Shown here: one piece after another, positions 1 through 64,000 of the stretch
Layout: every line of letters begins with the position of its first letter
Numbering within the stretch: the stretch's first letter is position 1
Source: Rufibacter roseus
GTDB lineage: Bacteria; Bacteroidota; Bacteroidia; Cytophagales; Hymenobacteraceae
Direction: 5' to 3'
Assembly: GCF_001647285.1 (NCBI RefSeq)
Contig: NZ_LRML01000014.1
Location: 1 to 64,000, forward strand
Length of the DNA: 64,000 nt
Program-made: the position numbers and the translations under genes
Notes under the pieces: model-generated
The model's input: only the letters and a program-made list of their open reading frames with translations
Database searches by the model: none
What the model was told of the DNA's origin: nothing

Positions 1-34
1 TTTTTAGCCTGTTTTCAGAAAACAGGCTAAAAAC
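1..34. repeat. Palindrome family element 1
   Basis: Perfect inverted repeat with 15-bp arms (1-15 and 19-33) around a 3-nt loop. It lies just past the 3' end of the minus-strand BrkB gene. The left edge may be cut by the window. It belongs to the dispersed family whose arm consensus is CTGTTTTAGGCCTGTTTT. Confidence 0.85.
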
Positions 35-61
35 GGGGCTCATTGCTTTAGGCAGCATAGG

Positions 62-970
62 CTAATCCTCTTTTTCAACTTCATGGGTTTCTACTTTCAC
101 AGCATGTTCAACAGGTTTAATGCCTTGGTCGTGCGCTCTGGAATACACTTGGGTAAATTCGGCGCCCAAAAGAAAAATAATGGAAGTATAATACACCCAC
201 ACCAGAATAAGAATCATGGAACTGGCGGCACCATAGCTGCTGGCAAGCGGATCGTACTGCAGGTAAATGTTCAACACGTATTTTCCTATCACAAACAAAA
301 TAGCTGTCACGGTGGCACCCACCCAGACGTTGGGCCACCTTATTTTAGCATCGGGCAGTACCTTGAAAATTGCAGCAAAAATGGCGATGCTGATCAGAAC
401 AGACACCAGAAAATTTCCAGCGGTGATCAAATAAACAGCCACCCCACTAAACTGACTCCTCAGATATTCATTAAGCACCCCCAATATCACCTCTATAGAC
501 AGTGATACCATCAGCAGGAAACCCAAGCTCACCACCATGGCCAGCGAAAGCACCCGGCTCAGAATCATGTTCAACCATGCTTTCTGGGGCTTCGCCTTCA
601 CCTCCCACATGGCATTGAGGGCATCTTGCAACGCCACAAAAACCGTGGTTGCAGTAAATATCATGGTAGATACTCCTATGATGGTACCTATAGTACTTGA
701 CGAAGATTGGCTGGCGTTCTCAATAATGCTCTGAATCTGCAGAGCGCTGTCTTGACCCACTACTCCCCCAATTTGCTTAACCACCTCACCCCGCACCGCA
801 TCTTGCCCAAAAGCAGACCCGGCAATTCTTATTAAGATGATAAGGAGGGCGGGCAGCGAAAAAATGGTGTAAAACCCAATGATAGCCGCATAGTCCAGGG
901 GCTTGTCATCGGCAAATTCTTTGAAAGTTTTTTTGGTGAGTGACCAGGTAGAGGTTAAAAACTCAGTCAT
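62..970 (-). CDS. YihY/BrkB family inner-membrane protein
   Basis: A 302-residue polytopic membrane protein of the YihY/virulence factor BrkB family, once misnamed ribonuclease BN. The hydrophobic segments and the conserved C-terminal block (about residues 246-276, YGAAS...VWVYY...LLGAEFTQVY) are typical, and the length is normal for the family. The C-terminal tail is charged and probably cytoplasmic. The molecular function of the family is not settled; transport or envelope roles have been suggested. It lies 54 bp downstream of a small lipoprotein gene on the same strand, so the two are probably cotranscribed. A perfect palindromic repeat follows its stop codon. Confidence 0.9.
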   Translation of the reverse strand: MTEFLTSTWSLTKKTFKEFADDKPLDYAAIIGFYTIFSLPALLIILIRIAGSAFGQDAVRGEVVKQIGGVVGQDSALQIQSIIENASQSSSSTIGTIIGVSTMIFTATTVFVALQDALNAMWEVKAKPQKAWLNMILSRVLSLAMVVSLGFLLMVSLSIEVILGVLNEYLRSQFSGVAVYLITAGNFLVSVLISIAIFAAIFKVLPDAKIRWPNVWVGATVTAILFVIGKYVLNIYLQYDPLASSYGAASSMILILVWVYYTSIIFLLGAEFTQVYSRAHDQGIKPVEHAVKVETHEVEKED

Positions 971-1024
971 ACTGTAAAGGAAGATCAGACAGAAAAGACT
1001 CTACAAAAGAATTAGCTTCCAGAA

Positions 1025-1303
1025 TTATTGGTTGCTTCTGCGTTTTACCTCAGACTCCAACACCTTTAGTTCAGCTTCTGCCGCTTTCAACCTATTCTTT
1101 GCAGCTTTCTCACGCAGTTCTGCCTCTTTCGTGTTACTTTCTGCGTTTCTCACCTCTGCTCTCAGATTTTCTACGTGCTCACGCTGTGTTTTCACGGCCG
1201 GATCATTTGACACACTGCTGTTAAAAGCAGAGCAACTCACCATCAGCGGAAATCCTAGCATCAGTACACATGTCAATAATTTAATCTGTTTCAATGAATT
1301 CAT
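1025..1303 (-). CDS. Small coiled-coil lipoprotein
   Basis: A 92-residue protein with a hydrophobic signal segment and a lipobox ending at Cys24 (LMVSC), so probably a lipoprotein. Residues 38-90 are rich in Ala, Glu, Lys and Arg with heptad-like spacing, suggesting one long amphipathic helix or coiled coil, loosely like Lpp or SlyB-type envelope spacers. No specific family is recognised. It is the first gene of a probable two-gene unit with the BrkB-like protein. An antisense open frame of similar size (1032-1319) looks like a shadow, because the lipoprotein reading has a coherent signal peptide. Confidence 0.75.
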   Translation of the reverse strand: MNSLKQIKLLTCVLMLGFPLMVSCSAFNSSVSNDPAVKTQREHVENLRAEVRNAESNTKEAELREKAAKNRLKAAEAELKVLESEVKRRSNQ

Positions 1304-1783
1304 ATTTCAGGAAGAATAGTAAGAGCTTGTTTTTACGGGTAGCCGGAAGCATGGTTATTTGCGGTGATTCCACCACAGAAAATCTAATTATTTCCGGCAG
1401 GTCATTTTAAGCCTCATTTCAGGAAAACAGGCCCAAAAGAGAAAAGCGTGGGAAACGCAAAGTATTGCGCCTCCTCAAAATTCATTCTGTTCGTTTAATA
1501 GACTTAGCAGCGTTGCACGATTTGGCAGTGTCGGTGGAACCCTTAAGCCAACTGTTACAGATGCTTGCATAATGAACTAATTGGGAGTGTAACGGTTCGG
1601 CAGGTCCGTAGAGCGCTGGCGCAAAGGACAAGCACAACAGTAAAATTTCCCTATACAGCACCCCAGCTCCAAATGCTACCAAACAACTGATAGACAGAAC
1701 AAAAAATTACATCTACTTCTCTGACAATATATAGGGAATTTGTATGTTTAAGAGAATATATACCACCTCTCTCTTCACCTCAC
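1304..1783. other. Intergenic region before the macroglobulin gene
   Basis: 480 bp between divergent genes. It holds one palindrome family member (1404-1438) and presumably promoters for both sides. An open frame at 1482-1682 has no signal sequence, family motif or ribosome-site support, so it is not called a gene. No convincing TAnnTTTG promoter element was found. Confidence 0.5.
1404..1438. repeat. Palindrome family element 2
   Basis: Imperfect copy: left arm ATTTTAAGCCTCATTT, right arm GGAAAACAGGCCCAAAA. The arms pair with several mismatches. Confidence 0.6.
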
Positions 1784-4700
1784 ATGAAGCTTTTCTATAC
1801 TTCTTCTCCGCTCCGTGCTATTTGGCAGGGCCTGGGGCTTATTTGCCTTTTGCTTACGTTCAGTTGCCGGGGCAAAAGCGATGAACTGCGGCTAGAGCAG
1901 AAGAATTTTGAAGCGGAAATAGCGCAGGAGCAGAACCTGGTGTTCACTTTTGACAAAAAGCTGGTACCTGACTCTCTCCTGAACAGGTGGGACACGGTGC
2001 CGTACCTCACCTTCAGCCCCAAAGTAGAGGGGAAATTCAAATGGGCTTCACCTGATGAGTTGGTGTTTTCTCCGTCTAAGCCCTTCGCCCCCTCTACTGA
2101 CTATAAAGCCAGCTTAACCGAGAACCTGTTAAAGCATTCAGAAGCAAAACTGAAGATTCCGGCGGGGCAGGATGTAAGTTTTCATACGGCCTACCTGGCG
2201 CTAGAGAAAGCCAAAGCGTTTTGGGTGCGCAACGAGAATAATCCTACTCAACTAGAGGCCAGCCTGCTTCTTGACTTTAACTACCCTGTGGCCTACGCCA
2301 AACTGCGCGAACTGCTCAGTGTGATCCAAAACAATACTCAGCTGCCGCTGGAGCTGGTGAGCAGCAACCGCGACCAACTCACCGTTAAAGTCAAGAATGT
2401 CAATCAGACTTCTGAGGCTGCGCTTCCGGTACAGTTGCGCATAAATCCGGGCCTATCTACTACCGGCAGCACTTACGCCACCAAACTACCCACTGAGCAG
2501 GAAGTGGTGCTGCCCAGTCGCAGACAGATGCAGGTAACCGAAGTGCTGCCGGCGCTGGAAGAAGGGCAGCAAAGCATTTATGTGTTCACCTCTCAGCCGA
2601 TTACCAACGCCGATTTACAGAGCATTGTAACGTTGAATCCGCGGCGGGAATTTACGGTAGAGCGGCTGGAAAACGGCATGGTGCTACGAGGCGAGTTTGG
2701 AAGCAGTCAGAATTACACGTTGTTGGTGGCGGGTGAAATGGCAGGCGTGGTAGGCAAATCACTGGGGCAAACGTACCAGCATCCGGTCTCGTTTCAGAAC
2801 AACCAGCCCAATCTGTCTTTTGTGAATCAGAAAAGTATTTACCTCAGCAGCCAGGGTGCCCGCAACATAGCCCTGAACATAGCCCAGGTGCCGCGCATAA
2901 AAGTGAGCATTGGCAAAGTGTATGAAAATAACATTTTGCGCTACCTGCAAGACGGTAAAATGTACGACGGCTATTATGACGAGGAAAACGAGGAATATTA
3001 TTCTTTCTCCTCTTATGAAGTAGACGAATCTAATGGTCGAACCATCTTCGAGCGCGAGTATGAAACCAGTAGCCTATCTAAACAAGGTCAGAGCCACCTG
3101 CTCCACCTCGATCTGGCCGACCTTGATTTTGACAGCCAGTTCAAAGGCCTGTACGTGCTCAACGTCACCAGCACCGACAAGAACTGGATGAAGGACTCTA
3201 AAATTATTTCCGTGTCAGACATTGGGCTTATTTCAAAACAGGGACAAAACGAAGTACTGGTGTTTGCCAACTCCATTCTTAACGCCAAAGCCCTAGAGGG
3301 CGTCGAAATAAGGTTTATCAGCACCAACAACCAGATAGTGCACAAGGCTACTACCAACTCAGATGGCGTAGCCCGCTTTTCTGACATAGACAAAACCGCC
3401 CCTGATTTTAAAGTAGGCATGATCACCGCCCGCAAAGACCAGGACTTCAACTACCTGCCCTACAGGCAAACTCAGGTAAACACCTCCCGTTTTGATGTGG
3501 GCGGCAAACGTACCACGGCCACACCCTATGACGCTTTTATCTACGGCGACCGTGACCTGTACCGGCCCGGCGACACAGTACACGTGAACACCGTTGTGCG
3601 CACCCAAGACTGGAAAACTGTGGCCGGGCTGCCAATCAAAGTGAAACTGTTGTTACCTAACGGCAAAGAGTACCGCAGCCAGAAAGGCACGCTCAACAAA
3701 GAAGGCGCCCACAGTGCTACCTTCTATCTTCCCACTTCCGCCGTTACCGGCACCTATACGCTGGAAGTATACTCTGGCAATGACCTACTGCTGAACTCAC
3801 AGAAAATTGGTGTGGAAGAATTCATGCCTGACCGCCTGAAAGTAACGGCCGTGCTGAACAAAATTGAGTTTAGAGCTGGAGAGCAACTACAGGTGAACAT
3901 CAACGCTATGAATTTGTTTGGGCCACCCGCCTCTGGCAGGTCGTATGAGGTACAGCTGAGCCTGAAAAAGAAACCATTTGAACCAAAGGGCTTCGATGAC
4001 TACAACTTCGACATCAAGACCTCTGGCGATGTGAGCATACAGAGCAACGTGCGGCAGGGCCAGACCGATGAGAAAGGAAATGCGCAGGAGCAATTCACCC
4101 TCAGCGACCATCAGGATGTAGGCCAGTTGGAAGGCACACTTTTCACCACTGTATTTGATGAAACCGGCCGACCCGTCAACCGGTTAAACCGCTTCACTGT
4201 CAATACTCAGAACGACTATTACGGCATTAGAAAATTTGACACTTACGTGAGTACCCGCCAACCTTTGCAGGTGCCGCTCATCGCCCTCACCCAAGACGGG
4301 AAGCCTACCCCTTCTACCGTGCGGGTGCAGTTGGTGCGGTACACCTATGAGTCGGTGATTGAGCGGTATTCAGAGAATTACGGGTATAATTCCCAGCGCA
4401 GAGAGAACATACTCATGAATGAGATTTTCGCCATTCCTGTAGGCGGAAAAGCCATTCAGTTTACGCCTATGGCCTCGGGAGAATACGAGCTGCGCGTGAT
4501 GCGGCCGGGCGCCTACAATTACGTATCTCAACGGTTCTACGCCTACGGCTGGGGAGACACGGAGAGCACTTCCTTTGAAGTGAGCAATGAAGGCGAAGTA
4601 GAAATTTCCATGGACCAGGAAAGCTATGAAGTGGGCGACAAAGCCAAGCTCTTGTTCAAAGCACCGTTTGCGGGTAAAGTTCTGGTGACCGTAGAGCAGA

Positions 4701-7222
4701 ACAAAGTCATGAGCTACCATTACCTGGAAACCGATAAAAAAGCCGCCTCGCTTTCGCTGCCAATAAAAGACGAGCACCTGCCCACGGTTTATGTTTCGGC
4801 TATAGCTATTCGGGAAATGAAAGACAACCAGCTGCCGCTCACCATTGCCCGTGGCTTCAAACCCATCAACGTCACCAAAAAATCAACTAAACTAGAGGTA
4901 GCCGTTATTGCCCCTGACCAAACCCGCTCTAAACGGGTGCAGCAGGTGAAGGTGAAAACCGAGCCCAACACTGAAATAACACTGGCGGTGGTAGATGAAG
5001 GCATTCTGCAAATGAAAGATTACCAAACCCCAGACCCGCACAGTTTCTTTTACCAGAAACGTGCCCTTGAAACCAGCACGTATGACTTATATCCCTTCCT
5101 GTTTCCTGAAATCAGTGGTCGCAGAAGCAGCGTGGGCGGCGACGGGTATGACCTGGAGAAAAGAATCAATCCGCTTACCTCTAAACGGGTAAAACTGGTG
5201 TCTATCTGGAGTGGTCACCTTAAAACCAACGGTAGCGGCGAAGCTACGGTGAACGTTAAAGTACCTGAGTTCTCCGGAGCCTTGCGGGTGATGGCGGTGG
5301 CTTACAAAGGCAACGCTTTCGGCTCCGCCGATAAAATTATGCGGGTGGCAGACCCAATTGTCATCAGTACCGCACTACCGCGTTTTGCCAGCCCTAAAGA
5401 CACACTGTTGGTGCCGGTAACGGTGAGCAATACCACCTCCAAAAGAGCACCTGCCAGTAGCACCATTTCTGTTTCAGGACCTTTGAGGATAGTAGGTTCC
5501 AGCACTAAAACCACCACCATTAACGGCAACACTGAGAGCCAAATAACATACCAGATTGTGGCTTCTCCGGCCATTGGTCAGGCCAAAGTGGTGGTGGCTG
5601 TAAAAGCCATGGGCGAGCAGTTCAGCAACAGCACCGACATTTCAGTTCGTCCGGCCGCCCCTTTAACTAAAATAACGGAGGCGGGCTCAATGAAAAATGC
5701 CACTACTCTGGCCATCAACCCGAAACATGACTTTATACCCTCTTCGGTTGCTTCTAAGCTGGTGGTGAGCAGTTCACCTTTGGCGCAGTTCACCGACGAC
5801 ATTACATACCTGCTCCAATACCCCCACGGCTGCCTGGAGCAAACCACCTCCACCGCTTTTCCGCTGCTATACTATACTGATTTAGCCCGTACCCTGAATC
5901 AAGGAAGTAAAGCCCGCACCTTCAACCCTAATTTCCTGGTTCAGGAGGCAATCACTAAAATTGAGTTGATGCAGCAGTATGACGGCGGCTTTACCTACTG
6001 GCCCGGCGGTTCCCATACAGATTGGTGGAGCAGTGCCTATGCCACGCATTTCTTGTTGGAAGCTAATAAAGCTGGCTTTCCGGTTAGCTCAGAAGTGTTG
6101 GGCAGAGCTATGGAATACCTGCAGCGGATGGTGAAAACCAAAGCCACCGAAGAGTACAAGTACTACAACGCCAGCCGTAAACTGCAGAGCAAGCTCATTG
6201 CCGCACGTGAGACCATTTACTCGCTCTACGTGCTGGGGCTGGCCAACAAGCCCGATTGGCCTACCATGAACTTCTACAAAGCCAAGCCGGAGCAACTCTC
6301 CACCGACTCAAAGTACCTGCTGGCCAGCACCTATTCCCTGAACGGCAGTTACCAGAGCTTCAGTCAGGTCTTGCCCCGCTCTTTTGCCGGAGAAACTTCT
6401 GTCAGAGCCATGGATGGCAGCTTCTACTCGCCTGTGCGTGATATGGCCATTGCTTTGAATAGTTTGGTAGAGGCTAACCCAGAGCACCCGCAGGTGGGCA
6501 CACTTTCAAGGCACCTATCGCAGGAACTGCGCAGCAAAAACTGGTACAACACCCAAGAGCGGGCTTTCGCCTTATTGGCCCTAGGCAAACTGGCTAGCCG
6601 CAGCAAAGGCAACCAAACCGTGCAGGCAGTGCAAAATGGTAAAGTGGTGGGGAAATATAACGGCAAAGACCTTACCCTGACAGACCAACTGAACAAAGGA
6701 GCAGTCAATCTAAAAAGTGCCGGCAACGGGACCCTTTACTACTTCTGGGAATTGGAAGGCATCAGCCAGAGCGGCGCCTATAAACAGGAAGACAGTCATC
6801 TGCAGGTGCGCAAAACTTTCTATGATCGCAACGGAGCGGTCATCACCAACCATACCTTTAAGCAAAACGACCTGGTGATTGTGCGGGTAGAGCTGCAGTC
6901 TTTGGATAACAGAACCGTGCCTAACGTAGCCATCACTGATTTACTACCCGCTGGATTTGAGATTGAGAACCCGCGCCTGATGACGTCGCGTGAATTCCAG
7001 TGGCTCCAGAACATGTCTCCTGCCGAGCCAGATCACATAGACATCCGCGACGACCGCATCAATCTATACACTACTGCCAAACCTAAACCACAGTACTTCT
7101 TTTATCAGGTTCGTGCCGTGAGCCCCGGTGTCTTTCAAATGGGGCCAATTGGCGCTGATGCCATGTACAATGCAGAATACCATTCTTACTACGGCGCAGG
7201 AACGGTCAGGGTAAATAGATGA
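1784..7222 (+). CDS. Alpha-2-macroglobulin family lipoprotein
   Basis: A 1812-residue bacterial alpha-2-macroglobulin. The N-terminus is a signal peptide with lipobox Cys28 (TFSC), so the protein is a lipoprotein, expected in the periplasm. The A2M domain begins near residue 1135 (VKLVSIWSG). The thioester motif GCLEQ is intact at residues 1349-1353 and is followed by an alpha-helical toroid-like region. In the family the thioester traps attacking proteases covalently. The next plus-strand gene is penicillin-binding protein 1C, the same pairing seen for yfhM and pbpC in Escherichia coli, where the trap is thought to protect a periplasm exposed by wall damage. The length is typical. The two genes are 984 bp apart, with a minus-strand gene between them, so they are not a tight operon. 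Confidence 0.93.
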   Translation: MKLFYTSSPLRAIWQGLGLICLLLTFSCRGKSDELRLEQKNFEAEIAQEQNLVFTFDKKLVPDSLLNRWDTVPYLTFSPKVEGKFKWASPDELVFSPSKPFAPSTDYKASLTENLLKHSEAKLKIPAGQDVSFHTAYLALEKAKAFWVRNENNPTQLEASLLLDFNYPVAYAKLRELLSVIQNNTQLPLELVSSNRDQLTVKVKNVNQTSEAALPVQLRINPGLSTTGSTYATKLPTEQEVVLPSRRQMQVTEVLPALEEGQQSIYVFTSQPITNADLQSIVTLNPRREFTVERLENGMVLRGEFGSSQNYTLLVAGEMAGVVGKSLGQTYQHPVSFQNNQPNLSFVNQKSIYLSSQGARNIALNIAQVPRIKVSIGKVYENNILRYLQDGKMYDGYYDEENEEYYSFSSYEVDESNGRTIFEREYETSSLSKQGQSHLLHLDLADLDFDSQFKGLYVLNVTSTDKNWMKDSKIISVSDIGLISKQGQNEVLVFANSILNAKALEGVEIRFISTNNQIVHKATTNSDGVARFSDIDKTAPDFKVGMITARKDQDFNYLPYRQTQVNTSRFDVGGKRTTATPYDAFIYGDRDLYRPGDTVHVNTVVRTQDWKTVAGLPIKVKLLLPNGKEYRSQKGTLNKEGAHSATFYLPTSAVTGTYTLEVYSGNDLLLNSQKIGVEEFMPDRLKVTAVLNKIEFRAGEQLQVNINAMNLFGPPASGRSYEVQLSLKKKPFEPKGFDDYNFDIKTSGDVSIQSNVRQGQTDEKGNAQEQFTLSDHQDVGQLEGTLFTTVFDETGRPVNRLNRFTVNTQNDYYGIRKFDTYVSTRQPLQVPLIALTQDGKPTPSTVRVQLVRYTYESVIERYSENYGYNSQRRENILMNEIFAIPVGGKAIQFTPMASGEYELRVMRPGAYNYVSQRFYAYGWGDTESTSFEVSNEGEVEISMDQESYEVGDKAKLLFKAPFAGKVLVTVEQNKVMSYHYLETDKKAASLSLPIKDEHLPTVYVSAIAIREMKDNQLPLTIARGFKPINVTKKSTKLEVAVIAPDQTRSKRVQQVKVKTEPNTEITLAVVDEGILQMKDYQTPDPHSFFYQKRALETSTYDLYPFLFPEISGRRSSVGGDGYDLEKRINPLTSKRVKLVSIWSGHLKTNGSGEATVNVKVPEFSGALRVMAVAYKGNAFGSADKIMRVADPIVISTALPRFASPKDTLLVPVTVSNTTSKRAPASSTISVSGPLRIVGSSTKTTTINGNTESQITYQIVASPAIGQAKVVVAVKAMGEQFSNSTDISVRPAAPLTKITEAGSMKNATTLAINPKHDFIPSSVASKLVVSSSPLAQFTDDITYLLQYPHGCLEQTTSTAFPLLYYTDLARTLNQGSKARTFNPNFLVQEAITKIELMQQYDGGFTYWPGGSHTDWWSSAYATHFLLEANKAGFPVSSEVLGRAMEYLQRMVKTKATEEYKYYNASRKLQSKLIAARETIYSLYVLGLANKPDWPTMNFYKAKPEQLSTDSKYLLASTYSLNGSYQSFSQVLPRSFAGETSVRAMDGSFYSPVRDMAIALNSLVEANPEHPQVGTLSRHLSQELRSKNWYNTQERAFALLALGKLASRSKGNQTVQAVQNGKVVGKYNGKDLTLTDQLNKGAVNLKSAGNGTLYYFWELEGISQSGAYKQEDSHLQVRKTFYDRNGAVITNHTFKQNDLVIVRVELQSLDNRTVPNVAITDLLPAGFEIENPRLMTSREFQWLQNMSPAEPDHIDIRDDRINLYTTAKPKPQYFFYQVRAVSPGVFQMGPIGADAMYNAEYHSYYGAGTVRVNR

Positions 7223-7257
7223 AAGTTATTTGAGCAAGAAGACAAGGTAGGAATTTC

Positions 7258-7293
7258 GTTTTCGGGCTGTTTTCTCAATAGCAGCCCGAAAAC
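7258..7293. repeat. Palindrome family element 3
   Basis: Perfect 12-bp arms (GTTTTCGGGCTG and its complement) 36 bp past the macroglobulin stop. It could also act as a transcript-end hairpin, but no U-tract follows on the plus strand. Confidence 0.8.
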
Positions 7294-7378
7294 AAATGAA
7301 GATGATTGATGGCAGGTGCGGCAGAAACTCTGCTTTCTCCTTCTATCAAAAAGATGTTTAGTCTTGGGAAATATATGA

Positions 7379-7415
7379 GTTTCAGGCTTCTTTTCAGGAA
7401 ACCACGCCTAAAACA
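7379..7415. repeat. Palindrome family element 4
   Basis: Imperfect copy: left arm TTTCAGGCTTCTTTTC, right arm GGAAACCACGCCTAAAACAG. It lies just past the 3' end of the minus-strand 137-residue gene. Confidence 0.7.
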
Positions 7416-7450
7416 GCAATATCTTGAAGCTTGAAATGGTTAGGCTTTTT

Positions 7451-7864
7451 CTACTTCGCCAATGAAAACTGCCGAAGCCACTCCTCCGCTTCTGCCTTAT
7501 CATCGAAGACTTTGGCCTCGAAAGATTTTAGGTTTGAGTAGAAAGTGGAAGCGGTAGACTCTGCAAATGTTTCTGGCGAAGTGATCAAAGCAAAATGCTT
7601 TAATCCCGCACGTGCCGCTCTAGGTGACCAGTCGTTCAGCACCCAACCTAAAGAATGATTCCAGCTACCTAAAATCAAACGGGTATCATTCAAGACACAA
7701 CTATAGCCAACATCCGCCAGTGCTTTAGTATATGCTTCGGCACCAGTTTTGATGTTTTCTTCAGTTAAATACCCCATCCAGTTTACATGTACCCATTTGT
7801 TTTTTTTATCAACATCAATAGTGAGGTAAACGCGACCAAAAGGATTTCTTAGCTCTTGCATCAT
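7451..7864 (-). CDS. Hypothetical protein, STAS/SpoIIAA-like
   Basis: A 137-residue soluble protein without signal peptide or membrane segment. Its pattern resembles the STAS-like SpoIIAA-related domains common in Cytophagales: a strand-rich start (VYLTIDVDKKNKWVHVNW), then a helix, then strands containing VLNDTR and HFALIT. Such domains often bind small ligands or partner proteins, but no function is established for this one. It sits alone on the minus strand between the macroglobulin and pbpC genes. The family assignment is from overall pattern only. Confidence 0.6.
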   Translation of the reverse strand: MMQELRNPFGRVYLTIDVDKKNKWVHVNWMGYLTEENIKTGAEAYTKALADVGYSCVLNDTRLILGSWNHSLGWVLNDWSPRAARAGLKHFALITSPETFAESTASTFYSNLKSFEAKVFDDKAEAEEWLRQFSLAK

Positions 7865-8206
7865 ATCTTGTAAAAAAGCAAATCTATGCTAGAACTGCTT
7901 AACATAAAAGTGACTAAAATAGTTTGTGGCTATTTGTCGGGAGCCTGCAAAGTTTTAATAAAAATCAGAAGTAAAACCGCAAATGGAGTTTCTATCTATA
8001 TATCAGCCTTTACCACAGGCTTGGGTTTACATAAATGGAAAAGCACTGTACTAAATACGTAAAAGAAATGGCTAAATGTTTTGGGGCTGATTTTTCTAAA
8101 ACAGGTTCAAAACAAATTCATGAGCATCCATTTGAGAGGGAATTAGACCAACTCCCTCCTTCTTCTTATCTTTAAAATGAATTCATAGTCTTCTTTATTC
8201 CCGCAC
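7865..8206. other. Intergenic region upstream of pbpC
   Basis: 342 bp between divergent genes. It contains palindrome family element 5 at 8078-8114 and presumably the pbpC promoter. Nothing else is recognised. Confidence 0.5.
8078..8114. repeat. Palindrome family element 5
   Basis: Imperfect copy: left arm TGTTTTGGGGCTGATTTTT, right arm TAAAACAGGTTCAAAACA, in the pbpC upstream region. Confidence 0.7.
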
Positions 8207-10555
8207 ATGCCGCCTGCCAAAAGTTTTGACCCAAAGCTTCCATTTGTTTTTTTAAACAAACGGTGGCGGTTTTTATTAGCTGGCTTTCTGCTTCTCCCTG
8301 TTTTGCTGTTCATTCTGCTGAATTTAGCTTTCCCGCTAAAGGTAAATATTTCATTTTCACAGGTGATTACTGCCAAAGACGGAACGGTGATGAACGCCTT
8401 TTTGAGTGCAGATGAGAAATGGCGAATGCAGCTGGAGGAAGATGAAATAAACCCTGTTCTGAAGCAGGCGGTGCTACTGAAAGAGGACCGTTACTTTTAT
8501 TATCATCCAGGGGTAAATCCGGTGGCGGTGGGCCGGGCGTTTATGAACAACCTGCTCCAGGGACGGAAAACCTCGGGAGCCTCTACCATCACCATGCAGG
8601 TGGCAAGGCTCCTGCACCCCCAGGAAAGAACTTACGGCAATAAGCTGGTGGAAATGTTCCGGGCGCTGCAGCTGGAGTGGCGGTACAGCAAAAACGAAAT
8701 TCTGCAGTTGTACCTAAACCTGGTACCTTATGGTGGCAACATTGAAGGGGTAAAAGCGGCATCGGTGCTGTACTTCCATCAGTCTCCGAAACAATTGAGT
8801 CTGGCGCAAGCGGTCACCTTAACTGTAATTCCCAACAAGCCCTCCTCGCTGCGGATTGGGGTGCAAAATGCGCGCATAGTAGACTTTAGGAACAAATGGC
8901 TGCAGCGATACGCAGAACAGAGAGCATTTCCTGCGCAAGCCATTGAAGATGCCTTGGCAGAACCCCTGAATGCCGCAAGGTTAGACGCTCCGAAAATAGC
9001 CCCGCACTTTGCCTACCGCATGCGCCGCAAGTTCTCCCAGCAATCTAACATCAAAACCAACCTGAACCCGGCGGTACAGGAGAAAGTGCACCAGCTGGCA
9101 TACAACTATATGCAGAAGATGAAGTTCCGGAACATCCACAATGCATCGGTACTGGTCCTCAACAATCAAACTATGGCCGTGGAAGCTTATCTTGGCTCCG
9201 CCGATTTCCATGATGATTTCCATGCGGGGCAGGTAGACGGGGTGCGGGCAGTACGGTCTCCGGGTAGTACGCTGAAGCCATTTCTCTACGCCACCGCTTT
9301 TGACAAAGGCCTCATTACTCCTAAAGCCGTAGTGACAGATGTGCCCATTGACTATTCTGGCTACCGCCCCGAAAACTACTACGGTACCTACAGCGGCAAC
9401 GTAACCATTGAGCGGGCATTGGCTACTTCACTGAATATTCCGGCGGTAAAACTGCTGGACCAAATGGGCGTAGAGGCTTTTGTGCAGAAACTGCAACAGG
9501 CAGAATTCTCTGAAATGAAGCGCCGCGCCAGCAACATGGGCCTGTCCATGATCTTAGGGGGCTGTGGCACCACGCTGGAAGAACTCACCATGCTGTACGC
9601 GTCTTTTGCCAATCAGGGAAAACATGCGCCTGTCCGTTGGCTGCAGCAGGACACGGCGCGGCAAGAAAAGCAGTTATTAAGCCCAGCGTCGGCGTTTATG
9701 GTGAACCAGATCCTGACGCAGTTGCAGCGGCCAGATTTACCGCACAACTCCCAAAGCAGTGCCCATTTGCCTAAGATAGCTTGGAAAACCGGAACCTCTT
9801 ACGGAAGAAAAGATGCCTGGAGCATTGGTTACAACAAGCAGTACACAATTGGCGTGTGGGTGGGCAATTTCTCTGGCGAGGGCGTACCTGAACTCAATGG
9901 AACTGATACCGCCACTCCTCTGCTTTTTGCGTTGTTCAACGCTATTGATTACAACAGCCCCAACCAATGGTACAAGGCTCCGCAAGGTGCCGCCTATCGG
10001 ACTGTCTGCGCAGAAAGCGGCTTACCGGCAAACAACTTCTGCCAAGATCTGGTGCCAGATACTTACATTCCAGGCGTTTCAACTGTTCTTAAATGTTCGC
10101 ACCTGAAAAAGGTGACGGTGTCTGTAGATGAAAAGTTTGCCTATTGTACCAGCTGCGAACCTGCCGCTGGTGTGAAACAGAAATGGTACCCTAACTACGC
10201 CCCTGAAATTGTCACCTTCTTTGCGGCGGAGCATCTGCCCTTCCAGAAGCTTCCGCCACACAACCCCAGCTGCCAGCGTATTTTTCAGGAATTTGCCCCG
10301 GTAATCACTTCACCAACCGCCAACATGGAATTTATTCTGGAGCGTGAAGAGCACCAGAAACTGATGCTGCATTGCAACACCATCAACGAAGTAAAAAAAG
10401 TGTATTGGTACGTGAACGACAAGTTCTTACAGTCAGCCGCGGCCAATGAGCGGGTCTTCTTTGAGCCTACTCAGGCGGGGCAGATCAAAATTTCCTGTAC
10501 CGATGACCAAGGCCGCAATGCCAACACCTACATAAAGGTGCGGTTTATCAGGTAA
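8207..10555 (+). CDS. pbpC: Penicillin-binding protein 1C
   Basis: A 782-residue bifunctional peptidoglycan synthase. A short cytoplasmic tail and one membrane anchor (about residues 24-45) precede a GT51 glycosyltransferase domain with EDRYFYYHPGVNP and GASTITMQVARLL. The transpeptidase domain has the nucleophile motif STLK (Ser354-Lys357), SLN and KTG (527-529). The C-terminal BiPBP_C-like region, with paired cysteines, is characteristic of the PBP1C subgroup. It polymerises lipid II glycans and cross-links stem peptides at the periplasmic face of the inner membrane. The macroglobulin-like lipoprotein lies upstream, the conserved partner of this subgroup. It converges with the histidine kinase gene, with 14 bp between stop codons. 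Confidence 0.95.
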   Translation: MPPAKSFDPKLPFVFLNKRWRFLLAGFLLLPVLLFILLNLAFPLKVNISFSQVITAKDGTVMNAFLSADEKWRMQLEEDEINPVLKQAVLLKEDRYFYYHPGVNPVAVGRAFMNNLLQGRKTSGASTITMQVARLLHPQERTYGNKLVEMFRALQLEWRYSKNEILQLYLNLVPYGGNIEGVKAASVLYFHQSPKQLSLAQAVTLTVIPNKPSSLRIGVQNARIVDFRNKWLQRYAEQRAFPAQAIEDALAEPLNAARLDAPKIAPHFAYRMRRKFSQQSNIKTNLNPAVQEKVHQLAYNYMQKMKFRNIHNASVLVLNNQTMAVEAYLGSADFHDDFHAGQVDGVRAVRSPGSTLKPFLYATAFDKGLITPKAVVTDVPIDYSGYRPENYYGTYSGNVTIERALATSLNIPAVKLLDQMGVEAFVQKLQQAEFSEMKRRASNMGLSMILGGCGTTLEELTMLYASFANQGKHAPVRWLQQDTARQEKQLLSPASAFMVNQILTQLQRPDLPHNSQSSAHLPKIAWKTGTSYGRKDAWSIGYNKQYTIGVWVGNFSGEGVPELNGTDTATPLLFALFNAIDYNSPNQWYKAPQGAAYRTVCAESGLPANNFCQDLVPDTYIPGVSTVLKCSHLKKVTVSVDEKFAYCTSCEPAAGVKQKWYPNYAPEIVTFFAAEHLPFQKLPPHNPSCQRIFQEFAPVITSPTANMEFILEREEHQKLMLHCNTINEVKKVYWYVNDKFLQSAAANERVFFEPTQAGQIKISCTDDQGRNANTYIKVRFIR

Positions 10556-10569
10556 AGAAAGTGAACTTT

Positions 10570-12573
10570 CTAGGCACAGGCCAGCTCAGAATCCTCTTTA
10601 TGGGCAACCATAAGAGCAGCCTTAGGAAGCACTACAGAGAAGGTAGTTCCTTTTCCTTCCACGCTTTCCACTGAAATGGTGCCTCCCATGCTTTCCAATA
10701 GTTCTTTGCAGAGCATTAAGCCAAGGCCAGTGCCAACTTCCTGAGAAGTACCAAGGGTGGTAAACCGCACTTTGGTGAACAGTTTAGCTAAGTTTCTTTC
10801 TGATATTCCCTTGCCCGTATCTGATACTTTAATCACCAAGGCACCATTTTCCTCTTGGGCTTTCAGCGTCACTTTATCTCCAGGATAAGAGAACTTAACC
10901 GCATTCATGAGCAGGTTTCTGAACACGAAGGCCAATCGCTCTCTGTCGGCCAATACGGCTGCATTCTGCTCAATTTGATTTTCAAATAAGATATTTTTCT
11001 GCTCAGCTTTGTCCGTCACCAACTGCAGGCAATCTTCTACCAGATCAAATGCACTGATAGGTTTTATCTGCAGGGCGTCTTCCTCCATCTGATTTCCGGA
11101 CCATACCAAAATATTATTCAGCATTTCCAGCACCACGTCTACGTCTTTGCTGAGCAGGCCAAAAATTCGCTTCATGTCTTGCTCAGACATAAGGTTTCCC
11201 TGCCCCAATTGCAGTACTCCTTGTATGGTGGTAAAAGGAGAACGCAAATCATGTGACACTATGGAAAATACTTTGCTTTTGAAGTGGTTATGCTTCTCTA
11301 GCAATTCATTCTGTTTTTGCAAAGCAATAGCCTGAAGCTGAATTTCTTCCTTCTGCCGAATGATTTCCTCGTTTTGGTTTTTTAATTGGTGGCTAACATT
11401 CTTCAGCTCATTGTTGGCAGCTTTTAAATGCTTTCTTCTTAAAACCAATTCAACCAGCACCATGAATGCCAGCACCAAAAAAGTGATACATAAGCCCAAT
11501 ACAACCCGTTGATGCTCTATTTTCACAAGTTGGCTTTCTTTCTCAGCCCTGAGCTTTTGTGTCTCTAAATCGCGCTTGTCATTTTCATAACGAGCTGTAA
11601 TTTCTGCGGCTGCCCTATTTTGACTTTCTGCATCCAGTTTATCCTGATGTTCCAGATAAAGCGACTGGTATTTATAAGCTTGCGTAAAGTTTTGCTGCTC
11701 CTCATATATACTTTGCAACAGCTTGGCTGAGGCAGAAATCTTTTTGCTAGAGCCTGTTTGGGTAGCTATGTCCATACTCTTGAGAGCATACACCAACGCC
11801 TCTTTATAATTTTGCTCGGCAAGGTACGACTGGGCCAAAGTGCCAAAGGTCACAGGCATATTCATCTTATTCTGCACCTCAGCATCTAATTTAGCTGCCT
11901 TAAAAAGGTACTCACGGGCAGTGGCGGGCTGGTTCAGTTTAATGTACATTTCTCCAATATTCTGGAGAGTAATGGCATAAGACTGCTTATCAGACAAGGC
12001 ATTAGGTATCTCGGCTGATTTGTAAAAGTACTTTAATGCTTTCTTATACTCGGTGTTATCAGCATGAAGGCTACCAATGTTATTGTAGACCTTGCTCAGC
12101 GCCAGATTATCTTTCGCTTTCTTTGCCAAATTTTCGGCAATGGCATAGTTCTCTAAAGCTCTTTTCTGATCTTTGGTCTTTTTGTTGAGCACGCCAAGTT
12201 TAGTGTAAGTAACCAGCAACTGCGTGGTATCCTTTGCTTTTAAACCCAACGTAAGGGCACGATAAAACAGCGCCAACGACTTGTCAAACTCGCCCAGTAC
12301 TAAGTGCAAGTGACCCTGTTGGTTCAAGGCTGTTGCTAACCCAGAAAGTGAATTAATTTTAGTAGCCACCTTCTCAGCGGCTTTGGCATGCTGAGTGGCT
12401 TTAGGCACATCTGACAGAGCATATTGCTTACTGAGGGCGCAATGCAAAATGACTTTAGCTGAGTCAGAGGAGGATTTTGAAAGCGCTGCAGACAGGCTAT
12501 CTATCTGCGACTGCTGTGCTAAAGACGCAAATGGATATAAAAAAATAAACAGTAAGAGTAATCTCATATACAA
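10570..12573 (-). CDS. TPR-containing sensor histidine kinase
   Basis: A 667-residue kinase. After a signal peptide (cleavage after about residue 19), residues 40-330 form a series of tetratricopeptide repeats, expected in the periplasm. One membrane segment (about 357-378) and a Gln/Glu-rich coiled coil (about 380-430) lead into the HisKA domain, with phosphorylated His441 in VSHDLRSPF. The HATPase_c domain has an N-box (NLLMNAVKFS), DTGKGI and GTGLGLMLCK. There is no receiver domain and no adjacent response regulator gene, so its partner is encoded elsewhere. This TPR-kinase layout is common in Cytophagales. The signal is unknown. Confidence 0.93.
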   Translation of the reverse strand: MYMRLLLLFIFLYPFASLAQQSQIDSLSAALSKSSSDSAKVILHCALSKQYALSDVPKATQHAKAAEKVATKINSLSGLATALNQQGHLHLVLGEFDKSLALFYRALTLGLKAKDTTQLLVTYTKLGVLNKKTKDQKRALENYAIAENLAKKAKDNLALSKVYNNIGSLHADNTEYKKALKYFYKSAEIPNALSDKQSYAITLQNIGEMYIKLNQPATAREYLFKAAKLDAEVQNKMNMPVTFGTLAQSYLAEQNYKEALVYALKSMDIATQTGSSKKISASAKLLQSIYEEQQNFTQAYKYQSLYLEHQDKLDAESQNRAAAEITARYENDKRDLETQKLRAEKESQLVKIEHQRVVLGLCITFLVLAFMVLVELVLRRKHLKAANNELKNVSHQLKNQNEEIIRQKEEIQLQAIALQKQNELLEKHNHFKSKVFSIVSHDLRSPFTTIQGVLQLGQGNLMSEQDMKRIFGLLSKDVDVVLEMLNNILVWSGNQMEEDALQIKPISAFDLVEDCLQLVTDKAEQKNILFENQIEQNAAVLADRERLAFVFRNLLMNAVKFSYPGDKVTLKAQEENGALVIKVSDTGKGISERNLAKLFTKVRFTTLGTSQEVGTGLGLMLCKELLESMGGTISVESVEGKGTTFSVVLPKAALMVAHKEDSELACA

Positions 12574-12966
12574 TAAAGGGGGTACATAACTAGTGCCGGC
12601 TCATTGCTCTGCATCTTCTACAGCTCAACTTAGAGACAACAGCTCGCGGAAATTCATTCAATTTCCAGTTTATATTTTTTGCGCCTAAGTAACTGTAAAT
12701 TAGTACAAGTTACTCAATTTCAGAAGGGAATTAAGAGGGGAGTATAAATTTAATTTATTTAATATATCCTCTCCATCCTTAGGATATACTTTTGACTGCT
12801 CCTACTGAAGGCTATTTGAAATTAAGCAAAGAAAAAGCACCCTTTTTCATGTCAAACATAATACTTTCAAAATACATGTATCTACATAAAAAGCTGTTTC
12901 AGGGCTCTTTTTTCAAAAAGAACCCTGAAACAGCTTTAACTAATATATAATGTTTCTTATATTAAA
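12574..12966. other. Intergenic region with terminator-like repeat
   Basis: 393 bp upstream of the kinase gene and downstream of the vWA gene, both on the minus strand. It is AT-rich and contains the long palindrome at 12891-12937. No other feature is recognised. Confidence 0.5.
12891..12937 (-). terminator. Palindrome family element 6 acting as terminator
   Basis: Long near-perfect inverted repeat: left arm AAGCTGTTTCAGGG, right arm CCCTGAAACAGCTTT, with the family's T-run/A-run core. On the minus strand it lies 30 bp past the vWA gene stop and is followed by TTTTTAT, so it fits an intrinsic terminator. Confidence 0.75.
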
Positions 12967-14838
12967 TTAATCTCTGTTTTGACTCAGCAGGCTCATCGAC
13001 TTTACCATATTTATAAACTCTACCCGATACCCTTCTTTATCTTTACTGCGAGCACCCTCGGCTAACTCCAGTACCAAAGGATATGAAGAAGCACCCTTGT
13101 GCTCTGAGTCACGGAGGAGCATTCCGAAACTGGCCACGGCCGCCGAGAACCGGAAGTTATCAGACGCTTGGGCAAAAGCAATTCCATTCTTTTGTACCAC
13201 TTGCTGCAGTAGCTTGCTTTTGGCTCCATCGGGTTCTTTGTAACGCAACTTAATGGTCACCATCTCGTCTGGGTTCACCGCTTTGGTCGTGGCCTTCACC
13301 TCCTGGTACTTCAATTCATCTACCTTGGCCAACGTGGTAGATGAGGCCGCTCCTACGGGTATAATTTCATATAAAGCTGTTACGGTATGGCCAGAGCCTA
13401 GCTCGCCGGCGTCTTTTTTATCGTTGTTGAAGTCTTCGCTCTTCAACATGCGGTTTTCATACCCAATAAGCCGGTAAGCTTTCACCACGGCTGGATTGAA
13501 CTCCAGCTGCAGTTTTACGTCTTTGGCTATGGTAAAAAGTGTACCACCAAACTCATTCACGAATACTTTCTTGGCTTCGAGCAGATTGTCAATGTAGGAG
13601 TAGTTGCCGTTGCCTTTGTCAGCCAGAGTTTCCATGCGCGAATCTTTGTAGTTGCCCATGCCAAAGCCCAGCACCGTCAGGAACACCCCTGATTCCCGCT
13701 TCTCCTCCACCAGCCGCTCCAGCTCTGAGGTGCTGGATACGCCCACGTTAAAATCACCGTCGGAGGCTAGTATAATGCGGTTGTTGCCGCCTTTCACGAA
13801 GTTCTTCTGGGCAAGTTGATAAGCCAGTTTGATTCCGGCTCCACCCGCGGTAGAGCCACCGGCTTGAAGCCGTTCTATGGCGGCGTAAATCTTTCCCTTT
13901 TCTGCACCGGAAGTTGGCTCCAGCACCTGACCCGCTGCTCCGGCGTACACCACTATGGCTACTTTGTCTTGGGGCCGCAGTTGCTCCACCAGCATCTTGA
14001 AGCCGGCTTTCACCAAAGGCAGCCGCTCTGGCGTATCCATAGAGCCTGATACATCTATCAGAAACACCAGATTAGAGGCCGGTAAGTTCTCCGTGGGGAT
14101 TTCTTTGCCCTGTAGACCAATGTGCAGTAATTTGTTCTCTTTGTTCCAGGGACAGTCAGACAACTCCGTCACCACCGAGAACGGATGCTCCCCCTGCGGC
14201 TGCGGGTACTGGTAATTGAAGTAGTTGATCATCTCCTCTATGCGCACTGCGTCTTTGGGTGGCGTTTGGCCGTTGTGCAGAAAGCGGCGCAGGTTACTGT
14301 AAGAAGCGTTGTCTACGTCAATAGAAAAAGTAGAAAGCGGATTGTTCTTTGGCTCTAGAAAGGCATTGTCATGAATAGTAGTGTATTCTTCAGTATTATA
14401 ATCTCCTATAACCTCCTGATCCCTTTTCACTACTGGTGGAGTAAATTTGACAGAACTTTTTATGCCGGCAACCCCTCTAATCAATATCTTTCCGCTTTTG
14501 GACTTGGTACCATAGCCGGTGACCACCACTTCTTCCAAAGCACGGCCGTCAACAGCTAGTTTTACGTTGATTTTGGTCTGCTTCCCTATCTTCACCTCCT
14601 GACTTTTGTAGCCAAGAAAGGTGAACACTAAAATATCACGCTGCGCTGGCACCGTGATAGAATAGGCCCCGTATTGGTCTGTGGCTACGGCAGTAGCAGT
14701 TCCTTTCACTTGCACAGTTACACCTGGCATTCTTTGACTAGATTGGGCATCGGTTACAGTTCCGGTAATGATTCTGTCTTGGGCCTGCAGCACAAACACC
14801 AGTAACATAAAGGCGATAGTTGAGATAAATTTTTTCAT
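12967..14838 (-). CDS. von Willebrand A domain protein (YfbK type) with carboxypeptidase-D-like N-domain
   Basis: A 623-residue exported protein. Signal peptide 1-20; carboxypeptidase regulatory-like domain about 22-95; a TonB-box-like stretch EEVVVTGYGTKSK (102-114); then KFTPPVVKRDQEV (131-143). The YfbK-type N-domain follows (about 160-225), then a vWA domain whose MIDAS motif DVSGS (262-266) is intact, and a C-terminal DUF3520-like region. The family is called Ca-activated chloride channel homolog in old annotation, without good evidence. It is divergent from the sigma factor operon, and its N-terminal cassette closely resembles part of the anti-sigma-like protein at 15776-17209, so a shared pathway is plausible. 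Confidence 0.88.
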   Translation of the reverse strand: MKKFISTIAFMLLVFVLQAQDRIITGTVTDAQSSQRMPGVTVQVKGTATAVATDQYGAYSITVPAQRDILVFTFLGYKSQEVKIGKQTKINVKLAVDGRALEEVVVTGYGTKSKSGKILIRGVAGIKSSVKFTPPVVKRDQEVIGDYNTEEYTTIHDNAFLEPKNNPLSTFSIDVDNASYSNLRRFLHNGQTPPKDAVRIEEMINYFNYQYPQPQGEHPFSVVTELSDCPWNKENKLLHIGLQGKEIPTENLPASNLVFLIDVSGSMDTPERLPLVKAGFKMLVEQLRPQDKVAIVVYAGAAGQVLEPTSGAEKGKIYAAIERLQAGGSTAGGAGIKLAYQLAQKNFVKGGNNRIILASDGDFNVGVSSTSELERLVEEKRESGVFLTVLGFGMGNYKDSRMETLADKGNGNYSYIDNLLEAKKVFVNEFGGTLFTIAKDVKLQLEFNPAVVKAYRLIGYENRMLKSEDFNNDKKDAGELGSGHTVTALYEIIPVGAASSTTLAKVDELKYQEVKATTKAVNPDEMVTIKLRYKEPDGAKSKLLQQVVQKNGIAFAQASDNFRFSAAVASFGMLLRDSEHKGASSYPLVLELAEGARSKDKEGYRVEFINMVKSMSLLSQNRD

Positions 14839-14971
14839 GGCTTTAGCGGTTGGTTTCCTGTTAGATGCAGCCTTAGCGCTAATTCCACACGGTGGTCATA
14901 AAAATTTTGAATCTTTTTTTACTTAAACAAAAGTTTTAAGAGATATAAGGAATTGTGTTTCTCAAGCATTT

Positions 14972-15011
14972 CTGTTTTCAGGCTGTTTTTAAGAAAACAC
15001 CTCCAAAACAG
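14972..15011. repeat. Palindrome family element 7
   Basis: Left arm CTGTTTTCAGGCTGTTTTT, right arm GAAAACACCTCCAAAACAG; the outer CTGTTTT/AAAACAG ends are intact. Confidence 0.75.
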
Positions 15012-15184
15012 AGGAGGCAAAAGAGAATTAGATTAGGCTGAAGAAAATTATGTAGCGACATCCGGTATATTCTATTTATTTTAGGAGTCTGTTAGCCAAC
15101 TGCATCGCCAAATCTTTTAGAAGCCGTTTATCCGGATACCAGCCGTTCGGCCAATACTTCTAATGTTTAATTCATAATTTCCAA

Positions 15185-15199
15185 TTTGGCTAAGCCAAA
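15185..15199. promoter_or_regulatory. Small palindrome at the sigma factor translation start
   Basis: Six-base arms TTTGGC and GCCAAA around TAA, ending 2 bases before the ATG at 15202. It could be an operator half-pair or a hairpin covering the initiation region. This is inference from position only. Confidence 0.3.
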
Positions 15200-15201
15200 C
15201 C

Positions 15202-15789
15202 ATGTTTCTCAAACTCTTCTCCCGTGCAAAACCTCCCGATGACCTGGAGTTGGTACAGCAGTACCAGCAAACTGGTGACGTGGACTGCATAGGTACTTTG
15301 TTTGAGCGCCACACCGAGATGGTGTACCTTGTCTGCCGGAAGTACCTGAAAGTCGAAGAGGAAAGCCGCGACGCGGCCATGCAGATTTTCGAGAACCTGC
15401 TCACTTCCCTGAAAAAGCACGAGGTCACCAACTTTAAGAGCTGGCTCCACACTACCAGCAAGAACCACTGCCTTATGCTGCTGCGGTCGGCTAAAAACAA
15501 AACCACCCAGACCTTAGATGAAAAGTTGGTGCTGTCTGTGGAATCATCGGCTCATTTGCATCCTCCTAATGAAGAACAGCACGAACAGGAGCTACAACTT
15601 CTGGAACAAGGTTTGATAGAGCTAGGCACAGAGCAGCGTACTTGCCTGGAACTGTTTTACCTGCAACAGAAAAGTTACAAAGAGGTGGCCGACCTAACGG
15701 GGTGGGAGCTTAACAAAGTGAAAAGCTATATTCAAAACGGCAAACGAAACCTGAAACATTATCTGGAGAAAAATTATGAACAGCCCTAA
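15202..15789 (+). CDS. RNA polymerase sigma-70 family factor (ECF-like)
   Basis: A 195-residue two-domain sigma factor. Region 2 spans about residues 20-95 (FERHTEMVYLVCRKYL...ARDAAMQIFENL-like positions), followed by a variable linker. Region 4 (about 130-185) has LELFYLQQKSYKEVADLTGW, a helix-turn-helix. It directs RNA polymerase to a specific promoter set. The stop overlaps the start of the next gene by 14 bp; that gene encodes a zinc-finger anti-sigma-like membrane protein, the normal partner arrangement. A small palindrome sits directly before the start codon, but no clear Shine-Dalgarno is present. Confidence 0.92.
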   Translation: MFLKLFSRAKPPDDLELVQQYQQTGDVDCIGTLFERHTEMVYLVCRKYLKVEEESRDAAMQIFENLLTSLKKHEVTNFKSWLHTTSKNHCLMLLRSAKNKTTQTLDEKLVLSVESSAHLHPPNEEQHEQELQLLEQGLIELGTEQRTCLELFYLQQKSYKEVADLTGWELNKVKSYIQNGKRNLKHYLEKNYEQP

Positions 15790-17209
15790 CCTAGGTACAG
15801 ACTGGAGCCCGGAGGATCATCCTCCGCTGGGGCTGCTGCGGCAGTACCAAACGGGTGCGCTGTCTCCAGAGGCGGAACACAAGGTGGAGCGCCACCTGCT
15901 TTCTTGTGAGATGTGTTCAGATGTAGCCGAAGGGATGGCTTTGTCTTCTCCAGAAGTTACCCAAGCCGCCGTGACTGACATAAAAAGTAGGTTGCAGGCG
16001 CGGCTTGCCGAGCAGAAAAAAAGAGCAACACCTTTGTGGTTTGATTGGCGCGCCGCCGCTGCCATACTGGTGCTGCTTTGCTCGCTAGGCGTGGTGGTGT
16101 ACCAGCAATACAGCCAACACCGTCTTAACGACACACTGGCTACTGAAACTGCACCTGTTCTCAAACCCGCAGAGCCACCAATGGCCATACTTGCCCCGGA
16201 AGTACCCACTTCTCCGTCTGAAAAACATGAAGCAGAAAAAAGCGTGGCAATTCTGAAACCCCTGGCACAACAGAAGCAGCAGGAAGTAGTCAGGTTCACT
16301 CCGCCGGTAGTCAAAAAGGATGAAGAAATTATGGCTGATGCAGTTCCTAAGAATCAAACACCTACTTCCAGCGGGTTTCTAGATCTGGCAGAGGAGGAGA
16401 ACCTAAACCAAATTGAATCAACGGCACCGTTAAAAATCACCTCGGCTGGTCGTCTGACAGATTCTGCTTGGCAGTCAGACCAGAAGGCGATAGCCGTAAA
16501 CAAGCTAGCCGCCGATGATGAGTCGCGGCAAAAAGCCAAAGCCAGTGCCCCTCCAAAAATCATGATCAGAGGCAACTCTTCATTAGCAGGCTCCACCGCC
16601 TCTGTTTCGGCAGCACCAATGATAGTGGGCAAAGTTGTTTCTACGGACGGCGGGGCCTTGCCTGGGGTAACCGTACAAATCAAAGGCACTGCCCAAGTCG
16701 TTTCCACCGACATAAATGGGCAGTTTCAGTTACCTCTGCCATCTGATAAACAGACGTTGGTGTTCAGCTACCTAGGTTTTATACCGAAGGAATTAGTAGT
16801 GAAAAATAACAGCAAACCACTGGAAGTCCAGCTACAATCTGATGACAGAGCATTGTCAGAAGTAGTGGTGGTGGGCTATGGCACGCAGACAAAAGCCGCA
16901 ACGCCTGATGTGGTCATTGCCCCAAAACCAACGGGTGGCATGTTAGCTTTTAGAAAATACATAAAACAAAACCTTCGCTACCCTGAGGCAGACAAAGCCC
17001 AACAGGTGAAAGGACGAGTAGTAGTGGAGTTCACCGTTTCTAGATTTGGCAAAACTGAAAATCCACGGGTGGTAAAATCACTTAGCCCAACCGCCGATGC
17101 GGAAGCTCTACGGCTTATCAAAGAAGGGCCATCTTGGCAAGCAGGTACCACCAATGGGGTTCCGGCACCACAGCAAGTGAAAGTTGCCATTCGGTTTAAA
17201 CTACCCTAA
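15776..17209 (+). CDS. Anti-sigma-like membrane protein with carboxypeptidase-D and TonB C-terminal domains
   Basis: A 477-residue single-pass protein. The cytoplasmic N-terminus has a zinc anti-sigma motif H40-x3-C44-x2-C47. A membrane segment follows at about 93-109. The periplasmic part has VRFTPPVVKKDEEI (172-185), a carboxypeptidase regulatory-like domain (about 283-353), SEVVVVGYGTQTK (361-373) and a TonB C-terminal energy-transducer-like domain (about 388-477). It should sequester the cotranscribed sigma factor at the membrane. The periplasmic domains could sense or contact an outer-membrane transporter. Fusion of an anti-sigma zinc motif with a TonB_C domain occurs in Bacteroidota. 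It shares two segments with the divergent vWA protein. Confidence 0.85.
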   Translation: MNSPNLGTDWSPEDHPPLGLLRQYQTGALSPEAEHKVERHLLSCEMCSDVAEGMALSSPEVTQAAVTDIKSRLQARLAEQKKRATPLWFDWRAAAAILVLLCSLGVVVYQQYSQHRLNDTLATETAPVLKPAEPPMAILAPEVPTSPSEKHEAEKSVAILKPLAQQKQQEVVRFTPPVVKKDEEIMADAVPKNQTPTSSGFLDLAEEENLNQIESTAPLKITSAGRLTDSAWQSDQKAIAVNKLAADDESRQKAKASAPPKIMIRGNSSLAGSTASVSAAPMIVGKVVSTDGGALPGVTVQIKGTAQVVSTDINGQFQLPLPSDKQTLVFSYLGFIPKELVVKNNSKPLEVQLQSDDRALSEVVVVGYGTQTKAATPDVVIAPKPTGGMLAFRKYIKQNLRYPEADKAQQVKGRVVVEFTVSRFGKTENPRVVKSLSPTADAEALRLIKEGPSWQAGTTNGVPAPQQVKVAIRFKLP

Positions 17210-17231
17210 GTATTGTACGTTAAAGGTCAGA

Positions 17232-17858
17232 ATGAAAATTTCCTTGCAGCAAACCTGGCATCAGCTCGCCGCGCACTTTTCCTCAGACAAAGCACTGATC
17301 CACCACCTTTGGAATGAACTGGAAACGGCATACTCTGCCACCTCCCGGCACTACCACACATTACAGCACCTACAGAACATGCTGCAATTGGCGCAGGAGC
17401 ATGAAGCATCAATGCAGAGACCTTTGCTGGTGCAGTTCGCTATATTTTACCACGATGTGGTCTACAAAGCATCCCGCACTGACAATGAAGAGAAAAGCGC
17501 CGAGTTTGCCGGACTACGATTGCTCCAATTAGGCTTATCAGAAGAGCAGGTGCAACAGGTGCAGGAAATGATTCTCGCCACCAAAAAACATGAGGTTCAT
17601 TCAAACCCAGATGTAAACCTGCTGCTAGACCTGGATCTTTCCATTCTGGCGAAAGATTGGGAAGCATATCAGCAATATTGCGGACAGATACGGAAAGAAT
17701 ACCGCCTCTACCCCGATTTCCTGTATCTGCCCGGACGTGAGAAAGTGCTGCTCCATTTTCTGGGGCAGGAGCAAATTTTCAAAACCCCACTTTTCAGAGA
17801 TCTTTGGGAAGAGAAGGCGCGGAACAATCTGCAAAAAGAGCTGGAGACTTTGATCTAA
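17232..17858 (+). CDS. HD-domain metal-dependent phosphohydrolase-like protein
   Basis: A soluble protein of 208 residues from the ATG at 17232. The longer frame from 17184 overlaps the preceding gene and its extra 16 residues look unrelated to the family. The fold matches predicted HD-superfamily hydrolases: WNELETAYSATSRHYHTLQHL near the start, then AIFYHDVVY with the HD pair, then DLDLSILAKDWEAYQQY. His and Asp residues would bind a divalent metal. The substrate is unknown. It lies 22 bp after the anti-sigma gene and could be cotranscribed with it. Confidence 0.82.
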   Translation: MKISLQQTWHQLAAHFSSDKALIHHLWNELETAYSATSRHYHTLQHLQNMLQLAQEHEASMQRPLLVQFAIFYHDVVYKASRTDNEEKSAEFAGLRLLQLGLSEEQVQQVQEMILATKKHEVHSNPDVNLLLDLDLSILAKDWEAYQQYCGQIRKEYRLYPDFLYLPGREKVLLHFLGQEQIFKTPLFRDLWEEKARNNLQKELETLI

Positions 17859-17992
17859 CTTCTCCTCCTCTACCGTACCATTCAGAACAAAAGACAAAGT
17901 TTGGCCATTTTTGCAAGACCTAATACACCATTTCAATTCTTTGAACAGTGCAGCTCGCTCGGCTACTCTTTTTCAGCCCCCCTTTACAAATA

Positions 17993-18034
17993 GCTGATTT
18001 TGGCCTACTTTTCCGAAAACAAGCCAAAAACAGC
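17993..18034. repeat. Palindrome family element 8
   Basis: Left arm GCTGATTTTGGCCTACTTTT, right arm GAAAACAAGCCAAAAACAGC. It ends 3 bases before the ATG of the oxidoreductase at 18038, so it would occupy the 5' untranslated region and initiation site. Confidence 0.8.
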
Positions 18035-18037
18035 GTC

Positions 18038-19009
18038 ATGAAAACCATTAGGTGGGGAATAATAGGCTGCGGAGATGTAACCGAGGTAAAAAGCGGACCA
18101 GCCTTTCAGAAAATAGATAACTCAGAACTGGTTGCCGTCATGCGCCGCAGCGCCGACAAAGCGCAGGACTATGCCCAACGGCACGGAGTATCAAAATGGT
18201 ACAGCAACGCTTCTGATCTGATTCATGACCCCGAAGTAGACGCTGTGTACATTGCTACTCCACCAGATTCTCACCTGGAGTACACCCTGCAGGTGGCTTC
18301 TGCGGGCAAACCGGTGTATGTTGAAAAGCCGATGGCCTTGAACTACGCCCAGTGCCAGCAAATGATAGAGGCCTGTCAAGAGGCAAGCGTGCCCTTGTTT
18401 GTAGCTTATTACCGCCGGTGCCTACCCTCCTTTCTTAAGGTGAAGGAGTTGGTAGATAACGGTGCTATTGGTGAGATCAGGTTTGTGAACATCAGGCTTT
18501 TCCACCCGGTGCAGTCTAACCTTCAGCAAGACCAGCTGCCTTGGCGCGTGCAACCGGATATTGCCGGCGGGGGGTTATTTTATGATCTTGCTCCGCACCA
18601 GCTCGACTACCTAGACTTTCTTTTGGGGCCAATATCCACTGCCTCGGGACAAACCGCCAACCAAGCAGGCCTTTACCCCGCCGAGGACATTGTGACCGCC
18701 CATTTCTCTTTTAAGAGTGGTGTACTCGGCACCGGCACCTGGTGTTTTACGGTGCACCCTCAGCAGCATACCGATGTGATAGAAATAGTAGGCAGTAAAG
18801 GCCGCATCACCTTCCCTTCTTTTGCCCTTGAACCCGTAAAACTAGAAAATGAGCAAGGAACTCAGGAGTTCCTGCTTCCGCCCCCGCCCCACGTGCAGCA
18901 GCCGTTTATCCAGACCATAGTGGAGGAATTGACAGGCCAAGGCACCTGCCCCAGCACCGGAGAATCAGCTGCGCGCACTGCCTGGGTTATGGACCAAATC
19001 ACGAAGTGA
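18038..19009 (+). CDS. Gfo/Idh/MocA family NAD(P)-dependent oxidoreductase
   Basis: A 323-residue cytoplasmic oxidoreductase from the ATG at 18038. An upstream ATG at 17948 would run through the palindrome and place 30 unrelated residues before the Rossmann motif. The dinucleotide fold begins at once (RWGIIGCGDV), and the family signature EKPMALN follows near residue 95, with the catalytic-region Lys. The C-terminal half is the usual open beta-sheet domain. Family members oxidise or reduce sugars and cyclitols; the substrate cannot be read from sequence. It ends about 300 bp before uxaA, but an operator pair lies between, so it is probably not part of the pectin regulon. Confidence 0.85.
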   Translation: MKTIRWGIIGCGDVTEVKSGPAFQKIDNSELVAVMRRSADKAQDYAQRHGVSKWYSNASDLIHDPEVDAVYIATPPDSHLEYTLQVASAGKPVYVEKPMALNYAQCQQMIEACQEASVPLFVAYYRRCLPSFLKVKELVDNGAIGEIRFVNIRLFHPVQSNLQQDQLPWRVQPDIAGGGLFYDLAPHQLDYLDFLLGPISTASGQTANQAGLYPAEDIVTAHFSFKSGVLGTGTWCFTVHPQQHTDVIEIVGSKGRITFPSFALEPVKLENEQGTQEFLLPPPPHVQQPFIQTIVEELTGQGTCPSTGESAARTAWVMDQITK

Positions 19010-19030
19010 TTTTAATTCTGCTCTTTTGTA

Positions 19031-19046
19031 GTACAATCAATTGCAC
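19031..19046. promoter_or_regulatory. LacI-type operator candidate (auxiliary, uxaA)
   Basis: GTACAATCAATTGCAC differs from the consensus at the central CG (here CA) and in the outer bases. It is a weaker site, 250 bp upstream of the better uxaA operator. Confidence 0.45.
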
Positions 19047-19280
19047 AACCCTTTCTCCCCGCTATTCACGAAGTAGAAAAAGGAACTTAAGCTGCTCTAG
19101 CTTGTTAAAGTTAGTACCGCAAAGAAGTTGACGGCAAGTTAGTTTTATTGCAACCAAAGTGGTTTTTTATTTCGTACTTCTAAAAAAACGCATTTTAGGA
19201 AGAACGATTGGTTGAATTTTATCATTTTACTAGAATTTATAGGAAAGAATATTTTTTAGTACCTTGATTATTGATATATT

Positions 19281-19296
19281 GCGCAATCGATTGCAT
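19281..19296. promoter_or_regulatory. LacI-type operator, uxaA
   Basis: GCGCAATCGATTGCAT, a consensus palindrome with central CG. It ends 16 bp before the uxaA ATG at 19313, a position where a bound repressor would block transcription or its start. Confidence 0.8.
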
Positions 19297-19312
19297 TTTC
19301 TATTATTTAGCT

Positions 19313-20959
19313 ATGCTACATAGATTTTTAAAAATACATCCGAATGATAATGTGCTGGTAGCACTTACGGATCTGACACAGGGTGAAACTATCTCCTATG
19401 AGGGGAAGGATATTGTGCTGGTGGACAATGTGCAGGCAAAGCACAAGTTCGCCGAAAAACCACTTCACGTGGGCGAGGAGATTTTCATGTATGGCTCCTT
19501 GGTAGGCAAAGCGGTACAGGAGATTCCGGCCGGCGGCGTTCTTACTATCCACAACGTAAAGCACGAAGTACACGGGTTTGAGGGTAAAACCAAAACCACT
19601 GGCTGGAATGTACCAGATGTGTCGCGCTGGGCCAACAAAACCTTTATGGGGTACCACCGCGCCGACGGCCAAGTGGGTACCGGCAACTACTGGCTTGTTA
19701 TTCCTTTGGTTTTCTGCGAGAACCGTAATGTAGATATCATTAAGCAGGCGTTTTTGGATGAGCTGGGTTTTGGACAGCGCGACCTCTATAAGGCTTATGT
19801 TTCTCAAATGGTGGACCTGTACCAGTCTGGTAACACTGAGGCCATTGAGACGCTTACTCTGCAGCGCACTGAAACGCTGGCAAAGAAGAGAATTTTTGAT
19901 AATGTAGACGGAATCAAATTCCTGACGCACGAAGGGGGTTGCGGCGGTATCAGACAAGATTCTGATGCGCTTTGCGGTTTGTTAGCCGGCTATATCAACA
20001 ACCCGAACGTGGCCGGCGCTACAGTGCTTAGCCTGGGCTGCCAAAACGCGCAGGTAAGTATATTGGAGAAGGCCATCCAAAAAATCAGTCCTAATTTCAA
20101 TAAACCACTGGTCATACTGGAGCAGCAGAAAGAGGGCACCGAAACCGAGTTGCTTTCCCAGGCCATCCGGAAAACCTTCTTGGGACTGATTGAAGCGGAT
20201 AAAAATATCCGCCAACCTGCTCCTTTGAGTAAATTGGTGATTGGCCTTGAGTGCGGTGGCTCTGATGGATTCTCTGGAATTTCTGCCAACCCTTCTATCG
20301 GACATACCTCTGATTTAGTAGTAGCCTTGGGTGGTAAATCGGTTCTGTCTGAGTTCCCTGAGCTTTGCGGTGTGGAGCAAGACCTGATAAACCGCTGCGT
20401 AGACAACCCCACCGCCGACCGCTTTGTGCACCTGATGCGCTCTTATGCCCGCGCTGCCGAAGCTGTTGGTTCCGGTTTTGACATGAACCCGAGCCCGGGC
20501 AACATCAAAGACGGGCTTATCACTGACGCTATCAAATCTGCCGGTGCGGCCAAAAAGGGAGGCACCTCCCCTATTGTGGACGTACTGGATTACCCAGAGT
20601 ATATTACCAAACCAGGTCTAAACCTGTTGTGTACTCCAGGCAACGACGTAGAAAGCACCACCGCATTGGCTGGTTCTGGCTGTAACATTATTTTGTTTAC
20701 TACTGGCTTAGGTACCCCTACCGGTAACCCAGTTACCCCGGTAATCAAAGTAGCTTCTAACTCTAAGTTAGCCGAACGGATGCCGGATATCATTGACGTG
20801 GACACTGGCGCTGTAATTGCCGGTGAGAAAACCATTGAAGAAATGGGCGAAGACATTCTTGACTTCATCATTGAAGTAGCCAGCGGCAACATCCAAACCA
20901 AAGCACAGATTTTAGGTCAGGATGATTTCATTCCGTGGAAAAGAGGTGTGTCTCTGTAA
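19313..20959 (+). CDS. uxaA: Altronate dehydratase
   Basis: A 548-residue enzyme converting D-altronate to 2-keto-3-deoxy-D-gluconate, the third step of galacturonate catabolism. An N-terminal SAF domain (about 1-85) is joined to the large altronate dehydratase/galactarate dehydratase domain (GGCGGIRQDSDALCGLLAGY, ECGGSDGFSGI). The fused form is full length. The start at 19313 is chosen because the upstream frame from 19271 translates through the operator. UxaB and UxaC lie more than 35 kb away on the same strand, yet share the operator motif, so regulation is probably common. An intrinsic terminator follows. Confidence 0.93.
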   Translation: MLHRFLKIHPNDNVLVALTDLTQGETISYEGKDIVLVDNVQAKHKFAEKPLHVGEEIFMYGSLVGKAVQEIPAGGVLTIHNVKHEVHGFEGKTKTTGWNVPDVSRWANKTFMGYHRADGQVGTGNYWLVIPLVFCENRNVDIIKQAFLDELGFGQRDLYKAYVSQMVDLYQSGNTEAIETLTLQRTETLAKKRIFDNVDGIKFLTHEGGCGGIRQDSDALCGLLAGYINNPNVAGATVLSLGCQNAQVSILEKAIQKISPNFNKPLVILEQQKEGTETELLSQAIRKTFLGLIEADKNIRQPAPLSKLVIGLECGGSDGFSGISANPSIGHTSDLVVALGGKSVLSEFPELCGVEQDLINRCVDNPTADRFVHLMRSYARAAEAVGSGFDMNPSPGNIKDGLITDAIKSAGAAKKGGTSPIVDVLDYPEYITKPGLNLLCTPGNDVESTTALAGSGCNIILFTTGLGTPTGNPVTPVIKVASNSKLAERMPDIIDVDTGAVIAGEKTIEEMGEDILDFIIEVASGNIQTKAQILGQDDFIPWKRGVSL

Positions 20960-20980
20960 CAACTCATTTAGCCAACTAAC

Positions 20981-21011
20981 AAAAAAGGCTCCTTCAGCAG
21001 GAGCCTTTTTT
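20981..21011 (+). terminator. Intrinsic terminator after uxaA
   Basis: Perfect hairpin with arms AAAAAAGGCTCCT (20981-20993) and AGGAGCCTTTTTT (20999-21011) and a TCAGC loop. It can serve the plus strand and, through the A-run, the opposite strand. Confidence 0.9.
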
Positions 21012-21025
21012 GTTGGCACTACACC

Positions 21026-21098
21026 TCTGGCGCAAGCGTCCGCTTGTGTCCACAGGCACAACAAATACATTTGGACACAAGCGGACGCTTGCGCCAGA
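21026..21098. repeat. Perfect 27-bp inverted repeat
   Basis: Arms 21026-21052 and 21072-21098 are exact reverse complements, around a 19-nt loop. The left arm starts TCTGGCGCAAGCG and contains an inner palindrome AAGCGTCCGCTT. It is GC-richer than its surroundings and is unrelated to the CTGTTTT family. It resembles a REP-like or MITE-like element placed between convergent genes. Confidence 0.9.
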
Positions 21099-21135
21099 TT
21101 GTAATAATAATTGTGTTATCGCCTCTAATACTGGC

Positions 21136-21828
21136 TTAGTTCTTTCTCTCTGGTACAACTGCTTTAGGCCAGAATGTAACAGATTGAATAATGCCGTTAA
21201 ACCAAGAGCGCTGGTCCATACGGGTGCCGAGGGAAACTTTAGCTGAGGCTGGGATTGAGCGATACTCAATCTCACCCTGTGTTTCCAGTTCTCCGTTCAC
21301 GTAACCTTTCAGCTGTTTGTCTTTGTACACCAATGTCATGGTAGCCCACTCTTCTACTGGGTGAGTCTTGGTTGAATCAATCAGTACCAAAGAGCCGTCT
21401 TCATGCCGAAGAAAAAAATCTGCGTACCACTGCTGACGGTTGTTCAGGCGCAGTTCCATCAATAAGCGTCTGGGGCCATCGGGGTGTTCCTGCAGGTGTA
21501 GAAAACGCTGCTCCACATTGGCAGGCCAGGCGTTGGCAGGCTTAAACACTACCTCAATAGTAAACTCCTCGGCTCCGGCCAATGGATTACCACTCACCAG
21601 CAAGCCATCATTTACCCCATCAAACTCAATTCCGAATTTATCCGGTGAAGACACAAGTTTAGGTTCACCTGAAACCGTGACGGAGTGACCGCCAATCTTC
21701 TCCAGAGATTTTAACTGCCAGGTTGCTTTCTTCACCGACGCGCAGGACGATAAGCAAAACGCCGCCAGCACTGCACAACTGAAGACTGCATTTTTAGTCT
21801 TCACCCAACTGTAGATCCACTCGCTCAT
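21136..21828 (-). CDS. LamG/concanavalin-like lipoprotein
   Basis: A 230-residue lipoprotein (lipobox LSSC, Cys29) made of one LamG/laminin-G-like jelly-roll domain (about 45-225), with FGIEFDGVNDGLLVSG, FTIEVVFKPA and a central block ending in YVNGEL. Such domains often bind carbohydrate, or are silent parts of glycosidases. No catalytic motif is evident. Its ATG overlaps the stop of the CE12 esterase (ATGA at 21825-21828), so translation is probably coupled and the two may act on the same acetylated pectin fragment. It is the last gene of the esterase-VOC-GH28-CE12 unit. Confidence 0.8.
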   Translation of the reverse strand: MSEWIYSWVKTKNAVFSCAVLAAFCLSSCASVKKATWQLKSLEKIGGHSVTVSGEPKLVSSPDKFGIEFDGVNDGLLVSGNPLAGAEEFTIEVVFKPANAWPANVEQRFLHLQEHPDGPRRLLMELRLNNRQQWYADFFLRHEDGSLVLIDSTKTHPVEEWATMTLVYKDKQLKGYVNGELETQGEIEYRSIPASAKVSLGTRMDQRSWFNGIIQSVTFWPKAVVPERKN

Positions 21829-22586
21829 TTCTGTACAATCCGGTTGGCCAAGTCCAATTTCATGTTCTTTATTTCCCGAAGAACAATTTGTGCCACCTCA
21901 CGGGCGCCTAGTTCATTGAAGTGCGTATCGTCTACTTTTCCTTCAGGATAATTGGGGTGCTGTCCCGGTTCCAGGTGCATGAAAAGCAGCTTCGATTTGT
22001 CTTCACCGAACTGCTCCAGCAACTTTTGCGTGTGGCGGTCTAAATCTATAAAGGCTACTTTGTTTTGCTGCGCCACCGACCGTACAATGTCAGAATACAC
22101 AGCGTGGGTTTCTGCTACCTTGCCCACTTCTGTGCTATCAAATTTGCGACGGGCCGCGGGAGTCAGTAACACCGGAACAGCTTTTTTAGCTCGGGTCTCT
22201 GCTATGAAACGATTTAGGTTCGCGCGGTACTGGTCTTGGGGAGTATAGCTTTTCTTTGTTTCCACCTCATCGTTATGCCCGAACTGAATAAACACGTAAT
22301 CGCCTTCTTTCAAAGTTTTGGCTACGGGCTGCCAGCGGTTTTCCTCCAGAAAGGTGCGGGTGCTCCGGCCGTTTTTGGCGCGGTTGTCAATCTTTACACT
22401 CTCGTCAAAGAAATACACGAAAGGCATTCCCCAACCAGTTTCAGGATAAGCTTTGGTTTCCTTCACAGACATGGTGGAATCACCTATCAAATAAATTGTG
22501 ATGGGCTTTTTCTGCACCATAAAAAAGGACATCAGAAATAAGCTGGCCAAGGCCAGAGCAAAAGGGGTGATCATTAACTTCTTCAT
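21825..22586 (-). CDS. Rhamnogalacturonan acetylesterase-like SGNH hydrolase (CE12)
   Basis: A 253-residue exported esterase. After a signal segment (about 1-26), the SGNH blocks are intact: GDSTM with nucleophile Ser near residue 37, the glycine-containing block II region (NRAKNGRSTRTF), GHND in block III, and DDTHFNELG with the catalytic Asp and His in block V. CE12 enzymes remove acetyl groups from rhamnogalacturonan I or homogalacturonan. It shows clear paralogy to the CE12 gene at 30811-31614. It overlaps the downstream LamG gene by 4 bp. A palindrome element lies 17 bp before its start. Confidence 0.9.
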   Translation of the reverse strand: MKKLMITPFALALASLFLMSFFMVQKKPITIYLIGDSTMSVKETKAYPETGWGMPFVYFFDESVKIDNRAKNGRSTRTFLEENRWQPVAKTLKEGDYVFIQFGHNDEVETKKSYTPQDQYRANLNRFIAETRAKKAVPVLLTPAARRKFDSTEVGKVAETHAVYSDIVRSVAQQNKVAFIDLDRHTQKLLEQFGEDKSKLLFMHLEPGQHPNYPEGKVDDTHFNELGAREVAQIVLREIKNMKLDLANRIVQK

Positions 22587-22602
22587 ACTTTTATTCAGAT
22601 TT

Positions 22603-22642
22603 CTGTTTTAGCGCCGTTTTCTGAAAAACATACCTAGAACAG
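22603..22642. repeat. Palindrome family element 9
   Basis: Left arm CTGTTTTAGCGCCGTTTT, right arm GAAAAACATACCTAGAACAG, in the 140-bp gap between GH28 and CE12 within a minus-strand unit. Confidence 0.75.
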
Positions 22643-22726
22643 GGTTTAAAAATTAGGACTGAGCACTGCTGCAAGGGCTACTAATAGCGTGCCAGTAAAC
22701 TTGAATCCGGCTTTACCGACAGAATA

Positions 22727-24157
22727 TTACTCTTCCAACTCCACTTTCTTGCCGTTAATGGTCACGTTCTCAAAGTGAATGTTCCTGACATTTGAAAAAC
22801 GGTAAGGAACTTTCACGCTGTCAATTTCCACGTTCACTAACCGCAGGTTCTGTACCGGCGACTGCTCATGCGCCTCCAGTAGCACGCCTACCCTTCCTCC
22901 GTTTTTCACTTTCATGTCCCGTACTTCAATGTTGCGAACGGTGGGCATAAACGGACCTGAATCTTCATAGAACATGTTCACCCGTATCACCGCTTCGGCC
23001 ACCTGCCCAACTTCAATGTTGCGGAGGTACACGTTTTCAATCACGCCGCCCCGCATGGTGTTGGTTTTTATGCGAAGCGCACGGTCCAGTTCTGGGCTGT
23101 TCATGGTACAGTTCTCGGCGAAGATGTTGCGGGCCCCACCTGAAATCTCACTACCAATGACTACGCCACCGTGTCCGTTGGCCATTGAGCAGTTCTGAAT
23201 GATAATGTTCTCAGCGGGCACATTGACGCGGCGGCCATCGGCGTTACGGCCTGACTTAATGGCAATGCAATCGTCTCCGGTGTTGAAGAAGCAATCTTTG
23301 ATGAGCACGTTCTTGCTAGATTCTGGGTCACAGCCGTCGGAGTTTGGTCCCTGACTCTCTACGGTAACTTTCCGGATGGTCACGTTTGTGCAGAGCACTG
23401 GGTTCAGAATCCACATAGGTGAGTTGCGGATGGTGACGCCTTCTATCAAGACATTCTCGCAGCGGTAAGGCTGAACGAATTGGGGTCGCAGGTAATGGCC
23501 GGTTCCAAAATTTCGCTCGTCCACTGGCACGTTCTGCTCAGCCATTTCAAATAACTTCTGGCGGCTGCCCTGGCTGTTCTGGTGGGGCATTCCCTCCTGC
23601 CAACCATATTTCTTGCTACCCTTCCAGGTCCACCAATTCTCATTAGAAGCCTGCCCGTCTAGCGTTCCTTCGCCAGTAACGGCAATGTTTTTCTCCTCAA
23701 AGGCATAAATAAGGGGCGAATAGTTCATCAGCTCCACTCCTTCCCAACGGGTGAGCACCAGGGGCAAATAATCTTCAGGTTTAGTGGAGAAAAGCAGAGT
23801 GGCGCCTTTTTGCACATGCAGGTTCACGTTGCTTTTCAAGTATATGGGGCCAGTAAGAAATTTCCCGGCAGGCACCACCACTCTTCCACCGCCAGCGGCG
23901 TGGCAAGCTTCTATGGCCTGCTTTATAGCTTGGGAACAGTCAACAGTTCCGCCACTTTGGGCACCATAAGCAGTAATAAGAAAGTCCTTATCTGGAAAAG
24001 AAGGTGCTTCTATATGCTGCAGAATCTCTTCTACTTGTTCCCAAGGGTCTGCCACAGGTTCTGAGGAATTAGTTTGCATAGTAGTCTTACCACAGGCGGC
24101 CAACCATAAGAGAAAGCCAAAGCTTAGCAGGCGTGCAAAATATCGTTTTGGAGCCAT
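22727..24157 (-). CDS. GH28 polygalacturonase-type lipoprotein
   Basis: A 476-residue GH28 parallel beta-helix enzyme with lipobox Cys22 (LAAC). The family catalytic motifs are all present: NSDGCD, GDDCIAIKSG, NGHGGVVIGSE and RALRIKTN, carrying the three Asp, the His and the RIK substrate contact. It hydrolyses alpha-1,4-galacturonic linkages by inversion. Exo-action or activity on rhamnogalacturonan cannot be excluded. As a lipoprotein it is in the periplasm or on the cell surface. It is the third gene of the esterase unit, after VOC. The second GH28 in the locus (31679-33430) has a different insertion pattern. Confidence 0.9.
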   Translation of the reverse strand: MAPKRYFARLLSFGFLLWLAACGKTTMQTNSSEPVADPWEQVEEILQHIEAPSFPDKDFLITAYGAQSGGTVDCSQAIKQAIEACHAAGGGRVVVPAGKFLTGPIYLKSNVNLHVQKGATLLFSTKPEDYLPLVLTRWEGVELMNYSPLIYAFEEKNIAVTGEGTLDGQASNENWWTWKGSKKYGWQEGMPHQNSQGSRQKLFEMAEQNVPVDERNFGTGHYLRPQFVQPYRCENVLIEGVTIRNSPMWILNPVLCTNVTIRKVTVESQGPNSDGCDPESSKNVLIKDCFFNTGDDCIAIKSGRNADGRRVNVPAENIIIQNCSMANGHGGVVIGSEISGGARNIFAENCTMNSPELDRALRIKTNTMRGGVIENVYLRNIEVGQVAEAVIRVNMFYEDSGPFMPTVRNIEVRDMKVKNGGRVGVLLEAHEQSPVQNLRLVNVEIDSVKVPYRFSNVRNIHFENVTINGKKVELEE

Positions 24158-24193
24158 TTTATAAAAATCAGGTCAAAAACAGAAAGCTCTGAT

Positions 24194-24239
24194 GTGCCAA
24201 AGGATTGTCAGGCTTTTTCACAGAAACCAATCTTGGCAC
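24194..24239. repeat. Inverted repeat after the VOC gene
   Basis: Arms GTGCCAA..GATTG (24194-24207) and CAATCTTGGCAC (24228-24239) around a 20-nt loop. It lies directly past the VOC stop codon on the minus strand and has no U-tract. It may be an RNA processing or stabilising hairpin. Confidence 0.6.
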
Positions 24240-24242
24240 CAC

Positions 24243-24641
24243 TTAAGCTTCCTTATCAGCGAGCATAGGTGTACCTCTCTTACAAAGCTGAAGCGCCAGT
24301 CCCCAAGGGTCGCGAAGCATGATAAGGTGAGAGCCATCTTCTAAATGTGCGTCTGACACCAATGTTGCTCCAGCAGCACATAGACGTTCCTTATCGGCAG
24401 TTGGGTTTTCTGATACATAAGCCAGGTGCACGAGCAGAGGGTTCATGCTCCGATAATCGGGTACTTCGTCAGCGGGGTTCAGGTAAATTTCCACCATAAT
24501 GCGTCCGCTGTCATCGGCCAGGAAGGTGGTAAAAGGTGCCTCGGGCATCTGTCGCACCACGGTCATGCCCAGGTGTTCTACATACCAGGCGGCCATGGCA
24601 ATGGGGTCTTCTACGTTCAGGGCAAAATGTTCTAATTTCAT
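24243..24641 (-). CDS. VOC (glyoxalase/dioxygenase fold) family protein
   Basis: A 132-residue protein of two paired beta-alpha-beta-beta-beta modules, starting MKLEHFALNVEDPIAMAAWY. Candidate metal ligands are His5, a mid-chain Glu (VEIYLNP) and a second-half His (VHLAYVSEN). There is no signal peptide, so it is expected in the cytoplasm. VOC proteins include isomerases, lyases, dioxygenases and drug-binding proteins. The start overlaps the stop of the upstream esterase (4 bp, 24638-24641), so the two are translationally coupled. Its place in a pectin unit suggests handling a sugar-derived intermediate, but this is speculative. Confidence 0.85.
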   Translation of the reverse strand: MKLEHFALNVEDPIAMAAWYVEHLGMTVVRQMPEAPFTTFLADDSGRIMVEIYLNPADEVPDYRSMNPLLVHLAYVSENPTADKERLCAAGATLVSDAHLEDGSHLIMLRDPWGLALQLCKRGTPMLADKEA

Positions 24642-26674
24642 AGTTGGGTATGGTGTATGCGCCCGTTGCTTCTCTTTACTAAATCGGGCAAATCATAAAA
24701 CTGTAACAGGCCTTGCACTACGTGCGAATACATGTCTTTCTGCAGGGGATTAGCCACAAAACTTTCGTAGGAGGCAATGGCGTTTTTGATGTTGGCTTTT
24801 GAAATGCGGTCGTCCAGAAATGTGGCGTGCGTTACTACTGGGCCATACGCTCCATCAGCAGTAATATGAACTGGCATCTTTGCCCACTGCTTCTGTGCCT
24901 TCAGGTAATCTAACACCGAAACAAGGTCTTGCACGCGCTGGGTTAACAATGGCTTCTTCAGATGCAGGCTCAGAATGGCATTGCGGTACTCACCGGACCA
25001 GTACTTTGATTCATTGAGCTTCGGGTCATCCTGACTCTCACCAAAACCACGGAGGTCTGCCAACACCAATACATTCCCTGCCTGCATCTCCTGCTGAATA
25101 AGGCTATCGGTTTTAAGCAAAGAAGCCATTCCTTCTTCGGCCAGTGCTATGGTTACCTTTCTAGGTTTTGCTTTTCCGGTGGGTGAATAAATGACTACGG
25201 GTACAGGCAATTCGCCTTGCCGCATGAGTATGCGTTTTTCTACGGTATAGTGCTGGTTATTGCTAGTTCCGCTTACCTCCGTGTAAACAGGGCTTGAATT
25301 CAGCTCAAGGCCAATAACCTCCTTTACCTGATCCCTTAGTATGTTCAGGTTTTTCTCAGCCATAAACGCTTGCCGCTGCGAAGCCAGTTGCTGAAACCTT
25401 GCATGGTTGAGCGACTGAACCGTTACCTCATTTGGGAAGGCCGTGTTTACCTGACCTGTGGAAGTAGCCAATAGTTTTTGCTCAGAGAGGGAACCTACCG
25501 CACCTTCCTGCACTGGCTTTGGGTCTTGGTACAACCATTTCCGGAACCAGGAAACTGCCGCCTCTCTCTTGGGTTTTGAGATGCCGTGCCCATCTGGCCA
25601 GATGAAAAGCTGCGCTTTTTCGGGTTGCTGCAAAGCGGTGTATACCTCCTTCAGCTCTTCAAAGCCTTTGAGTGTACCCCGGTGGTCTACAAAATCATTT
25701 TCTCCGGCCAAAATCAGCACTGGTTTGGGAGCGGCCGCAATTATAAAATCTGCCATTTCCAGACTGCCTTCGCCAGGCATGTATTGGCAGCCGTCTTGTG
25801 CCCCTGCCAACTCAATGTAGCGGGCGCGTTGGGTAAAATAGCTGGCCGGGGCCGCCACTTTAATGCGGTCATCATAGGCCAGCAGGTAAACGGCTTGTGT
25901 GCCGCCACCGGAGTTACCTATGGCTCCGAGTTTGGTTTTGTCTACTTCGGGTCTGGTTTCTAAGTAATCGAGCGCCCGCACATTGTCCCAGAGCATGTAA
26001 GCGGCTACGCTGGTGCCTACTAAATTAGCGCCGGCGTTCAGCAGCGTATGTTCGGTCGTGGCACCGCGGGTAAGGGACTTTCCGTTTTTATCGGTGAGTT
26101 GTACCCGCTCGCCCTGTGAAAAAGGGTCTACTGAAAGCACCACGAACCCGTTGGAGGCAAACAAGCGAGCAGTTTGCTGGTAGCTTTCGGTGGCTTTGGC
26201 GGTCATTTCGTGGCCGTTCATGAGCAGCACCGCTGGGAAAGGGCCTTTTCCCACTGGAATGTATAGGTTAGCCGTCACGTGGTGGTTAGGTCGGCTTTCG
26301 TACACCAGATTTTCAATGCGGTAGCCGTTCTGCTTTATTTGCCCGGTTACCTTTGCGTTTAGCGGCTGTTTTTCCGGAAACGGACCTAAAACATCTAAAT
26401 ATGCTTTTTTTACTTCCGCCTGATAGGCGCGCATTTTCTCAGCTGAGCCCAGAGCATCTTCTAATTTCTGCCGGCGTTGGTCATAGGCGGCATGCAGGTT
26501 CCGGACTAGATAGGCATTGTAAGTTGTTTTCGCTTTCCAAGTTAGCACCGGCCCCGGCGACTGCGCATATGCCGAAGGAGCACCTAAAAGAGTGGCTACG
26601 GCAACGCTTATGCTAGTTACTGTGCTTTTGAAAGACTTCTTTATTCCTATCATTCTAAACTTCTTCTCCTTCAA
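24638..26674 (-). CDS. Two-domain alpha/beta hydrolase (acetylxylan esterase/CE19-like)
   Basis: A 678-residue exported hydrolase with a signal peptide (about 1-38). The first alpha/beta-hydrolase domain has the nucleophile motif GNSGGG and a C-terminal DGHG His; it resembles carbohydrate esterases annotated as acetylxylan esterase, and pectin methylesterases of the CE19 kind are an alternative. The second half (about 430-678) has the same fold pattern (VLVLADLRGFGES), but its nucleophile elbow reads TADGAYGP without Ser, so it looks inactive. An internal Met (residue 8, at 26653) is preceded by GGAG and could be the true start. A LacI-type operator lies 227 bp upstream of the first ATG. Confidence 0.82.
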   Translation of the reverse strand: MKEKKFRMIGIKKSFKSTVTSISVAVATLLGAPSAYAQSPGPVLTWKAKTTYNAYLVRNLHAAYDQRRQKLEDALGSAEKMRAYQAEVKKAYLDVLGPFPEKQPLNAKVTGQIKQNGYRIENLVYESRPNHHVTANLYIPVGKGPFPAVLLMNGHEMTAKATESYQQTARLFASNGFVVLSVDPFSQGERVQLTDKNGKSLTRGATTEHTLLNAGANLVGTSVAAYMLWDNVRALDYLETRPEVDKTKLGAIGNSGGGTQAVYLLAYDDRIKVAAPASYFTQRARYIELAGAQDGCQYMPGEGSLEMADFIIAAAPKPVLILAGENDFVDHRGTLKGFEELKEVYTALQQPEKAQLFIWPDGHGISKPKREAAVSWFRKWLYQDPKPVQEGAVGSLSEQKLLATSTGQVNTAFPNEVTVQSLNHARFQQLASQRQAFMAEKNLNILRDQVKEVIGLELNSSPVYTEVSGTSNNQHYTVEKRILMRQGELPVPVVIYSPTGKAKPRKVTIALAEEGMASLLKTDSLIQQEMQAGNVLVLADLRGFGESQDDPKLNESKYWSGEYRNAILSLHLKKPLLTQRVQDLVSVLDYLKAQKQWAKMPVHITADGAYGPVVTHATFLDDRISKANIKNAIASYESFVANPLQKDMYSHVVQGLLQFYDLPDLVKRSNGRIHHTQL

Positions 26675-26723
26675 TCTTTTGGTCGGGTGCTTTGCAGAGG
26701 TTGTATTGTGCTACAATAACAGA

Positions 26724-26757
26724 AAAAGACAGGAGCCAAAGGCTCATGTCTTTTTTT
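26724..26757. terminator. Terminator-like hairpin in the esterase leader
   Basis: Stem AAAAGACA/GAGCC paired with GGCTC/TGTCTTTT, one G-A mismatch, loop AAA. T-runs occur on both strands, so it could act in either direction. It lies about 50 bp before the esterase start and downstream of the operator on the minus strand, so it could be a leader attenuator. Confidence 0.65.
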
Positions 26758-26900
26758 CTCTATCATGAAAGTACTCCTCTAAAATTCACCTTAACACTGT
26801 AGCCTATGGGGCAGCAATTAAAATATTTGCAGAACCAAACAGCTGCTCCACATCATTGCCTAACTTTCTGCCTGTTCATTTCTTCAATGAAAGCCACAAA

Positions 26901-26916
26901 GCGCAATCGATTGTCT
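26901..26916. promoter_or_regulatory. LacI-type operator, esterase unit
   Basis: GCGCAATCGATTGTCT matches the consensus in the left half and core. It lies 227 bp upstream of the esterase ATG at 26674. Confidence 0.75.
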
Positions 26917-27195
26917 TGCAGACATACTAAAAAGGCAACCTTATTGCCTTACGTTCACCTCAACCTTTCACTCAACTCTTCCTGTTTAAATCTCATCATA
27001 ACTTTTGTAAAAAACAAATAAACACTTCTCTTCTGCAGCATGAGCTAAAGAGAAAAGACGCATTAAGAATATTTGAATTTGCAGAGCAATACCTTTTGCC
27101 TCAGCAGGTGCGATTTCATCAAGGACACATCACCCATCCTATCTATAAGACTTATAACTTTAACTAATTGGTCAGCCGTAGACGACGCAAAAAAA

Positions 27196-27247
27196 CAGTC
27201 CCTGTTTCTGGTCTTCTTTTAGAAAAACAGGCCTAAAACAGGGACTG
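27196..27247 (-). terminator. Palindrome family element 10, terminator after pectinesterase
   Basis: Outer arms CAGTCCCTGTTT and AAACAGGGACTG enclose the family core. On the minus strand it follows the pectinesterase stop (27269) and is followed by a T7 run, fitting an intrinsic terminator built from the repeat. Confidence 0.8.
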
Positions 27248-27268
27248 AATAAGTCAATGTAGGAAAGC

Positions 27269-30200
27269 TTACGGAGCTACCACCATTCTGCGGGTAGCAT
27301 GGAAGCCGCCGGCAGTTAGACGGTAGAAGTACACACCACTTTTCAGTGATTGATTTAGTCTCACCTCATGGCTTCCGATGGTTTTAAATCCACTTTCCAG
27401 AGTAGCCACTTTCTTGCCCATGGCATCGAACACTTCAATGGTTACATGGCTAGCTTTTTTCAGTTCGTACTGAATGGTAGTGGCACCATAGAAAGGGTTC
27501 GGGAAGTTTTGACCTAAGCTGAATACTGCGTTACGAACTTCTTTCTTGCTTCCGGTAACGGTGTATTCCACAGGCTCTGGCATCCAGTCAAAACTGTAGC
27601 TTGGGTGCGTTTCTTTCGCGAAGATATTGGCGATAGTATGTTCGCCGGCTTCGGCTTCAGTCAGGGCACGGCTGATAGAGCTTCTGCTTGTCATGCTTGC
27701 ACCGGGGCCACTGTTGTTGAACTCACCATACAAAGCAGGTGTCACGTTCCAGGTGTTCCAGCCGGCTGGGTTCAGGTTAGCTGGCAGGTGGGTGTTTATG
27801 AACACGGTTCTAGGGGCTGCCTGCCAAGGTCTGCCCAGGTAGAAACCATTGATGGCGTTGCCGTCAAAACCAACTTCTGGCGTAGTGACGGTTGAGTTCA
27901 GGAACACGAAGCCATGTAGGGTGTTGGCCTCAGTAGAAGCAGCGGTTATCACCCCGCCATTTCTGTTTACTCTCAACGTACAGTTGTCAAACACCACTGG
28001 TTGGCGCCCGAAGATAAAGTCAACGGAACCCTCAATATAGCAGTCTTTCATGTACACGCGCCCCACTGTTCTGCCGCCCCATGCGTAATAGGTGTCTTGG
28101 TAGCCTAAGATACGGCAATTGTAGAACGCCTGACGGTCGCCGTTGGTGCGCAAGGCAACCGCCTGCTGGCTACCTACTGACCCATCGTTCTGAACGGTGT
28201 TCTGAAAGGTCATGTTCACGGCAATGAAATCGTCTGGCTCAATAGCTACGCTGTAAGAATTGGCGGTACCCATATTATTCTTGCCGGCATAGTCATCATA
28301 GGTAATAATGGTAGTATTTGGATCTTCACCACGTAGGGTAACGTTTACCTTGTTGCGCTCCAGAATCACTTTCTCGTAATATGTTCCGGGTTTCACCATA
28401 ATGGTATATTTACCGGTGTAGAAATCAGGAACGGCGTTGAAGGCAGCCTGAATGGTGGTATAATCACCGGTTCCATCCTTGGCTACCACTTTTGTAACAT
28501 CTGGCGCCTGAGGCTGGGTAGTGAAGGTCAGTTCCGGACCATAGCCCGTTCCCTGACTGTTGGTGGCGTATGCCCGTACATGGTACGTTGTGTTAGCAGT
28601 TAAAGAATGCAAGAGGCTGGCGAAACTTCCTAAACCGGCACCGTCTTCTGATTTATTATCGGCAATGGTAGGCTCACCAGTGGTGTTCCAGACAATACCT
28701 CTGGCTGTCACTTCTGTTCCACCCCAAGCGGTTACGTTTCCTCCGCTTTGAGCAGTCTTGGTGAGTACGTTTGTAACAGCAGTGGTAGTAACGGTAGGCA
28801 CTTTTAGTTCGGCCAGTGTGGTGAAGGACAATTGATCTCCGTAGGAGGTCCCCGCCGCGTTGGTGGCATACGCCCGCACATAATACAAGGTGTTTGGTGC
28901 AAGGCCTGTCATCTCGGCAGAGAATGTACCAGAACCTTCCCCAGCTGTGGCTTTACCACCTTCAATAGTTGGGTTTTCAGAAGTTCCGTACACTACCCCG
29001 CGGGAAGTCACCGGAGAACCTCCGTCAGAAGCCACATTGCCTCCGGCAGTAGCAGAAGTGGTGGATATGCGGGAAATAACTGTGTTGGTAGTGACGGTGG
29101 CAGGGTCTACGGTTACTCCCACTGCCTCGCCGGAAATGGTCATGTTGTAGATAGCCACCAGCTTGGCCCAGCCTTCAGCATTCTTGTTATGCGGGTAAAT
29201 ACGCACGTAGAATGTTTCACCGGAGTTAACTGTCTGGTTTAGGTCAGCACTGATAGGCTCTACTTTATTCCCCACCAAATCGCGGTCTTCAAACAAAACT
29301 GTTTTAGTGGCAAACGTTGGGTCTTTTGAGTAGTAGATGGCAGCCTTCAAGTTACTTGAGTACCAACCACCAATGTGCATTGCCACCTTCTTAACGGTAA
29401 ACGTAGCCCCGGTTTTAGGAGACACCGCATATTGGAACCACAGGTTTTCAACTGGGTTTGGCTCCGCCTGCCAGTCTTGAGAGACGGTTTGGATGGCAGC
29501 CACACTTACTTCCTGATTAGTATCAGTGGTGGTAAGGTTGGTTTTGCCATAATACTTCATAGCATCACTGTAAGCGGGAGCTTGCCCAAGGAGGGCACCC
29601 GTTACAGAGTATGTTTGGTCGCTGTTCCAAACAATGCTGGAAGGAACGGCGGTCGCCTCTGTTTCACCCGAGATGATGACATCTTTCAACAAAATGTATT
29701 TACCGGTGGGCGGAGTGCTTTGATTGTGCACCCAAGGGTAGATGCGCAGGTACAGGCTGTCTCCTTCTTCCACTGCCACATTGATCTCTTTGGTGACCGT
29801 GGTCAAAGCATCTCGTGAAACGGCGTCATCGGCGAATCCGGTGCCCATTTCTACTAAGGTAGCGGTGGCAAACGAGGGGTCAGTAGAATAGAATACTTTG
29901 GCCCGCATGGCGCTTGTTCCCGCCGAGCCCAATTTATATGAGAGCCCCTTGACCACCAATTTATTGTTGGGGCTGGGAGTAATTGCGAATTGGGTATAGG
30001 TTCCGGTAGTGGTATCGGTTTGGGTGGCGGCCCAAGTGCCACCTGCTACTCTTACCCTCTGGATGCCTTCTACCCCGGAATAAGTGTTATAAGAGTGAAT
30101 CTCCATTTTTCCGAAACGCTCTTTAGATCCCTGCACCTGCCCAGCGGTGGACACGGCATCGCCGGTTCCGCCCGAGGCGGGGTTAGTCAGCGGCCAGGTA

Positions 30201-30289
30201 ACTGAACCTGTAGATGTTTGCGCTAGAACCCGCGCAGAGAATGAGCAAATCAGCAAAGCTAAGCCTAATAAGAAGTAAATTTTCTTCAT
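27269..30289 (-). CDS. Large T9SS-secreted pectinesterase (CE8) with accessory modules
   Basis: A 1006-residue secreted enzyme. Signal peptide 1-23; two related modules of about 180 residues (about 25-215 and 216-390), each with a YS-DP-FAT block and ending in ISGE; two fibronectin-III-like repeats (about 392-592); the CE8 beta-helix (about 600-905), with GTYYEKV, the QAVALR and GYQDT motifs, EGSVDFIFG and YLGRPW; and a C-terminal T9SS sorting domain (about 930-1006, FSLGQNFPNPF...GVYFYRL). It removes methyl esters from homogalacturonan outside the cell. The operator 203 bp upstream puts it in the LacI regulon as a single-gene unit. It is about three times the length of the two periplasmic CE8 paralogues. 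Confidence 0.92.
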   Translation of the reverse strand: MKKIYFLLGLALLICSFSARVLAQTSTGSVTWPLTNPASGGTGDAVSTAGQVQGSKERFGKMEIHSYNTYSGVEGIQRVRVAGGTWAATQTDTTTGTYTQFAITPSPNNKLVVKGLSYKLGSAGTSAMRAKVFYSTDPSFATATLVEMGTGFADDAVSRDALTTVTKEINVAVEEGDSLYLRIYPWVHNQSTPPTGKYILLKDVIISGETEATAVPSSIVWNSDQTYSVTGALLGQAPAYSDAMKYYGKTNLTTTDTNQEVSVAAIQTVSQDWQAEPNPVENLWFQYAVSPKTGATFTVKKVAMHIGGWYSSNLKAAIYYSKDPTFATKTVLFEDRDLVGNKVEPISADLNQTVNSGETFYVRIYPHNKNAEGWAKLVAIYNMTISGEAVGVTVDPATVTTNTVISRISTTSATAGGNVASDGGSPVTSRGVVYGTSENPTIEGGKATAGEGSGTFSAEMTGLAPNTLYYVRAYATNAAGTSYGDQLSFTTLAELKVPTVTTTAVTNVLTKTAQSGGNVTAWGGTEVTARGIVWNTTGEPTIADNKSEDGAGLGSFASLLHSLTANTTYHVRAYATNSQGTGYGPELTFTTQPQAPDVTKVVAKDGTGDYTTIQAAFNAVPDFYTGKYTIMVKPGTYYEKVILERNKVNVTLRGEDPNTTIITYDDYAGKNNMGTANSYSVAIEPDDFIAVNMTFQNTVQNDGSVGSQQAVALRTNGDRQAFYNCRILGYQDTYYAWGGRTVGRVYMKDCYIEGSVDFIFGRQPVVFDNCTLRVNRNGGVITAASTEANTLHGFVFLNSTVTTPEVGFDGNAINGFYLGRPWQAAPRTVFINTHLPANLNPAGWNTWNVTPALYGEFNNSGPGASMTSRSSISRALTEAEAGEHTIANIFAKETHPSYSFDWMPEPVEYTVTGSKKEVRNAVFSLGQNFPNPFYGATTIQYELKKASHVTIEVFDAMGKKVATLESGFKTIGSHEVRLNQSLKSGVYFYRLTAGGFHATRRMVVAP

Positions 30290-30491
30290 AAGAGAGGGGT
30301 TTAATTAAAAAATACATGCACTTCTACTCTTGCCTTGCGGCGTTTTATTGTCTTTAAAGCACTAACTTCTCATAAAGCATTATTGCACTTTACTAATCTT
30401 GAATATTACAGCCAGGAAAACAGAACAAATTCCTACACCCAGCGAGCAGCTTCCCCAACTCCTCAATAGTTTTTGGGAGCTGTGCAACTAT

Positions 30492-30507
30492 GAGCAATCG
30501 ATTGCGC
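30492..30507. promoter_or_regulatory. LacI-type operator, large pectinesterase
   Basis: GAGCAATCGATTGCGC; read on the minus strand it is GCGCAATCGATTGCTC, a near-perfect consensus site. It lies 203 bp upstream of the pectinesterase ATG. Confidence 0.8.
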
Positions 30508-30737
30508 ATAGAGAACTAAAAAAAAGGCTCTCTCCTGCCTTTGCCAAAAAATCGGATTATCTATCCTGTCTCTTGCTGTTCAAGATTTAAATATCTTAAA
30601 ACAAGTTAATAATTACAAGCATTTTTTACTCTTTTATAAATCTTACATCTAATTATTGAAAAATCAGCAACTGAAAATACAAAATCATATCTGTCTTTAA
30701 TTAAGCAGCTATACCCCTTTCCCCTTAGGCAATAAAA

Positions 30738-30777
30738 AAACAGCCCTTCCTCACCTGTACGTGAAAAAGGGCTGTTT
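30738..30777 (-). terminator. Terminator after the CE12 gene
   Basis: Arms AAACAGCCCTT (30738-30748) and AAGGGCTGTTT (30767-30777), with a further pairing CTCAC/GTGA inside. On the minus strand it ends in a T-run, 33 bp past the CE12 stop, closing the long enzyme run. Confidence 0.85.
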
Positions 30778-30810
30778 AAAATCTACTGTGTCTACAGCGT
30801 CTAAACTAAA

Positions 30811-31614
30811 TCATTTTTTCGCCGCTAACGTTTTCATGCCTTCAAAAACCAAGCGGGCAACTTCTTTTGCTCCCTCTGGCTGAAAGTGCGTGTTGTCTTT
30901 CTGCCCCTCTGGGTAGTTCTTATACTTACCGGCGGGCAGGTTCATAAAGTAATTGGCAGTCACGTACTCCTGTCCTTTCTCTGAGAAAGAGTCAATAGAC
31001 AGTTGCTGCAAGTCTATCAGTTGCACGTTCAATTCACGGGCAACATCTTTCACCGCCTGCGGATACTCGCCATGAACATTGCCAATTCTGCCGTCTTTCC
31101 AGGGGTAGTTACGGGCCACCGGCGTCAGCAGCACTGGAATAGCCCTTTTCTGTCGGGTTTGGTTCACGAACAGGCGCAGGTATTCTTTGTAGCCCTGTAT
31201 GTTGACGTAGCGCTCAGGCTTGTTCTCGGCGGCATCGTTATGACCAAACTGAATCATGACCACATCGTTTTTCTTTAAAGCGTTGTACACCTGCGCCCAA
31301 CGGCCTTCCTCAAAAAAGGTGCGGGTACTGCGGCCGCCACGGGCTTTGTCTAGCACCACGGCGCTGTCTCCTTTAATCAGGTGCTTTAGTTTGGGCAAAT
31401 TGTCTGACCGCAGGAACGGCTGAAACACCTGCCCCCACCCCATCACCGGATACCGCTTGTTCATGTAATCCTCGCCGTCATAGTCAGAATAATCGGCTAC
31501 GGTGGAGTCACCTACCAAATACACGTGCACTATCTTCTTTTTAAATGAAATGAAAGACAATGCGGAAAGGCTACTCACTAAAAGTGCAATGGCAATGATT
31601 CTTCTGGTAAGCAT
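30811..31614 (-). CDS. Rhamnogalacturonan acetylesterase-like SGNH hydrolase (CE12)
   Basis: A 267-residue exported SGNH esterase, paralogous to the CE12 gene at 21825-22586. Signal segment about 1-24. Block I is GDSTVADYSDYDGE, with the nucleophile Ser; GRSTRTFFEEGRW follows; block III is GHNDAAENKPERY; and the block V Asp-His pair is in DNTHFQPEGAKE. It should remove acetyl esters from pectin. A strong terminator precedes it (31645-31676), so its expression depends on readthrough from the GH28 gene or on a promoter within the 64-bp gap. The start codon touches a palindrome element. Confidence 0.9.
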   Translation of the reverse strand: MLTRRIIAIALLVSSLSALSFISFKKKIVHVYLVGDSTVADYSDYDGEDYMNKRYPVMGWGQVFQPFLRSDNLPKLKHLIKGDSAVVLDKARGGRSTRTFFEEGRWAQVYNALKKNDVVMIQFGHNDAAENKPERYVNIQGYKEYLRLFVNQTRQKRAIPVLLTPVARNYPWKDGRIGNVHGEYPQAVKDVARELNVQLIDLQQLSIDSFSEKGQEYVTANYFMNLPAGKYKNYPEGQKDNTHFQPEGAKEVARLVFEGMKTLAAKK

Positions 31615-31653
31615 GTTTTAGAGCTGTTTTTGAAAAAAGAGCATAAAAACAGC
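31614..31653. repeat. Palindrome family element 11
   Basis: Left arm TGTTTTAGAGCTGTTTTT, right arm AAAAAAGAGCATAAAAACAG. The right end (31645-31653) is also the left arm of the terminator at 31645-31676, so the two hairpins compete. The element abuts the CE12 start codon. Confidence 0.8.
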
Positions 31654-31676
31654 GCACCGGTCGGTGCGCTGTTTTT
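31645..31676 (-). terminator. Terminator after GH28, sharing an arm with a palindrome
   Basis: Perfect 14-bp arms AAAAACAGCGCACC (31645-31658) and GGTGCGCTGTTTTT (31663-31676), 4-nt loop. It starts 2 bp past the GH28 stop on the minus strand and ends in a T5 run. Confidence 0.9.
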
Positions 31677-31678
31677 AG

Positions 31679-33430
31679 TTATTTTACTGATACGGCAGAG
31701 GCTTTCAAGTCTTTGCCTTTGTTTATTTGAGTATTAGCATTTTTAAAGTCCTTGCTATCCAGCTTTACGTTCTGGGTCAACGGGCCTAACACCCGCACTA
31801 CCTGACCCTGGCCCTCTTTAAAGGTCAAGCCTTGCACGGTTATGTTCTTGCTGTTGAAGATGGTCAAGGCAGGACCTTGATCTGCCAATACTTTCACATT
31901 CTTCAGCTGAATGCCGTCTGAGTCAACTGCGGTAATTCCTTTTTTTGCTTTCAAGAAAGCGTTTTCAATTACCACGTTCTGAAGGTTCATCTCTGGAAGG
32001 CCTTGTAACGCCAGGGCTTCATCAGCGCCGGAAACGGTAATGTTTTTCATCCAGATGTTCTTGAACGAAGGGGTTTCTTCGGTAACAGGAACTGGCTTGG
32101 CTGCGGCTGGAGTACCTGAGCCACCTTGCTCAGCATCCATGGTAGGCGAATTACCGCCGTAAAACAGGTTAAAGCTGATGGCCTGAGTTGGAATGTTTAT
32201 CATGTCAATGTTAGAGATCCAGATGTTCTCTACCAATCCTCCCCGGCCACGGGTACTCTTGAAACGCAAGCCTATGTCGGTGCCCATGAACGTACAGTTA
32301 GACACGTGGATGTTTCTGACCCCGCCGCTCATCTCAGAGCCTACCACAAAACCACCGTGACCATGGTATACCACGTTGTTCTTCACGATTACATTTTCGG
32401 TAGGGATGCCGCGGTCACGTCCGTCTTTGTCTTTCCCGGATTTAAAACAGATGGCATCATCGCCTACGTCAAAGGTATTGTTGTACACCAAAGCATTTTT
32501 GCAGGACTCCAGATCCAGACCATCACCGTTCTGTGAGTACCAAGGGTTACGCACGTTCAGGTTCCGGATGATGATGTCTTCACACATTAAAGGATGCAGG
32601 TTCCAGGCGGGCGAGTTTTGGAAAGTAGGCCCGTCTAACAACACGGTTTTGCAGTTAATAAAGCTCAATAAAACCGGACGAAGGTAATCTTTAACCGCTT
32701 CAAACTCGGCTTTGGTTTTGAAGTCAGGAACGTTGAAGTTGTTATTAACCTGGCCTTTTTTGGATTGGGCCGTTGGGTACCACATTTTGCCGTCATCGCT
32801 CAACACACCGGTTTTGGTCAGGTTTTTCCACTGGGCATCAGTCATTTTGCTTTTCTTCACAGGGCGCCAAGCATCACCGTTCCCGTCAAAAGTGCCTGAG
32901 CCGGTAATGGCAATATTGGTCAAATTCTTACCGGAGATAGGCGATTGGTTTCGCCAGGTGTTCAGCCCCTCAAAGCTGGTTTCAACCAGTTCATAGTCAT
33001 TAAAATCTTTACTGAAGATGACCATTGAACCGGCCTCGGCGTGCAAATTCACATTGCTTTTCATCACAATAGGACCAGTATACCACAATCCGCGAGGGAT
33101 TACCACGCGCCCTCCGCCATTGGCCGCCACATCGTTAATGGCTTGTTCAAAGGCTTTGGTGTTTTTAGTGATACCGTCGCCCACGGCTCCGTATTTAGTG
33201 ATGCTCACGCTGTAATTGGGGAAGCTGGTTTCCTTTACGCGAGGCATGTCAAATTCAATGCCTTCATAAATAGAAGCTGGAACACCTTCTGACGTTTTTT
33301 CCTGAGCAACTGGCGCCGCGGTTGAGGCAGTAGCCGTGGCAGTGGACTGACGCTGGCAAGAAAAATGGAAGATACTGGCTACGCCCAAAGCCAGGAATAA
33401 GCGGTTATGAAACAAGAACTTTCTTTTCAT
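31679..33430 (-). CDS. GH28 polygalacturonase-type lipoprotein
   Basis: A 583-residue GH28 beta-helix lipoprotein (lipobox FSC, Cys25). Catalytic motifs: NGDGLDLES, GDDAICFKSG and YHGHGGFVVGSE; the usual RIK contact reads RFK in GLRFKST. An extra C-terminal stretch of beta-helix repeats (about 460-583) makes it longer than the GH28 at 22727-24157. A low-complexity Thr/Ala linker follows the lipid anchor. It probably acts as an exo- or oligogalacturonidase in the periplasm or at the surface. It is the last gene before a strong terminator in the run that begins with the PL1 gene at 44899. Confidence 0.88.
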   Translation of the reverse strand: MKRKFLFHNRLFLALGVASIFHFSCQRQSTATATASTAAPVAQEKTSEGVPASIYEGIEFDMPRVKETSFPNYSVSITKYGAVGDGITKNTKAFEQAINDVAANGGGRVVIPRGLWYTGPIVMKSNVNLHAEAGSMVIFSKDFNDYELVETSFEGLNTWRNQSPISGKNLTNIAITGSGTFDGNGDAWRPVKKSKMTDAQWKNLTKTGVLSDDGKMWYPTAQSKKGQVNNNFNVPDFKTKAEFEAVKDYLRPVLLSFINCKTVLLDGPTFQNSPAWNLHPLMCEDIIIRNLNVRNPWYSQNGDGLDLESCKNALVYNNTFDVGDDAICFKSGKDKDGRDRGIPTENVIVKNNVVYHGHGGFVVGSEMSGGVRNIHVSNCTFMGTDIGLRFKSTRGRGGLVENIWISNIDMINIPTQAISFNLFYGGNSPTMDAEQGGSGTPAAAKPVPVTEETPSFKNIWMKNITVSGADEALALQGLPEMNLQNVVIENAFLKAKKGITAVDSDGIQLKNVKVLADQGPALTIFNSKNITVQGLTFKEGQGQVVRVLGPLTQNVKLDSKDFKNANTQINKGKDLKASAVSVK

Positions 33431-33452
33431 TTGGTAATTTAGTTAGTCGGTG

Positions 33453-33492
33453 CTGTTTTAGGTCTGTTTTTAAAAAATAAGGCCGAAAACGG
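33453..33492. repeat. Palindrome family element 12
   Basis: Left arm CTGTTTTAGGTCTGTTTTT, right arm AAGGCCGAAAACGG, filling most of the 71-bp gap between the GH43 and GH28 genes. Confidence 0.85.
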
Positions 33493-33501
33493 GTAATTCA
33501 T

Positions 33502-35160
33502 TTATTTGGTGATTCTGAACCAATCTACATCGGCGAAGCCTGAGTCGTTAATCTTATCTTGGCGGGTTGCGAACAATCCAACTTTGGCTCCAATCCACCG
33601 GCCGGGAACAGCGGTAAAGGTGCTGCCCACATTCTGGAAGTTCTGCCCGTCTTGGCTGTAGCTGAACTGGCACTTGGCATCTTTGCCTACCTTCACCCGG
33701 AAATACACTTCATTGCCGTTCAGCTTCCCTATGATTTGCTCTTTCTCGGGAGTGCCTTTATCAGCTTTCAGGGCAGAAGCATAGGCAACGTACAATCCAT
33801 CTGCTTTGCTCACCAACGACACGTGCGCATAATCAGCACCCATTACCAATAGCCCCACCCGCTCCGTTTGCAGCTTAGGGTTTGTAGTGAATTTCAGCTT
33901 GGTAGTGGCCGTGAAAGTTTCAGCCGGAAATTTCTGCAGCAACAGGTTAGGCACATCCCACAGGTTTTTCGCTCCTTCGGGCATTTGGTCGGTGTACAAA
34001 CGCAATACACCGCGGTTGGTGGTAAACGCCCAGGTAGCTTTTGGGTTGGCGTGCCACTGCCACTGCAGCCCCAACGTGGGTTCATTGAACTCATCTGACT
34101 CCTGCGGATTTACTACCGGATAGGTACCTCCCACGTTCGGCTTTCTATGGGTCATCACGGGTTGCCCTTTGCCGTCACCATCTGAATCTTCGCCAATTAC
34201 TGGCCAGTCGTTCACCCACTTCATAGGTTGCAAGTGTACCACCCGGCCATAAGCCTCTTTGTCCTGGAAATGGATAAACCAGTCTTCGCCGGTTTTAGTG
34301 TCTACCCACGCGCCCTGATGAGGACCATTGATGGCGGTGTTGCCCTGGTCCATCACAATTTTCTCTTCATAAGGACCATACACATTTTTAGAGCGAAGCA
34401 CCAATTGCCAACCGGTAGCCACACCGCCCGCTGGGGCAAAAATATAATAATAGCCGTTGCGCTTGTAGAATTTAGGTCCCTCGACAGTTGGGTGGTTTTC
34501 GTGCCCGTCAAACACTATCACGCTTTCGTCCAGCACCTTTGTACCGTCTGGGGACAGTTTAGTGACGGCCAGTACGCTTTTTATACCTGCCCGGCTACCT
34601 GCCCAAGCATGCACTAAATAGGCTTTCCCGTTATCATCCCAGAGAGGGCAAGCGTCAATAAGTCCTTTTCCTTCTTTCACCAACACCGGTTTTTCCCAGT
34701 CTCCGGCGGGGTCTTTGGTTTTGACCATGTAAATTCCGAAGTCGGGGTCGCCCCAGTAAATGTAGAACTCGCCGTTGTGGTACCGAATAGCCGGAGCCCA
34801 AACGCCATTGCCATGCTGCGGTTTAGCGAAGTGGTCAAAAGGTAGTTGACGGTCTAAGGCATAGCCAATAATCTTCCAGTTTACCAGGTCTTTGGAGTGC
34901 AGAATTTGCAGGCCCGGAATGGCGTTGAAGCTGGATGAGGTCATGTAGTAATCATCGCCCACGCGGCACACGTCGGGGTCAGAATAATCGGCGTCAATGA
35001 TTGGGTTTTGGTACGTGCCGTTGCCCAAATCTGACACCCACACCTTAGAGATTTCCCCAGCCAGTTGAGTTGTCGAGGCAACCGGAGAAGAAGACTGTTT
35101 TTCTGCCTGACAGGAGAACAATAAAAGTAATCCTGCGGTGTAAGATCTGAAGCGCATCAT
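33502..35160 (-). CDS. GH43 family glycosidase lipoprotein
   Basis: A 552-residue lipoprotein (lipobox FSC, Cys17). The five-bladed beta-propeller GH43 domain (about 45-330) begins IIDADYSDPDVCRVGDDYY, with the catalytic-base Asp; the pKa-modulating Asp is in LIDACPLWDD and the acid Glu in HPTVEGPKFYKRNG. A C-terminal beta-sandwich (about 355-552) is of the beta-xylosidase C-terminal concanavalin-like type. Likely activities are arabinofuranosidase, beta-xylosidase or galactosidase on pectin side chains; the subfamily cannot be fixed here. It is flanked by palindrome elements on both sides within the minus-strand run. Confidence 0.88.
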   Translation of the reverse strand: MMRFRSYTAGLLLLFSCQAEKQSSSPVASTTQLAGEISKVWVSDLGNGTYQNPIIDADYSDPDVCRVGDDYYMTSSSFNAIPGLQILHSKDLVNWKIIGYALDRQLPFDHFAKPQHGNGVWAPAIRYHNGEFYIYWGDPDFGIYMVKTKDPAGDWEKPVLVKEGKGLIDACPLWDDNGKAYLVHAWAGSRAGIKSVLAVTKLSPDGTKVLDESVIVFDGHENHPTVEGPKFYKRNGYYYIFAPAGGVATGWQLVLRSKNVYGPYEEKIVMDQGNTAINGPHQGAWVDTKTGEDWFIHFQDKEAYGRVVHLQPMKWVNDWPVIGEDSDGDGKGQPVMTHRKPNVGGTYPVVNPQESDEFNEPTLGLQWQWHANPKATWAFTTNRGVLRLYTDQMPEGAKNLWDVPNLLLQKFPAETFTATTKLKFTTNPKLQTERVGLLVMGADYAHVSLVSKADGLYVAYASALKADKGTPEKEQIIGKLNGNEVYFRVKVGKDAKCQFSYSQDGQNFQNVGSTFTAVPGRWIGAKVGLFATRQDKINDSGFADVDWFRITK

Positions 35161-35264
35161 CTGTGTTCTTTTACTCTGTTTACTGTGACAGCCGATCTCT
35201 AAAACCGCTGCCCTTCCCGATTAGCTTATCACTATTTCGCCTTTTGACAATAAAATATATCATG

Positions 35265-35305
35265 CCGTTTTCGGCCTGCTTTTTAAAAAAATAGGTCAGA
35301 AACAG
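35265..35305. repeat. Palindrome family element 13
   Basis: Left arm CCGTTTTCGGCCTGCTTTTT, right arm AAAATAGGTCAGAAACAG; 2 bp past the PL1 stop on the minus strand and upstream of GH43. Confidence 0.8.
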
Positions 35306-35307
35306 TT

Positions 35308-36987
35308 TTATTCTTTCACAAGCACGATTCTTTTTACCACTCGCTTCTGCCCTATCTTCAAAGCATAGAAATACATACCAGGTTTTAAAGCAGCGGCATT
35401 CCACTCAAAGGAATATTGCCCCGGCGAAAGCGGCTGATTAACTACGGTGGCTACTTCTTTTCCCGTTAAGTCAAACACTTTCAAGCTTACCGGTCCGGTT
35501 TGCTGGGTGCTGAAGGTAAAGGTGGTGTTATGGCTGAATGGGTTTGGATAAGCGTTTAGCGCAGAAGATTCTACTTCCTCTTTCGCTGATAACACCACAC
35601 CCATAGGAGTTCTTCCGTTCAGGTATTGCTCTAAATTCGTGTAGCCATCGCCGTTGGCATCTTGGTTTCCATCGGCGGCGTTGTTCGGATTTAATCCGTA
35701 CTGTGTTTCCCAGGCATCAGGCATGCCGTCGCCGTCAGTATCGGTGGGGGCAGGCAAAGAAGCTAATACAGGCCAGCCACCCACATCAGATTGAGAATCA
35801 ATGATTCCGCGGTAACCGGTTTTAGAGCCATTGTAGGTGGCAGTACCGGTTCTTACTTCTTCAATTACTCTCAGATCTACGGCATCGCGTTTGTGGCTGG
35901 CTCCTACTTGCGCCAATACCGCCTCATAAGCTTGCTGGGCCGTGTGCTCGGTTTCCATGTGGTAGTCAATGGGTTGTTGCAACCGCACGTTAGCTCTCTG
36001 GGCCGAAGGAACAGCGCTATCATAATCTACTCCACCGTTCCAGTTGTTGGCGGTAACTGTAGCGTTGCCAGCCATAAAGTTACCGTCTATGTAAAATGTG
36101 CCGTAACCGGCGCCATAAGTGGCATCGCTTTCATAAGAAACCTGCAAAATTCTTCTGTTTTTGCTGGAAATGGTAGATGGTCCTGGCTTGTAGTAATTGT
36201 TGACGATGTTGTATTTCCCGTTTTCACCGCCGTACACGCTGTTGTCGCGCCAGTTGTAGATCACGTTGTTACGGAAGTCTACATGCTCGTTGGGGTGCGG
36301 GCCGTTGCTTACGCCAGAACGGTAACCGTTCAAACGCGGGTTACGGCTGTTGTGGTGGGCAATCAGGTTATGGTGAAAGGATGCTTTGTCGCCACCCCAG
36401 ATGGCACCGTAACCGTGGTTGTTCTTCTCGTGGAAGGACTGGTTCAGGCTTTCTGAAAGAATGCACCACTGCATGGTGAAGTTCTGGTTGGCGTAGAAAG
36501 ACGAAGTCTCATCAATTGACCAGCTCATGGAGCAATGGTCTATAATCACGTTTTTGCGGTACCGACCCCACAGGGCGTCTTGTTCATTCTGGCGCAAGTC
36601 ACCCATTCTGAAACGCATGTACCGAATAATCACATTATCGGCGTTTACATTCATTTCGAAGTTTTGCAGGGTAATGCCGTCTCCGGGGGCGGTTTGCCCG
36701 GCAATGGTGAGGTCTCCGTTGGTAATATTAATGCGGGAGTTCAGCACAATATTACCCGATACCTCAAACACAATGGTTCTGGGTCCTGACTGCGCAATGG
36801 CCGCTCTTAAGCTTCCGGCGCCAGAGTCATTCAGGTTGGTAACTTTAATTACCCTTCCTCCACGCCCCCCGGTGGTGAAACGGCCAAAACCTTCAGCACC
36901 AGGGAACGCCAATTGCTGCGCCTGAGCGACTAGTTCTCCTCCAAGAATAACTAGAACTACCAATAATACTCGTAACAAATTACTCAT
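35308..36987 (-). CDS. T9SS-secreted pectate lyase (PL1)
   Basis: A 559-residue secreted lyase from the ATG at 36987. A frame reaching 37065 would translate through a palindrome element and lacks a signal peptide at its start, so it is rejected. Signal peptide about 1-24; a PL1 beta-helix beginning LAFPGAEGFGRFTTGGRGG and containing NVIIDHCSMSWSIDE and HNSRNPRLNG; a calcium-binding thrombospondin-3-like stretch (DTDGDGMPDAWE...DANGDGYTNLEQ); and a C-terminal T9SS sorting domain of about 80 residues (YPNPFSHNTTF...GMYFYAL). It cleaves polygalacturonate by beta-elimination, with calcium, outside the cell. It is the only one of three PL1 paralogues with a sorting domain. Confidence 0.92.
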   Translation of the reverse strand: MSNLLRVLLVVLVILGGELVAQAQQLAFPGAEGFGRFTTGGRGGRVIKVTNLNDSGAGSLRAAIAQSGPRTIVFEVSGNIVLNSRINITNGDLTIAGQTAPGDGITLQNFEMNVNADNVIIRYMRFRMGDLRQNEQDALWGRYRKNVIIDHCSMSWSIDETSSFYANQNFTMQWCILSESLNQSFHEKNNHGYGAIWGGDKASFHHNLIAHHNSRNPRLNGYRSGVSNGPHPNEHVDFRNNVIYNWRDNSVYGGENGKYNIVNNYYKPGPSTISSKNRRILQVSYESDATYGAGYGTFYIDGNFMAGNATVTANNWNGGVDYDSAVPSAQRANVRLQQPIDYHMETEHTAQQAYEAVLAQVGASHKRDAVDLRVIEEVRTGTATYNGSKTGYRGIIDSQSDVGGWPVLASLPAPTDTDGDGMPDAWETQYGLNPNNAADGNQDANGDGYTNLEQYLNGRTPMGVVLSAKEEVESSALNAYPNPFSHNTTFTFSTQQTGPVSLKVFDLTGKEVATVVNQPLSPGQYSFEWNAAALKPGMYFYALKIGQKRVVKRIVLVKE

Positions 36988-37030
36988 ACTCACTTCTGTT
37001 GATAGCTTCTCAGCCTGGTTAAAAATCTTG

Positions 37031-37067
37031 GTGTTTTGGACCTGTTTTCTGAAAAACGGCTCCAAAA
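37031..37067. repeat. Palindrome family element 14
   Basis: Left arm TGTTTTGGACCTGTTTT, right arm GAAAAACGGCTCCAAAAT, in the 168-bp gap between CE8 and PL1. Confidence 0.8.
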
Positions 37068-37155
37068 TGTCCTTTGTAGTTGTCTCTTCTGTGCCTTAAA
37101 AATGATTTTACAAAAGGCCTTCCTTTTATAAAATGATGAAAGTGGCTTACTCCAG

Positions 37156-38148
37156 CTATTTCCCTACCGAGGCAGCCGCTTCGGTAGTAAAGGGAACCCA
37201 ATCCCCGAAAATATTTTTCAAGCTATAAGTCTTCGCTTCTTCGGCGGTCAGTTGCTTTGCCCACTTCACCCGTTTAGCCGGAGCCGCTCCCGGACCGGTG
37301 GAGTTGTACTCTGCATAAAAAGCGGTTTTCTCAGCGTCGGGTTTGTTCCAGTTATGCCAACCTTCGGGTTTGATATGCTGACCCAGATAACTGTTGATGA
37401 AAACGGTTTTAGCATAGGGTCTCCATGGGCGGCCCAAGTAGTAAGAATCAGCTGGGGCATCTCCGGTGAGGCGGCAGTTCAGGAAAACAAAACCGTAAGG
37501 CGCTCCTTCTAAAGTAGACGCTGCCGTTACGTAGCTTCCGCCTTTCTTGGAGAAGATTTCGCAGCCCTCAAAAACAGCGGTTGACCAGCCAAATATAAAA
37601 TCAGTGGTGCCCTCTATGTAGCAGTTCTTGTAATACTGGCGGCTCTTTTCGCCGTGCGGATAAAGTGTATCTTGGTTTCCTAGAAAACGGCAGTTTTTAA
37701 AGGCAACTTTATCGCCATCAATTCTTACGGCTACTGCCTGCCCTACCGGGCCTGCAGAGTTCTCAAACGTGATGTTTTCGGCGGTGAAGTCGTCTCCGAA
37801 AATATAAAAGCTGGTAGAGCCGGTAGTTCCCATTTCCTCTCCAAACCGGTTCTTTTTGGCTGCATAGTCATCATGGGTCAGAATGGTTTTGGCCACGTCT
37901 TCACCAATAAAAGTGACCATGGTTTTTGAGGTAGGCAGCACCAGTTTCTCTTTATACACCCCATTTTTGATGTAAATGGTGGTGGTGTTCTTGCGGAAAT
38001 CCGGCACAGCATTGATAGCTTCCTGCACCGTTTTAAACTGTCCGCTGCCGTCTTGCGCTACCACAAAATCATACTTCTGCGCCTGCACTGGCAACACTAG
38101 TACCCACAAGCACCAAAACAATAGTACACTTTGAATCTTCTTCAACAC
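37156..38148 (-). CDS. Pectinesterase (CE8)
   Basis: A 330-residue exported pectin methylesterase of ordinary size. Signal peptide about 1-23, then the CE8 beta-helix with GVYKEKL, GQAVAVR, LGNQDTLY, EGTTDFIFGWS and YLGRPWRPY, which supply the Gln, two Asp and Arg active-site residues. With no lipobox or sorting domain, it is expected in the periplasm, removing methyl esters from imported oligogalacturonides. It is closely related to the CE8 at 39509-40450. It starts 8 bp after the GH105 stop, so those two are tightly linked. Confidence 0.92.
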   Translation of the reverse strand: MLKKIQSVLLFWCLWVLVLPVQAQKYDFVVAQDGSGQFKTVQEAINAVPDFRKNTTTIYIKNGVYKEKLVLPTSKTMVTFIGEDVAKTILTHDDYAAKKNRFGEEMGTTGSTSFYIFGDDFTAENITFENSAGPVGQAVAVRIDGDKVAFKNCRFLGNQDTLYPHGEKSRQYYKNCYIEGTTDFIFGWSTAVFEGCEIFSKKGGSYVTAASTLEGAPYGFVFLNCRLTGDAPADSYYLGRPWRPYAKTVFINSYLGQHIKPEGWHNWNKPDAEKTAFYAEYNSTGPGAAPAKRVKWAKQLTAEEAKTYSLKNIFGDWVPFTTEAAASVGK

Positions 38149-38156
38149 TATTAAGC

Positions 38157-39404
38157 CTATTTAGATGCCGACACCGTTTTGGCGCCGCCTTTGTTTAATT
38201 CCTCAAACTCAATAGATGCCATAATGAAAGGCGCTACGGCTTTAGGGTCATTGTCACGCTTTTCTTCATGAATGTAGTACTCGTAGGTTCCGTCGCGGTA
38301 TGGGTTTCCGCCCAGACCAGCCACCGCGCACACCTGTGTGATGCTAATGGTGCCGTCAGCCTCTTTTCTGATAAGGTTATTCAAAATGCCACTGTAGCCT
38401 TTGCGGGCAGTTTGCATGTACTTCTGGTCTATATAGCCTTTCTTTGCCGCCTTCACCAAAAAGTAAGTGAACATGCTGGAGGCGGAGCCTTCTAGGTAAT
38501 TGCCTTCGCGGCCGCCCTGGTCTACTACTTGCCACCAAAGGCCGGTGGCCGGGTCTTGGTATTGGGCAATGGCTTGTGCCATTTTCTGCGTTACACGCAG
38601 CACCTCATCACGTTCCGGGTGGTTTTCCGGAATGAAATCCAAGGCATCCACCAAGGCCATTGACAGCCAGCCCATGGCTCTGCCCCATACGTTAGGTGAT
38701 AAACCTGTGAGTGGGTCAGCCCATTTCTGCTCACGGCTCTCATCCCAGCCATGGTAAAACAGTCCTTTTTTCTCGTCCCAGGTATTCTTGTCAATCAGGT
38801 AGATTTGTTTTACAGCCTCGTCGAACAGAGCTGGCTCGTTGTATGTTGCCCCGTATTCGGCTAGAAAAGGAGTGGCCATGTACAAGCCGTCCAGCCACAT
38901 TTGGTGCGGGTAAATTTTCTTGTGCCAGAAACCACCTTCGGCGGTTCTTGGGTGGGTGCGCATTTGGTCGCGCAAATCATCCAGGGCAATTTTATATTTC
39001 TGCTGACCAGTTTCTTTATAGAGCGTAATCAGAAATTTGCCGGGGTTTACGCGGTCAATGTTGTAGTCTGATTTTTTGTAAGTCTTGATGGTACCATTTT
39101 CGGTAATCATGGTATCAGCGAAGGCTTTGATGTAGGTGAAGTACTTCTGGTCGCCGGTCTTTTTCCATACCCGCTCCAATGCACTGGCGAAAAGGCCTTG
39201 GGTATAGTCCCACTTCGGCGCCGGACGGAAATCAATCATCCAGCCTTGTGGGCTCCGTTTCATTTCAGAATCGGCCATCCACACCGACCACGGCTTTCCT
39301 GACGTAGAGGAAGGTATTGCGCTTTGGATTGCAGTTTGGCTGGAGCTGCACGCGCTCGTCAACACTAAAAGGGCTAGGGCTATATAGGAGGTAATCTTCT
39401 TCAT
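38157..39404 (-). CDS. Unsaturated uronyl/rhamnogalacturonyl hydrolase (GH105) lipoprotein
   Basis: A 415-residue GH105 enzyme from the ATG at 39404, which gives a clean lipoprotein signal (MKKITSYIALALLVLTSAC). The longer frame to 39512 would read through a palindrome element. The alpha/alpha-barrel signature is present: MWLDGLYMATPFLAEYG, with a catalytic Asp, then WGRAMGWLSMALVDALDFIP and later GNYLEGSASSMFTYFLVKA. GH105 removes the 4,5-unsaturated uronic acid left by pectate lyases from oligomer ends. The product becomes the substrate of KduI after ring opening. Confidence 0.92.
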   Translation of the reverse strand: MKKITSYIALALLVLTSACSSSQTAIQSAIPSSTSGKPWSVWMADSEMKRSPQGWMIDFRPAPKWDYTQGLFASALERVWKKTGDQKYFTYIKAFADTMITENGTIKTYKKSDYNIDRVNPGKFLITLYKETGQQKYKIALDDLRDQMRTHPRTAEGGFWHKKIYPHQMWLDGLYMATPFLAEYGATYNEPALFDEAVKQIYLIDKNTWDEKKGLFYHGWDESREQKWADPLTGLSPNVWGRAMGWLSMALVDALDFIPENHPERDEVLRVTQKMAQAIAQYQDPATGLWWQVVDQGGREGNYLEGSASSMFTYFLVKAAKKGYIDQKYMQTARKGYSGILNNLIRKEADGTISITQVCAVAGLGGNPYRDGTYEYYIHEEKRDNDPKAVAPFIMASIEFEELNKGGAKTVSASK

Positions 39405-39463
39405 TTGTTTTGTTTGGTTCAGGTAATAGGGGCGGTGCCATGAATGCAGGCACTGGTAGTTTG

Positions 39464-39502
39464 TGTTTTGGGTTTGTTTTAGCAAAAACAGACCCAAAAC
39501 GG
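39464..39502. repeat. Palindrome family element 15
   Basis: Left arm TGTTTTGGGTTTGTTTT, right arm AAAAACAGACCCAAAACGG, between CE8 and GH105 in the same transcription direction. Confidence 0.85.
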
Positions 39503-39508
39503 GTACGG

Positions 39509-40450
39509 TCATTTTATTGGTTTCCAGTTGTCATCACCGGCCAGTACTTTTTCAGGGGTGTATGCCTTGGCTTCTTTCTTTTTCAGTTGCTTTGACCATG
39601 CCACCCTTTGCTTTGGGTTGGCACCCAGTCCGGTAGATTTATATTCTGCGTAAAAGGTCGTTTTCTCGGCTTCAGGTTTTTTCCAGTTATGCCAGCCTTC
39701 GGGCCGGATGTGGTCACCCAGTTTGGCATGGAGGTAAACCGTTTTGGCATAAGGTCTCCAGGGCCTGCCCAAGTAAACCTTGGTGGCGGCTTCATTAGAA
39801 GTAAAGGTGCAGTTCAGGAACACAAACCCGTGTGGCTGTCCCTGTGGCGTAGAGGCGGCTGTGATGTAGGAATTCTTTTTAGAGTGAACGGTACAGTTCT
39901 CGAAAAAAGCGGTGGCCGGTCCGAAGATAAAATCGGTGGTGCCTTCAATGTAGCAGTTCAGGTAGTATTGGCGGCTGTTGTCTACGCCCGCATACAGGGT
40001 ATCTTGGTCACTGATAATGCGGCAATTCTTAAACACGCAGCGGTCTGCCTCTACATGCAGCGCCACCGCCTGCCCAACAGGGCCCGCATTGTTCAAGAAG
40101 GTGATGTTTTCGGCCCGGAAGCCATTGCCCTGCACCAGCACCGTGTAAGAAGTGAAGGTGTTGATGTCTCCCTTACCGGAATAATCGTCCCACACAATCA
40201 CGGTTTTCTCCCGGTCTTCGCCAATGAAAGACACATTTGTTTTCCAGGAAGAGATGACCAGCTTCTCGCGGTAGGTACCGTTTTTGATGTGTATTTCTAT
40301 CCGGTTCTCCGGAAAAGCCGGAATGGCGTCTACCGCCGACTGAATGGTTGTATAGTCACCGCTACCGTCTTGCGCCACTACCAGCATTTTCTGCTGAGCC
40401 TGCGCCAAAAAACTGCACAATCCAATAACGGTTAATAAAAGCCACTTCAT
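39509..40450 (-). CDS. Pectinesterase (CE8)
   Basis: A 313-residue exported CE8 enzyme. Signal peptide about 1-18, then the methylesterase motifs GTYREKL, GQAVALH, ISDQDTLY, EGTTDFIFGPA and YLGRPWRPY. Closely similar to the CE8 at 37156-38148, with the same order of blocks and nearly the same ends (TGLGAN..RVAWSKQL), so the pair probably arose by duplication. Expected in the periplasm. It begins 13 bp after the PL1 stop at 40464, so it is likely in the same transcript as that lyase. Confidence 0.92.
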   Translation of the reverse strand: MKWLLLTVIGLCSFLAQAQQKMLVVAQDGSGDYTTIQSAVDAIPAFPENRIEIHIKNGTYREKLVISSWKTNVSFIGEDREKTVIVWDDYSGKGDINTFTSYTVLVQGNGFRAENITFLNNAGPVGQAVALHVEADRCVFKNCRIISDQDTLYAGVDNSRQYYLNCYIEGTTDFIFGPATAFFENCTVHSKKNSYITAASTPQGQPHGFVFLNCTFTSNEAATKVYLGRPWRPYAKTVYLHAKLGDHIRPEGWHNWKKPEAEKTTFYAEYKSTGLGANPKQRVAWSKQLKKKEAKAYTPEKVLAGDDNWKPIK

Positions 40451-40463
40451 TCGGTTCCCTCCC

Positions 40464-41879
40464 CTACTTCACTAAACTGTTCAAATACACTTCTATGTTG
40501 GTATACTGCTTGTCAAGCGTATAAGCCGCTGCGTCTGCCGCTTGGGCAGGGTTTAATTTATGCTGCTTTTCCCACGCATCAGGCATACCGTCTTTGTCTG
40601 CATCTGCAGGAGCTGGCAAGGCCTTCAGTTCTGGCCATCCACCCACGTCTTTCTGAGAGTCTATGATGCCGTTGTTCTTTTTACCCGCGGTAGGGTTACC
40701 GCTGCGCACGTACGCTACTACGCGGGCATCAACTTCGTCTCTTTTCAGACTGGCACCGGCATTTTTCAGGACTATATCATATGCCTCCTGCGGAGATTGC
40801 AAGTTTACAGCGGCCACTTCAAAAGGATTTACCGCTCTGGTTGAATCTGGATGGTCGCACTGCACTCCTCCGGCCCAGTTGTTCTTAGTAATTTCAGGAA
40901 AACCTTCTACATAGTTTCCGTTCACATAGAACTTTCCGTAAGGCTGTGACGGGTTTACAATGCGGTCTTTTTTAGACGAGGTGGTAGCTGGCCCTGATTT
41001 ATAGTAGTTGTTAATCATGTTGTAGCGGCCTTTTTCTCCCCCGTACACGTTGTTCTGTCCCCAATTAAAGATGACGTTGTTTGTGAAATCGACTAACTCG
41101 TCTGGTGAGTTCTGGGTTGAACTGGAACCACTAAATCTTGGAGTACGGCTGTTGTGGCTGGCAATTAAGTTATGGTGAAACGAGGCTCCCACGCCGCCCC
41201 AAATACCGCCGTACCCGTGCTCTCCTTTAGCATGTACCGATTGGTTCAGGCTTTCAGCAATGATGCTCCACTGCAACGTAAAATTATGGTTCCTATAGAA
41301 AGAGGCGCTTTCATCGGTGCCCCAGCTCATAGAGCAGTGATCCACAATAATGTTGTTTTTCCCTTTGTTAGCTCCTACCGCATCGGCTTGCTGAGCCGCC
41401 AGATCTCCCATTCTAAAACGCAGGTAACGCACAATCACATTATCAGCTTTTATGCTGACGGGGTAATTCTGCAGCGTTATCCCCTCGCCTGGGGCTGATT
41501 GGCCGGCAATAGTTACATTCCCGTTATTGATGTCTAAGGGAGATTGCAATTTGATGTTACCAGACACGGCAAACACAATAATGCGCGGCCCCTTCTTCTG
41601 AATGGCATCCCTTAAGCTTCCCTCTCCGTCATTGTTCAAGTTGGTCACCACTACCACCTGCCCGCCACGGCCGCCCGTAGTGTACTTCCCAAATCCTTCA
41701 GCCCCCGGAAAAGCCAAGGCCTTGCCAGCTTCTGATGGTGTTGCATCTGACTGAGGTGTAGTTGTGGCAGAAGCTGTTGTGGTAGAGGTTTTCTGCGCGC
41801 AACCTGTGAGGCTAAAAAGATGGAAAGCGGCCCCTAGCAAGGCTAGTTTTGAGAAGGCTGTATGTGAATGTAAGCTCAT
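40464..41879 (-). CDS. Pectate lyase (PL1) lipoprotein
   Basis: A 471-residue PL1 lyase with lipobox Cys27 (LTGC), followed by a Thr/Ser/Ala-rich linker. The catalytic helix begins LAFPGAEGFGKYTTGGRGG and contains NIIVDHCSMSWGTDESASF and HNSRTPRFSG. The C-terminus has a single calcium-loop-like module (DADKDGMPDAWEKQ) and a short helix, with no T9SS domain. The residues after the lipid-anchor Cys (AQKTST) are not acidic, so surface export is uncertain and the periplasm is possible. It acts on de-esterified homogalacturonan. It sits between the DUF4861 gene and a CE8 gene. Confidence 0.9.
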   Translation of the reverse strand: MSLHSHTAFSKLALLGAAFHLFSLTGCAQKTSTTTASATTTPQSDATPSEAGKALAFPGAEGFGKYTTGGRGGQVVVVTNLNNDGEGSLRDAIQKKGPRIIVFAVSGNIKLQSPLDINNGNVTIAGQSAPGEGITLQNYPVSIKADNVIVRYLRFRMGDLAAQQADAVGANKGKNNIIVDHCSMSWGTDESASFYRNHNFTLQWSIIAESLNQSVHAKGEHGYGGIWGGVGASFHHNLIASHNSRTPRFSGSSSTQNSPDELVDFTNNVIFNWGQNNVYGGEKGRYNMINNYYKSGPATTSSKKDRIVNPSQPYGKFYVNGNYVEGFPEITKNNWAGGVQCDHPDSTRAVNPFEVAAVNLQSPQEAYDIVLKNAGASLKRDEVDARVVAYVRSGNPTAGKKNNGIIDSQKDVGGWPELKALPAPADADKDGMPDAWEKQHKLNPAQAADAAAYTLDKQYTNIEVYLNSLVK

Positions 41880-41945
41880 GTACTGGTTAAATTAAATGAT
41901 TGTCCACCCTACAAGGTGGCTTTTTTGACCCTTCTTACCCTTTTT

Positions 41946-41984
41946 GCTGTTTTAGGCGTATTTTTGAAAAAAGGGTTCAAAACA
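41946..41984. repeat. Palindrome family element 16
   Basis: Left arm GCTGTTTTAGGCGTATTTTT, right arm AAAAAAGGGTTCAAAACA, in the 122-bp gap between DUF4861 and PL1 genes. Confidence 0.8.
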
Positions 41985-42001
41985 CCTTTCTTCAGTAAGT
42001 T

Positions 42002-43288
42002 CTACTGACTAATTTTTACCTGAACCGGGTTGGCCAGCTCCTCGGCAGTGTTCTGTATGTATTGCCGGAATTGTTCCTCGGTCTTGATGCCATTCGGCTC
42101 TAATTCCCAGGCTGCCAGAAAGTAGTATTGCAACTTCCCGTTGGTTGGCTTTAACTGAACCACATGGCTCAAGGGGTCTTCAGAAGAAAACGTGATGAAA
42201 TCTTGGGGTCTGAAGAGAACGGCAATTCCAACATTATCTGGTGGCGTGTTAAGGCTTTGCTTACCGTAAGTATACATGTACCCGAAGCTTTTGCCTGCCT
42301 CTCCTTTGTCTGTGACCAGTTTGGCTGATTTATCATTCGTGAGGCCTGTGCTAAGGTTCTTCGGCTGCCCGCCTGTCACCCTTATTTGGTGGTTCGTTAA
42401 ACGTGTACCAGCATGAATGCTCAGCTGTGACTGCACATTCAGTTTGTGCCCTGCTACCTGCCAGCCATAATAGTCCGTGACAATAGAGGAATATACCGGT
42501 CCGTTTTGGGCTATTTTGCTGTAGGTGCTGTCGGTTTTCTCTACCCGTATGGCTTTGCCTTTGTCAAACATAGCTAAGCTTCCCACGCCCAAAGCCTTGC
42601 CAACTTTGAGGATATCCATGCCCCAAGCCTGTTCTTTATGGTAAGAATCATAGCCATCTAGGCCCGCCTTTTGAAGCACCATTTCATCCGTTTTCTTCCC
42701 GAACACGTCAATGGCGTTTCTCCAGTCAAGGTAAAAGCGGTAACCCACCTTATCAGATTCCCAGCCCGGACCTTCATAACGCAGGTAGTAAGAATGGTCG
42801 GTCAATTCATCAGGCACCCGCAGCGAATCTATTTTCTGGAAATCGCCGCCAATGTACTTGCGGTTCTCCCAGCGGCCACCTACTTTTTTGGAAAGCTCAG
42901 CCTGCGTACGTTTTGGGTAACTTTTAGCGATTGTGCCACTGGTGTTGTAGCGTATCGTCAGGCTCCTGCTCTCACCGGCAGCCAATTGGTCTAACACAAG
43001 CACAATTCCGCGGTTCTCAGCGTCACGGGAATTGTACTGGCTTGGTACCTCCGTGTCGCCATCAAATACGGCAAATGCCTGCGGATTGAATGAGTTCAAG
43101 TTTTGCAGCGCTTCTTCCTGCAGCAAGACCATCACGTTCTCTCTGGTTCGGTTCAGCGGGTTCTTCACCTGTACCTTAAATGATTTCTGGAAATCACCGG
43201 AAACCTGCTCTGATGAGGCACAGCCCCAGAATGTAACGAATACGGCTGCTACAACCAGGTGCAGCAAATATTTTACTTTACTGTTCAT
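42002..43288 (-). CDS. DUF4861-type lipoprotein
   Basis: A 428-residue lipoprotein (lipobox WGC, Cys23). The sequence resembles DUF4861 proteins found in pectin and alginate loci of Bacteroidota: FKVQVKNPLNRTRENV near the start, then YYLRYEGPGWESDKVGYRFYLDWRNAIDVFGKKTDEMV and a long beta-rich half. No experimentally proven activity is known to me. The fold pattern suggests a large beta-sandwich of the lyase or sugar-binding type. It lies between two PL1 lyase genes, so a role in handling unsaturated or modified uronate oligomers is plausible. The assignment is from pattern memory. Confidence 0.75.
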   Translation of the reverse strand: MNSKVKYLLHLVVAAVFVTFWGCASSEQVSGDFQKSFKVQVKNPLNRTRENVMVLLQEEALQNLNSFNPQAFAVFDGDTEVPSQYNSRDAENRGIVLVLDQLAAGESRSLTIRYNTSGTIAKSYPKRTQAELSKKVGGRWENRKYIGGDFQKIDSLRVPDELTDHSYYLRYEGPGWESDKVGYRFYLDWRNAIDVFGKKTDEMVLQKAGLDGYDSYHKEQAWGMDILKVGKALGVGSLAMFDKGKAIRVEKTDSTYSKIAQNGPVYSSIVTDYYGWQVAGHKLNVQSQLSIHAGTRLTNHQIRVTGGQPKNLSTGLTNDKSAKLVTDKGEAGKSFGYMYTYGKQSLNTPPDNVGIAVLFRPQDFITFSSEDPLSHVVQLKPTNGKLQYYFLAAWELEPNGIKTEEQFRQYIQNTAEELANPVQVKISQ

Positions 43289-43395
43289 CTTACTATTAAC
43301 TGTGTCTGGTCTAGAGATGTCGGAAAACCTTTCTCACTCCTTCCATACCGTTTCTACAGATTCACCTACACCACTCAGCGCTGACGTGTATGGGC

Positions 43396-43411
43396 GAGGT
43401 AGACTTACCTC
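43396..43411. other. Hairpin in the PL1-DUF4861 gap
   Basis: Arms GAGGTA and TACCTC around GACT, extended by interrupted pairing of GTGT with ACAC. It follows the PL1 stop on the minus strand without a U-tract. This 138-bp gap is the one long gap in the run without a CTGTTTT palindrome. Confidence 0.4.
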
Positions 43412-43426
43412 ACCACACTTTAAATA

Positions 43427-44899
43427 CTATTTCTTTTGTTCTTCAGTGATTGTTTTCACCAAGCTGTTGATGTACACCTCCACATTGTCATAAGCAGTGC
43501 TCAGATGTCTTCCGTTGGGCTCAGGCTTATTAGGGTCAAGCTTATGCGCTATTTCCCAGTCATCTGGCATACCGTCATTGTCTGTATCAACAGGTGCGGC
43601 GGTAGACTTCAGTTCTGGCCAACCTCCCACGTCTGACTGGCTATCAATCAAGCCATTGGTGCTGCCCCTTGATCCTGGGGCTGTGAACGATCTATTCTTT
43701 ACATTTTCCACTATGCGCAGATCAACTGCATCACGTTTCAGGGAAGCGCCACTAAAAGCCAATACTTTCTCGTAGGCTTGTTCAGCAGTATGTTCTGTTG
43801 AAATTTGGTACTCAATAGGAGCCTGCAACCGCACGTTAGCTCTTTGCGCCAAAGGTATGCTGCTGTCGTAATCTACCCCACCATTCCAATTATCTGCCGT
43901 GACAGTGGCATTGTTGTGCATGTAATTTCCTGCTATATAAAAAGTACCATAGCCAGCCCCCCAGGTAGGGTTGCTTTCAAAAGATACTTGCATAATGCGT
44001 TTGTTTTTACTACTTGGCGTGGCCGGACCGGGTTTGTAGTAGTTATTAACCATGTTGTATTTCCCGTTCTCCCCGCCATAGGCACTGTTATTGCCCCAGT
44101 TGTAGATGACATTGTTTCGGAAATCAACGTGCTCGTCGGAGTACCGACCTCCGTTCATGCCGGAGCGCCCTCCTCCGTTAAACCTAGGGTTACGGCTGTC
44201 ATGGTGGGCCAATAGGTTATGGTGGAAGGATGCTTTTTGGCCACCCCAGATACCGCCGTAGCCATGCGCTCCCTTATTATGCACCGAATTTCTCAGGCTC
44301 TCAGAGAGGATGGACCACTGCAGGGTAAAGTTTTCATTTGAATAAAAAGAAGCAGCCTCATCTGTTGACCAACTCATAGAGCAATGGTCAATAATTATAT
44401 TTCTTTGGTAACGGCCCCACAAAGCATCTCCTTCGGCCTCACCGGTATCGCCCATTCTAAAACGGATATATCTGATAATGACATTATCAGCAGCGATTGT
44501 TACCGGGTAGTTTTTAATTGTGATTCCATCACCAGGCGCGGTTTGTCCCGCAATGGTAATGTTAGGATTGTTGATTTTGAGTTCTGAGCGAAGTTCGATA
44601 TTCCCTGATATGTTAAACAAAATATATCTGGCTCCGGTCCTATTCACCGCATCTCTGAGGCTACCAATACCACTGTCGTTCAAATTGGTGACATAGTACA
44701 CTTTACCACCACGTCCACCAGTAGCAACTTGCCCAAATCCATCTGCACCTGGGAATGCCTTTACTTCATCTACTGTTGGTGTTGGTCCTTCAGGTGAAAT
44801 GTCTTCCGGCTGAGGATCTTTGTCTGAACCACTGCAATTTGCAAAGGCTAGGCAAATCGCTAATCCTACCACTTTTGCCAACTTCTTTTGATACTTCAT
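43427..44899 (-). CDS. Pectate lyase (PL1) lipoprotein
   Basis: A 490-residue PL1 lyase with lipobox Cys22 (FANC), followed by GSDKDPQPED, an acidic stretch compatible with the lipoprotein surface-export signal of Bacteroidota. The beta-helix starts KAFPGADGFGQVATGGRGG and contains NIIIDHCSMSWSTDEAASF and HDSRNPRFNGG. The C-terminus has DTDNDGMPDDWEI and a short helix. It is closest to the PL1 at 35308-36987 over the catalytic domain but has no T9SS domain. It is the first gene after the susC-susD-DUF terminator, so it probably depends on readthrough or a local promoter. Confidence 0.92.
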   Translation of the reverse strand: MKYQKKLAKVVGLAICLAFANCSGSDKDPQPEDISPEGPTPTVDEVKAFPGADGFGQVATGGRGGKVYYVTNLNDSGIGSLRDAVNRTGARYILFNISGNIELRSELKINNPNITIAGQTAPGDGITIKNYPVTIAADNVIIRYIRFRMGDTGEAEGDALWGRYQRNIIIDHCSMSWSTDEAASFYSNENFTLQWSILSESLRNSVHNKGAHGYGGIWGGQKASFHHNLLAHHDSRNPRFNGGGRSGMNGGRYSDEHVDFRNNVIYNWGNNSAYGGENGKYNMVNNYYKPGPATPSSKNKRIMQVSFESNPTWGAGYGTFYIAGNYMHNNATVTADNWNGGVDYDSSIPLAQRANVRLQAPIEYQISTEHTAEQAYEKVLAFSGASLKRDAVDLRIVENVKNRSFTAPGSRGSTNGLIDSQSDVGGWPELKSTAAPVDTDNDGMPDDWEIAHKLDPNKPEPNGRHLSTAYDNVEVYINSLVKTITEEQKK

Positions 44900-44924
44900 A
44901 GGGGACTAAATTTTTAAAAAAAAG

Positions 44925-44961
44925 TAGAATAGGTACAGCTATGGTAGCTGTACCTATTCTA
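44925..44961 (-). terminator. Strong terminator after the susC-susD-DUF unit
   Basis: Perfect 17-bp arms TAGAATAGGTACAGCTA (44925-44941) and its complement (44945-44961), loop of 3. On the minus strand it lies 14 bp past the DUF gene stop and is followed by a long T-run (44912-44923). Confidence 0.92.
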
Positions 44962-44974
44962 AATCAGATTGCAC

Positions 44975-46573
44975 TTATCTCCATCTTGGGTCGCCAGCAG
45001 TATTTCTGCCAGGGAAGTTTTGATCTTTAAATCTGAAGTCTCCATTTTTAGGGTTTACCCACAGATTTAAAGCAGTGCCGTTATATGGAGTTAATCCGGA
45101 AATAGAGAAGTTGGTTGTTACGTAGTCAGAAGTGTTATAACTATTATTGACTGAAACGGTAGTAGTAGCACCTGCCCTAATACCTCTAATGGTCTGGTTA
45201 TCTGCTTTTCCAGTTCCCAGAATCACATTCCTGAGTACTATTCCATCCGAAACATTATTAGATGTATTGTAATCTACTAAATACTGTCCGGCAATTGGAA
45301 GTTCATTGATAGTCAGGTTTTCCAGTAAAACAGAAGTGGAATTGTTTCGACTAACCACAAACTTTTCTGCCTTGTAAATAGTGGAGTTTCTAATGCTGAT
45401 TTTTTCAACTTTAGAGGAAGCAACGTCTATGTTGATTACTCCATAACTTCCTATACTGTCAATAACACTGTTATTTACTCTGAAGTTATTGATAGTGGTA
45501 GGCTGAGATTGCAACCTTACTATTCCTCTGAATTTACTAGCTCTAACATTATCAAAAGAAACAGTATCAATGGCTGAAGCATTGTTTATGTTGAAGATAT
45601 ACCGTGAAGTTGCGTCATCACTTGACATAATCACATCTTTGAACACAATCTTTTCAATATTGCTCCCCGCTACTATATTGAAATTGCTTGTAAAGTAGAT
45701 AGAAGCTAATTCTGGAACAGTTAAATCGCTACCACTGGTAATAGTAACTGATCTATCTAATAAAGTTGTAGAAGAAATAGTATAGGTAAAACCTCTTTTT
45801 AAGATAATAGTACTGCCGTTCGGAACTTGGGTAATGGTGTCTTCTAACACACCAGGTCTACCCTCAATTTCACGGAGGTCTATCAGAATACCAGACAATG
45901 GCTCTTTAGTTCTGAAAGTAGTACTTCCCCTGTTTCTGTTACCTGCCAAAATATCGGCTGTATATGTTGTACGTGACTCAAGACCAGTTACCGTTACCAT
46001 TCCTTGGGCCTTTTGAGTAGGTGTAAGAGTTATTTCTCTTGTAGCCCCAGATTCTGAAGTAAGTACAATTCTTGTTAATTCTTCTCTAGACGTAAACCGA
46101 AGAATAACTGCGTTATCAGCAATATCTGTCCCTTTTACTGGGTTGTCTAAGAATAACTGAATTCCTCTAATCCTGAAACTGTTACTGGTTAACCATTTAG
46201 ATTCACCGCCAGATGTCTCTGTAGCATTGGTTTTGATCCGGGCAAAATAAGTTTCTTTAACAGCGATGTCATCTTCCGTTAACACAATGTAAGTTGTATC
46301 AGTCACCCCTGAAAAAACAACTGGGGTTTCAAACAATGTGTCTTTAGCTACCTCTACGGTATAAGACACATTGCTTTCAACAGTATTAGGTGGTGTTTTC
46401 CAGCTTAACCGTACAGAAGATTCTCCGCTAGAGGAACTAATGATTCCACCGGGCTGAAACATCCGCATGGGGGCAAGATTTTCGTCGTCTTCTTTACAAG
46501 AAGCGAATCCTATAACCACAAGTGCCAGGACTAGGGATGGTAACTTGAGATATGTTGAAAAAAGATTTTTCAT
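44975..46573 (-). CDS. DUF4957/DUF5123-type surface lipoprotein
   Basis: A 532-residue lipoprotein (lipobox FASC, Cys26), followed by KEDDEN, a strong match to the acidic surface-export signal. A fibronectin-III-like domain (about 40-135: VRLSWKTPP...YFARIKTNA) and a second such stretch (about 136-220) precede a beta-helix-like region (about 225-532) of short repeats (IRNSTIYKAEKFVV, LLENLTIN), as in the DUF4957 and DUF5123 families of pectin loci. No lyase residues were recognised. Position directly after susD suggests a surface glycan-binding protein for homogalacturonan. The gene is followed by a strong terminator. Confidence 0.8.
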   Translation of the reverse strand: MKNLFSTYLKLPSLVLALVVIGFASCKEDDENLAPMRMFQPGGIISSSSGESSVRLSWKTPPNTVESNVSYTVEVAKDTLFETPVVFSGVTDTTYIVLTEDDIAVKETYFARIKTNATETSGGESKWLTSNSFRIRGIQLFLDNPVKGTDIADNAVILRFTSREELTRIVLTSESGATREITLTPTQKAQGMVTVTGLESRTTYTADILAGNRNRGSTTFRTKEPLSGILIDLREIEGRPGVLEDTITQVPNGSTIILKRGFTYTISSTTLLDRSVTITSGSDLTVPELASIYFTSNFNIVAGSNIEKIVFKDVIMSSDDATSRYIFNINNASAIDTVSFDNVRASKFRGIVRLQSQPTTINNFRVNNSVIDSIGSYGVINIDVASSKVEKISIRNSTIYKAEKFVVSRNNSTSVLLENLTINELPIAGQYLVDYNTSNNVSDGIVLRNVILGTGKADNQTIRGIRAGATTTVSVNNSYNTSDYVTTNFSISGLTPYNGTALNLWVNPKNGDFRFKDQNFPGRNTAGDPRWR

Positions 46574-46603
46574 TTTTCTATCTGTTTTAATTTTTATCTA
46601 CAC

Positions 46604-48460
46604 TTACTGCCCTACACCAAAATCCTGCGTCAGTTTCGCATTCGAATTCAGAAACCTTGTTGGGAATGGAAGTAACTCTCTGTCATTTTCTCTGAATTGG
46701 CTTGCAAATATCCTGGTAGGGCTAGTAGCAAGTTGCTCAGACACCGACAGACCCCAGTTGACAGACGTGTACCCTTCTGGTGCAGATGTAGTTGGTGCAG
46801 GTTGGTACATAACAGATGCTATAGGGTTTCCTCCGCTTGCACCCAATAAGTCGAGTGTTTGCATCTCATGATGTGCGGTAGTACTCTCCCCTATTAGTGG
46901 TGTGGCTCTGTAGAAGACACGAGCAGGCACATTGGCATATCGACCAGTTTGATTACGCATTTCCACTAATTTCTCCCTTGTTTCCCGTATTACAGTAGAC
47001 AACAAGTTCCAGCGGATCAAATCATACCTGCGCAGACCTTCCCCACCCAATTCAAGGTAACGCTCATTTACTATAGCCTTAAAGAATTCATCCTTGCCTG
47101 TTGGAGTAACCCCCATTCTGTCTCTCCACTCTGCCGAGTAAGCTCTTTTTCTTACTTCTTCAAAGGCTTGAATGGCAGGGCCTGTAGCTCCTCCACTTAT
47201 CTCATTTTCTGCCTCAGCAAACATTAATAAAACATCAGCATAACGAATCATTGGCCAATCAATACCTGCATAGTTAGTACCAGCCCATTTGCTAGGATCT
47301 GCCCAGTATTTTCTGAATTTACCATGTCTCCAGGGGCTGATTACCTGTTTTACAGTTTCCGGACCTACAGCATTTACCTGAAAATAAGCTATGGTAACAT
47401 CTCTTCTGGTATCAGCAATGGAATCAAATGCATAGAAATAAGTTGGAACAGCTTCTGCCAGGGTGTTGGCACCACCATATCTACCCGCTAAATGTCGTGG
47501 TCCAGCCTGTATTCCAAGTTTACTATCTGTACTCGCACTATTAGCATCTGCTCCTATCCGCCAGATAATTTCCCTTGTCTCATCCTGAATACCCGCTCCG
47601 TGTAACGCTCTGAATACATTCTCAAATGACGGATTCAGTCTATTATCTCCATGCTGGATGATATCCCAGCATTCATCTCTTGCTATCTGGTAGTACTTCT
47701 TATAGTCTGAGCGACGAGCCATCGCCTTTGGCTCTTTTCTAAGCGAATATCCACCCGCAGCTAATGCAATTCTTGCTCTTAAAGCTTTTACTGCCGCTTT
47801 TGTAACGCGAGTGACAGGATCATTAGATTCATTTCTCCAAGGCACCAGGTCCTGTGCTTCGAGCAAATCAGACAAAATCCTATCATATATGACATCACGG
47901 TCTGTTTTCTCTACAAACAGATTCTGAGTGTCACTTGCCGGTTCAAACATTGCCGGAGCATCGCCCCAGTTTCTTATAATTTCATAATAAAACTGCGCAC
48001 GCAATGTAAGCGCTTCCCCAAGAAACTTACGCATAGTAGCTTGCTGCTGGGGTGTACCATTTGTATAAAGGGGCGATATCCGGATATTCTTGATAACTAC
48101 ATTCGCACGTTCTATACCTTCATACAGCTGCACAAGCGAGTTATAGATATCTGTATTTCCAGGGCCAACACCAAAATGGCCGAAGGCTGTACGGTTATCT
48201 TGGTCCCATTCCGCCAGAAAAGAGAAATCATCGGCAGAAGGAATATAGAAGGCCAGGCGGGCACCATAACCGAAATCTCCCATTAGTTTATTGTAGGTAG
48301 CTGTAAGGGCCGCCTCAGTAAATCTAACATTAGAAAATACTATCTCTTGCGAAGAGGTGGATGGGTTTACTACCTCCAGATAATCATTACAAGAGGTTAC
48401 TGTTACCATACCACCCACTGTAACAGACAGCAGGACAGATTTTATTTTATTGAATTTCAT
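46604..48460 (-). CDS. susD: SusD/RagB family glycan-binding lipoprotein
   Basis: A 618-residue outer-membrane surface lipoprotein (lipobox TSC, Cys24). The SusD family N-terminal region (CNDYLEVVNPSTSSQEIVF) and TPR-like core are followed by the C-terminal signature (MIRYADVLLMFAEAENEISGG, RYLELGGEGLRRYDLIRWN). It caps the SusC transporter and captures oligosaccharide, here presumably oligogalacturonide. The gene starts 13 bp after the susC stop. The length is slightly above average for the family. The symbol denotes the family, not proven starch function. Confidence 0.93.
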   Translation of the reverse strand: MKFNKIKSVLLSVTVGGMVTVTSCNDYLEVVNPSTSSQEIVFSNVRFTEAALTATYNKLMGDFGYGARLAFYIPSADDFSFLAEWDQDNRTAFGHFGVGPGNTDIYNSLVQLYEGIERANVVIKNIRISPLYTNGTPQQQATMRKFLGEALTLRAQFYYEIIRNWGDAPAMFEPASDTQNLFVEKTDRDVIYDRILSDLLEAQDLVPWRNESNDPVTRVTKAAVKALRARIALAAGGYSLRKEPKAMARRSDYKKYYQIARDECWDIIQHGDNRLNPSFENVFRALHGAGIQDETREIIWRIGADANSASTDSKLGIQAGPRHLAGRYGGANTLAEAVPTYFYAFDSIADTRRDVTIAYFQVNAVGPETVKQVISPWRHGKFRKYWADPSKWAGTNYAGIDWPMIRYADVLLMFAEAENEISGGATGPAIQAFEEVRKRAYSAEWRDRMGVTPTGKDEFFKAIVNERYLELGGEGLRRYDLIRWNLLSTVIRETREKLVEMRNQTGRYANVPARVFYRATPLIGESTTAHHEMQTLDLLGASGGNPIASVMYQPAPTTSAPEGYTSVNWGLSVSEQLATSPTRIFASQFRENDRELLPFPTRFLNSNAKLTQDFGVGQ

Positions 48461-48473
48461 CTCTTTAGTCTAA

Positions 48474-51400
48474 TTAAAATGTCACATTAACACCGCCCAA
48501 AACAAAACGGCTACGCGGATATGCAGCATAGTCTACAGATGGCGTGAGCGGACCATACTGTCCTGTTCTTCTTGTGTTCGCTTCCGGGTCATACCCAGAA
48601 TACTTGGTGAATGTATAGAGATTGTTTACAGTAGCATATATTCTCAACTTAGAGAATACTCTTGTTCTGGCAACAAGGCTTTCAGGAATAGAGTAGCCCA
48701 ATGTCACGTTACTGATACGAAGGAAAGAGCCGTCTTCAATTGCGAAAGAGTGCAGGAAATAGTTACCTCTTGTAGGCGTCCAATACTGGGTATTCTCATT
48801 CATGGCTGCCAATGTTTGTGGGTCAGTCACTCTTTGCCCGTTATCATCATACCACTTCCAGCGGTCTCTCATAAAGCCCAGCACGTTGGCATTGTTCTGA
48901 GTATACATGCCAGAGAATTCTACTTTGTTTGCGTTGTAAACCTGGTTGCCGTAAGAGAAAACCATAAACACGCTAAAATCAAAGTTTTTAAAGGTTAATT
49001 GTTGATTGAAACCACCTATGAATTTAGGTAATGCACTACCTATGATAGTCCGGTCTGCTTCTGTAATCAGCATGCTTTCACCTTCAGTGGTCTTCATTAA
49101 CTTCAAATCTCCGGGACGTGGGTAATTGCCACCAAGTACAGCTGACTGGCTATTCGGAACACCAGGCTTCAAGACAAAATTACTGCCATTCATCAGGAAG
49201 CTACCATCAGCATTTGTTTCGAAGTCTTCCACTCTATAGAATTTGTCCGGGTGGGTTACATATCCGTAAAACTGACCTACTGACTCTCCAACGGCTACTC
49301 TAAAGTCTGGGAAGGTATTTGCATTACCTAACCAACCAGAACCAACATTGTAATCAGGGTTTGGAGCACCAAATGAGTTATTACCTAAGCTTACAATGGT
49401 ATTGCGGTTGAAGGCAATATTGAAATTGGCACTCCAAGTAAACGCTTGTTTATCAACAATCACCCCGTCTAACTGCAATTCAACCCCTTGGTTTCTAGTT
49501 TTACCTACGTTTTGCTGTTGTCTGGTGTAGCCGGCAGATTGTGGAATGTCAGCCTGAAGCAGAAGATCATTTGTAGAGTTCCTGTAAGCATCAATGGTAA
49601 CGTTTACTCTGTTGTTGAATAAAGCAATGTCTAAACCTAGGTTTCTGGAAATAGTTGTTTCCCAGGTGAGGAATCTATTAGCCAATACACCCGCTTCAAA
49701 ACCTGGAGTTATAGATCCATCCGCATATGAGTAGCCATTAGATGGTCCAAGCAGCGTTCTCCATTGGTCAGGGTCTATTCTGTTATTACCAACAGCCCCA
49801 TAACTAGCCCTTAGTTTCAAATCATACAGCCAGCTTTTGGTTCCTTCCATAAAGGGTTCATCACCAATATGCCAGGCTAGAGCAACAGATGGAAAAATAC
49901 CTACACGATTTTCAGGCGCGAATAAAGAAGAGGCATCTCTTCTAAGTGAGAAAGAAGCTCTATAACGGTCACGGAAGCTGTAATTAGCATTCGCAAACAA
50001 TGAGAACAGCCTTTCTTCGAATTCACCAGCATTAGGACGGAAATCCTGAGGAATCAAACCAGGAGGTGTTGCCTGGCGCAAGCCAACAAACGCCTGCTCT
50101 ACCGGTAAATCAGCAGGAATCCAACCAATGGTGGAAGACGTAGTCTCGGTGCGTCTTTGCCAGATCTCCTGCCCTACCAGTACATTCAAACTATGCTCTT
50201 CGGCAATCTTGGTTTTATATTGCAGCGTGTTTGAATTGGTAATAGTATGCGATCTACTGCCGGCAAACTGTACAAAAGCTGTTCTGTTTTCTAATGGTAT
50301 AGAAGGATCTTGGTTGTTAAGGTCATTATTCCTTGCTATGGATGTAAGGGGTCCGTTATACCGCTTGTTCTCCCTATCAGTATAAGCTATACCAGCTACC
50401 GTTTTGAAAGACAAGTTCTTTATAAGGTCATAGCTGAACCAACCATTCAAGATTATATCGTTTCTATTGTCAAAACGAATTTCCTGACTTACAAGATCTA
50501 AGGGATTTACCAGGTTATTCCGACGTAACTCTTCCGGGTCAAGGTCTTCTATCTGATCATTCACCCCAGGAACTACAAAAGGGGCATATCTAACAGCATT
50601 TCTAAGCCTGTTATTACCAGCCTGTCCTTCTGATGACCCCACACCTTCAATTACCTGACGGCTTAAGCGAGTGGTAAGACCAGTTCTTAAACGGTCAGAC
50701 ACCTTATGGTCAAACTTAAAAGAGGCAAGCGTACGCGTAAAACCTGAATTAAGCATGATACCTTCCTCATCGGCGTGATTCAGGTTGAAATTAAAAGAAG
50801 TGGATTTAGAGCCGCCTGTTACACCTAAAATATGTGTCTGGCTTTTGGCATTGCGTCCAAATAATTCTTCCTGCCAGTCCCTGGCAGGCATATTTCTGTA
50901 TATATCCAAATCTTCCCAACGGCCATAGCGATCTCTGAAAGTATTTCTTGCATCAGCTCCTCTCAGGTCATGCACCTCGTATTGATACAAGGCAAACTCA
51001 TGCGGATTCAGAACATCCAGCTTATTAACAATGCTTCTTACACCAGCAAAGGCATTATACGTAATTTGGGTAGGCATTTCTTTACCACCTTTGGTAGTAA
51101 TTACCACCACACCGTTGGCACCTCTTGCTCCATAAATGGAGGTGGAAGCTGCATCTTTCAATACGTCTATAGACTGTATCTCCTGCGGAGAAAGGAAGTT
51201 AAGGGCATTCTCTACCTGTATTCCGTCTACTATATATAATGGAGAGTTATCACCTGTGATAGAGGTACCCCCACGTACTCGGATCGAAATTTCAGCACCG
51301 GGTTGCCCCTCAGATGAAGTTACCTGCACACCAGCCAACCGTCCAGCCAATGCGTCACCTGCCGTACTTACCGGAATATCCTGCAACTGCTTGGCATTCA

Positions 51401-51791
51401 CCGAAGAAACTGAACTGGTTAGCTCTTTTCTGGTTACAGTCTGGTATCCTACCACTACCACCTCGTCTATCAACTTAGCGTCTGAGGCCAGAGAAACGTT
51501 AACGGTAGTACGGCCATTGATGGCAACTTCTTGCGGCATAAAACCAATGTAGGAAAACACGAGCGTGCCCGCAGCAGAAGGAACAGAAAGCGTATAGTTT
51601 CCTTCAACATCTGTAGCGCTTGCTGTGGTCGTTCCTTTTAAAAGAACAGTCACCCCTGGCAGACCTTCACCCTTTTCATCGGTTACTTTTCCGGTAATGG
51701 TAACGCTTTGGGCGAAAGCACCTAAAACGGTAGCGAAGAGAAAAGGCAGCACCAGCAGGTACCGTATCTTCTTTAGTAAGGCTTGTTGCAT
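48474..51791 (-). CDS. susC: SusC/RagA TonB-linked outer-membrane transporter
   Basis: A 1105-residue transporter from the ATG at 51791; a TTG three codons upstream is less likely. Signal peptide about 1-27; carboxypeptidase-D-like N-terminal extension (about 30-105, ITGKVTDEKGEGLPGVTV); TonB box IDEVVVVGYQT; plug domain with AGRLAGVQVTSSEGQPG and VLKDAASTSIYGARGANGV; then a 22-strand barrel ending in a terminal Phe (GGVNVTF). It imports glycan oligomers with SusD, using TonB energy. Operators at 51858-51873 and 52068-52083 lie upstream. It starts the minus-strand uptake unit. Confidence 0.95.
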   Translation of the reverse strand: MQQALLKKIRYLLVLPFLFATVLGAFAQSVTITGKVTDEKGEGLPGVTVLLKGTTTASATDVEGNYTLSVPSAAGTLVFSYIGFMPQEVAINGRTTVNVSLASDAKLIDEVVVVGYQTVTRKELTSSVSSVNAKQLQDIPVSTAGDALAGRLAGVQVTSSEGQPGAEISIRVRGGTSITGDNSPLYIVDGIQVENALNFLSPQEIQSIDVLKDAASTSIYGARGANGVVVITTKGGKEMPTQITYNAFAGVRSIVNKLDVLNPHEFALYQYEVHDLRGADARNTFRDRYGRWEDLDIYRNMPARDWQEELFGRNAKSQTHILGVTGGSKSTSFNFNLNHADEEGIMLNSGFTRTLASFKFDHKVSDRLRTGLTTRLSRQVIEGVGSSEGQAGNNRLRNAVRYAPFVVPGVNDQIEDLDPEELRRNNLVNPLDLVSQEIRFDNRNDIILNGWFSYDLIKNLSFKTVAGIAYTDRENKRYNGPLTSIARNNDLNNQDPSIPLENRTAFVQFAGSRSHTITNSNTLQYKTKIAEEHSLNVLVGQEIWQRRTETTSSTIGWIPADLPVEQAFVGLRQATPPGLIPQDFRPNAGEFEERLFSLFANANYSFRDRYRASFSLRRDASSLFAPENRVGIFPSVALAWHIGDEPFMEGTKSWLYDLKLRASYGAVGNNRIDPDQWRTLLGPSNGYSYADGSITPGFEAGVLANRFLTWETTISRNLGLDIALFNNRVNVTIDAYRNSTNDLLLQADIPQSAGYTRQQQNVGKTRNQGVELQLDGVIVDKQAFTWSANFNIAFNRNTIVSLGNNSFGAPNPDYNVGSGWLGNANTFPDFRVAVGESVGQFYGYVTHPDKFYRVEDFETNADGSFLMNGSNFVLKPGVPNSQSAVLGGNYPRPGDLKLMKTTEGESMLITEADRTIIGSALPKFIGGFNQQLTFKNFDFSVFMVFSYGNQVYNANKVEFSGMYTQNNANVLGFMRDRWKWYDDNGQRVTDPQTLAAMNENTQYWTPTRGNYFLHSFAIEDGSFLRISNVTLGYSIPESLVARTRVFSKLRIYATVNNLYTFTKYSGYDPEANTRRTGQYGPLTPSVDYAAYPRSRFVLGGVNVTF

Positions 51792-51857
51792 AGGTAACAA
51801 TTGGGTTTTGTTTATTAGTAATTAACTCTTTTACAATAATGGTGACAGCTATAATCT

Positions 51858-51873
51858 GAGCAACCGATTGCAT
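51858..51873. promoter_or_regulatory. LacI-type operator, susC proximal
   Basis: GAGCAACCGATTGCAT, with central CCGATT core. It lies 66 bp upstream of the susC ATG. Confidence 0.8.
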
Positions 51874-52067
51874 ATTTACCAATATTTAAAATTAATAACA
51901 AAAAAATAGCTGCTTTTTTTGACATATTTTTAAAATCAACCCTAACACACGCTCTCAATTAACATTTTCTCACAAATCTTTCTCATCTACAAGAATAGCT
52001 CAAAACCACTACAAATCCCCAGCAACACGTGCTTTATTGATAAATTTTCAAATTTTCATACATGCCT

Positions 52068-52083
52068 GCGCAAACGATTACAT
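52068..52083. promoter_or_regulatory. LacI-type operator, susC distal
   Basis: GCGCAAACGATTACAT, matching the consensus except A at the variable position before CG. It is 210 bp upstream (centre to centre) of the proximal susC site. Confidence 0.7.
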
Positions 52084-52626
52084 CTAAATACCTGAAAACT
52101 GACACCTTAAACACCAGCACTGCCTGTCTTGCGCAATTGTTGAACAACTCTACCTCATGCCTCTAGCCCCATCTGTCCTCGCGCCAAATACCCTTTCCTT
52201 ACAACCAACTCCATTCTGCCCGCCCCTCCTCCAGCAATTCAGGTTAAAATTTATCCCTCTGCTGGTTTTCCTATTACCGAGTAGATTGGTGGCCTACAAA
52301 AAAGATTGCATTTACAGTTTTACCACCAATAAATACTAGATATTTCAACATAAGCCACTTCTCTGCCTATATTATATCAATACAAAAGAAGGATTAATGA
52401 GCTCTTAACAATACCACCCTGTTCACTACAGCTAAATTTCACTGTCATCTTTAAGCACCTTTAACTTTCCATTAATATTATACTCACTAACTTAGACCTT
52501 TTAACCTCTATTGCTCGCGGCACAATTCTCAGCAAGAATGACGGAAAGCAACTGGCTTATTAACCAAAAAACAAATCATTGCTTCTATACCAGCATACCC
52601 AAAGTTCAAACCCAAGACACCTTTAA

Positions 52627-52642
52627 GGGCAACCGATTGCAT
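52627..52642. promoter_or_regulatory. LacI-type operator, kduI distal
   Basis: GGGCAACCGATTGCAT, a good consensus match, 207 bp upstream of the kduI proximal site. Confidence 0.75.
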
Positions 52643-52833
52643 TTCTCACCTTATCCTCTCAGCACACATCATCTATTACCCATAATTGCTTTTTTTGCAA
52701 AAACTATCTACCTACAGGCTTTGTTTTGAATAATTTCCTCTCCTCAATATCCCTCATTTACCATTTTCATTTTGATCAAAATCAGAAAAATCTAAAGAAA
52801 ACTTAAAAAAATGTGCAATAATATTTGCATTTT

Positions 52834-52849
52834 GCGCAACCGATTACAT
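52834..52849. promoter_or_regulatory. LacI-type operator, kduI proximal
   Basis: GCGCAACCGATTACAT, ending 18 bp before the kduI ATG at 52868, the same geometry as at uxaA. The upstream sequence AATATTTG (7 of 8 matches to the Bacteroidota TAnnTTTG box) could be the promoter's -7 element. Confidence 0.8.
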
Positions 52850-52867
52850 AATTTACACTATTGAACT

Positions 52868-53707
52868 ATGAACACAACTCATTCTACTCGTCACGCTATC
52901 CATCCTGAGGATTTCAAGAGCTACGGCACTGAAAAACTACGGGAGCACTTCCTGATAGAGAATCTGTTTCAGAAAAATTCTGTACAGTTAGTATACACTT
53001 TATATGATCGGTTAATTGTGGGCGGCGTGAACCCCGTCGACCAATCGGTTAAACTAGAAACCTTCCCTACCCTTCGATCAGAGAATTTTCTGGATCGTAG
53101 AGAGTTGGGAATTATCAATGTAGCGTCTCCCAGCACTGTAACGGTAGACGGCGAAGTGATAGAAGTAGGCACCAAGGAAGCCTTATATGTGGGCAAGGGA
53201 GTGAAAGAAGTGATTTTCCACCCTGCTCCAAACGGCGAGACACGTTTCTACTTCAACTCGGCCCCTGCCCACCAAGCTTACCCAACTAAGAAAGTATCAT
53301 TGGCAGAAGCAGAGACGGTAGAGTTAGGATCGCTGGAAAACTCAAACCACCGCACTATCCGCAAGGTGTTGATTAATGCAGTGGTAGATACCTGTCAGCT
53401 ACAGATGGGGGTGACTGAATTGCAACCGGGTAGTGTCTGGAACACCATGCCTGCTCACACCCATGACCGCCGCATGGAGGCCTACTTCTATTTTGAGTTA
53501 CCAGAAGACCAAGTGGTTTGCCACTTTTTAGGAGAACCTCAGGAGACCCGCCACATTTTCGTGAAAAACTATGAAGCGGTGCTTTCTCCACCATGGTCTA
53601 TCCACAGCGGCGCAGGCACTTCTAACTATACCTTCATTTGGGGTATGGCCGGCGAAAACCTAGACTACAATGACATGGACAAATTCCCCATTACTGACCT
53701 TAAATAA
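52868..53707 (+). CDS. kduI: 5-dehydro-4-deoxy-D-glucuronate isomerase
   Basis: A 279-residue cytosolic cupin isomerase converting 4-deoxy-L-threo-5-hexosulose uronate to 2,5-diketo-3-deoxygluconate, the first step for unsaturated uronate released by pectate lyases and GH105. The zinc-site motif TMPAHTHDRRMEAYFYFEL and the ending GMAGENLDYNDMDKFPI are highly conserved in KduI. Full length. It is the first gene of the plus-strand uronate operon, 6 bp before kduD, and carries a LacI-type operator just before its start. Confidence 0.97.
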   Translation: MNTTHSTRHAIHPEDFKSYGTEKLREHFLIENLFQKNSVQLVYTLYDRLIVGGVNPVDQSVKLETFPTLRSENFLDRRELGIINVASPSTVTVDGEVIEVGTKEALYVGKGVKEVIFHPAPNGETRFYFNSAPAHQAYPTKKVSLAEAETVELGSLENSNHRTIRKVLINAVVDTCQLQMGVTELQPGSVWNTMPAHTHDRRMEAYFYFELPEDQVVCHFLGEPQETRHIFVKNYEAVLSPPWSIHSGAGTSNYTFIWGMAGENLDYNDMDKFPITDLK

Positions 53708-53713
53708 GCAGGC

Positions 53714-54502
53714 ATGTTGAACCTATTTGATTTAAGCGGAAAAGTTGCCTTGGTTACCGGTGCCACCCATGGGTTGGGCATGGCCATGGCTAAGGCCCTT
53801 GCTAAAGCCGGGGCCACATTAGTGGTGAACGGCAATACTCCGGCTAAAATGGAAAATGCCTTGGAGGCCTATGCGGCAGAAGGCATTCATGCCAAAGGTT
53901 ATTTGTTTGATGTCACGAATGAAGCGCAGGCCAAAGAGCATGTAGAAACCATTGAACGTGAGGTAGGCCCCATTGCTATTTTAGTGAACAATGCCGGCAT
54001 GATTAAACGCATTCCGGCTCTTGAAATGGAGGTGGAAGACTTCCGGAAGGTGCTGGATGTAGATTTGACAGGTCCTTTCATCATGTCCAAGCTGGTGGGC
54101 AAGTACATGGTGGAGCGCAGAGTAGGTAAAATCATCAATATCTGCTCTATGATGAGCGAGTTAGGTCGCAATACGGTATCGGCCTATGCCGCAGCCAAAG
54201 GTGGCTTGAAAATGCTGACACGCAATCTGGCCACTGAGTGGGCCAAGTACAATATACAAGTGAACGGAATAGGCCCTGGGTATTTTGCCACGGACCAGAC
54301 GGCCCCTATTCGGGTAGATGGCCACCCGTTCAACGAATTCATTATTCACCGAACACCTGCCGGACGCTGGGGTGACCCAGACGATTTAGCCGGAGCCACC
54401 ATATTTCTGGCCAGCAAGGCCAGTGACTTTGTGAATGGCCAGATTTTATATGTAGACGGAGGGATATTGGCAACAATCGGGAAACCGAGCAACGAGGAGT
54501 AA
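53714..54502 (+). CDS. kduD: 2-keto-3-deoxygluconate 5-dehydrogenase (SDR)
   Basis: A 262-residue short-chain dehydrogenase: cofactor motif TGATHGLG near residue 16, NNAG, and the catalytic YAAAK. KduD reduces 2,5-diketo-3-deoxygluconate to 2-keto-3-deoxygluconate with NADH. Gluconate 5-dehydrogenases are very similar, but the coupling to kduI (6 bp gap) supports KduD. Length normal. It is followed, after 23 bp containing a strong Shine-Dalgarno, by the LacI regulator. Confidence 0.93.
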   Translation: MLNLFDLSGKVALVTGATHGLGMAMAKALAKAGATLVVNGNTPAKMENALEAYAAEGIHAKGYLFDVTNEAQAKEHVETIEREVGPIAILVNNAGMIKRIPALEMEVEDFRKVLDVDLTGPFIMSKLVGKYMVERRVGKIINICSMMSELGRNTVSAYAAAKGGLKMLTRNLATEWAKYNIQVNGIGPGYFATDQTAPIRVDGHPFNEFIIHRTPAGRWGDPDDLAGATIFLASKASDFVNGQILYVDGGILATIGKPSNEE

Positions 54503-54511
54503 GCATTACAT

Positions 54512-54518
54512 AAGGAGG
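54512..54518 (+). promoter_or_regulatory. Consensus Shine-Dalgarno before the LacI gene
   Basis: AAGGAGG ends 7 bases before the LacI ATG at 54526. It is the only full-consensus site seen at a gene start in the window. Bacteroidota mostly start translation without such a site. Confidence 0.75.
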
Positions 54519-54525
54519 ATCACCA

Positions 54526-55593
54526 ATGAAGAGCAATGAACCGGCACCCGTGGCACCAAGAAACAAGGTGACCATCCATGACATAGCTGAGAAGCTGAAC
54601 ATTACCGCTTCAACGGTTTCGAGGGCGTTAAACGATAACCCCAGAATCAGTGACGTGACCAAGAAGGCTGTTTTGAAAGCAGCCAAGCAACTCAACTACC
54701 AGCCCAACAATATTGCCGCTGCGCTTCGTAATGGCAAGAGTTATATTATTGGCATTATCATTCCTACCGCCGACCGCTCTTTCTTTGCCTCGGTAGTACG
54801 CGGAATTGAAGAGATAGCCAACAAACTCAACTATAAAGTCATTATCTCCCAGTCGTATGACAACTATGACAAGGAGGTACAGACGGTAGATGCGTTACTG
54901 AGTGCTCGGGTAGACGGTATCATTGCCTCCATAGGGAAGAATACGGAGAACTTTGACCACTTTAAAAGACCTCAGGAAAAAGGCATTCCGCTGGTGCTTT
55001 TTGACCGCACCACTGATGATCTGGAAGTAAGCCAGGTTATGATTGATGACTATTTAGGTGCCTACAAAGTAGTGGAACATCTCATTCAGCAGGGCTGCCG
55101 ACGGATTGCCCACTTCACCAGCCCTAAAAAAGTGAGCATTTTCAAGGAGCGCCTTCGTGGGTATCTAGATGCCCTGCGTGATCATGAGATTCCGTTTGAT
55201 GAATCGCTCGTGATTAAAAGCAATCTTCAGCTTGAAGATGGCCGGGAAAGCATGAAGCAACTGCTGAAATTAGAACAACGCCCAGACGCTGTATTTTCTG
55301 CCAGTGACTACGGAGCTATGGGGGCCATGCAGGTAGCAAAAGAGCAAGGCCTGAAAGTGCCGCAAGATATTGCGCTAGCAGGTTTCGGAAACGAACCTTT
55401 TACCTCTTTCTCTGACCCAGCCCTTACCACAGTAGACCAGTTCAGTCTTACCATGGGCCGCATTACGGCCGAGCTGTTTTTTGAGAATTTCAAGCAATCG
55501 GGAGACAATAAGTTAGTACCCCAAAAAACAGTACTTAAGCCGGAGCTAATTATTAGGGGATCCTCTTTAAAAGGAACTGGACCTAAGAAATAA
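54526..55593 (+). CDS. LacI-family transcriptional regulator of uronate/pectin use
   Basis: A 355-residue LacI/GalR regulator. The helix-turn-helix and hinge helix are intact: VTIHDIAEKLNITASTVSRALN, then NYQPNNIAAALR. A periplasmic-binding-like effector domain follows (about 75-345, SYIIGIIIPTADRSFF). LacI proteins bind pseudopalindromes with a central CG. The window has eight such sites before pectin genes, which this protein probably recognises. The effector is probably a pathway intermediate such as 2-keto-3-deoxygluconate, galacturonate or tagaturonate (inference). The gene is inside the operon it would control, giving feedback, and has a strong Shine-Dalgarno. Confidence 0.93.
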   Translation: MKSNEPAPVAPRNKVTIHDIAEKLNITASTVSRALNDNPRISDVTKKAVLKAAKQLNYQPNNIAAALRNGKSYIIGIIIPTADRSFFASVVRGIEEIANKLNYKVIISQSYDNYDKEVQTVDALLSARVDGIIASIGKNTENFDHFKRPQEKGIPLVLFDRTTDDLEVSQVMIDDYLGAYKVVEHLIQQGCRRIAHFTSPKKVSIFKERLRGYLDALRDHEIPFDESLVIKSNLQLEDGRESMKQLLKLEQRPDAVFSASDYGAMGAMQVAKEQGLKVPQDIALAGFGNEPFTSFSDPALTTVDQFSLTMGRITAELFFENFKQSGDNKLVPQKTVLKPELIIRGSSLKGTGPKK

Positions 55594-55655
55594 ACTCAGA
55601 ACATAGATCCATCCGAACCTTCATACTTATTTCAGACACTCCAAATCAACGCATT

Positions 55656-57077
55656 ATGCAACCTCTAAATAGACAAACCGCCAATATCACCGCCCTACGC
55701 CCGGTTAAAGTACTACAATTCGGAGAAGGAAACTTCCTGCGTGGGTTCGTGGATTGGATTGTTGACATCCTGAACGAAAAAACCGACTTCAACGGCTCCG
55801 TGGAATTGGTGCAGCCTATCAACCAAGGCATAGTGCACCTGATCAACAAGCAGGACGGTTTGTACCACGTATTATTAGAAGGCATCCAGGGGGGTGAGGC
55901 CACCCAGGAAACCCGTTTAATCACCTGCGTTTCCGGCGGATTGAACCCTTATGACGATTACCAGGCGTATTTACAGCGTGGTGAGAACCCAGAACTGGAA
56001 TTCATCATCTCCAACACCACCGAGGCCGGTATTTGCTTTGAGGCAAATGACACCACGCCAGATACCATTCCTTCCAGCTTCCCGGGTAAACTGACCGCTT
56101 TGCTGTACCGCCGTTTCCAGCACTTCAATGGTGCCGCTGACAAAGCCTTGACCATTATTCCGTGCGAACTGATTGAGAAAAACGGTGAGAACCTGCGCAA
56201 AACAGTGTTGCAGTTTGCCCAACACTGGAACCTGCCCGAAGGTTTTGTAGCTTGGGTAGAAAATGACACTATCTTCTGCAACACATTGGTTGACCGCATA
56301 GTGCCGGGCTTCCCGAAAGACAACATCAAAGAGATTCAAGCGGAGATCGGATTTGAAGATAACCTGGTGGTGAAAGCGGAGCCTTTCCACCTATGGGTGA
56401 TTGAGGCACCGGCTTCCGTAGCCGCTGCCTTCCCGACCGACCAAGCTGATTTACAAGTAAAATTTGTAGATGACCTTACTCCTTACCGCACCCGCAAAGT
56501 ACGTATTCTGAACGGCGCCCACACCGCTCTGGTTCCGGTGGCTTATCTGCAAGGTTTACGCACGGTACGAGAATCAGTGGAAGACGAAAAAGCCGGCACG
56601 TTTATCCAAGAAGCCATTTTTGAGGAGATTATCCCCACGCTTGACCTTTCAAAAGAAGAGCTGGAACAGTTTGCCAACGACGTGATTGAGCGTTTCCAGA
56701 ACCCGTTCATCCGCCACGAGTTGATGTCCATTGCGTTGAACTCCGTGTCTAAATACAAAGTGCGCGTTTTGCCTTCGGTTTTGGAATTTCAGGCCAGAAA
56801 GGGACAACTGCCCCAGCGCCTGTTGCGCTCTTTGGCCGCCCTCATTCTGTTCTACAAAGGCGAATTCAATGGTGAGCAAATTCCGTTGAACGACACCCAA
56901 GATGTTTTAGACGCTTTCAAAGCCGCCTGGTCTAAAGCTACTCCGGAAGAAACCGTAAACGCCATTCTTTCTAATCAGGACTTCTGGGATACCGACCTTA
57001 CTCTGATTGAAGGTTTTGAGGCCACCGTTACTCAGGAACTGAAAGCTTTGCAGCAACAGGAAGTTCAGGTAGGCTAA
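55656..57077 (+). CDS. uxaB: Tagaturonate reductase
   Basis: A 473-residue long-chain mannitol-dehydrogenase-type enzyme reducing D-tagaturonate to D-altronate with NADH. The Rossmann start (VLQFGEGNFLRGFVDWIVD) and the catalytic-domain signature (KVRILNGAHTALVPVAYLQG, RHELMSIALNSVSKYKVRVLP) are typical; the Lys-Asn-His cluster is in the usual region. Fructuronate reductase is the close alternative, but the pectin context and UxaA/UxaC partners favour UxaB. It is followed by a hairpin and a palindrome element before uxaC. Confidence 0.93.
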   Translation: MQPLNRQTANITALRPVKVLQFGEGNFLRGFVDWIVDILNEKTDFNGSVELVQPINQGIVHLINKQDGLYHVLLEGIQGGEATQETRLITCVSGGLNPYDDYQAYLQRGENPELEFIISNTTEAGICFEANDTTPDTIPSSFPGKLTALLYRRFQHFNGAADKALTIIPCELIEKNGENLRKTVLQFAQHWNLPEGFVAWVENDTIFCNTLVDRIVPGFPKDNIKEIQAEIGFEDNLVVKAEPFHLWVIEAPASVAAAFPTDQADLQVKFVDDLTPYRTRKVRILNGAHTALVPVAYLQGLRTVRESVEDEKAGTFIQEAIFEEIIPTLDLSKEELEQFANDVIERFQNPFIRHELMSIALNSVSKYKVRVLPSVLEFQARKGQLPQRLLRSLAALILFYKGEFNGEQIPLNDTQDVLDAFKAAWSKATPEETVNAILSNQDFWDTDLTLIEGFEATVTQELKALQQQEVQVG

Positions 57078-57085
57078 TCTTTCCA

Positions 57086-57122
57086 AAAACAGCGGCAATT
57101 TTTATAATGGTCGCTGTTTTTG
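57086..57122 (+). terminator. Terminator-like hairpin after uxaB
   Basis: Arms AAAAACAGCG (57086-57095) and CGCTGTTTTT (57113-57122), loop of 17 nt. It is within the operon and its 3' arm is also the 5' arm of the palindrome at 57114-57153. Confidence 0.65.
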
Positions 57123-57153
57123 ACTTATTTTCACGAAATCATGCTTAAAACAC
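57114..57153. repeat. Palindrome family element 17
   Basis: Left arm GCTGTTTTTGACTTATTTT, right arm GAAATCATGCTTAAAACA. It shares its left end with the upstream terminator-like hairpin. Confidence 0.75.
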
Positions 57154-57206
57154 AAAAGCTGTAAAAGCCTTTGTTGTTTCATTTCCCAATAAACGACTCA
57201 AAGTAC

Positions 57207-58604
57207 ATGTCATTTTTAGACGACAACTTCTTACTTCAGACCAAAACGGCCCAGAGACTTTACCATGAGCATGCCAAGAACATGCCCATTATTGACTACC
57301 ACTGCCACCTGTCGCCGGAGGATATAGCTAACGACCGTAAATTCAACAACCTGACGCAAATCTGGTTGGAGGGCGACCACTACAAGTGGCGCGCCATGCG
57401 TACCAACGGTATACCCGAGCGGTTCTGCACCGGCGATGCGCCTGATTTTGATAAGTTTGAGAAGTGGGCGCAAACCGTGCCGTACACCATGCGCAACCCA
57501 CTGTACCACTGGACGCACATGGAACTGAAGCGGCCTTTTGGTATTGAGAAAATATTAAAGCCAGAATCGGCTAAAGAAATTTACGAGCAAGCCACCGAAA
57601 TGCTGCAAACCGACGCGTTCAGCGTGCGGGGCATTCTTAAAGCCATGAACGTAGAGATCATCTGCACGACTGATGATCCCGTTGACTCCCTGGAATACCA
57701 CCAGAAAATTGCCGCCGATAACTTCGGCTTGAAAGTGTTGCCTACGTTCAGGGCAGATAAGGCCATGGCCATTGAAGACGCTGGTTTCTTGACCTATTTG
57801 CAGAAACTAGAGCAGGCTTCTGGTGTGTCTATCTCGTCTTACCAAGACCTGCAGGATGCCCTGAAACAGCGCCATGATTTCTTCCATGCCCAGGGCGGAC
57901 GCTTATCTGACCACGGTCTGGAGACGATTTACGCCGAGGAATATACTGACGAAGAAATCAACGCTATATTCTCCAAAGCGCTACAAAAACAGGCGCTCAG
58001 CAAAGAAGAAGTGCTGAAATTCAAATCAGCTGTATTGGTGTTCCTGGCCTTAATGGATCATTCCAAAGGCTGGACGCAACAATTCCACTTGGGAGCGTTG
58101 CGTAACAACAACACCCGCATGATGCGCGAACTGGGCCCAGATACCGGGTTCGATTCCATCGGTGATTTTGACGTGGCCCGACCGCTGTCTAAATTCATGG
58201 ACAAGCTGGACAATTCTGACCAGTTGGCCAAAACCATCCTGTACAACCTGAACCCAAGCCAGAACGAGCTGTATGCTACCATGATCGGCAACTTCAACGA
58301 CGGCAGTACGCCGGGTAAAGTACAGTACGGATCTGCGTGGTGGTTCCTGGATCAGAAAGAAGGCATGGAGCGCCAAATGAATGCCTTGTCTAACATGGGC
58401 TTATTGAGCCGTTTCGTGGGTATGCTCACTGACTCCCGTTCCTTCCTTTCCTACCCACGCCACGAATATTTCAGAAGAATACTTTGCAACATGCTGGGCA
58501 ACGACGTGGAGAACGGCGAATTACCGGCTTCTGAAATGGAATGGTTAGGCCAGATGGTGGAGAACATTTGCTATAACAACGCCAAGTCATACTTCAACTT
58601 CTAA
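57207..58604 (+). CDS. uxaC: Glucuronate/galacturonate isomerase
   Basis: A 465-residue amidohydrolase-fold isomerase from the ATG at 57207; an upstream frame from 57171 adds 12 residues that are not family-like. It interconverts D-galacturonate and D-tagaturonate (or glucuronate and fructuronate), the first catabolic step for saturated uronate. Conserved stretches: MPIIDYHCHLSPEDIANDRKF, with the metal-binding HCH, CTTDDPVDSLEYH, and NSLVGRLTD-like SRFVGMLTDSRSFLSYPRHEYFRR. It is 9 bp before the kdgK gene. Confidence 0.96.
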   Translation: MSFLDDNFLLQTKTAQRLYHEHAKNMPIIDYHCHLSPEDIANDRKFNNLTQIWLEGDHYKWRAMRTNGIPERFCTGDAPDFDKFEKWAQTVPYTMRNPLYHWTHMELKRPFGIEKILKPESAKEIYEQATEMLQTDAFSVRGILKAMNVEIICTTDDPVDSLEYHQKIAADNFGLKVLPTFRADKAMAIEDAGFLTYLQKLEQASGVSISSYQDLQDALKQRHDFFHAQGGRLSDHGLETIYAEEYTDEEINAIFSKALQKQALSKEEVLKFKSAVLVFLALMDHSKGWTQQFHLGALRNNNTRMMRELGPDTGFDSIGDFDVARPLSKFMDKLDNSDQLAKTILYNLNPSQNELYATMIGNFNDGSTPGKVQYGSAWWFLDQKEGMERQMNALSNMGLLSRFVGMLTDSRSFLSYPRHEYFRRILCNMLGNDVENGELPASEMEWLGQMVENICYNNAKSYFNF

Positions 58605-58613
58605 GCTAGGGGC

Positions 58614-59633
58614 ATGGGCAAAGTTTTATCCTTTGGAGAGTTATTATTGAGAATTTGCCCCGATATGAAAGGGCAATGGCTGGAAGAAAACCGCCTGCCT
58701 TTTTTTGTGGGTGGCGCCGAACTCAATGTGGCCACGGCGTTGGCCTTATGGGACGTGCCTTCTTCTTACATGACCGCGCTGCCTGACAATTTTATGTCTG
58801 AACAGCTGCTGGCATATATGCAAGATCGCCACATAGACACCAGCCGCATTTTACTGCAAGGTGACAGGGTTGGCCTCTATTACCTGCCCAAAGGCAAGGA
58901 CTTGAAGAACGCCGGTGTTATCTATGACCGCGCCGGCTCTTCCTATGCTGGTTTAAAGCCACGTACCATTGACTGGGATACTGTTTTCGAGGATGTATCA
59001 TGGTTCCATTTCAGCGCCATTTGCCCTGCTCTCACCCAACAAGTTGCCGACGTTTGTGCCGAAGCGCTGGAAGTAGCTAAAAGCAAAAACATCTTTGTGT
59101 CTCTGGACCTGAATTACCGAGCCAAGCTCTGGAAATACGGGAAAGATCCGGTAGAAATAATGCCCGCCCTGGCTCAATCATGTGACCTGATCATGGGAAA
59201 TATCTGGGCAGCGCATAATATGTTAGGCATGCCTCTAGAAGAGGAACTGGTGCAGAACACCGAGAAAGAAAAGTTACTGCAGCATGCAAAACTTACTTCT
59301 GAGGCAATTTTAAAAGAGTTTCCGCGCTGCAAAACGGTAGCCAACACCTTTCGGTTCGACCACCAGCAGGGCATCCGCTACTACACCACACTCTACACAC
59401 AAGGCGAATTAATCACGTCGCAGGAGTATGTGGTAGAGAAAATTCTGGACAAAGTAGGCAGCGGCGACTGCTTTATGGCTGGACTTTTATACGGATTTTA
59501 TCACCAGCACTCTCCAGAGAAAACCTTGGAGTTTGCCACTGCGGCAGCCTTTAAAAAATTGTTTATCCCAAGCGACGCCACCACCAGCACGGTAGCCGAG
59601 ATTGAACATACCATCACTGAATATGCCCAATAA
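58614..59633 (+). CDS. kdgK: 2-keto-3-deoxygluconate kinase (PfkB family)
   Basis: A 339-residue ribokinase/PfkB-family kinase that phosphorylates 2-keto-3-deoxygluconate to KDPG. N-terminal FGELLLRICPDMKGQW and the sugar-binding GGAELNVATALA are followed by the C-terminal ATP-site signature DKVGSGDCFMAGLLYG, with the catalytic base Asp285. KDG kinase is chosen over other PfkB sugars because the kdgA aldolase overlaps its 3' end. The stop TAA lies within the first codons of the aldolase gene. Confidence 0.9.
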   Translation: MGKVLSFGELLLRICPDMKGQWLEENRLPFFVGGAELNVATALALWDVPSSYMTALPDNFMSEQLLAYMQDRHIDTSRILLQGDRVGLYYLPKGKDLKNAGVIYDRAGSSYAGLKPRTIDWDTVFEDVSWFHFSAICPALTQQVADVCAEALEVAKSKNIFVSLDLNYRAKLWKYGKDPVEIMPALAQSCDLIMGNIWAAHNMLGMPLEEELVQNTEKEKLLQHAKLTSEAILKEFPRCKTVANTFRFDHQQGIRYYTTLYTQGELITSQEYVVEKILDKVGSGDCFMAGLLYGFYHQHSPEKTLEFATAAAFKKLFIPSDATTSTVAEIEHTITEYAQ

Positions 59634-60282
59634 AGAAACTGCCTTAAAAGCGATCACTGACCAAGGCTTACTCCCCCTTTTCTTTTATGAAGATGCCCAA
59701 GTAAGTCTTGAAATTATAAAAACGCTGTATGATGCCGGAATCAGAACCCTGGAGTACACGAATCGTGGCCCTGCAGCGTTAGAGAATTTCAGGTATCTGA
59801 AGTCTGAATTAGCTTCTTACTCAGATTTGCACCTAGGTATTGGCACCATCAAAACGGTGCAACAGGCTGAGGATTTCTTGAAAGCCGGCGCTGATTACAT
59901 TGTAGCTCCAATTGTTGACCCTGCGGTTGGCAACAGAGTGCATGAAGCGGGCTTGCTTTGGATACCCGGCTGCTTTACCCCTACTGAAATTCATGTGGCT
60001 CAAACCGCACAGGCTGGGCTAATAAAGATTTTCCCAGCCAATATTGTAGGTCCGGCCTTTGTTTCTTCCATAAAAGAACTTTTCCCTGGCCAACTTTTCA
60101 TGCCAACCGGCGGAGTGGAGATGGATGAGCAGAACATTAAAACTTGGTTTAAAGCAGGGGTTTGTGCCGTAGGGATGGGCAGTAAATTGATTAGCAAAGA
60201 AGTATTGGCTAACCGCCAGTACGATCAGTTGCGCACCCAAACCCAAGAAGCCCTGCGCCTGGTGAAGGCAAGCCAATCTTAA
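59623..60282 (+). CDS. kdgA: KDPG aldolase
   Basis: A 219-residue class I aldolase from the ATG at 59623, which overlaps the kdgK stop by 11 bp; the frame from 59602 adds seven residues. It splits 2-keto-3-deoxy-6-phosphogluconate into pyruvate and glyceraldehyde-3-phosphate, ending the pathway. Typical features: the Glu of TLEYTNRGPAALE, GTIKTVQQAEDFLKAGADYIVAP, and the Schiff-base Lys in GLIKIFPAN, with PTGGV near the phosphate site. The family is also called Eda. Confidence 0.93.
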   Translation: MPNKETALKAITDQGLLPLFFYEDAQVSLEIIKTLYDAGIRTLEYTNRGPAALENFRYLKSELASYSDLHLGIGTIKTVQQAEDFLKAGADYIVAPIVDPAVGNRVHEAGLLWIPGCFTPTEIHVAQTAQAGLIKIFPANIVGPAFVSSIKELFPGQLFMPTGGVEMDEQNIKTWFKAGVCAVGMGSKLISKEVLANRQYDQLRTQTQEALRLVKASQS

Positions 60283-60291
60283 CAGAACAAC

Positions 60292-61356
60292 ATGCACCAA
60301 ACGAACAAACAAACAATAACTCAACGCCAACTAAAGCCCACCAAACTTCTGATGGCGTTGTTCATGCTAGGTACTTTCATTTTTGGCTCGTCTTGCAAAA
60401 AAATAAAAGACACCACTGAAATTAAACTGGCGCACGCGTTGGAGGTAACCCATCCTGTGCACTTGGCCATGCTGTTCATGGCTGAAAAGGTAAAGGAGAA
60501 ATCAGGCGGAAAAATGGTGCTGGAGATTTACCCAAATGCCCAGTTAGGTAGTGAACGCGAGTGTCTGGAACTGCTCCAGATTGGCAGCTTAGGCATGACC
60601 AAAGTGTCAGCGGCCGTTTTGGAAAGTTTCTCTCCAAACTACAAGGTACTCAGCCTGCCTTACATATTTAAAACGAAAGAGCATTATTACCGCGTTTTGG
60701 AAAGCAGCATTGGCGACCAATTTTTAGCTGAGGGCGAAAAGTACTGGTTCAAGGGACTTACTTTCTATGACGCCGGAAGCCGCAGCTTTTACTCAACCAG
60801 AAAGCCGATCAACCGTCCGGAAGATTTGAAGGGAATGAACATTCGGGTACAGTTGAGCCCTACGGCCATTGCTATGATCAATGCTTTTGGTGGCGCAGCT
60901 ACTCCAACAGCCTGGGGCGAGCTGTATACTGCCCTGCAGCAAGGCGTGGTAGACGGCGCTGAAAATAACCTGCCCAGCTTTTACCTTTCACGCCACTATG
61001 AGGTAAGTAAATACCTTTCTCTGAACGAGCATACCATGGTACCGGACGTACTGATGGTGAGCACCGTGGTGTGGGACCAACTGAACGATCAAGAGAAGAA
61101 GTGGCTTCAGGAAGCCGCTGACGAATCAGCGGTGGTGCAGCGGCAGCTATGGGCAAAGGCCGAGGCCGAAGCACTGGCAGCCGTGAAGAAAGCAGGTGTA
61201 GAGGTGAGTTACCCCGACAAAGAACCATTTTCTAAGCTAGTGGAGCCGCTTTATGAAACCTACAGAAATGAGCCGGAGGTGTATTCACTCATTAAAAGAA
61301 TAGAAGCTGCCGAAAAAGCGCCCGCTCAATCTGAAGCTACTTCGCATACCTTATAA
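60292..61356 (+). CDS. dctP: TRAP transporter substrate-binding lipoprotein (DctP family)
   Basis: A 354-residue DctP-type binding protein. Instead of a free signal peptide it has a lipobox ending at Cys35 (FGSSC), so it is membrane anchored. The binding fold has VTHPVHLAMLFMAEKVKEKSGGKM, PNAQLGSERECLELLQ and the carboxylate-binding Arg in LKGMNIRVQLSP. TRAP systems import acids with a sodium gradient. The operon context makes a hexuronate such as galacturonate, or unsaturated uronate, the most likely substrate. It is followed 11 bp later by the small permease. Confidence 0.92.
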   Translation: MHQTNKQTITQRQLKPTKLLMALFMLGTFIFGSSCKKIKDTTEIKLAHALEVTHPVHLAMLFMAEKVKEKSGGKMVLEIYPNAQLGSERECLELLQIGSLGMTKVSAAVLESFSPNYKVLSLPYIFKTKEHYYRVLESSIGDQFLAEGEKYWFKGLTFYDAGSRSFYSTRKPINRPEDLKGMNIRVQLSPTAIAMINAFGGAATPTAWGELYTALQQGVVDGAENNLPSFYLSRHYEVSKYLSLNEHTMVPDVLMVSTVVWDQLNDQEKKWLQEAADESAVVQRQLWAKAEAEALAAVKKAGVEVSYPDKEPFSKLVEPLYETYRNEPEVYSLIKRIEAAEKAPAQSEATSHTL

Positions 61357-61367
61357 GCCACAGCCAG

Positions 61368-61859
61368 ATGATTCGCAAAAAAATAGACAGCCTTCTGTTC
61401 GGACTTTTAGTCTTTCTCATGGCCTTCATGGTACTGAATGTACTGTGGCAGGTAGCCTCACGCTATGTACTACGGTCTCCCAGCTCCTTTACCGATGAAC
61501 TGGCCCGCTTCCTCTTAATATGGGTGGGTTTATTGGGTTCTGCTTATGTAACCGGCAAAAAACTACACTTGGCCATCGACATCATTCCTTCCAAAATGAC
61601 CGGAAAAGGCGCCAAAAACCTCAGTATTTTCATCAATATTCTGGTAGCGCTGTTTGCCCTGTTCGTGATGGTGTGGGGAGGGTTGAAACTGGTGTACATT
61701 ACCCTAACCCTCAACCAAACTTCTGCCGCCCTTAACGTGCCATTGGGCTACGTGTACAGTGTTCTGCCATTAAGTGGCTTACTCATTATTTACTACAGCT
61801 TCATGAATTTGACGGAGAAGCGCAATGAGTCAGAAGTCATAGGCAAAGAAATGTTCTAG
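61368..61859 (+). CDS. dctQ: TRAP transporter small permease (DctQ family)
   Basis: A 163-residue protein with four membrane segments (about 9-31, 44-62, 84-105, 125-145), of normal DctQ length. The conserved block RSPSSFTDELARFLLIWVGLLGSAYVTGKKLHLAIDII is present. It forms the membrane complex with DctM. The gap to dctM is 67 bp and contains nothing recognised. Confidence 0.92.
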   Translation: MIRKKIDSLLFGLLVFLMAFMVLNVLWQVASRYVLRSPSSFTDELARFLLIWVGLLGSAYVTGKKLHLAIDIIPSKMTGKGAKNLSIFINILVALFALFVMVWGGLKLVYITLTLNQTSAALNVPLGYVYSVLPLSGLLIIYYSFMNLTEKRNESEVIGKEMF

Positions 61860-61926
61860 GCTCTCAGGCCTATCATAGATAATTAATTCCAAACCACCCG
61901 CTTACCCCGAACTAAAGACAAACTAC

Positions 61927-63225
61927 ATGGAATTTCTTGAAATTATAGTGCTGGTTGTCAGCTTCGTTATTCTGCTGGCTCTTGGCGTACCCATTGCTTT
62001 CTCTATTGGTATTTCCGCTTTGCTAACCATGCTGGTGAGCATTGCCCCTGAACCGGCTTTCACTACCATGGCCCAACGTATGGCCACCGGTCTTGATAGT
62101 TTCGCGTTGCTGGCCATTCCTTTTTTCATTTTGGCGGGTCAACTCATGAACCGAGGAGGCATAGCCAGTAGGCTCATTGACTTTGCGAAAGGTTTGGTTG
62201 GTACGTTACCAGGCGGTTTGGCGTACGTGAACGTGGTAGCCTGTATGCTCTTTGGGGCTATTTCTGGCTCAGCGGTGGCAGCAGCTTCTGCCATTGGCGG
62301 TATCATGAACCCACGAATGGTGAAAGAAGGCTACTCTAAACCATTCAGCGCCGCGGTAAACATCACTTCTGCCACCACGGGTATGATTATACCACCCAGC
62401 AACATCTTAATTGTATATTCATTGGCGAGTGGCGGTGTCTCTATTGCGGCACTTTTCGTGGCTGGTTACATTCCGGGTATTCTGCTGGGCCTTTCCATCA
62501 TGATTGTAGCCGGCTTTATTGCCTGGAAAAACAAATATCCGGTCAGCGACCGCACTCCATTGCGCGTGGTTTTCAAGAAGTTTTTGGATGCTCTTCCCAG
62601 CCTGTTCCTGTTGTTCGTAATCATTGGTGGTATTATAGCGGGTATATTCACTGCCACTGAGGCATCTGCCATTGCCGTGCTGTACACCGTCATCCTGTCA
62701 ATGGTCATTTATAAGGAAGTTAAAGTAGCAGACCTGCCTGACATTCTCATTAGCACAGTTATTACCACAGCCATAGTTATGCTGCTCATTGGTACTTCCA
62801 TGGGTATGTCTTGGGTTATGTCTTACGAGAACATTCCGCAAGGCATGAGTGATGCTCTGCTTTCCATCAGTGACAATAAGATTGTCGTTCTCATCATCAT
62901 CAACCTGATTCTTCTGTTTGTAGGAGTATTCATGGACATGACCCCGGCTGTACTTATCTTCACTCCTATCTTCTTACCAGTAGTGACGGCCTTGGGCGTA
63001 GACCCGGTTCATTTCGGTATCATGATGGTGATGAATCTTTGTATTGGTTTATGTACCCCACCGGTGGGCGGCGTGCTCTTTGTTGGGTGTGGTGTGGCAG
63101 GAGTAAGTATTAGCAAAGTGATCAAACCGCTGGTTCCCATGTTTATTGCTATGGTAGTGGCCCTGCTTTTGGTGACTTACATTCCGGAGCTTAGTACTTG
63201 GCTGCCTCGCCAGTTCGGCTTGTAG
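61927..63225 (+). CDS. dctM: TRAP transporter large permease (DctM family)
   Basis: A 432-residue polytopic permease of the normal DctM length. Typical motifs: LLAIPFFILAGQLMNRGGIASRLIDFAKGLVG, GAISGSAVAAASAIGGIMNPRMVKEGYSK and the C-terminal GLCTPPVGGVLFVGCGVAGVS. It catalyses sodium-coupled transport of the substrate delivered by DctP. It is the last gene of the plus-strand uronate operon and is followed by a palindrome and an intrinsic terminator. Confidence 0.95.
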   Translation: MEFLEIIVLVVSFVILLALGVPIAFSIGISALLTMLVSIAPEPAFTTMAQRMATGLDSFALLAIPFFILAGQLMNRGGIASRLIDFAKGLVGTLPGGLAYVNVVACMLFGAISGSAVAAASAIGGIMNPRMVKEGYSKPFSAAVNITSATTGMIIPPSNILIVYSLASGGVSIAALFVAGYIPGILLGLSIMIVAGFIAWKNKYPVSDRTPLRVVFKKFLDALPSLFLLFVIIGGIIAGIFTATEASAIAVLYTVILSMVIYKEVKVADLPDILISTVITTAIVMLLIGTSMGMSWVMSYENIPQGMSDALLSISDNKIVVLIIINLILLFVGVFMDMTPAVLIFTPIFLPVVTALGVDPVHFGIMMVMNLCIGLCTPPVGGVLFVGCGVAGVSISKVIKPLVPMFIAMVVALLLVTYIPELSTWLPRQFGL

Positions 63226-63242
63226 TTTCTTAACATCAGTAT

Positions 63243-63282
63243 CTGTTTTAGGCCTGTTTTAAGAAAACCAAGTCTAAAACAG
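63243..63282. repeat. Palindrome family element 18
   Basis: Left arm CTGTTTTAGGCCTGTTTT is the family consensus itself; right arm GAAAACCAAGTCTAAAACAG. Confidence 0.85.
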
Positions 63283-63306
63283 GAACACCTTGTATAGTTT
63301 TACAAC

Positions 63307-63340
63307 AAAAAGGCCTTCTGCTTTGGCAGAAGGCCTTTTT
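63307..63340 (+). terminator. Intrinsic terminator of the uronate operon
   Basis: Perfect arms AAAAAGGCCTTCTG (63307-63320) and CAGAAGGCCTTTTT (63327-63340), loop of 6. Confidence 0.9.
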
Positions 63341-63380
63341 GTTAGATTTATTTTATTTGCTCTAATAATGCTCTCTCTTA

Positions 63381-63419
63381 CTGTTTTAGAACTGTTTTTG
63401 AAAAATGAGGCTTAAAACA
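63381..63419. repeat. Palindrome family element 19
   Basis: Left arm CTGTTTTAGAACTGTTTTT, right arm AAAAATGAGGCTTAAAACA, 138 bp after element 18. Confidence 0.75.
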
Positions 63420-63508
63420 ACCAACCTCAGCAAAACTAAGGGGATGCATACCTTCAGCCCCTTTTATTTGAAATTTCATTTAAAATAGCGCAAATAATCA
63501 GAAAAAGC

Positions 63509-63540
63509 TTTAATAAAATCTTCAAAATGATTTACTTTTG
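63509..63540 (+). promoter_or_regulatory. Candidate Bacteroidota promoter
   Basis: TACTTTTG (63533-63540) matches the TAnnTTTG -7 element exactly. A weak -33 element (TTTA, 63509-63512) lies 20 bp upstream. The start site would be near 63545, giving a leader of about 78 nt. Confidence 0.45.
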
Positions 63541-63622
63541 GTAATCATGCAATCAACAGCAGCAACTAAACTGTTCTGAGGTTAATCTGTATACCAAGCA
63601 CTATCAAACAACACATCAACAT

Positions 63623-64000
63623 ATGGATGGTTCTGCCAACAGCATCTTACAAACCTATGACAAACACGTAGGGCTCAAGTTTCAGTTATACAACAGCCTG
63701 TTCACTTCACTTCCCTTTCATAGGGTAGAAAAAACCGGGGTACTGCTGTCTATCTTTCTGTTACACTGTGAAGAAGGCTTTGCCAAAGAACAAAGTCCCA
63801 CCGAAATTATTAACTCTTTTCTGCAGCAGTATACCCCCTACCGCACTGAGCAAGAGCAGACTGATCTGCTGTTCCGGTTTGTGCAGTATGCCGAGCGGCA
63901 AGTGGTATTATTTGATGCACTGGAAGACGCCGCTTTCCGCGACATTCATGACATGGCGGGCATAGGCACCTTGAAACACCTGGATGCCGAAGTGGTACAA
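63623..64000 (+). CDS. ppc: Phosphoenolpyruvate carboxylase, N-terminal part
   Basis: The first 126 codons of a gene cut by the window end, open from ATG 63623 to 64000. The translation has the Bacteroidota phosphoenolpyruvate carboxylase N-terminus: GLKFQLYNSLFTSLPFHRVE, LLFRFVQYAERQVVLFDALE and GIGTLKHL. The enzyme adds bicarbonate to phosphoenolpyruvate to give oxaloacetate. The catalytic residues lie beyond the window, so function rests on the N-terminal match. It is separated from the pectin operon by a terminator and has its own candidate promoter. Confidence 0.8.
   Translation, partial: MDGSANSILQTYDKHVGLKFQLYNSLFTSLPFHRVEKTGVLLSIFLLHCEEGFAKEQSPTEIINSFLQQYTPYRTEQEQTDLLFRFVQYAERQVVLFDALEDAAFRDIHDMAGIGTLKHLDAEVVQ

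What the first reader, a model, noticed from the sequence alone, without database searches (positions are those of the whole stretch)
1..63419. A family of about 20 short palindromes fills most longer intergenic gaps
About 20 imperfect inverted repeats of 34-52 bp share the arm CTGTTTTAGGCCTGTTTT around a T-run/A-run core. The 7-mer CTGTTTT (or AAAACAG) recurs in outer and inner arm positions. All accepted copies are intergenic. In the minus-strand enzyme run they occupy nearly every gap of 64 bp or more, often near a start codon, but are absent from tight junctions. Copies differ too much to be recent insertions, yet the palindromic core is kept, which suggests selection at the RNA or DNA level. 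Possible roles are RNA processing or stability between operon genes, protein binding, or a non-autonomous mobile repeat. I do not recognise the family.
Basis: partly seen in the sequence, partly recalled or inferred. Interest (0 to 1): 0.72.

Follow-up and report, generated by a model that had tools for sequence, protein, structure and literature searches.

The report
Rufibacter gene-end DNA palindromes with dialects
A 40-letter mirror-image DNA word sits in many of the longer gaps between genes in the bacterial genus Rufibacter, mostly stays in the same gaps from species to species, yet is spelled differently in different species, which suggests an unidentified protein that reads it.

Summary
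The repeat is real. The window holds 19 good copies of a 40-bp palindrome, CTGTTTTAGGCCTGTTTT-nnnn-AAAACAGGCCTAAAACAG, plus one weak and one truncated copy. The host is a Rufibacter; 288 copies in 864 kb suggest about 1,700 per genome. All 16 genomes of the genus searched carry it; 43 from other genera are near background. It favours gene ends: 56/69 convergent gaps >=80 bp, 143/291 tandem, 31/85 divergent. Orthologous gaps tend to keep a copy, often at the same offset, while the consensus differs between species at similar density. Mismatches show no RNA-strand bias; in two of five species a dialect marker is distributed independently over the arms. This points to a double-stranded DNA site read half by half rather than an RNA hairpin. 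A minority (130/1,032) have complementary flanks; among those with >=6 bp, a third of transcribed sides end in a T-run, so some are tips of terminators. Best reading: a REP-like palindrome, spread ancestrally, now a largely fixed set of sites for an unidentified factor. Continued copying is the main rival. No RAYT transposase could be tied to it.

The parts
1..36 (.). palindrome copy, cut by the window start
   Evidence: (arm at 19-36, 3 mismatches)
1402..1441 (.). 40-bp palindrome copy
   Evidence: 37 bits
7256..7295 (.). 40-bp palindrome copy in a convergent gap
   Evidence: 41 bits
7377..7416 (.). second palindrome copy in the same convergent gap
   Evidence: 37 bits
8076..8115 (.). 40-bp palindrome copy
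   Evidence: 45 bits
12894..12933 (.). 40-bp palindrome copy, 17 of 18 arm positions paired, 4-bp flank stem
14972..15011 (.). 40-bp palindrome copy
   Evidence: 48 bits
17994..18033 (.). 40-bp palindrome copy
   Evidence: 43 bits
22603..22642 (.). 40-bp palindrome copy
   Evidence: 42 bits
24143..24182 (.). 40-bp palindrome copy
   Evidence: 41 bits
26355..26394 (.). weak palindrome-like copy inside a predicted gene
   Evidence: 26 bits
27202..27241 (.). 40-bp palindrome copy with a 6-bp flank stem (CAGTCC/GGACTG)
31613..31653 (.). palindrome copy (41 bp)
   Evidence: 45 bits
33453..33492 (.). 40-bp palindrome copy
   Evidence: 48 bits
35265..35305 (.). palindrome copy (41 bp, one extra base)
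37031..37070 (.). palindrome copy at the 5' end of a perhaps over-extended TTG ORF
39463..39502 (.). 40-bp palindrome copy
   Evidence: 46 bits
41947..41987 (.). palindrome copy (41 bp)
57114..57153 (.). 40-bp palindrome copy; the R. immobilis (G005) ortholog has a similar left arm but a dialect right arm
63243..63282 (.). 40-bp palindrome copy, best match to the consensus
   Evidence: 49 bits
63381..63420 (.). 40-bp palindrome copy
   Evidence: 47 bits

Best explanation
The palindrome is a double-stranded DNA site, read as two largely independent half-sites by an unidentified symmetric (dimeric or tetrameric) DNA-binding factor, and it marks the ends of transcription units in Rufibacter chromosomes. 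Inferred history: a REP-like palindrome spread by copying in the Rufibacter stem lineage; copies were then mostly retained in the same gaps, with a T/A-tract core constrained and the rest of each half-site drifting to a lineage-specific consensus, either because the factor changes specificity or because copies still convert one another. About one copy in eight has complementary flanks as well, and some of these, with a T-run on the transcribed side, have become the tips of intrinsic terminator hairpins. Shown: abundance, genus restriction (for this spelling), placement, positional conservation, differing consensus between species, lack of RNA-strand bias, independence of the arms at the marker tested in two species, a terminator-like subset. 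Inferred: the factor, its role (nucleoid or boundary organisation, supercoil handling) and the ancestral burst.
For: Arms occur as pairs: 4 of 250 arm hits lie outside called palindromes, two of them at sequence ends, one in a palindrome with a deletion and one beside a poor second arm. At a dialect marker chosen after inspection, arms are independent in G005 (0/1/2 marked arms 11/49/57 against 10.8/49.5/56.8) and G013 (1/14/57 against 0.9/14.2/56.9). No RNA-strand bias in mismatches. T4-T7 and T16-T18 are kept in 91-99% of own arms while neighbouring positions vary; in 45 close ortholog pairs the core is 0.88 identical (0.87 in non-orthologous pairs, as expected of a shared consensus) while flanks are 0.38-0.39. 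Differing consensus at 3.4-6.7 copies per 10 kb in 14 species samples. Same gap and offset across species: 47% of 534 ortholog pairs within 5 nt against 14% for random placement; tandem gaps >=80 bp concordant in 584 of 671 pairs against 521.7+-5.7 in a length-stratified null; convergent 72 of 72, where saturation leaves no separate test. At least two G005 copies with one inherited-looking arm and one dialect arm. Copies per gap level off above about 120 bp in convergent and tandem gaps.
Against: The sites hold more information than needed to be found: about 23 bits per element in the loosest species (G008) to 51 in G012 (twice the half-site values), against about 11.6 bits for 1,700 sites in 5.1 Mb; this suggests copying. 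In G012 exact 40-mers recur up to nine times and arm scores correlate (0.66). In this genome marked arms co-occur more than expected (154/90/44 against 137.5/123/27.5), likewise G012 (33/80/100 against 25/96/92), and near-perfect copies are in excess in own, G005, G012 and G013. Nearest-neighbour distances are shorter than independent columns predict, most in G012 and G005. In the loosest species even T4 and T7 are only 58-64% conserved (G008). In the pooled set 126 of 1,032 copies fall inside predicted genes, mostly low-symmetry calls, so either some calls are false or genes are not strictly avoided. No factor was identified; no binding or phenotype data exist here.
Confidence: 0.45

Rival explanations
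1. A still active non-autonomous mobile repeat (REP/MITE-like) copied by a trans-acting nuclease or transposase, which repeatedly re-targets the same gene-end sites and overwrites old copies, giving species dialects.
For: Presence in one genus only; exact duplicates in G012 (9, 6 and 5 copies of three 40-mers) and an excess of close pairs; orthologous copies no more alike than random ones in the pairs G012/G013, G006/G012 and G006/G013 (permutation P 0.12-0.64), as if overwritten; the most symmetric copies tend to sit inside locus-specific inverted repeats.
Against: Orthologous copies in loose-dialect species share private bases in the right orientation (G003/G004 12.1 against 17.4 differences, none of 500 permutations as low) and offsets are kept. 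A dialect marker is acquired arm by arm in G005 and G013. No target-site duplication signal stands out. Y1 transposases do not track it: G007 has none at E<=0.001 but 837 arm hits. Nested copies were not searched for systematically.
Confidence: 0.3
2. A transcription terminator or mRNA 3'-end/processing element acting as RNA.
For: Preference for gene ends and convergent gaps. Of 1,032 copies 130 have flank stems >=4 bp; of the 53 with >=6 bp, 55% are in convergent gaps and a T-run follows on 34% of 79 transcribed sides against 5% of 21 other sides; for 4-5 bp 32% of 99 against 7% of 43. In the gap at own C1:302549, the four species with both neighbours recognised (own, G006, G013, G015) each have complementary flanks of unrelated sequence, 5-13 bp by my reading. 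Near-perfect copies (>=17 of 18 pairs) exceed random arm re-pairing: 33 against 2.7 in own, 30 against 12 in G005.
Against: No sense-strand G.U excess. In low-symmetry copies (485 of 1,032) T-runs are as rare on the transcribed side (6%) as on the other (7%); in symmetric copies without flank stems (144) 15% against 13%. Ordinary terminators coexist and tend to lie before the element (before 45 against 23 antisense, after 18 against 22, overlapping 31 against 17, in 301 tandem gaps). Pairing above independence is limited to the middle and outer arm in own, to positions 2, 8 and 14 in G012, to position 1 in G005, and is not seen in G013 or G007.
Confidence: 0.17
3. A DNA-uptake or other genome-marking signal spread by biased transformation, like the DUS dialects of Neisseriaceae.
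For: Thousands of copies and species dialects resemble DUS (title and abstract start of PMC3630211 seen).
Against: Solitary arms are nearly absent (4 of 250); in this genome 17 of 288 copies lie in predicted genes. The unit is much longer than a DUS (10-12 bp, recalled).
Confidence: 0.04

Closest known systems
REP / BIME / REPIN repeats with RAYT (TnpA_REP) transposases
   Same: 20-40 bp palindromes, many copies, mostly intergenic, sequence families tied to particular genomes (PMC3733652 passages; PMC6006769 passages and sections 12 and 25)
   Different: No GTAG/CGTC-type tag at one end seen; strand-symmetric; positions kept across a genus; no matching RAYT established
Subclass 2.6 TnpA_Y1 of Bacteroidetes with 'atypical' REP structures (PMC6006769)
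   Same: The genome holds Y1 proteins resembling this type (about 181-185 aa, NHxH, YIHQNP-like), and the paper reports non-GTAG structures near such genes
   Different: In four of the nine Rufibacter loci where my script recognised the gene, it is flanked by a different 22-26 bp palindrome (TTCCGGATT..AATCCGGAA type); G007 has no detected Y1 gene yet carries the 40-bp element
DNA uptake sequences of Neisseriaceae
   Same: Many copies, dialects between related species
   Different: A 40-bp palindrome with almost no solitary half-sites
Intrinsic bidirectional terminators
   Same: A minority of copies form the tip of hairpins, some followed by T-runs, most often in convergent gaps
   Different: Most copies lack flank stems and have imperfect arms; ordinary small-loop terminators coexist

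Membership tests
REP/RAYT | 20-40 bp palindrome in >100 mostly intergenic copies | tested here: met
REP/RAYT | GTAG or CGTC tag at one end of the palindrome | tested here: not met
   No conserved tetranucleotide in the flanks; they are only T-rich next to the arms
REP/RAYT | Y1 (RAYT) gene in the genome | tested here: not met
   G007: 0 matches at E<=0.001 (4 candidates scored) but 837 arm hits; the other 13 Rufibacter genomes listed have 1-6
REP/RAYT | RAYT gene flanked by its own REP copies | tested here: inconclusive
   13 Rufibacter Y1 loci given, gene recognised in 9; a 40-bp copy scoring >=18 within 320 nt in 6 of 9, without a background rate; different short palindromes in 4 of 9
MITE/insertion element | Target-site duplication | tested here: not met
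   Best of 225 direct-repeat comparisons z=3.7 at an off-register position; no block
Intrinsic terminator | Paired stem followed by a T-run on the transcribed strand | tested here: not met
   Met in a subset only: 34% T-run with flank stems >=6 bp, 6% in the low-symmetry class, equal to its control
RNA structural element | Sense-strand G.U tolerance and covariation | tested here: not met
   against this, covariation at positions 8, 9 and 11 in own and an excess of near-perfect copies
Known Rfam family | Match at the gathering score | tested here: not met
   0 matches in the window
DNA uptake sequence | Single, unpaired copies that bias uptake | tested here: not met
   4 of 250 arm hits outside palindromes; uptake itself not testable

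The most novel reading that the evidence does not exclude
Rufibacter uses a genus-specific, chromosome-wide network of about two thousand palindromic sites, roughly one per occupied gene-end gap, read by an undescribed DNA-binding factor whose specificity evolves so that lineages acquire their own site dialects: a bacterial boundary or nucleoid-marking code derived from a domesticated repeat.
Probability: 0.3. Interest if true: 0.88.

Novelty: new variant of a known kind. Interest (0 to 1): 0.62.

Why it matters
Repeated extragenic palindromes are often treated as mobile debris with incidental functions. Here a whole genus keeps copies in the same gaps while the sequence is rewritten in different lineages. 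That gives a natural experiment on whether such repeats are parasites, terminators or a site network with a co-evolving reader: 14 species samples, several distinct spellings, tight and loose lineages, and a gene-end bias.

Tried and rejected
RNA hairpin as the general function: rejected on strand symmetry and weak or absent arm covariation; kept for a terminator-like subset. RAYT/Y1 transposase as driver: not supported, though adjacency was inconclusive. Replacement of ordinary terminators: not seen; they are no rarer in gaps with the element (own convergent 0.64 of 47 with, 0.50 of 14 without). Recent whole-copy transposition as the only explanation: but G012 shows exact duplicates. Flank stems as a mark of the youngest copies: they track arm symmetry better than closeness to other copies in G005, G012 and G013; in own both contribute. 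A palindrome family of other sequence in sister genera was looked for only roughly (long inverted repeats per gap): rarer in Pontibacter tandem gaps (0.10 of 69 against 0.30 of 50 in own; 0.13 of 53 in other Rufibacter), with only 3 convergent gaps to compare. A second gap (C33:54554) was examined like that of C1:302549 but neighbours were often not recognised. A viral-contig scan found one contig with one copy, not followed further.

Limits: genes were predicted by my own script (first run), not by an annotation pipeline. Ortholog pairs share gaps across species and are not independent (162 distinct tandem and 18 distinct convergent gaps >=80 bp); only species pairs with at least 8 usable copies were tested by permutation there, none of them including this genome, whose orthologous copies are few (pooled 14.7 against 16.3 differences, n 56 pairs). 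Species matrices used thresholds of 10-18 bits, with 0-3 hits per set in reversed controls at 13-14 bits. Absence in other genera means absence of this spelling. T-rich flanks in G012 and G005 inflate short flank stems there.
Full report
WHAT IS THERE. The window carries 19 good copies of a 40-bp palindrome (half-site CTGTTTTaGGCCTGTTTTTc in this genome), one weak copy in a predicted gene and one copy cut by the window start. The arm pattern gives 19 hits against 0.14 expected. In the whole genome (5.12 Mb) the arm has 732+754 hits with <=3 mismatches against 3+3 for the reversed pattern. In 864 kb that I read (the window plus two 400-kb runs) a symmetric matrix finds 288 copies at >=18 bits and none in reversed sequence, which scales to about 1,700 copies per genome. 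Rfam has no match in the window.

WHO HAS IT. All 16 genomes of the genus in the collection carry 162-2,883 arm hits; the 43 other genomes of the family and order searched carry at most 33 (that genome's reversed control: 20). Named loci identify the genus: 8 of 8 Rufibacter loci of about 21 kb have 2-10 copies at >=18 bits with this genome's matrix; none of the 72 other loci returned (Pontibacter and other genera, some MAGs) has one.

WHERE IT SITS. With my own gene finder, 56 of 69 convergent gaps of 80 bp or more hold a copy, 143 of 291 tandem gaps and 31 of 85 divergent gaps, but only 2 of 22 divergent gaps of 80-199 bp and 1 of 86 tandem gaps under 40 bp; 17 of 288 copies fall inside predicted genes. 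In the pooled set of 15 species samples 126 of 1,032 do, mostly low-symmetry calls. Copies per gap level off above about 120 bp in convergent and tandem gaps. In tandem gaps the median distance is 44 nt from the preceding stop and 105 nt to the next start (n 163). Ordinary intrinsic terminators coexist; in tandem gaps they tend to lie between the stop and the element (45 before against 23 antisense controls), and they are no rarer where the element is present.

IT MOSTLY STAYS IN PLACE. Between species at about 72-82% nucleotide identity, orthologous gaps agree in occupancy: tandem gaps >=80 bp, 584 of 671 pairs concordant against 521.7+-5.7 when occupancy is shuffled within species and length class; convergent gaps >=80 bp, 72 of 72 (89 of 92 at >=40 bp), where saturation leaves no separate test; divergent 48 of 73 against 39.6+-3.0. 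Offsets agree within 5 nt in 47% of 534 pairs against 14% for random placement. In loose-dialect species orthologous copies share private bases in the correct orientation: R. latericius / R. hautae (10 copies) differ by 12.1 of 40 positions against 17.4 for non-orthologous copies and 16.9 if flipped. Across 45 close pairs the T/A core is 0.88 identical (0.87 non-orthologous), variable arm positions 0.54 (0.41) and flanks 0.38-0.39 (0.26-0.27).

BUT IT IS RESPELLED. Density is 3.4-6.7 per 10 kb in 14 species samples while the consensus differs, though some species resemble one another: CTGTTTTaGGCC.. here, CCGTTTTCGGGCTCATTT in G012, GCGTTTAGGGGCTgTTTT in R. immobilis, CCGTTTTTGGCCTGTTTT in G013, and ccGTTTTgGGGCTGTTTT-like forms in several; G007 resembles G013. 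None of the tested species pairs that include G012, G006 or G013 shows orthologous copies significantly more alike than random ones: there the sites look rewritten where they stand. At least two R. immobilis copies have one arm resembling the orthologs of other species and one dialect arm. At a marker chosen after inspection, the two arms carry the dialect independently in R. immobilis (11/49/57 against 10.8/49.5/56.8) and G013 (1/14/57 against 0.9/14.2/56.9); in G012, G007 and this genome one-arm copies are fewer than expected (80 against 96; 9 against 12.4; 90 against 123). Arm scores are uncorrelated in G005, G013 and G007 and correlated (0.66) in G012, which also has exact duplicates (one 40-mer nine times), so whole-copy spread or homogenisation happens there.

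DNA RATHER THAN RNA. In tandem-gap copies oriented by transcription, mismatches of the G.U kind and the A.C kind are equal: 205 and 201 in this genome, 296 and 298 in 13 other samples; columns are symmetric in this genome and nearly so in the others (two of 20 columns at p 0.03-0.04). Pairing above independence in this genome is confined to the outer and middle arm and the first three flank positions, strongest at position 8, and absent in the inner arm. It is seen at positions 2, 8 and 14 in G012, at position 1 in G005 and not in G013 or G007. In the window alone it is within reach of the shuffles. Against this, near-perfect copies (>=17 of 18 pairs) exceed random re-pairing of arms in own (33 against 2.7), G005 (30 against 12), G012 (60 against 34.8) and G013 (10 against 4.3).

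A TERMINATOR-LIKE SUBSET. Copies with well paired arms are the ones that tend to have complementary flanks. Of 1,032 copies, 130 have perfectly complementary flanks of 4 bp or more, up to 17 bp, mostly of different sequence from locus to locus. Of the 53 with 6 bp or more, 55% lie in convergent gaps, and T-runs follow on 34% of 79 transcribed sides against 5% of 21 other sides. Examples are AAAAAGCCTTGCCT[element]AGGCAAGGCTTTTT in R. immobilis and AAAAGGATCGCCC[element]GGGCGATCCTTTTTT in G006. In the gap at own C1:302549 the four species with both neighbours recognised (own, G006, G013, G015) each have a perfect stem of unrelated sequence around the element; 4 of the 15 loci looked at show no element in the stretch read, all without the second neighbour.

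RELATION TO KNOWN REPEATS. By size, number and placement it resembles REPs (PMC3733652, passages read; PMC6006769, passages and sections 12 and 25 read). It is not filed as one: there is no GTAG/CGTC tag, and no RAYT is tied to it. G007 has no Y1 transposase match at E<=0.001 and 837 arm hits. The genome holds Y1 proteins resembling the Bacteroidetes subclass 2.6 of PMC6006769, but in four of nine recognised Rufibacter loci these genes are flanked by a different short palindrome; a 40-bp copy lies within 320 nt of six of the nine, for which I have no background rate. DUS dialects (PMC3630211, listing and abstract start only) are the closest precedent for dialects. In the listed parts of searches for Rufibacter with palindromic, REP with Bacteroidetes/RAYT, palindromic repeats with concerted evolution, insertion sequences with terminator hairpins, intergenic repeats with Hymenobacter/Cytophagales, and REP with convergent genes, no paper describes this family by title or abstract start; the two papers were not opened.

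MECHANISM. I favour a dsDNA half-site pair read by an unidentified symmetric factor, with an ancestral REP-like spread and later retention. The main difficulty is that the sites hold about 23-51 bits, depending on species (twice the half-site values), where about 11.6 would do, and that G012 shows copying. A still active copying process is therefore the main rival.

Noticed in passing
L012, L189, L196, L203 (flanks of Y1 transposase genes): A second, shorter palindrome family (CTTTCGGATTGCAAATCCGAAAG, CTTCCGGATTTATCAATCCGGAAG, GTTCGGGATTGGTAAATCCCGAAC) flanks subclass-2.6-like Y1 genes; it may be their cognate REP.
   Followed up: partly
L013 (upstream flank of its Y1 gene) and L287: A longer inverted repeat containing CAAGTTACGC...GCTAAACTTGCGG in own resembles intergenic DNA in G006; perhaps another dispersed repeat.
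   Followed up: no
L251, L253, L255, L280: Gaps in several Rufibacter carry other repeat-like sequences, such as GTCATCTTGGAAAGATCTTGTGGG..CCTTTCAGGATGACAAA and GTGCGGACACGAGC..GCTCGCGCCAGCGG (not both in each); in L251, L253 and L255 the palindrome is absent from the stretch shown, in L280 it is present.
   Followed up: no
L304:1273-1312: One IMG/VR contig (39 kb) carries a copy close to the genus consensus in the 4 kb held; perhaps a Rufibacter prophage.
   Followed up: no
window 37156-38148: The protein used for the genome scan is closest to a Pontibacter homolog (86%) although the host is a Rufibacter; horizontal transfer or sampling.
   Followed up: no
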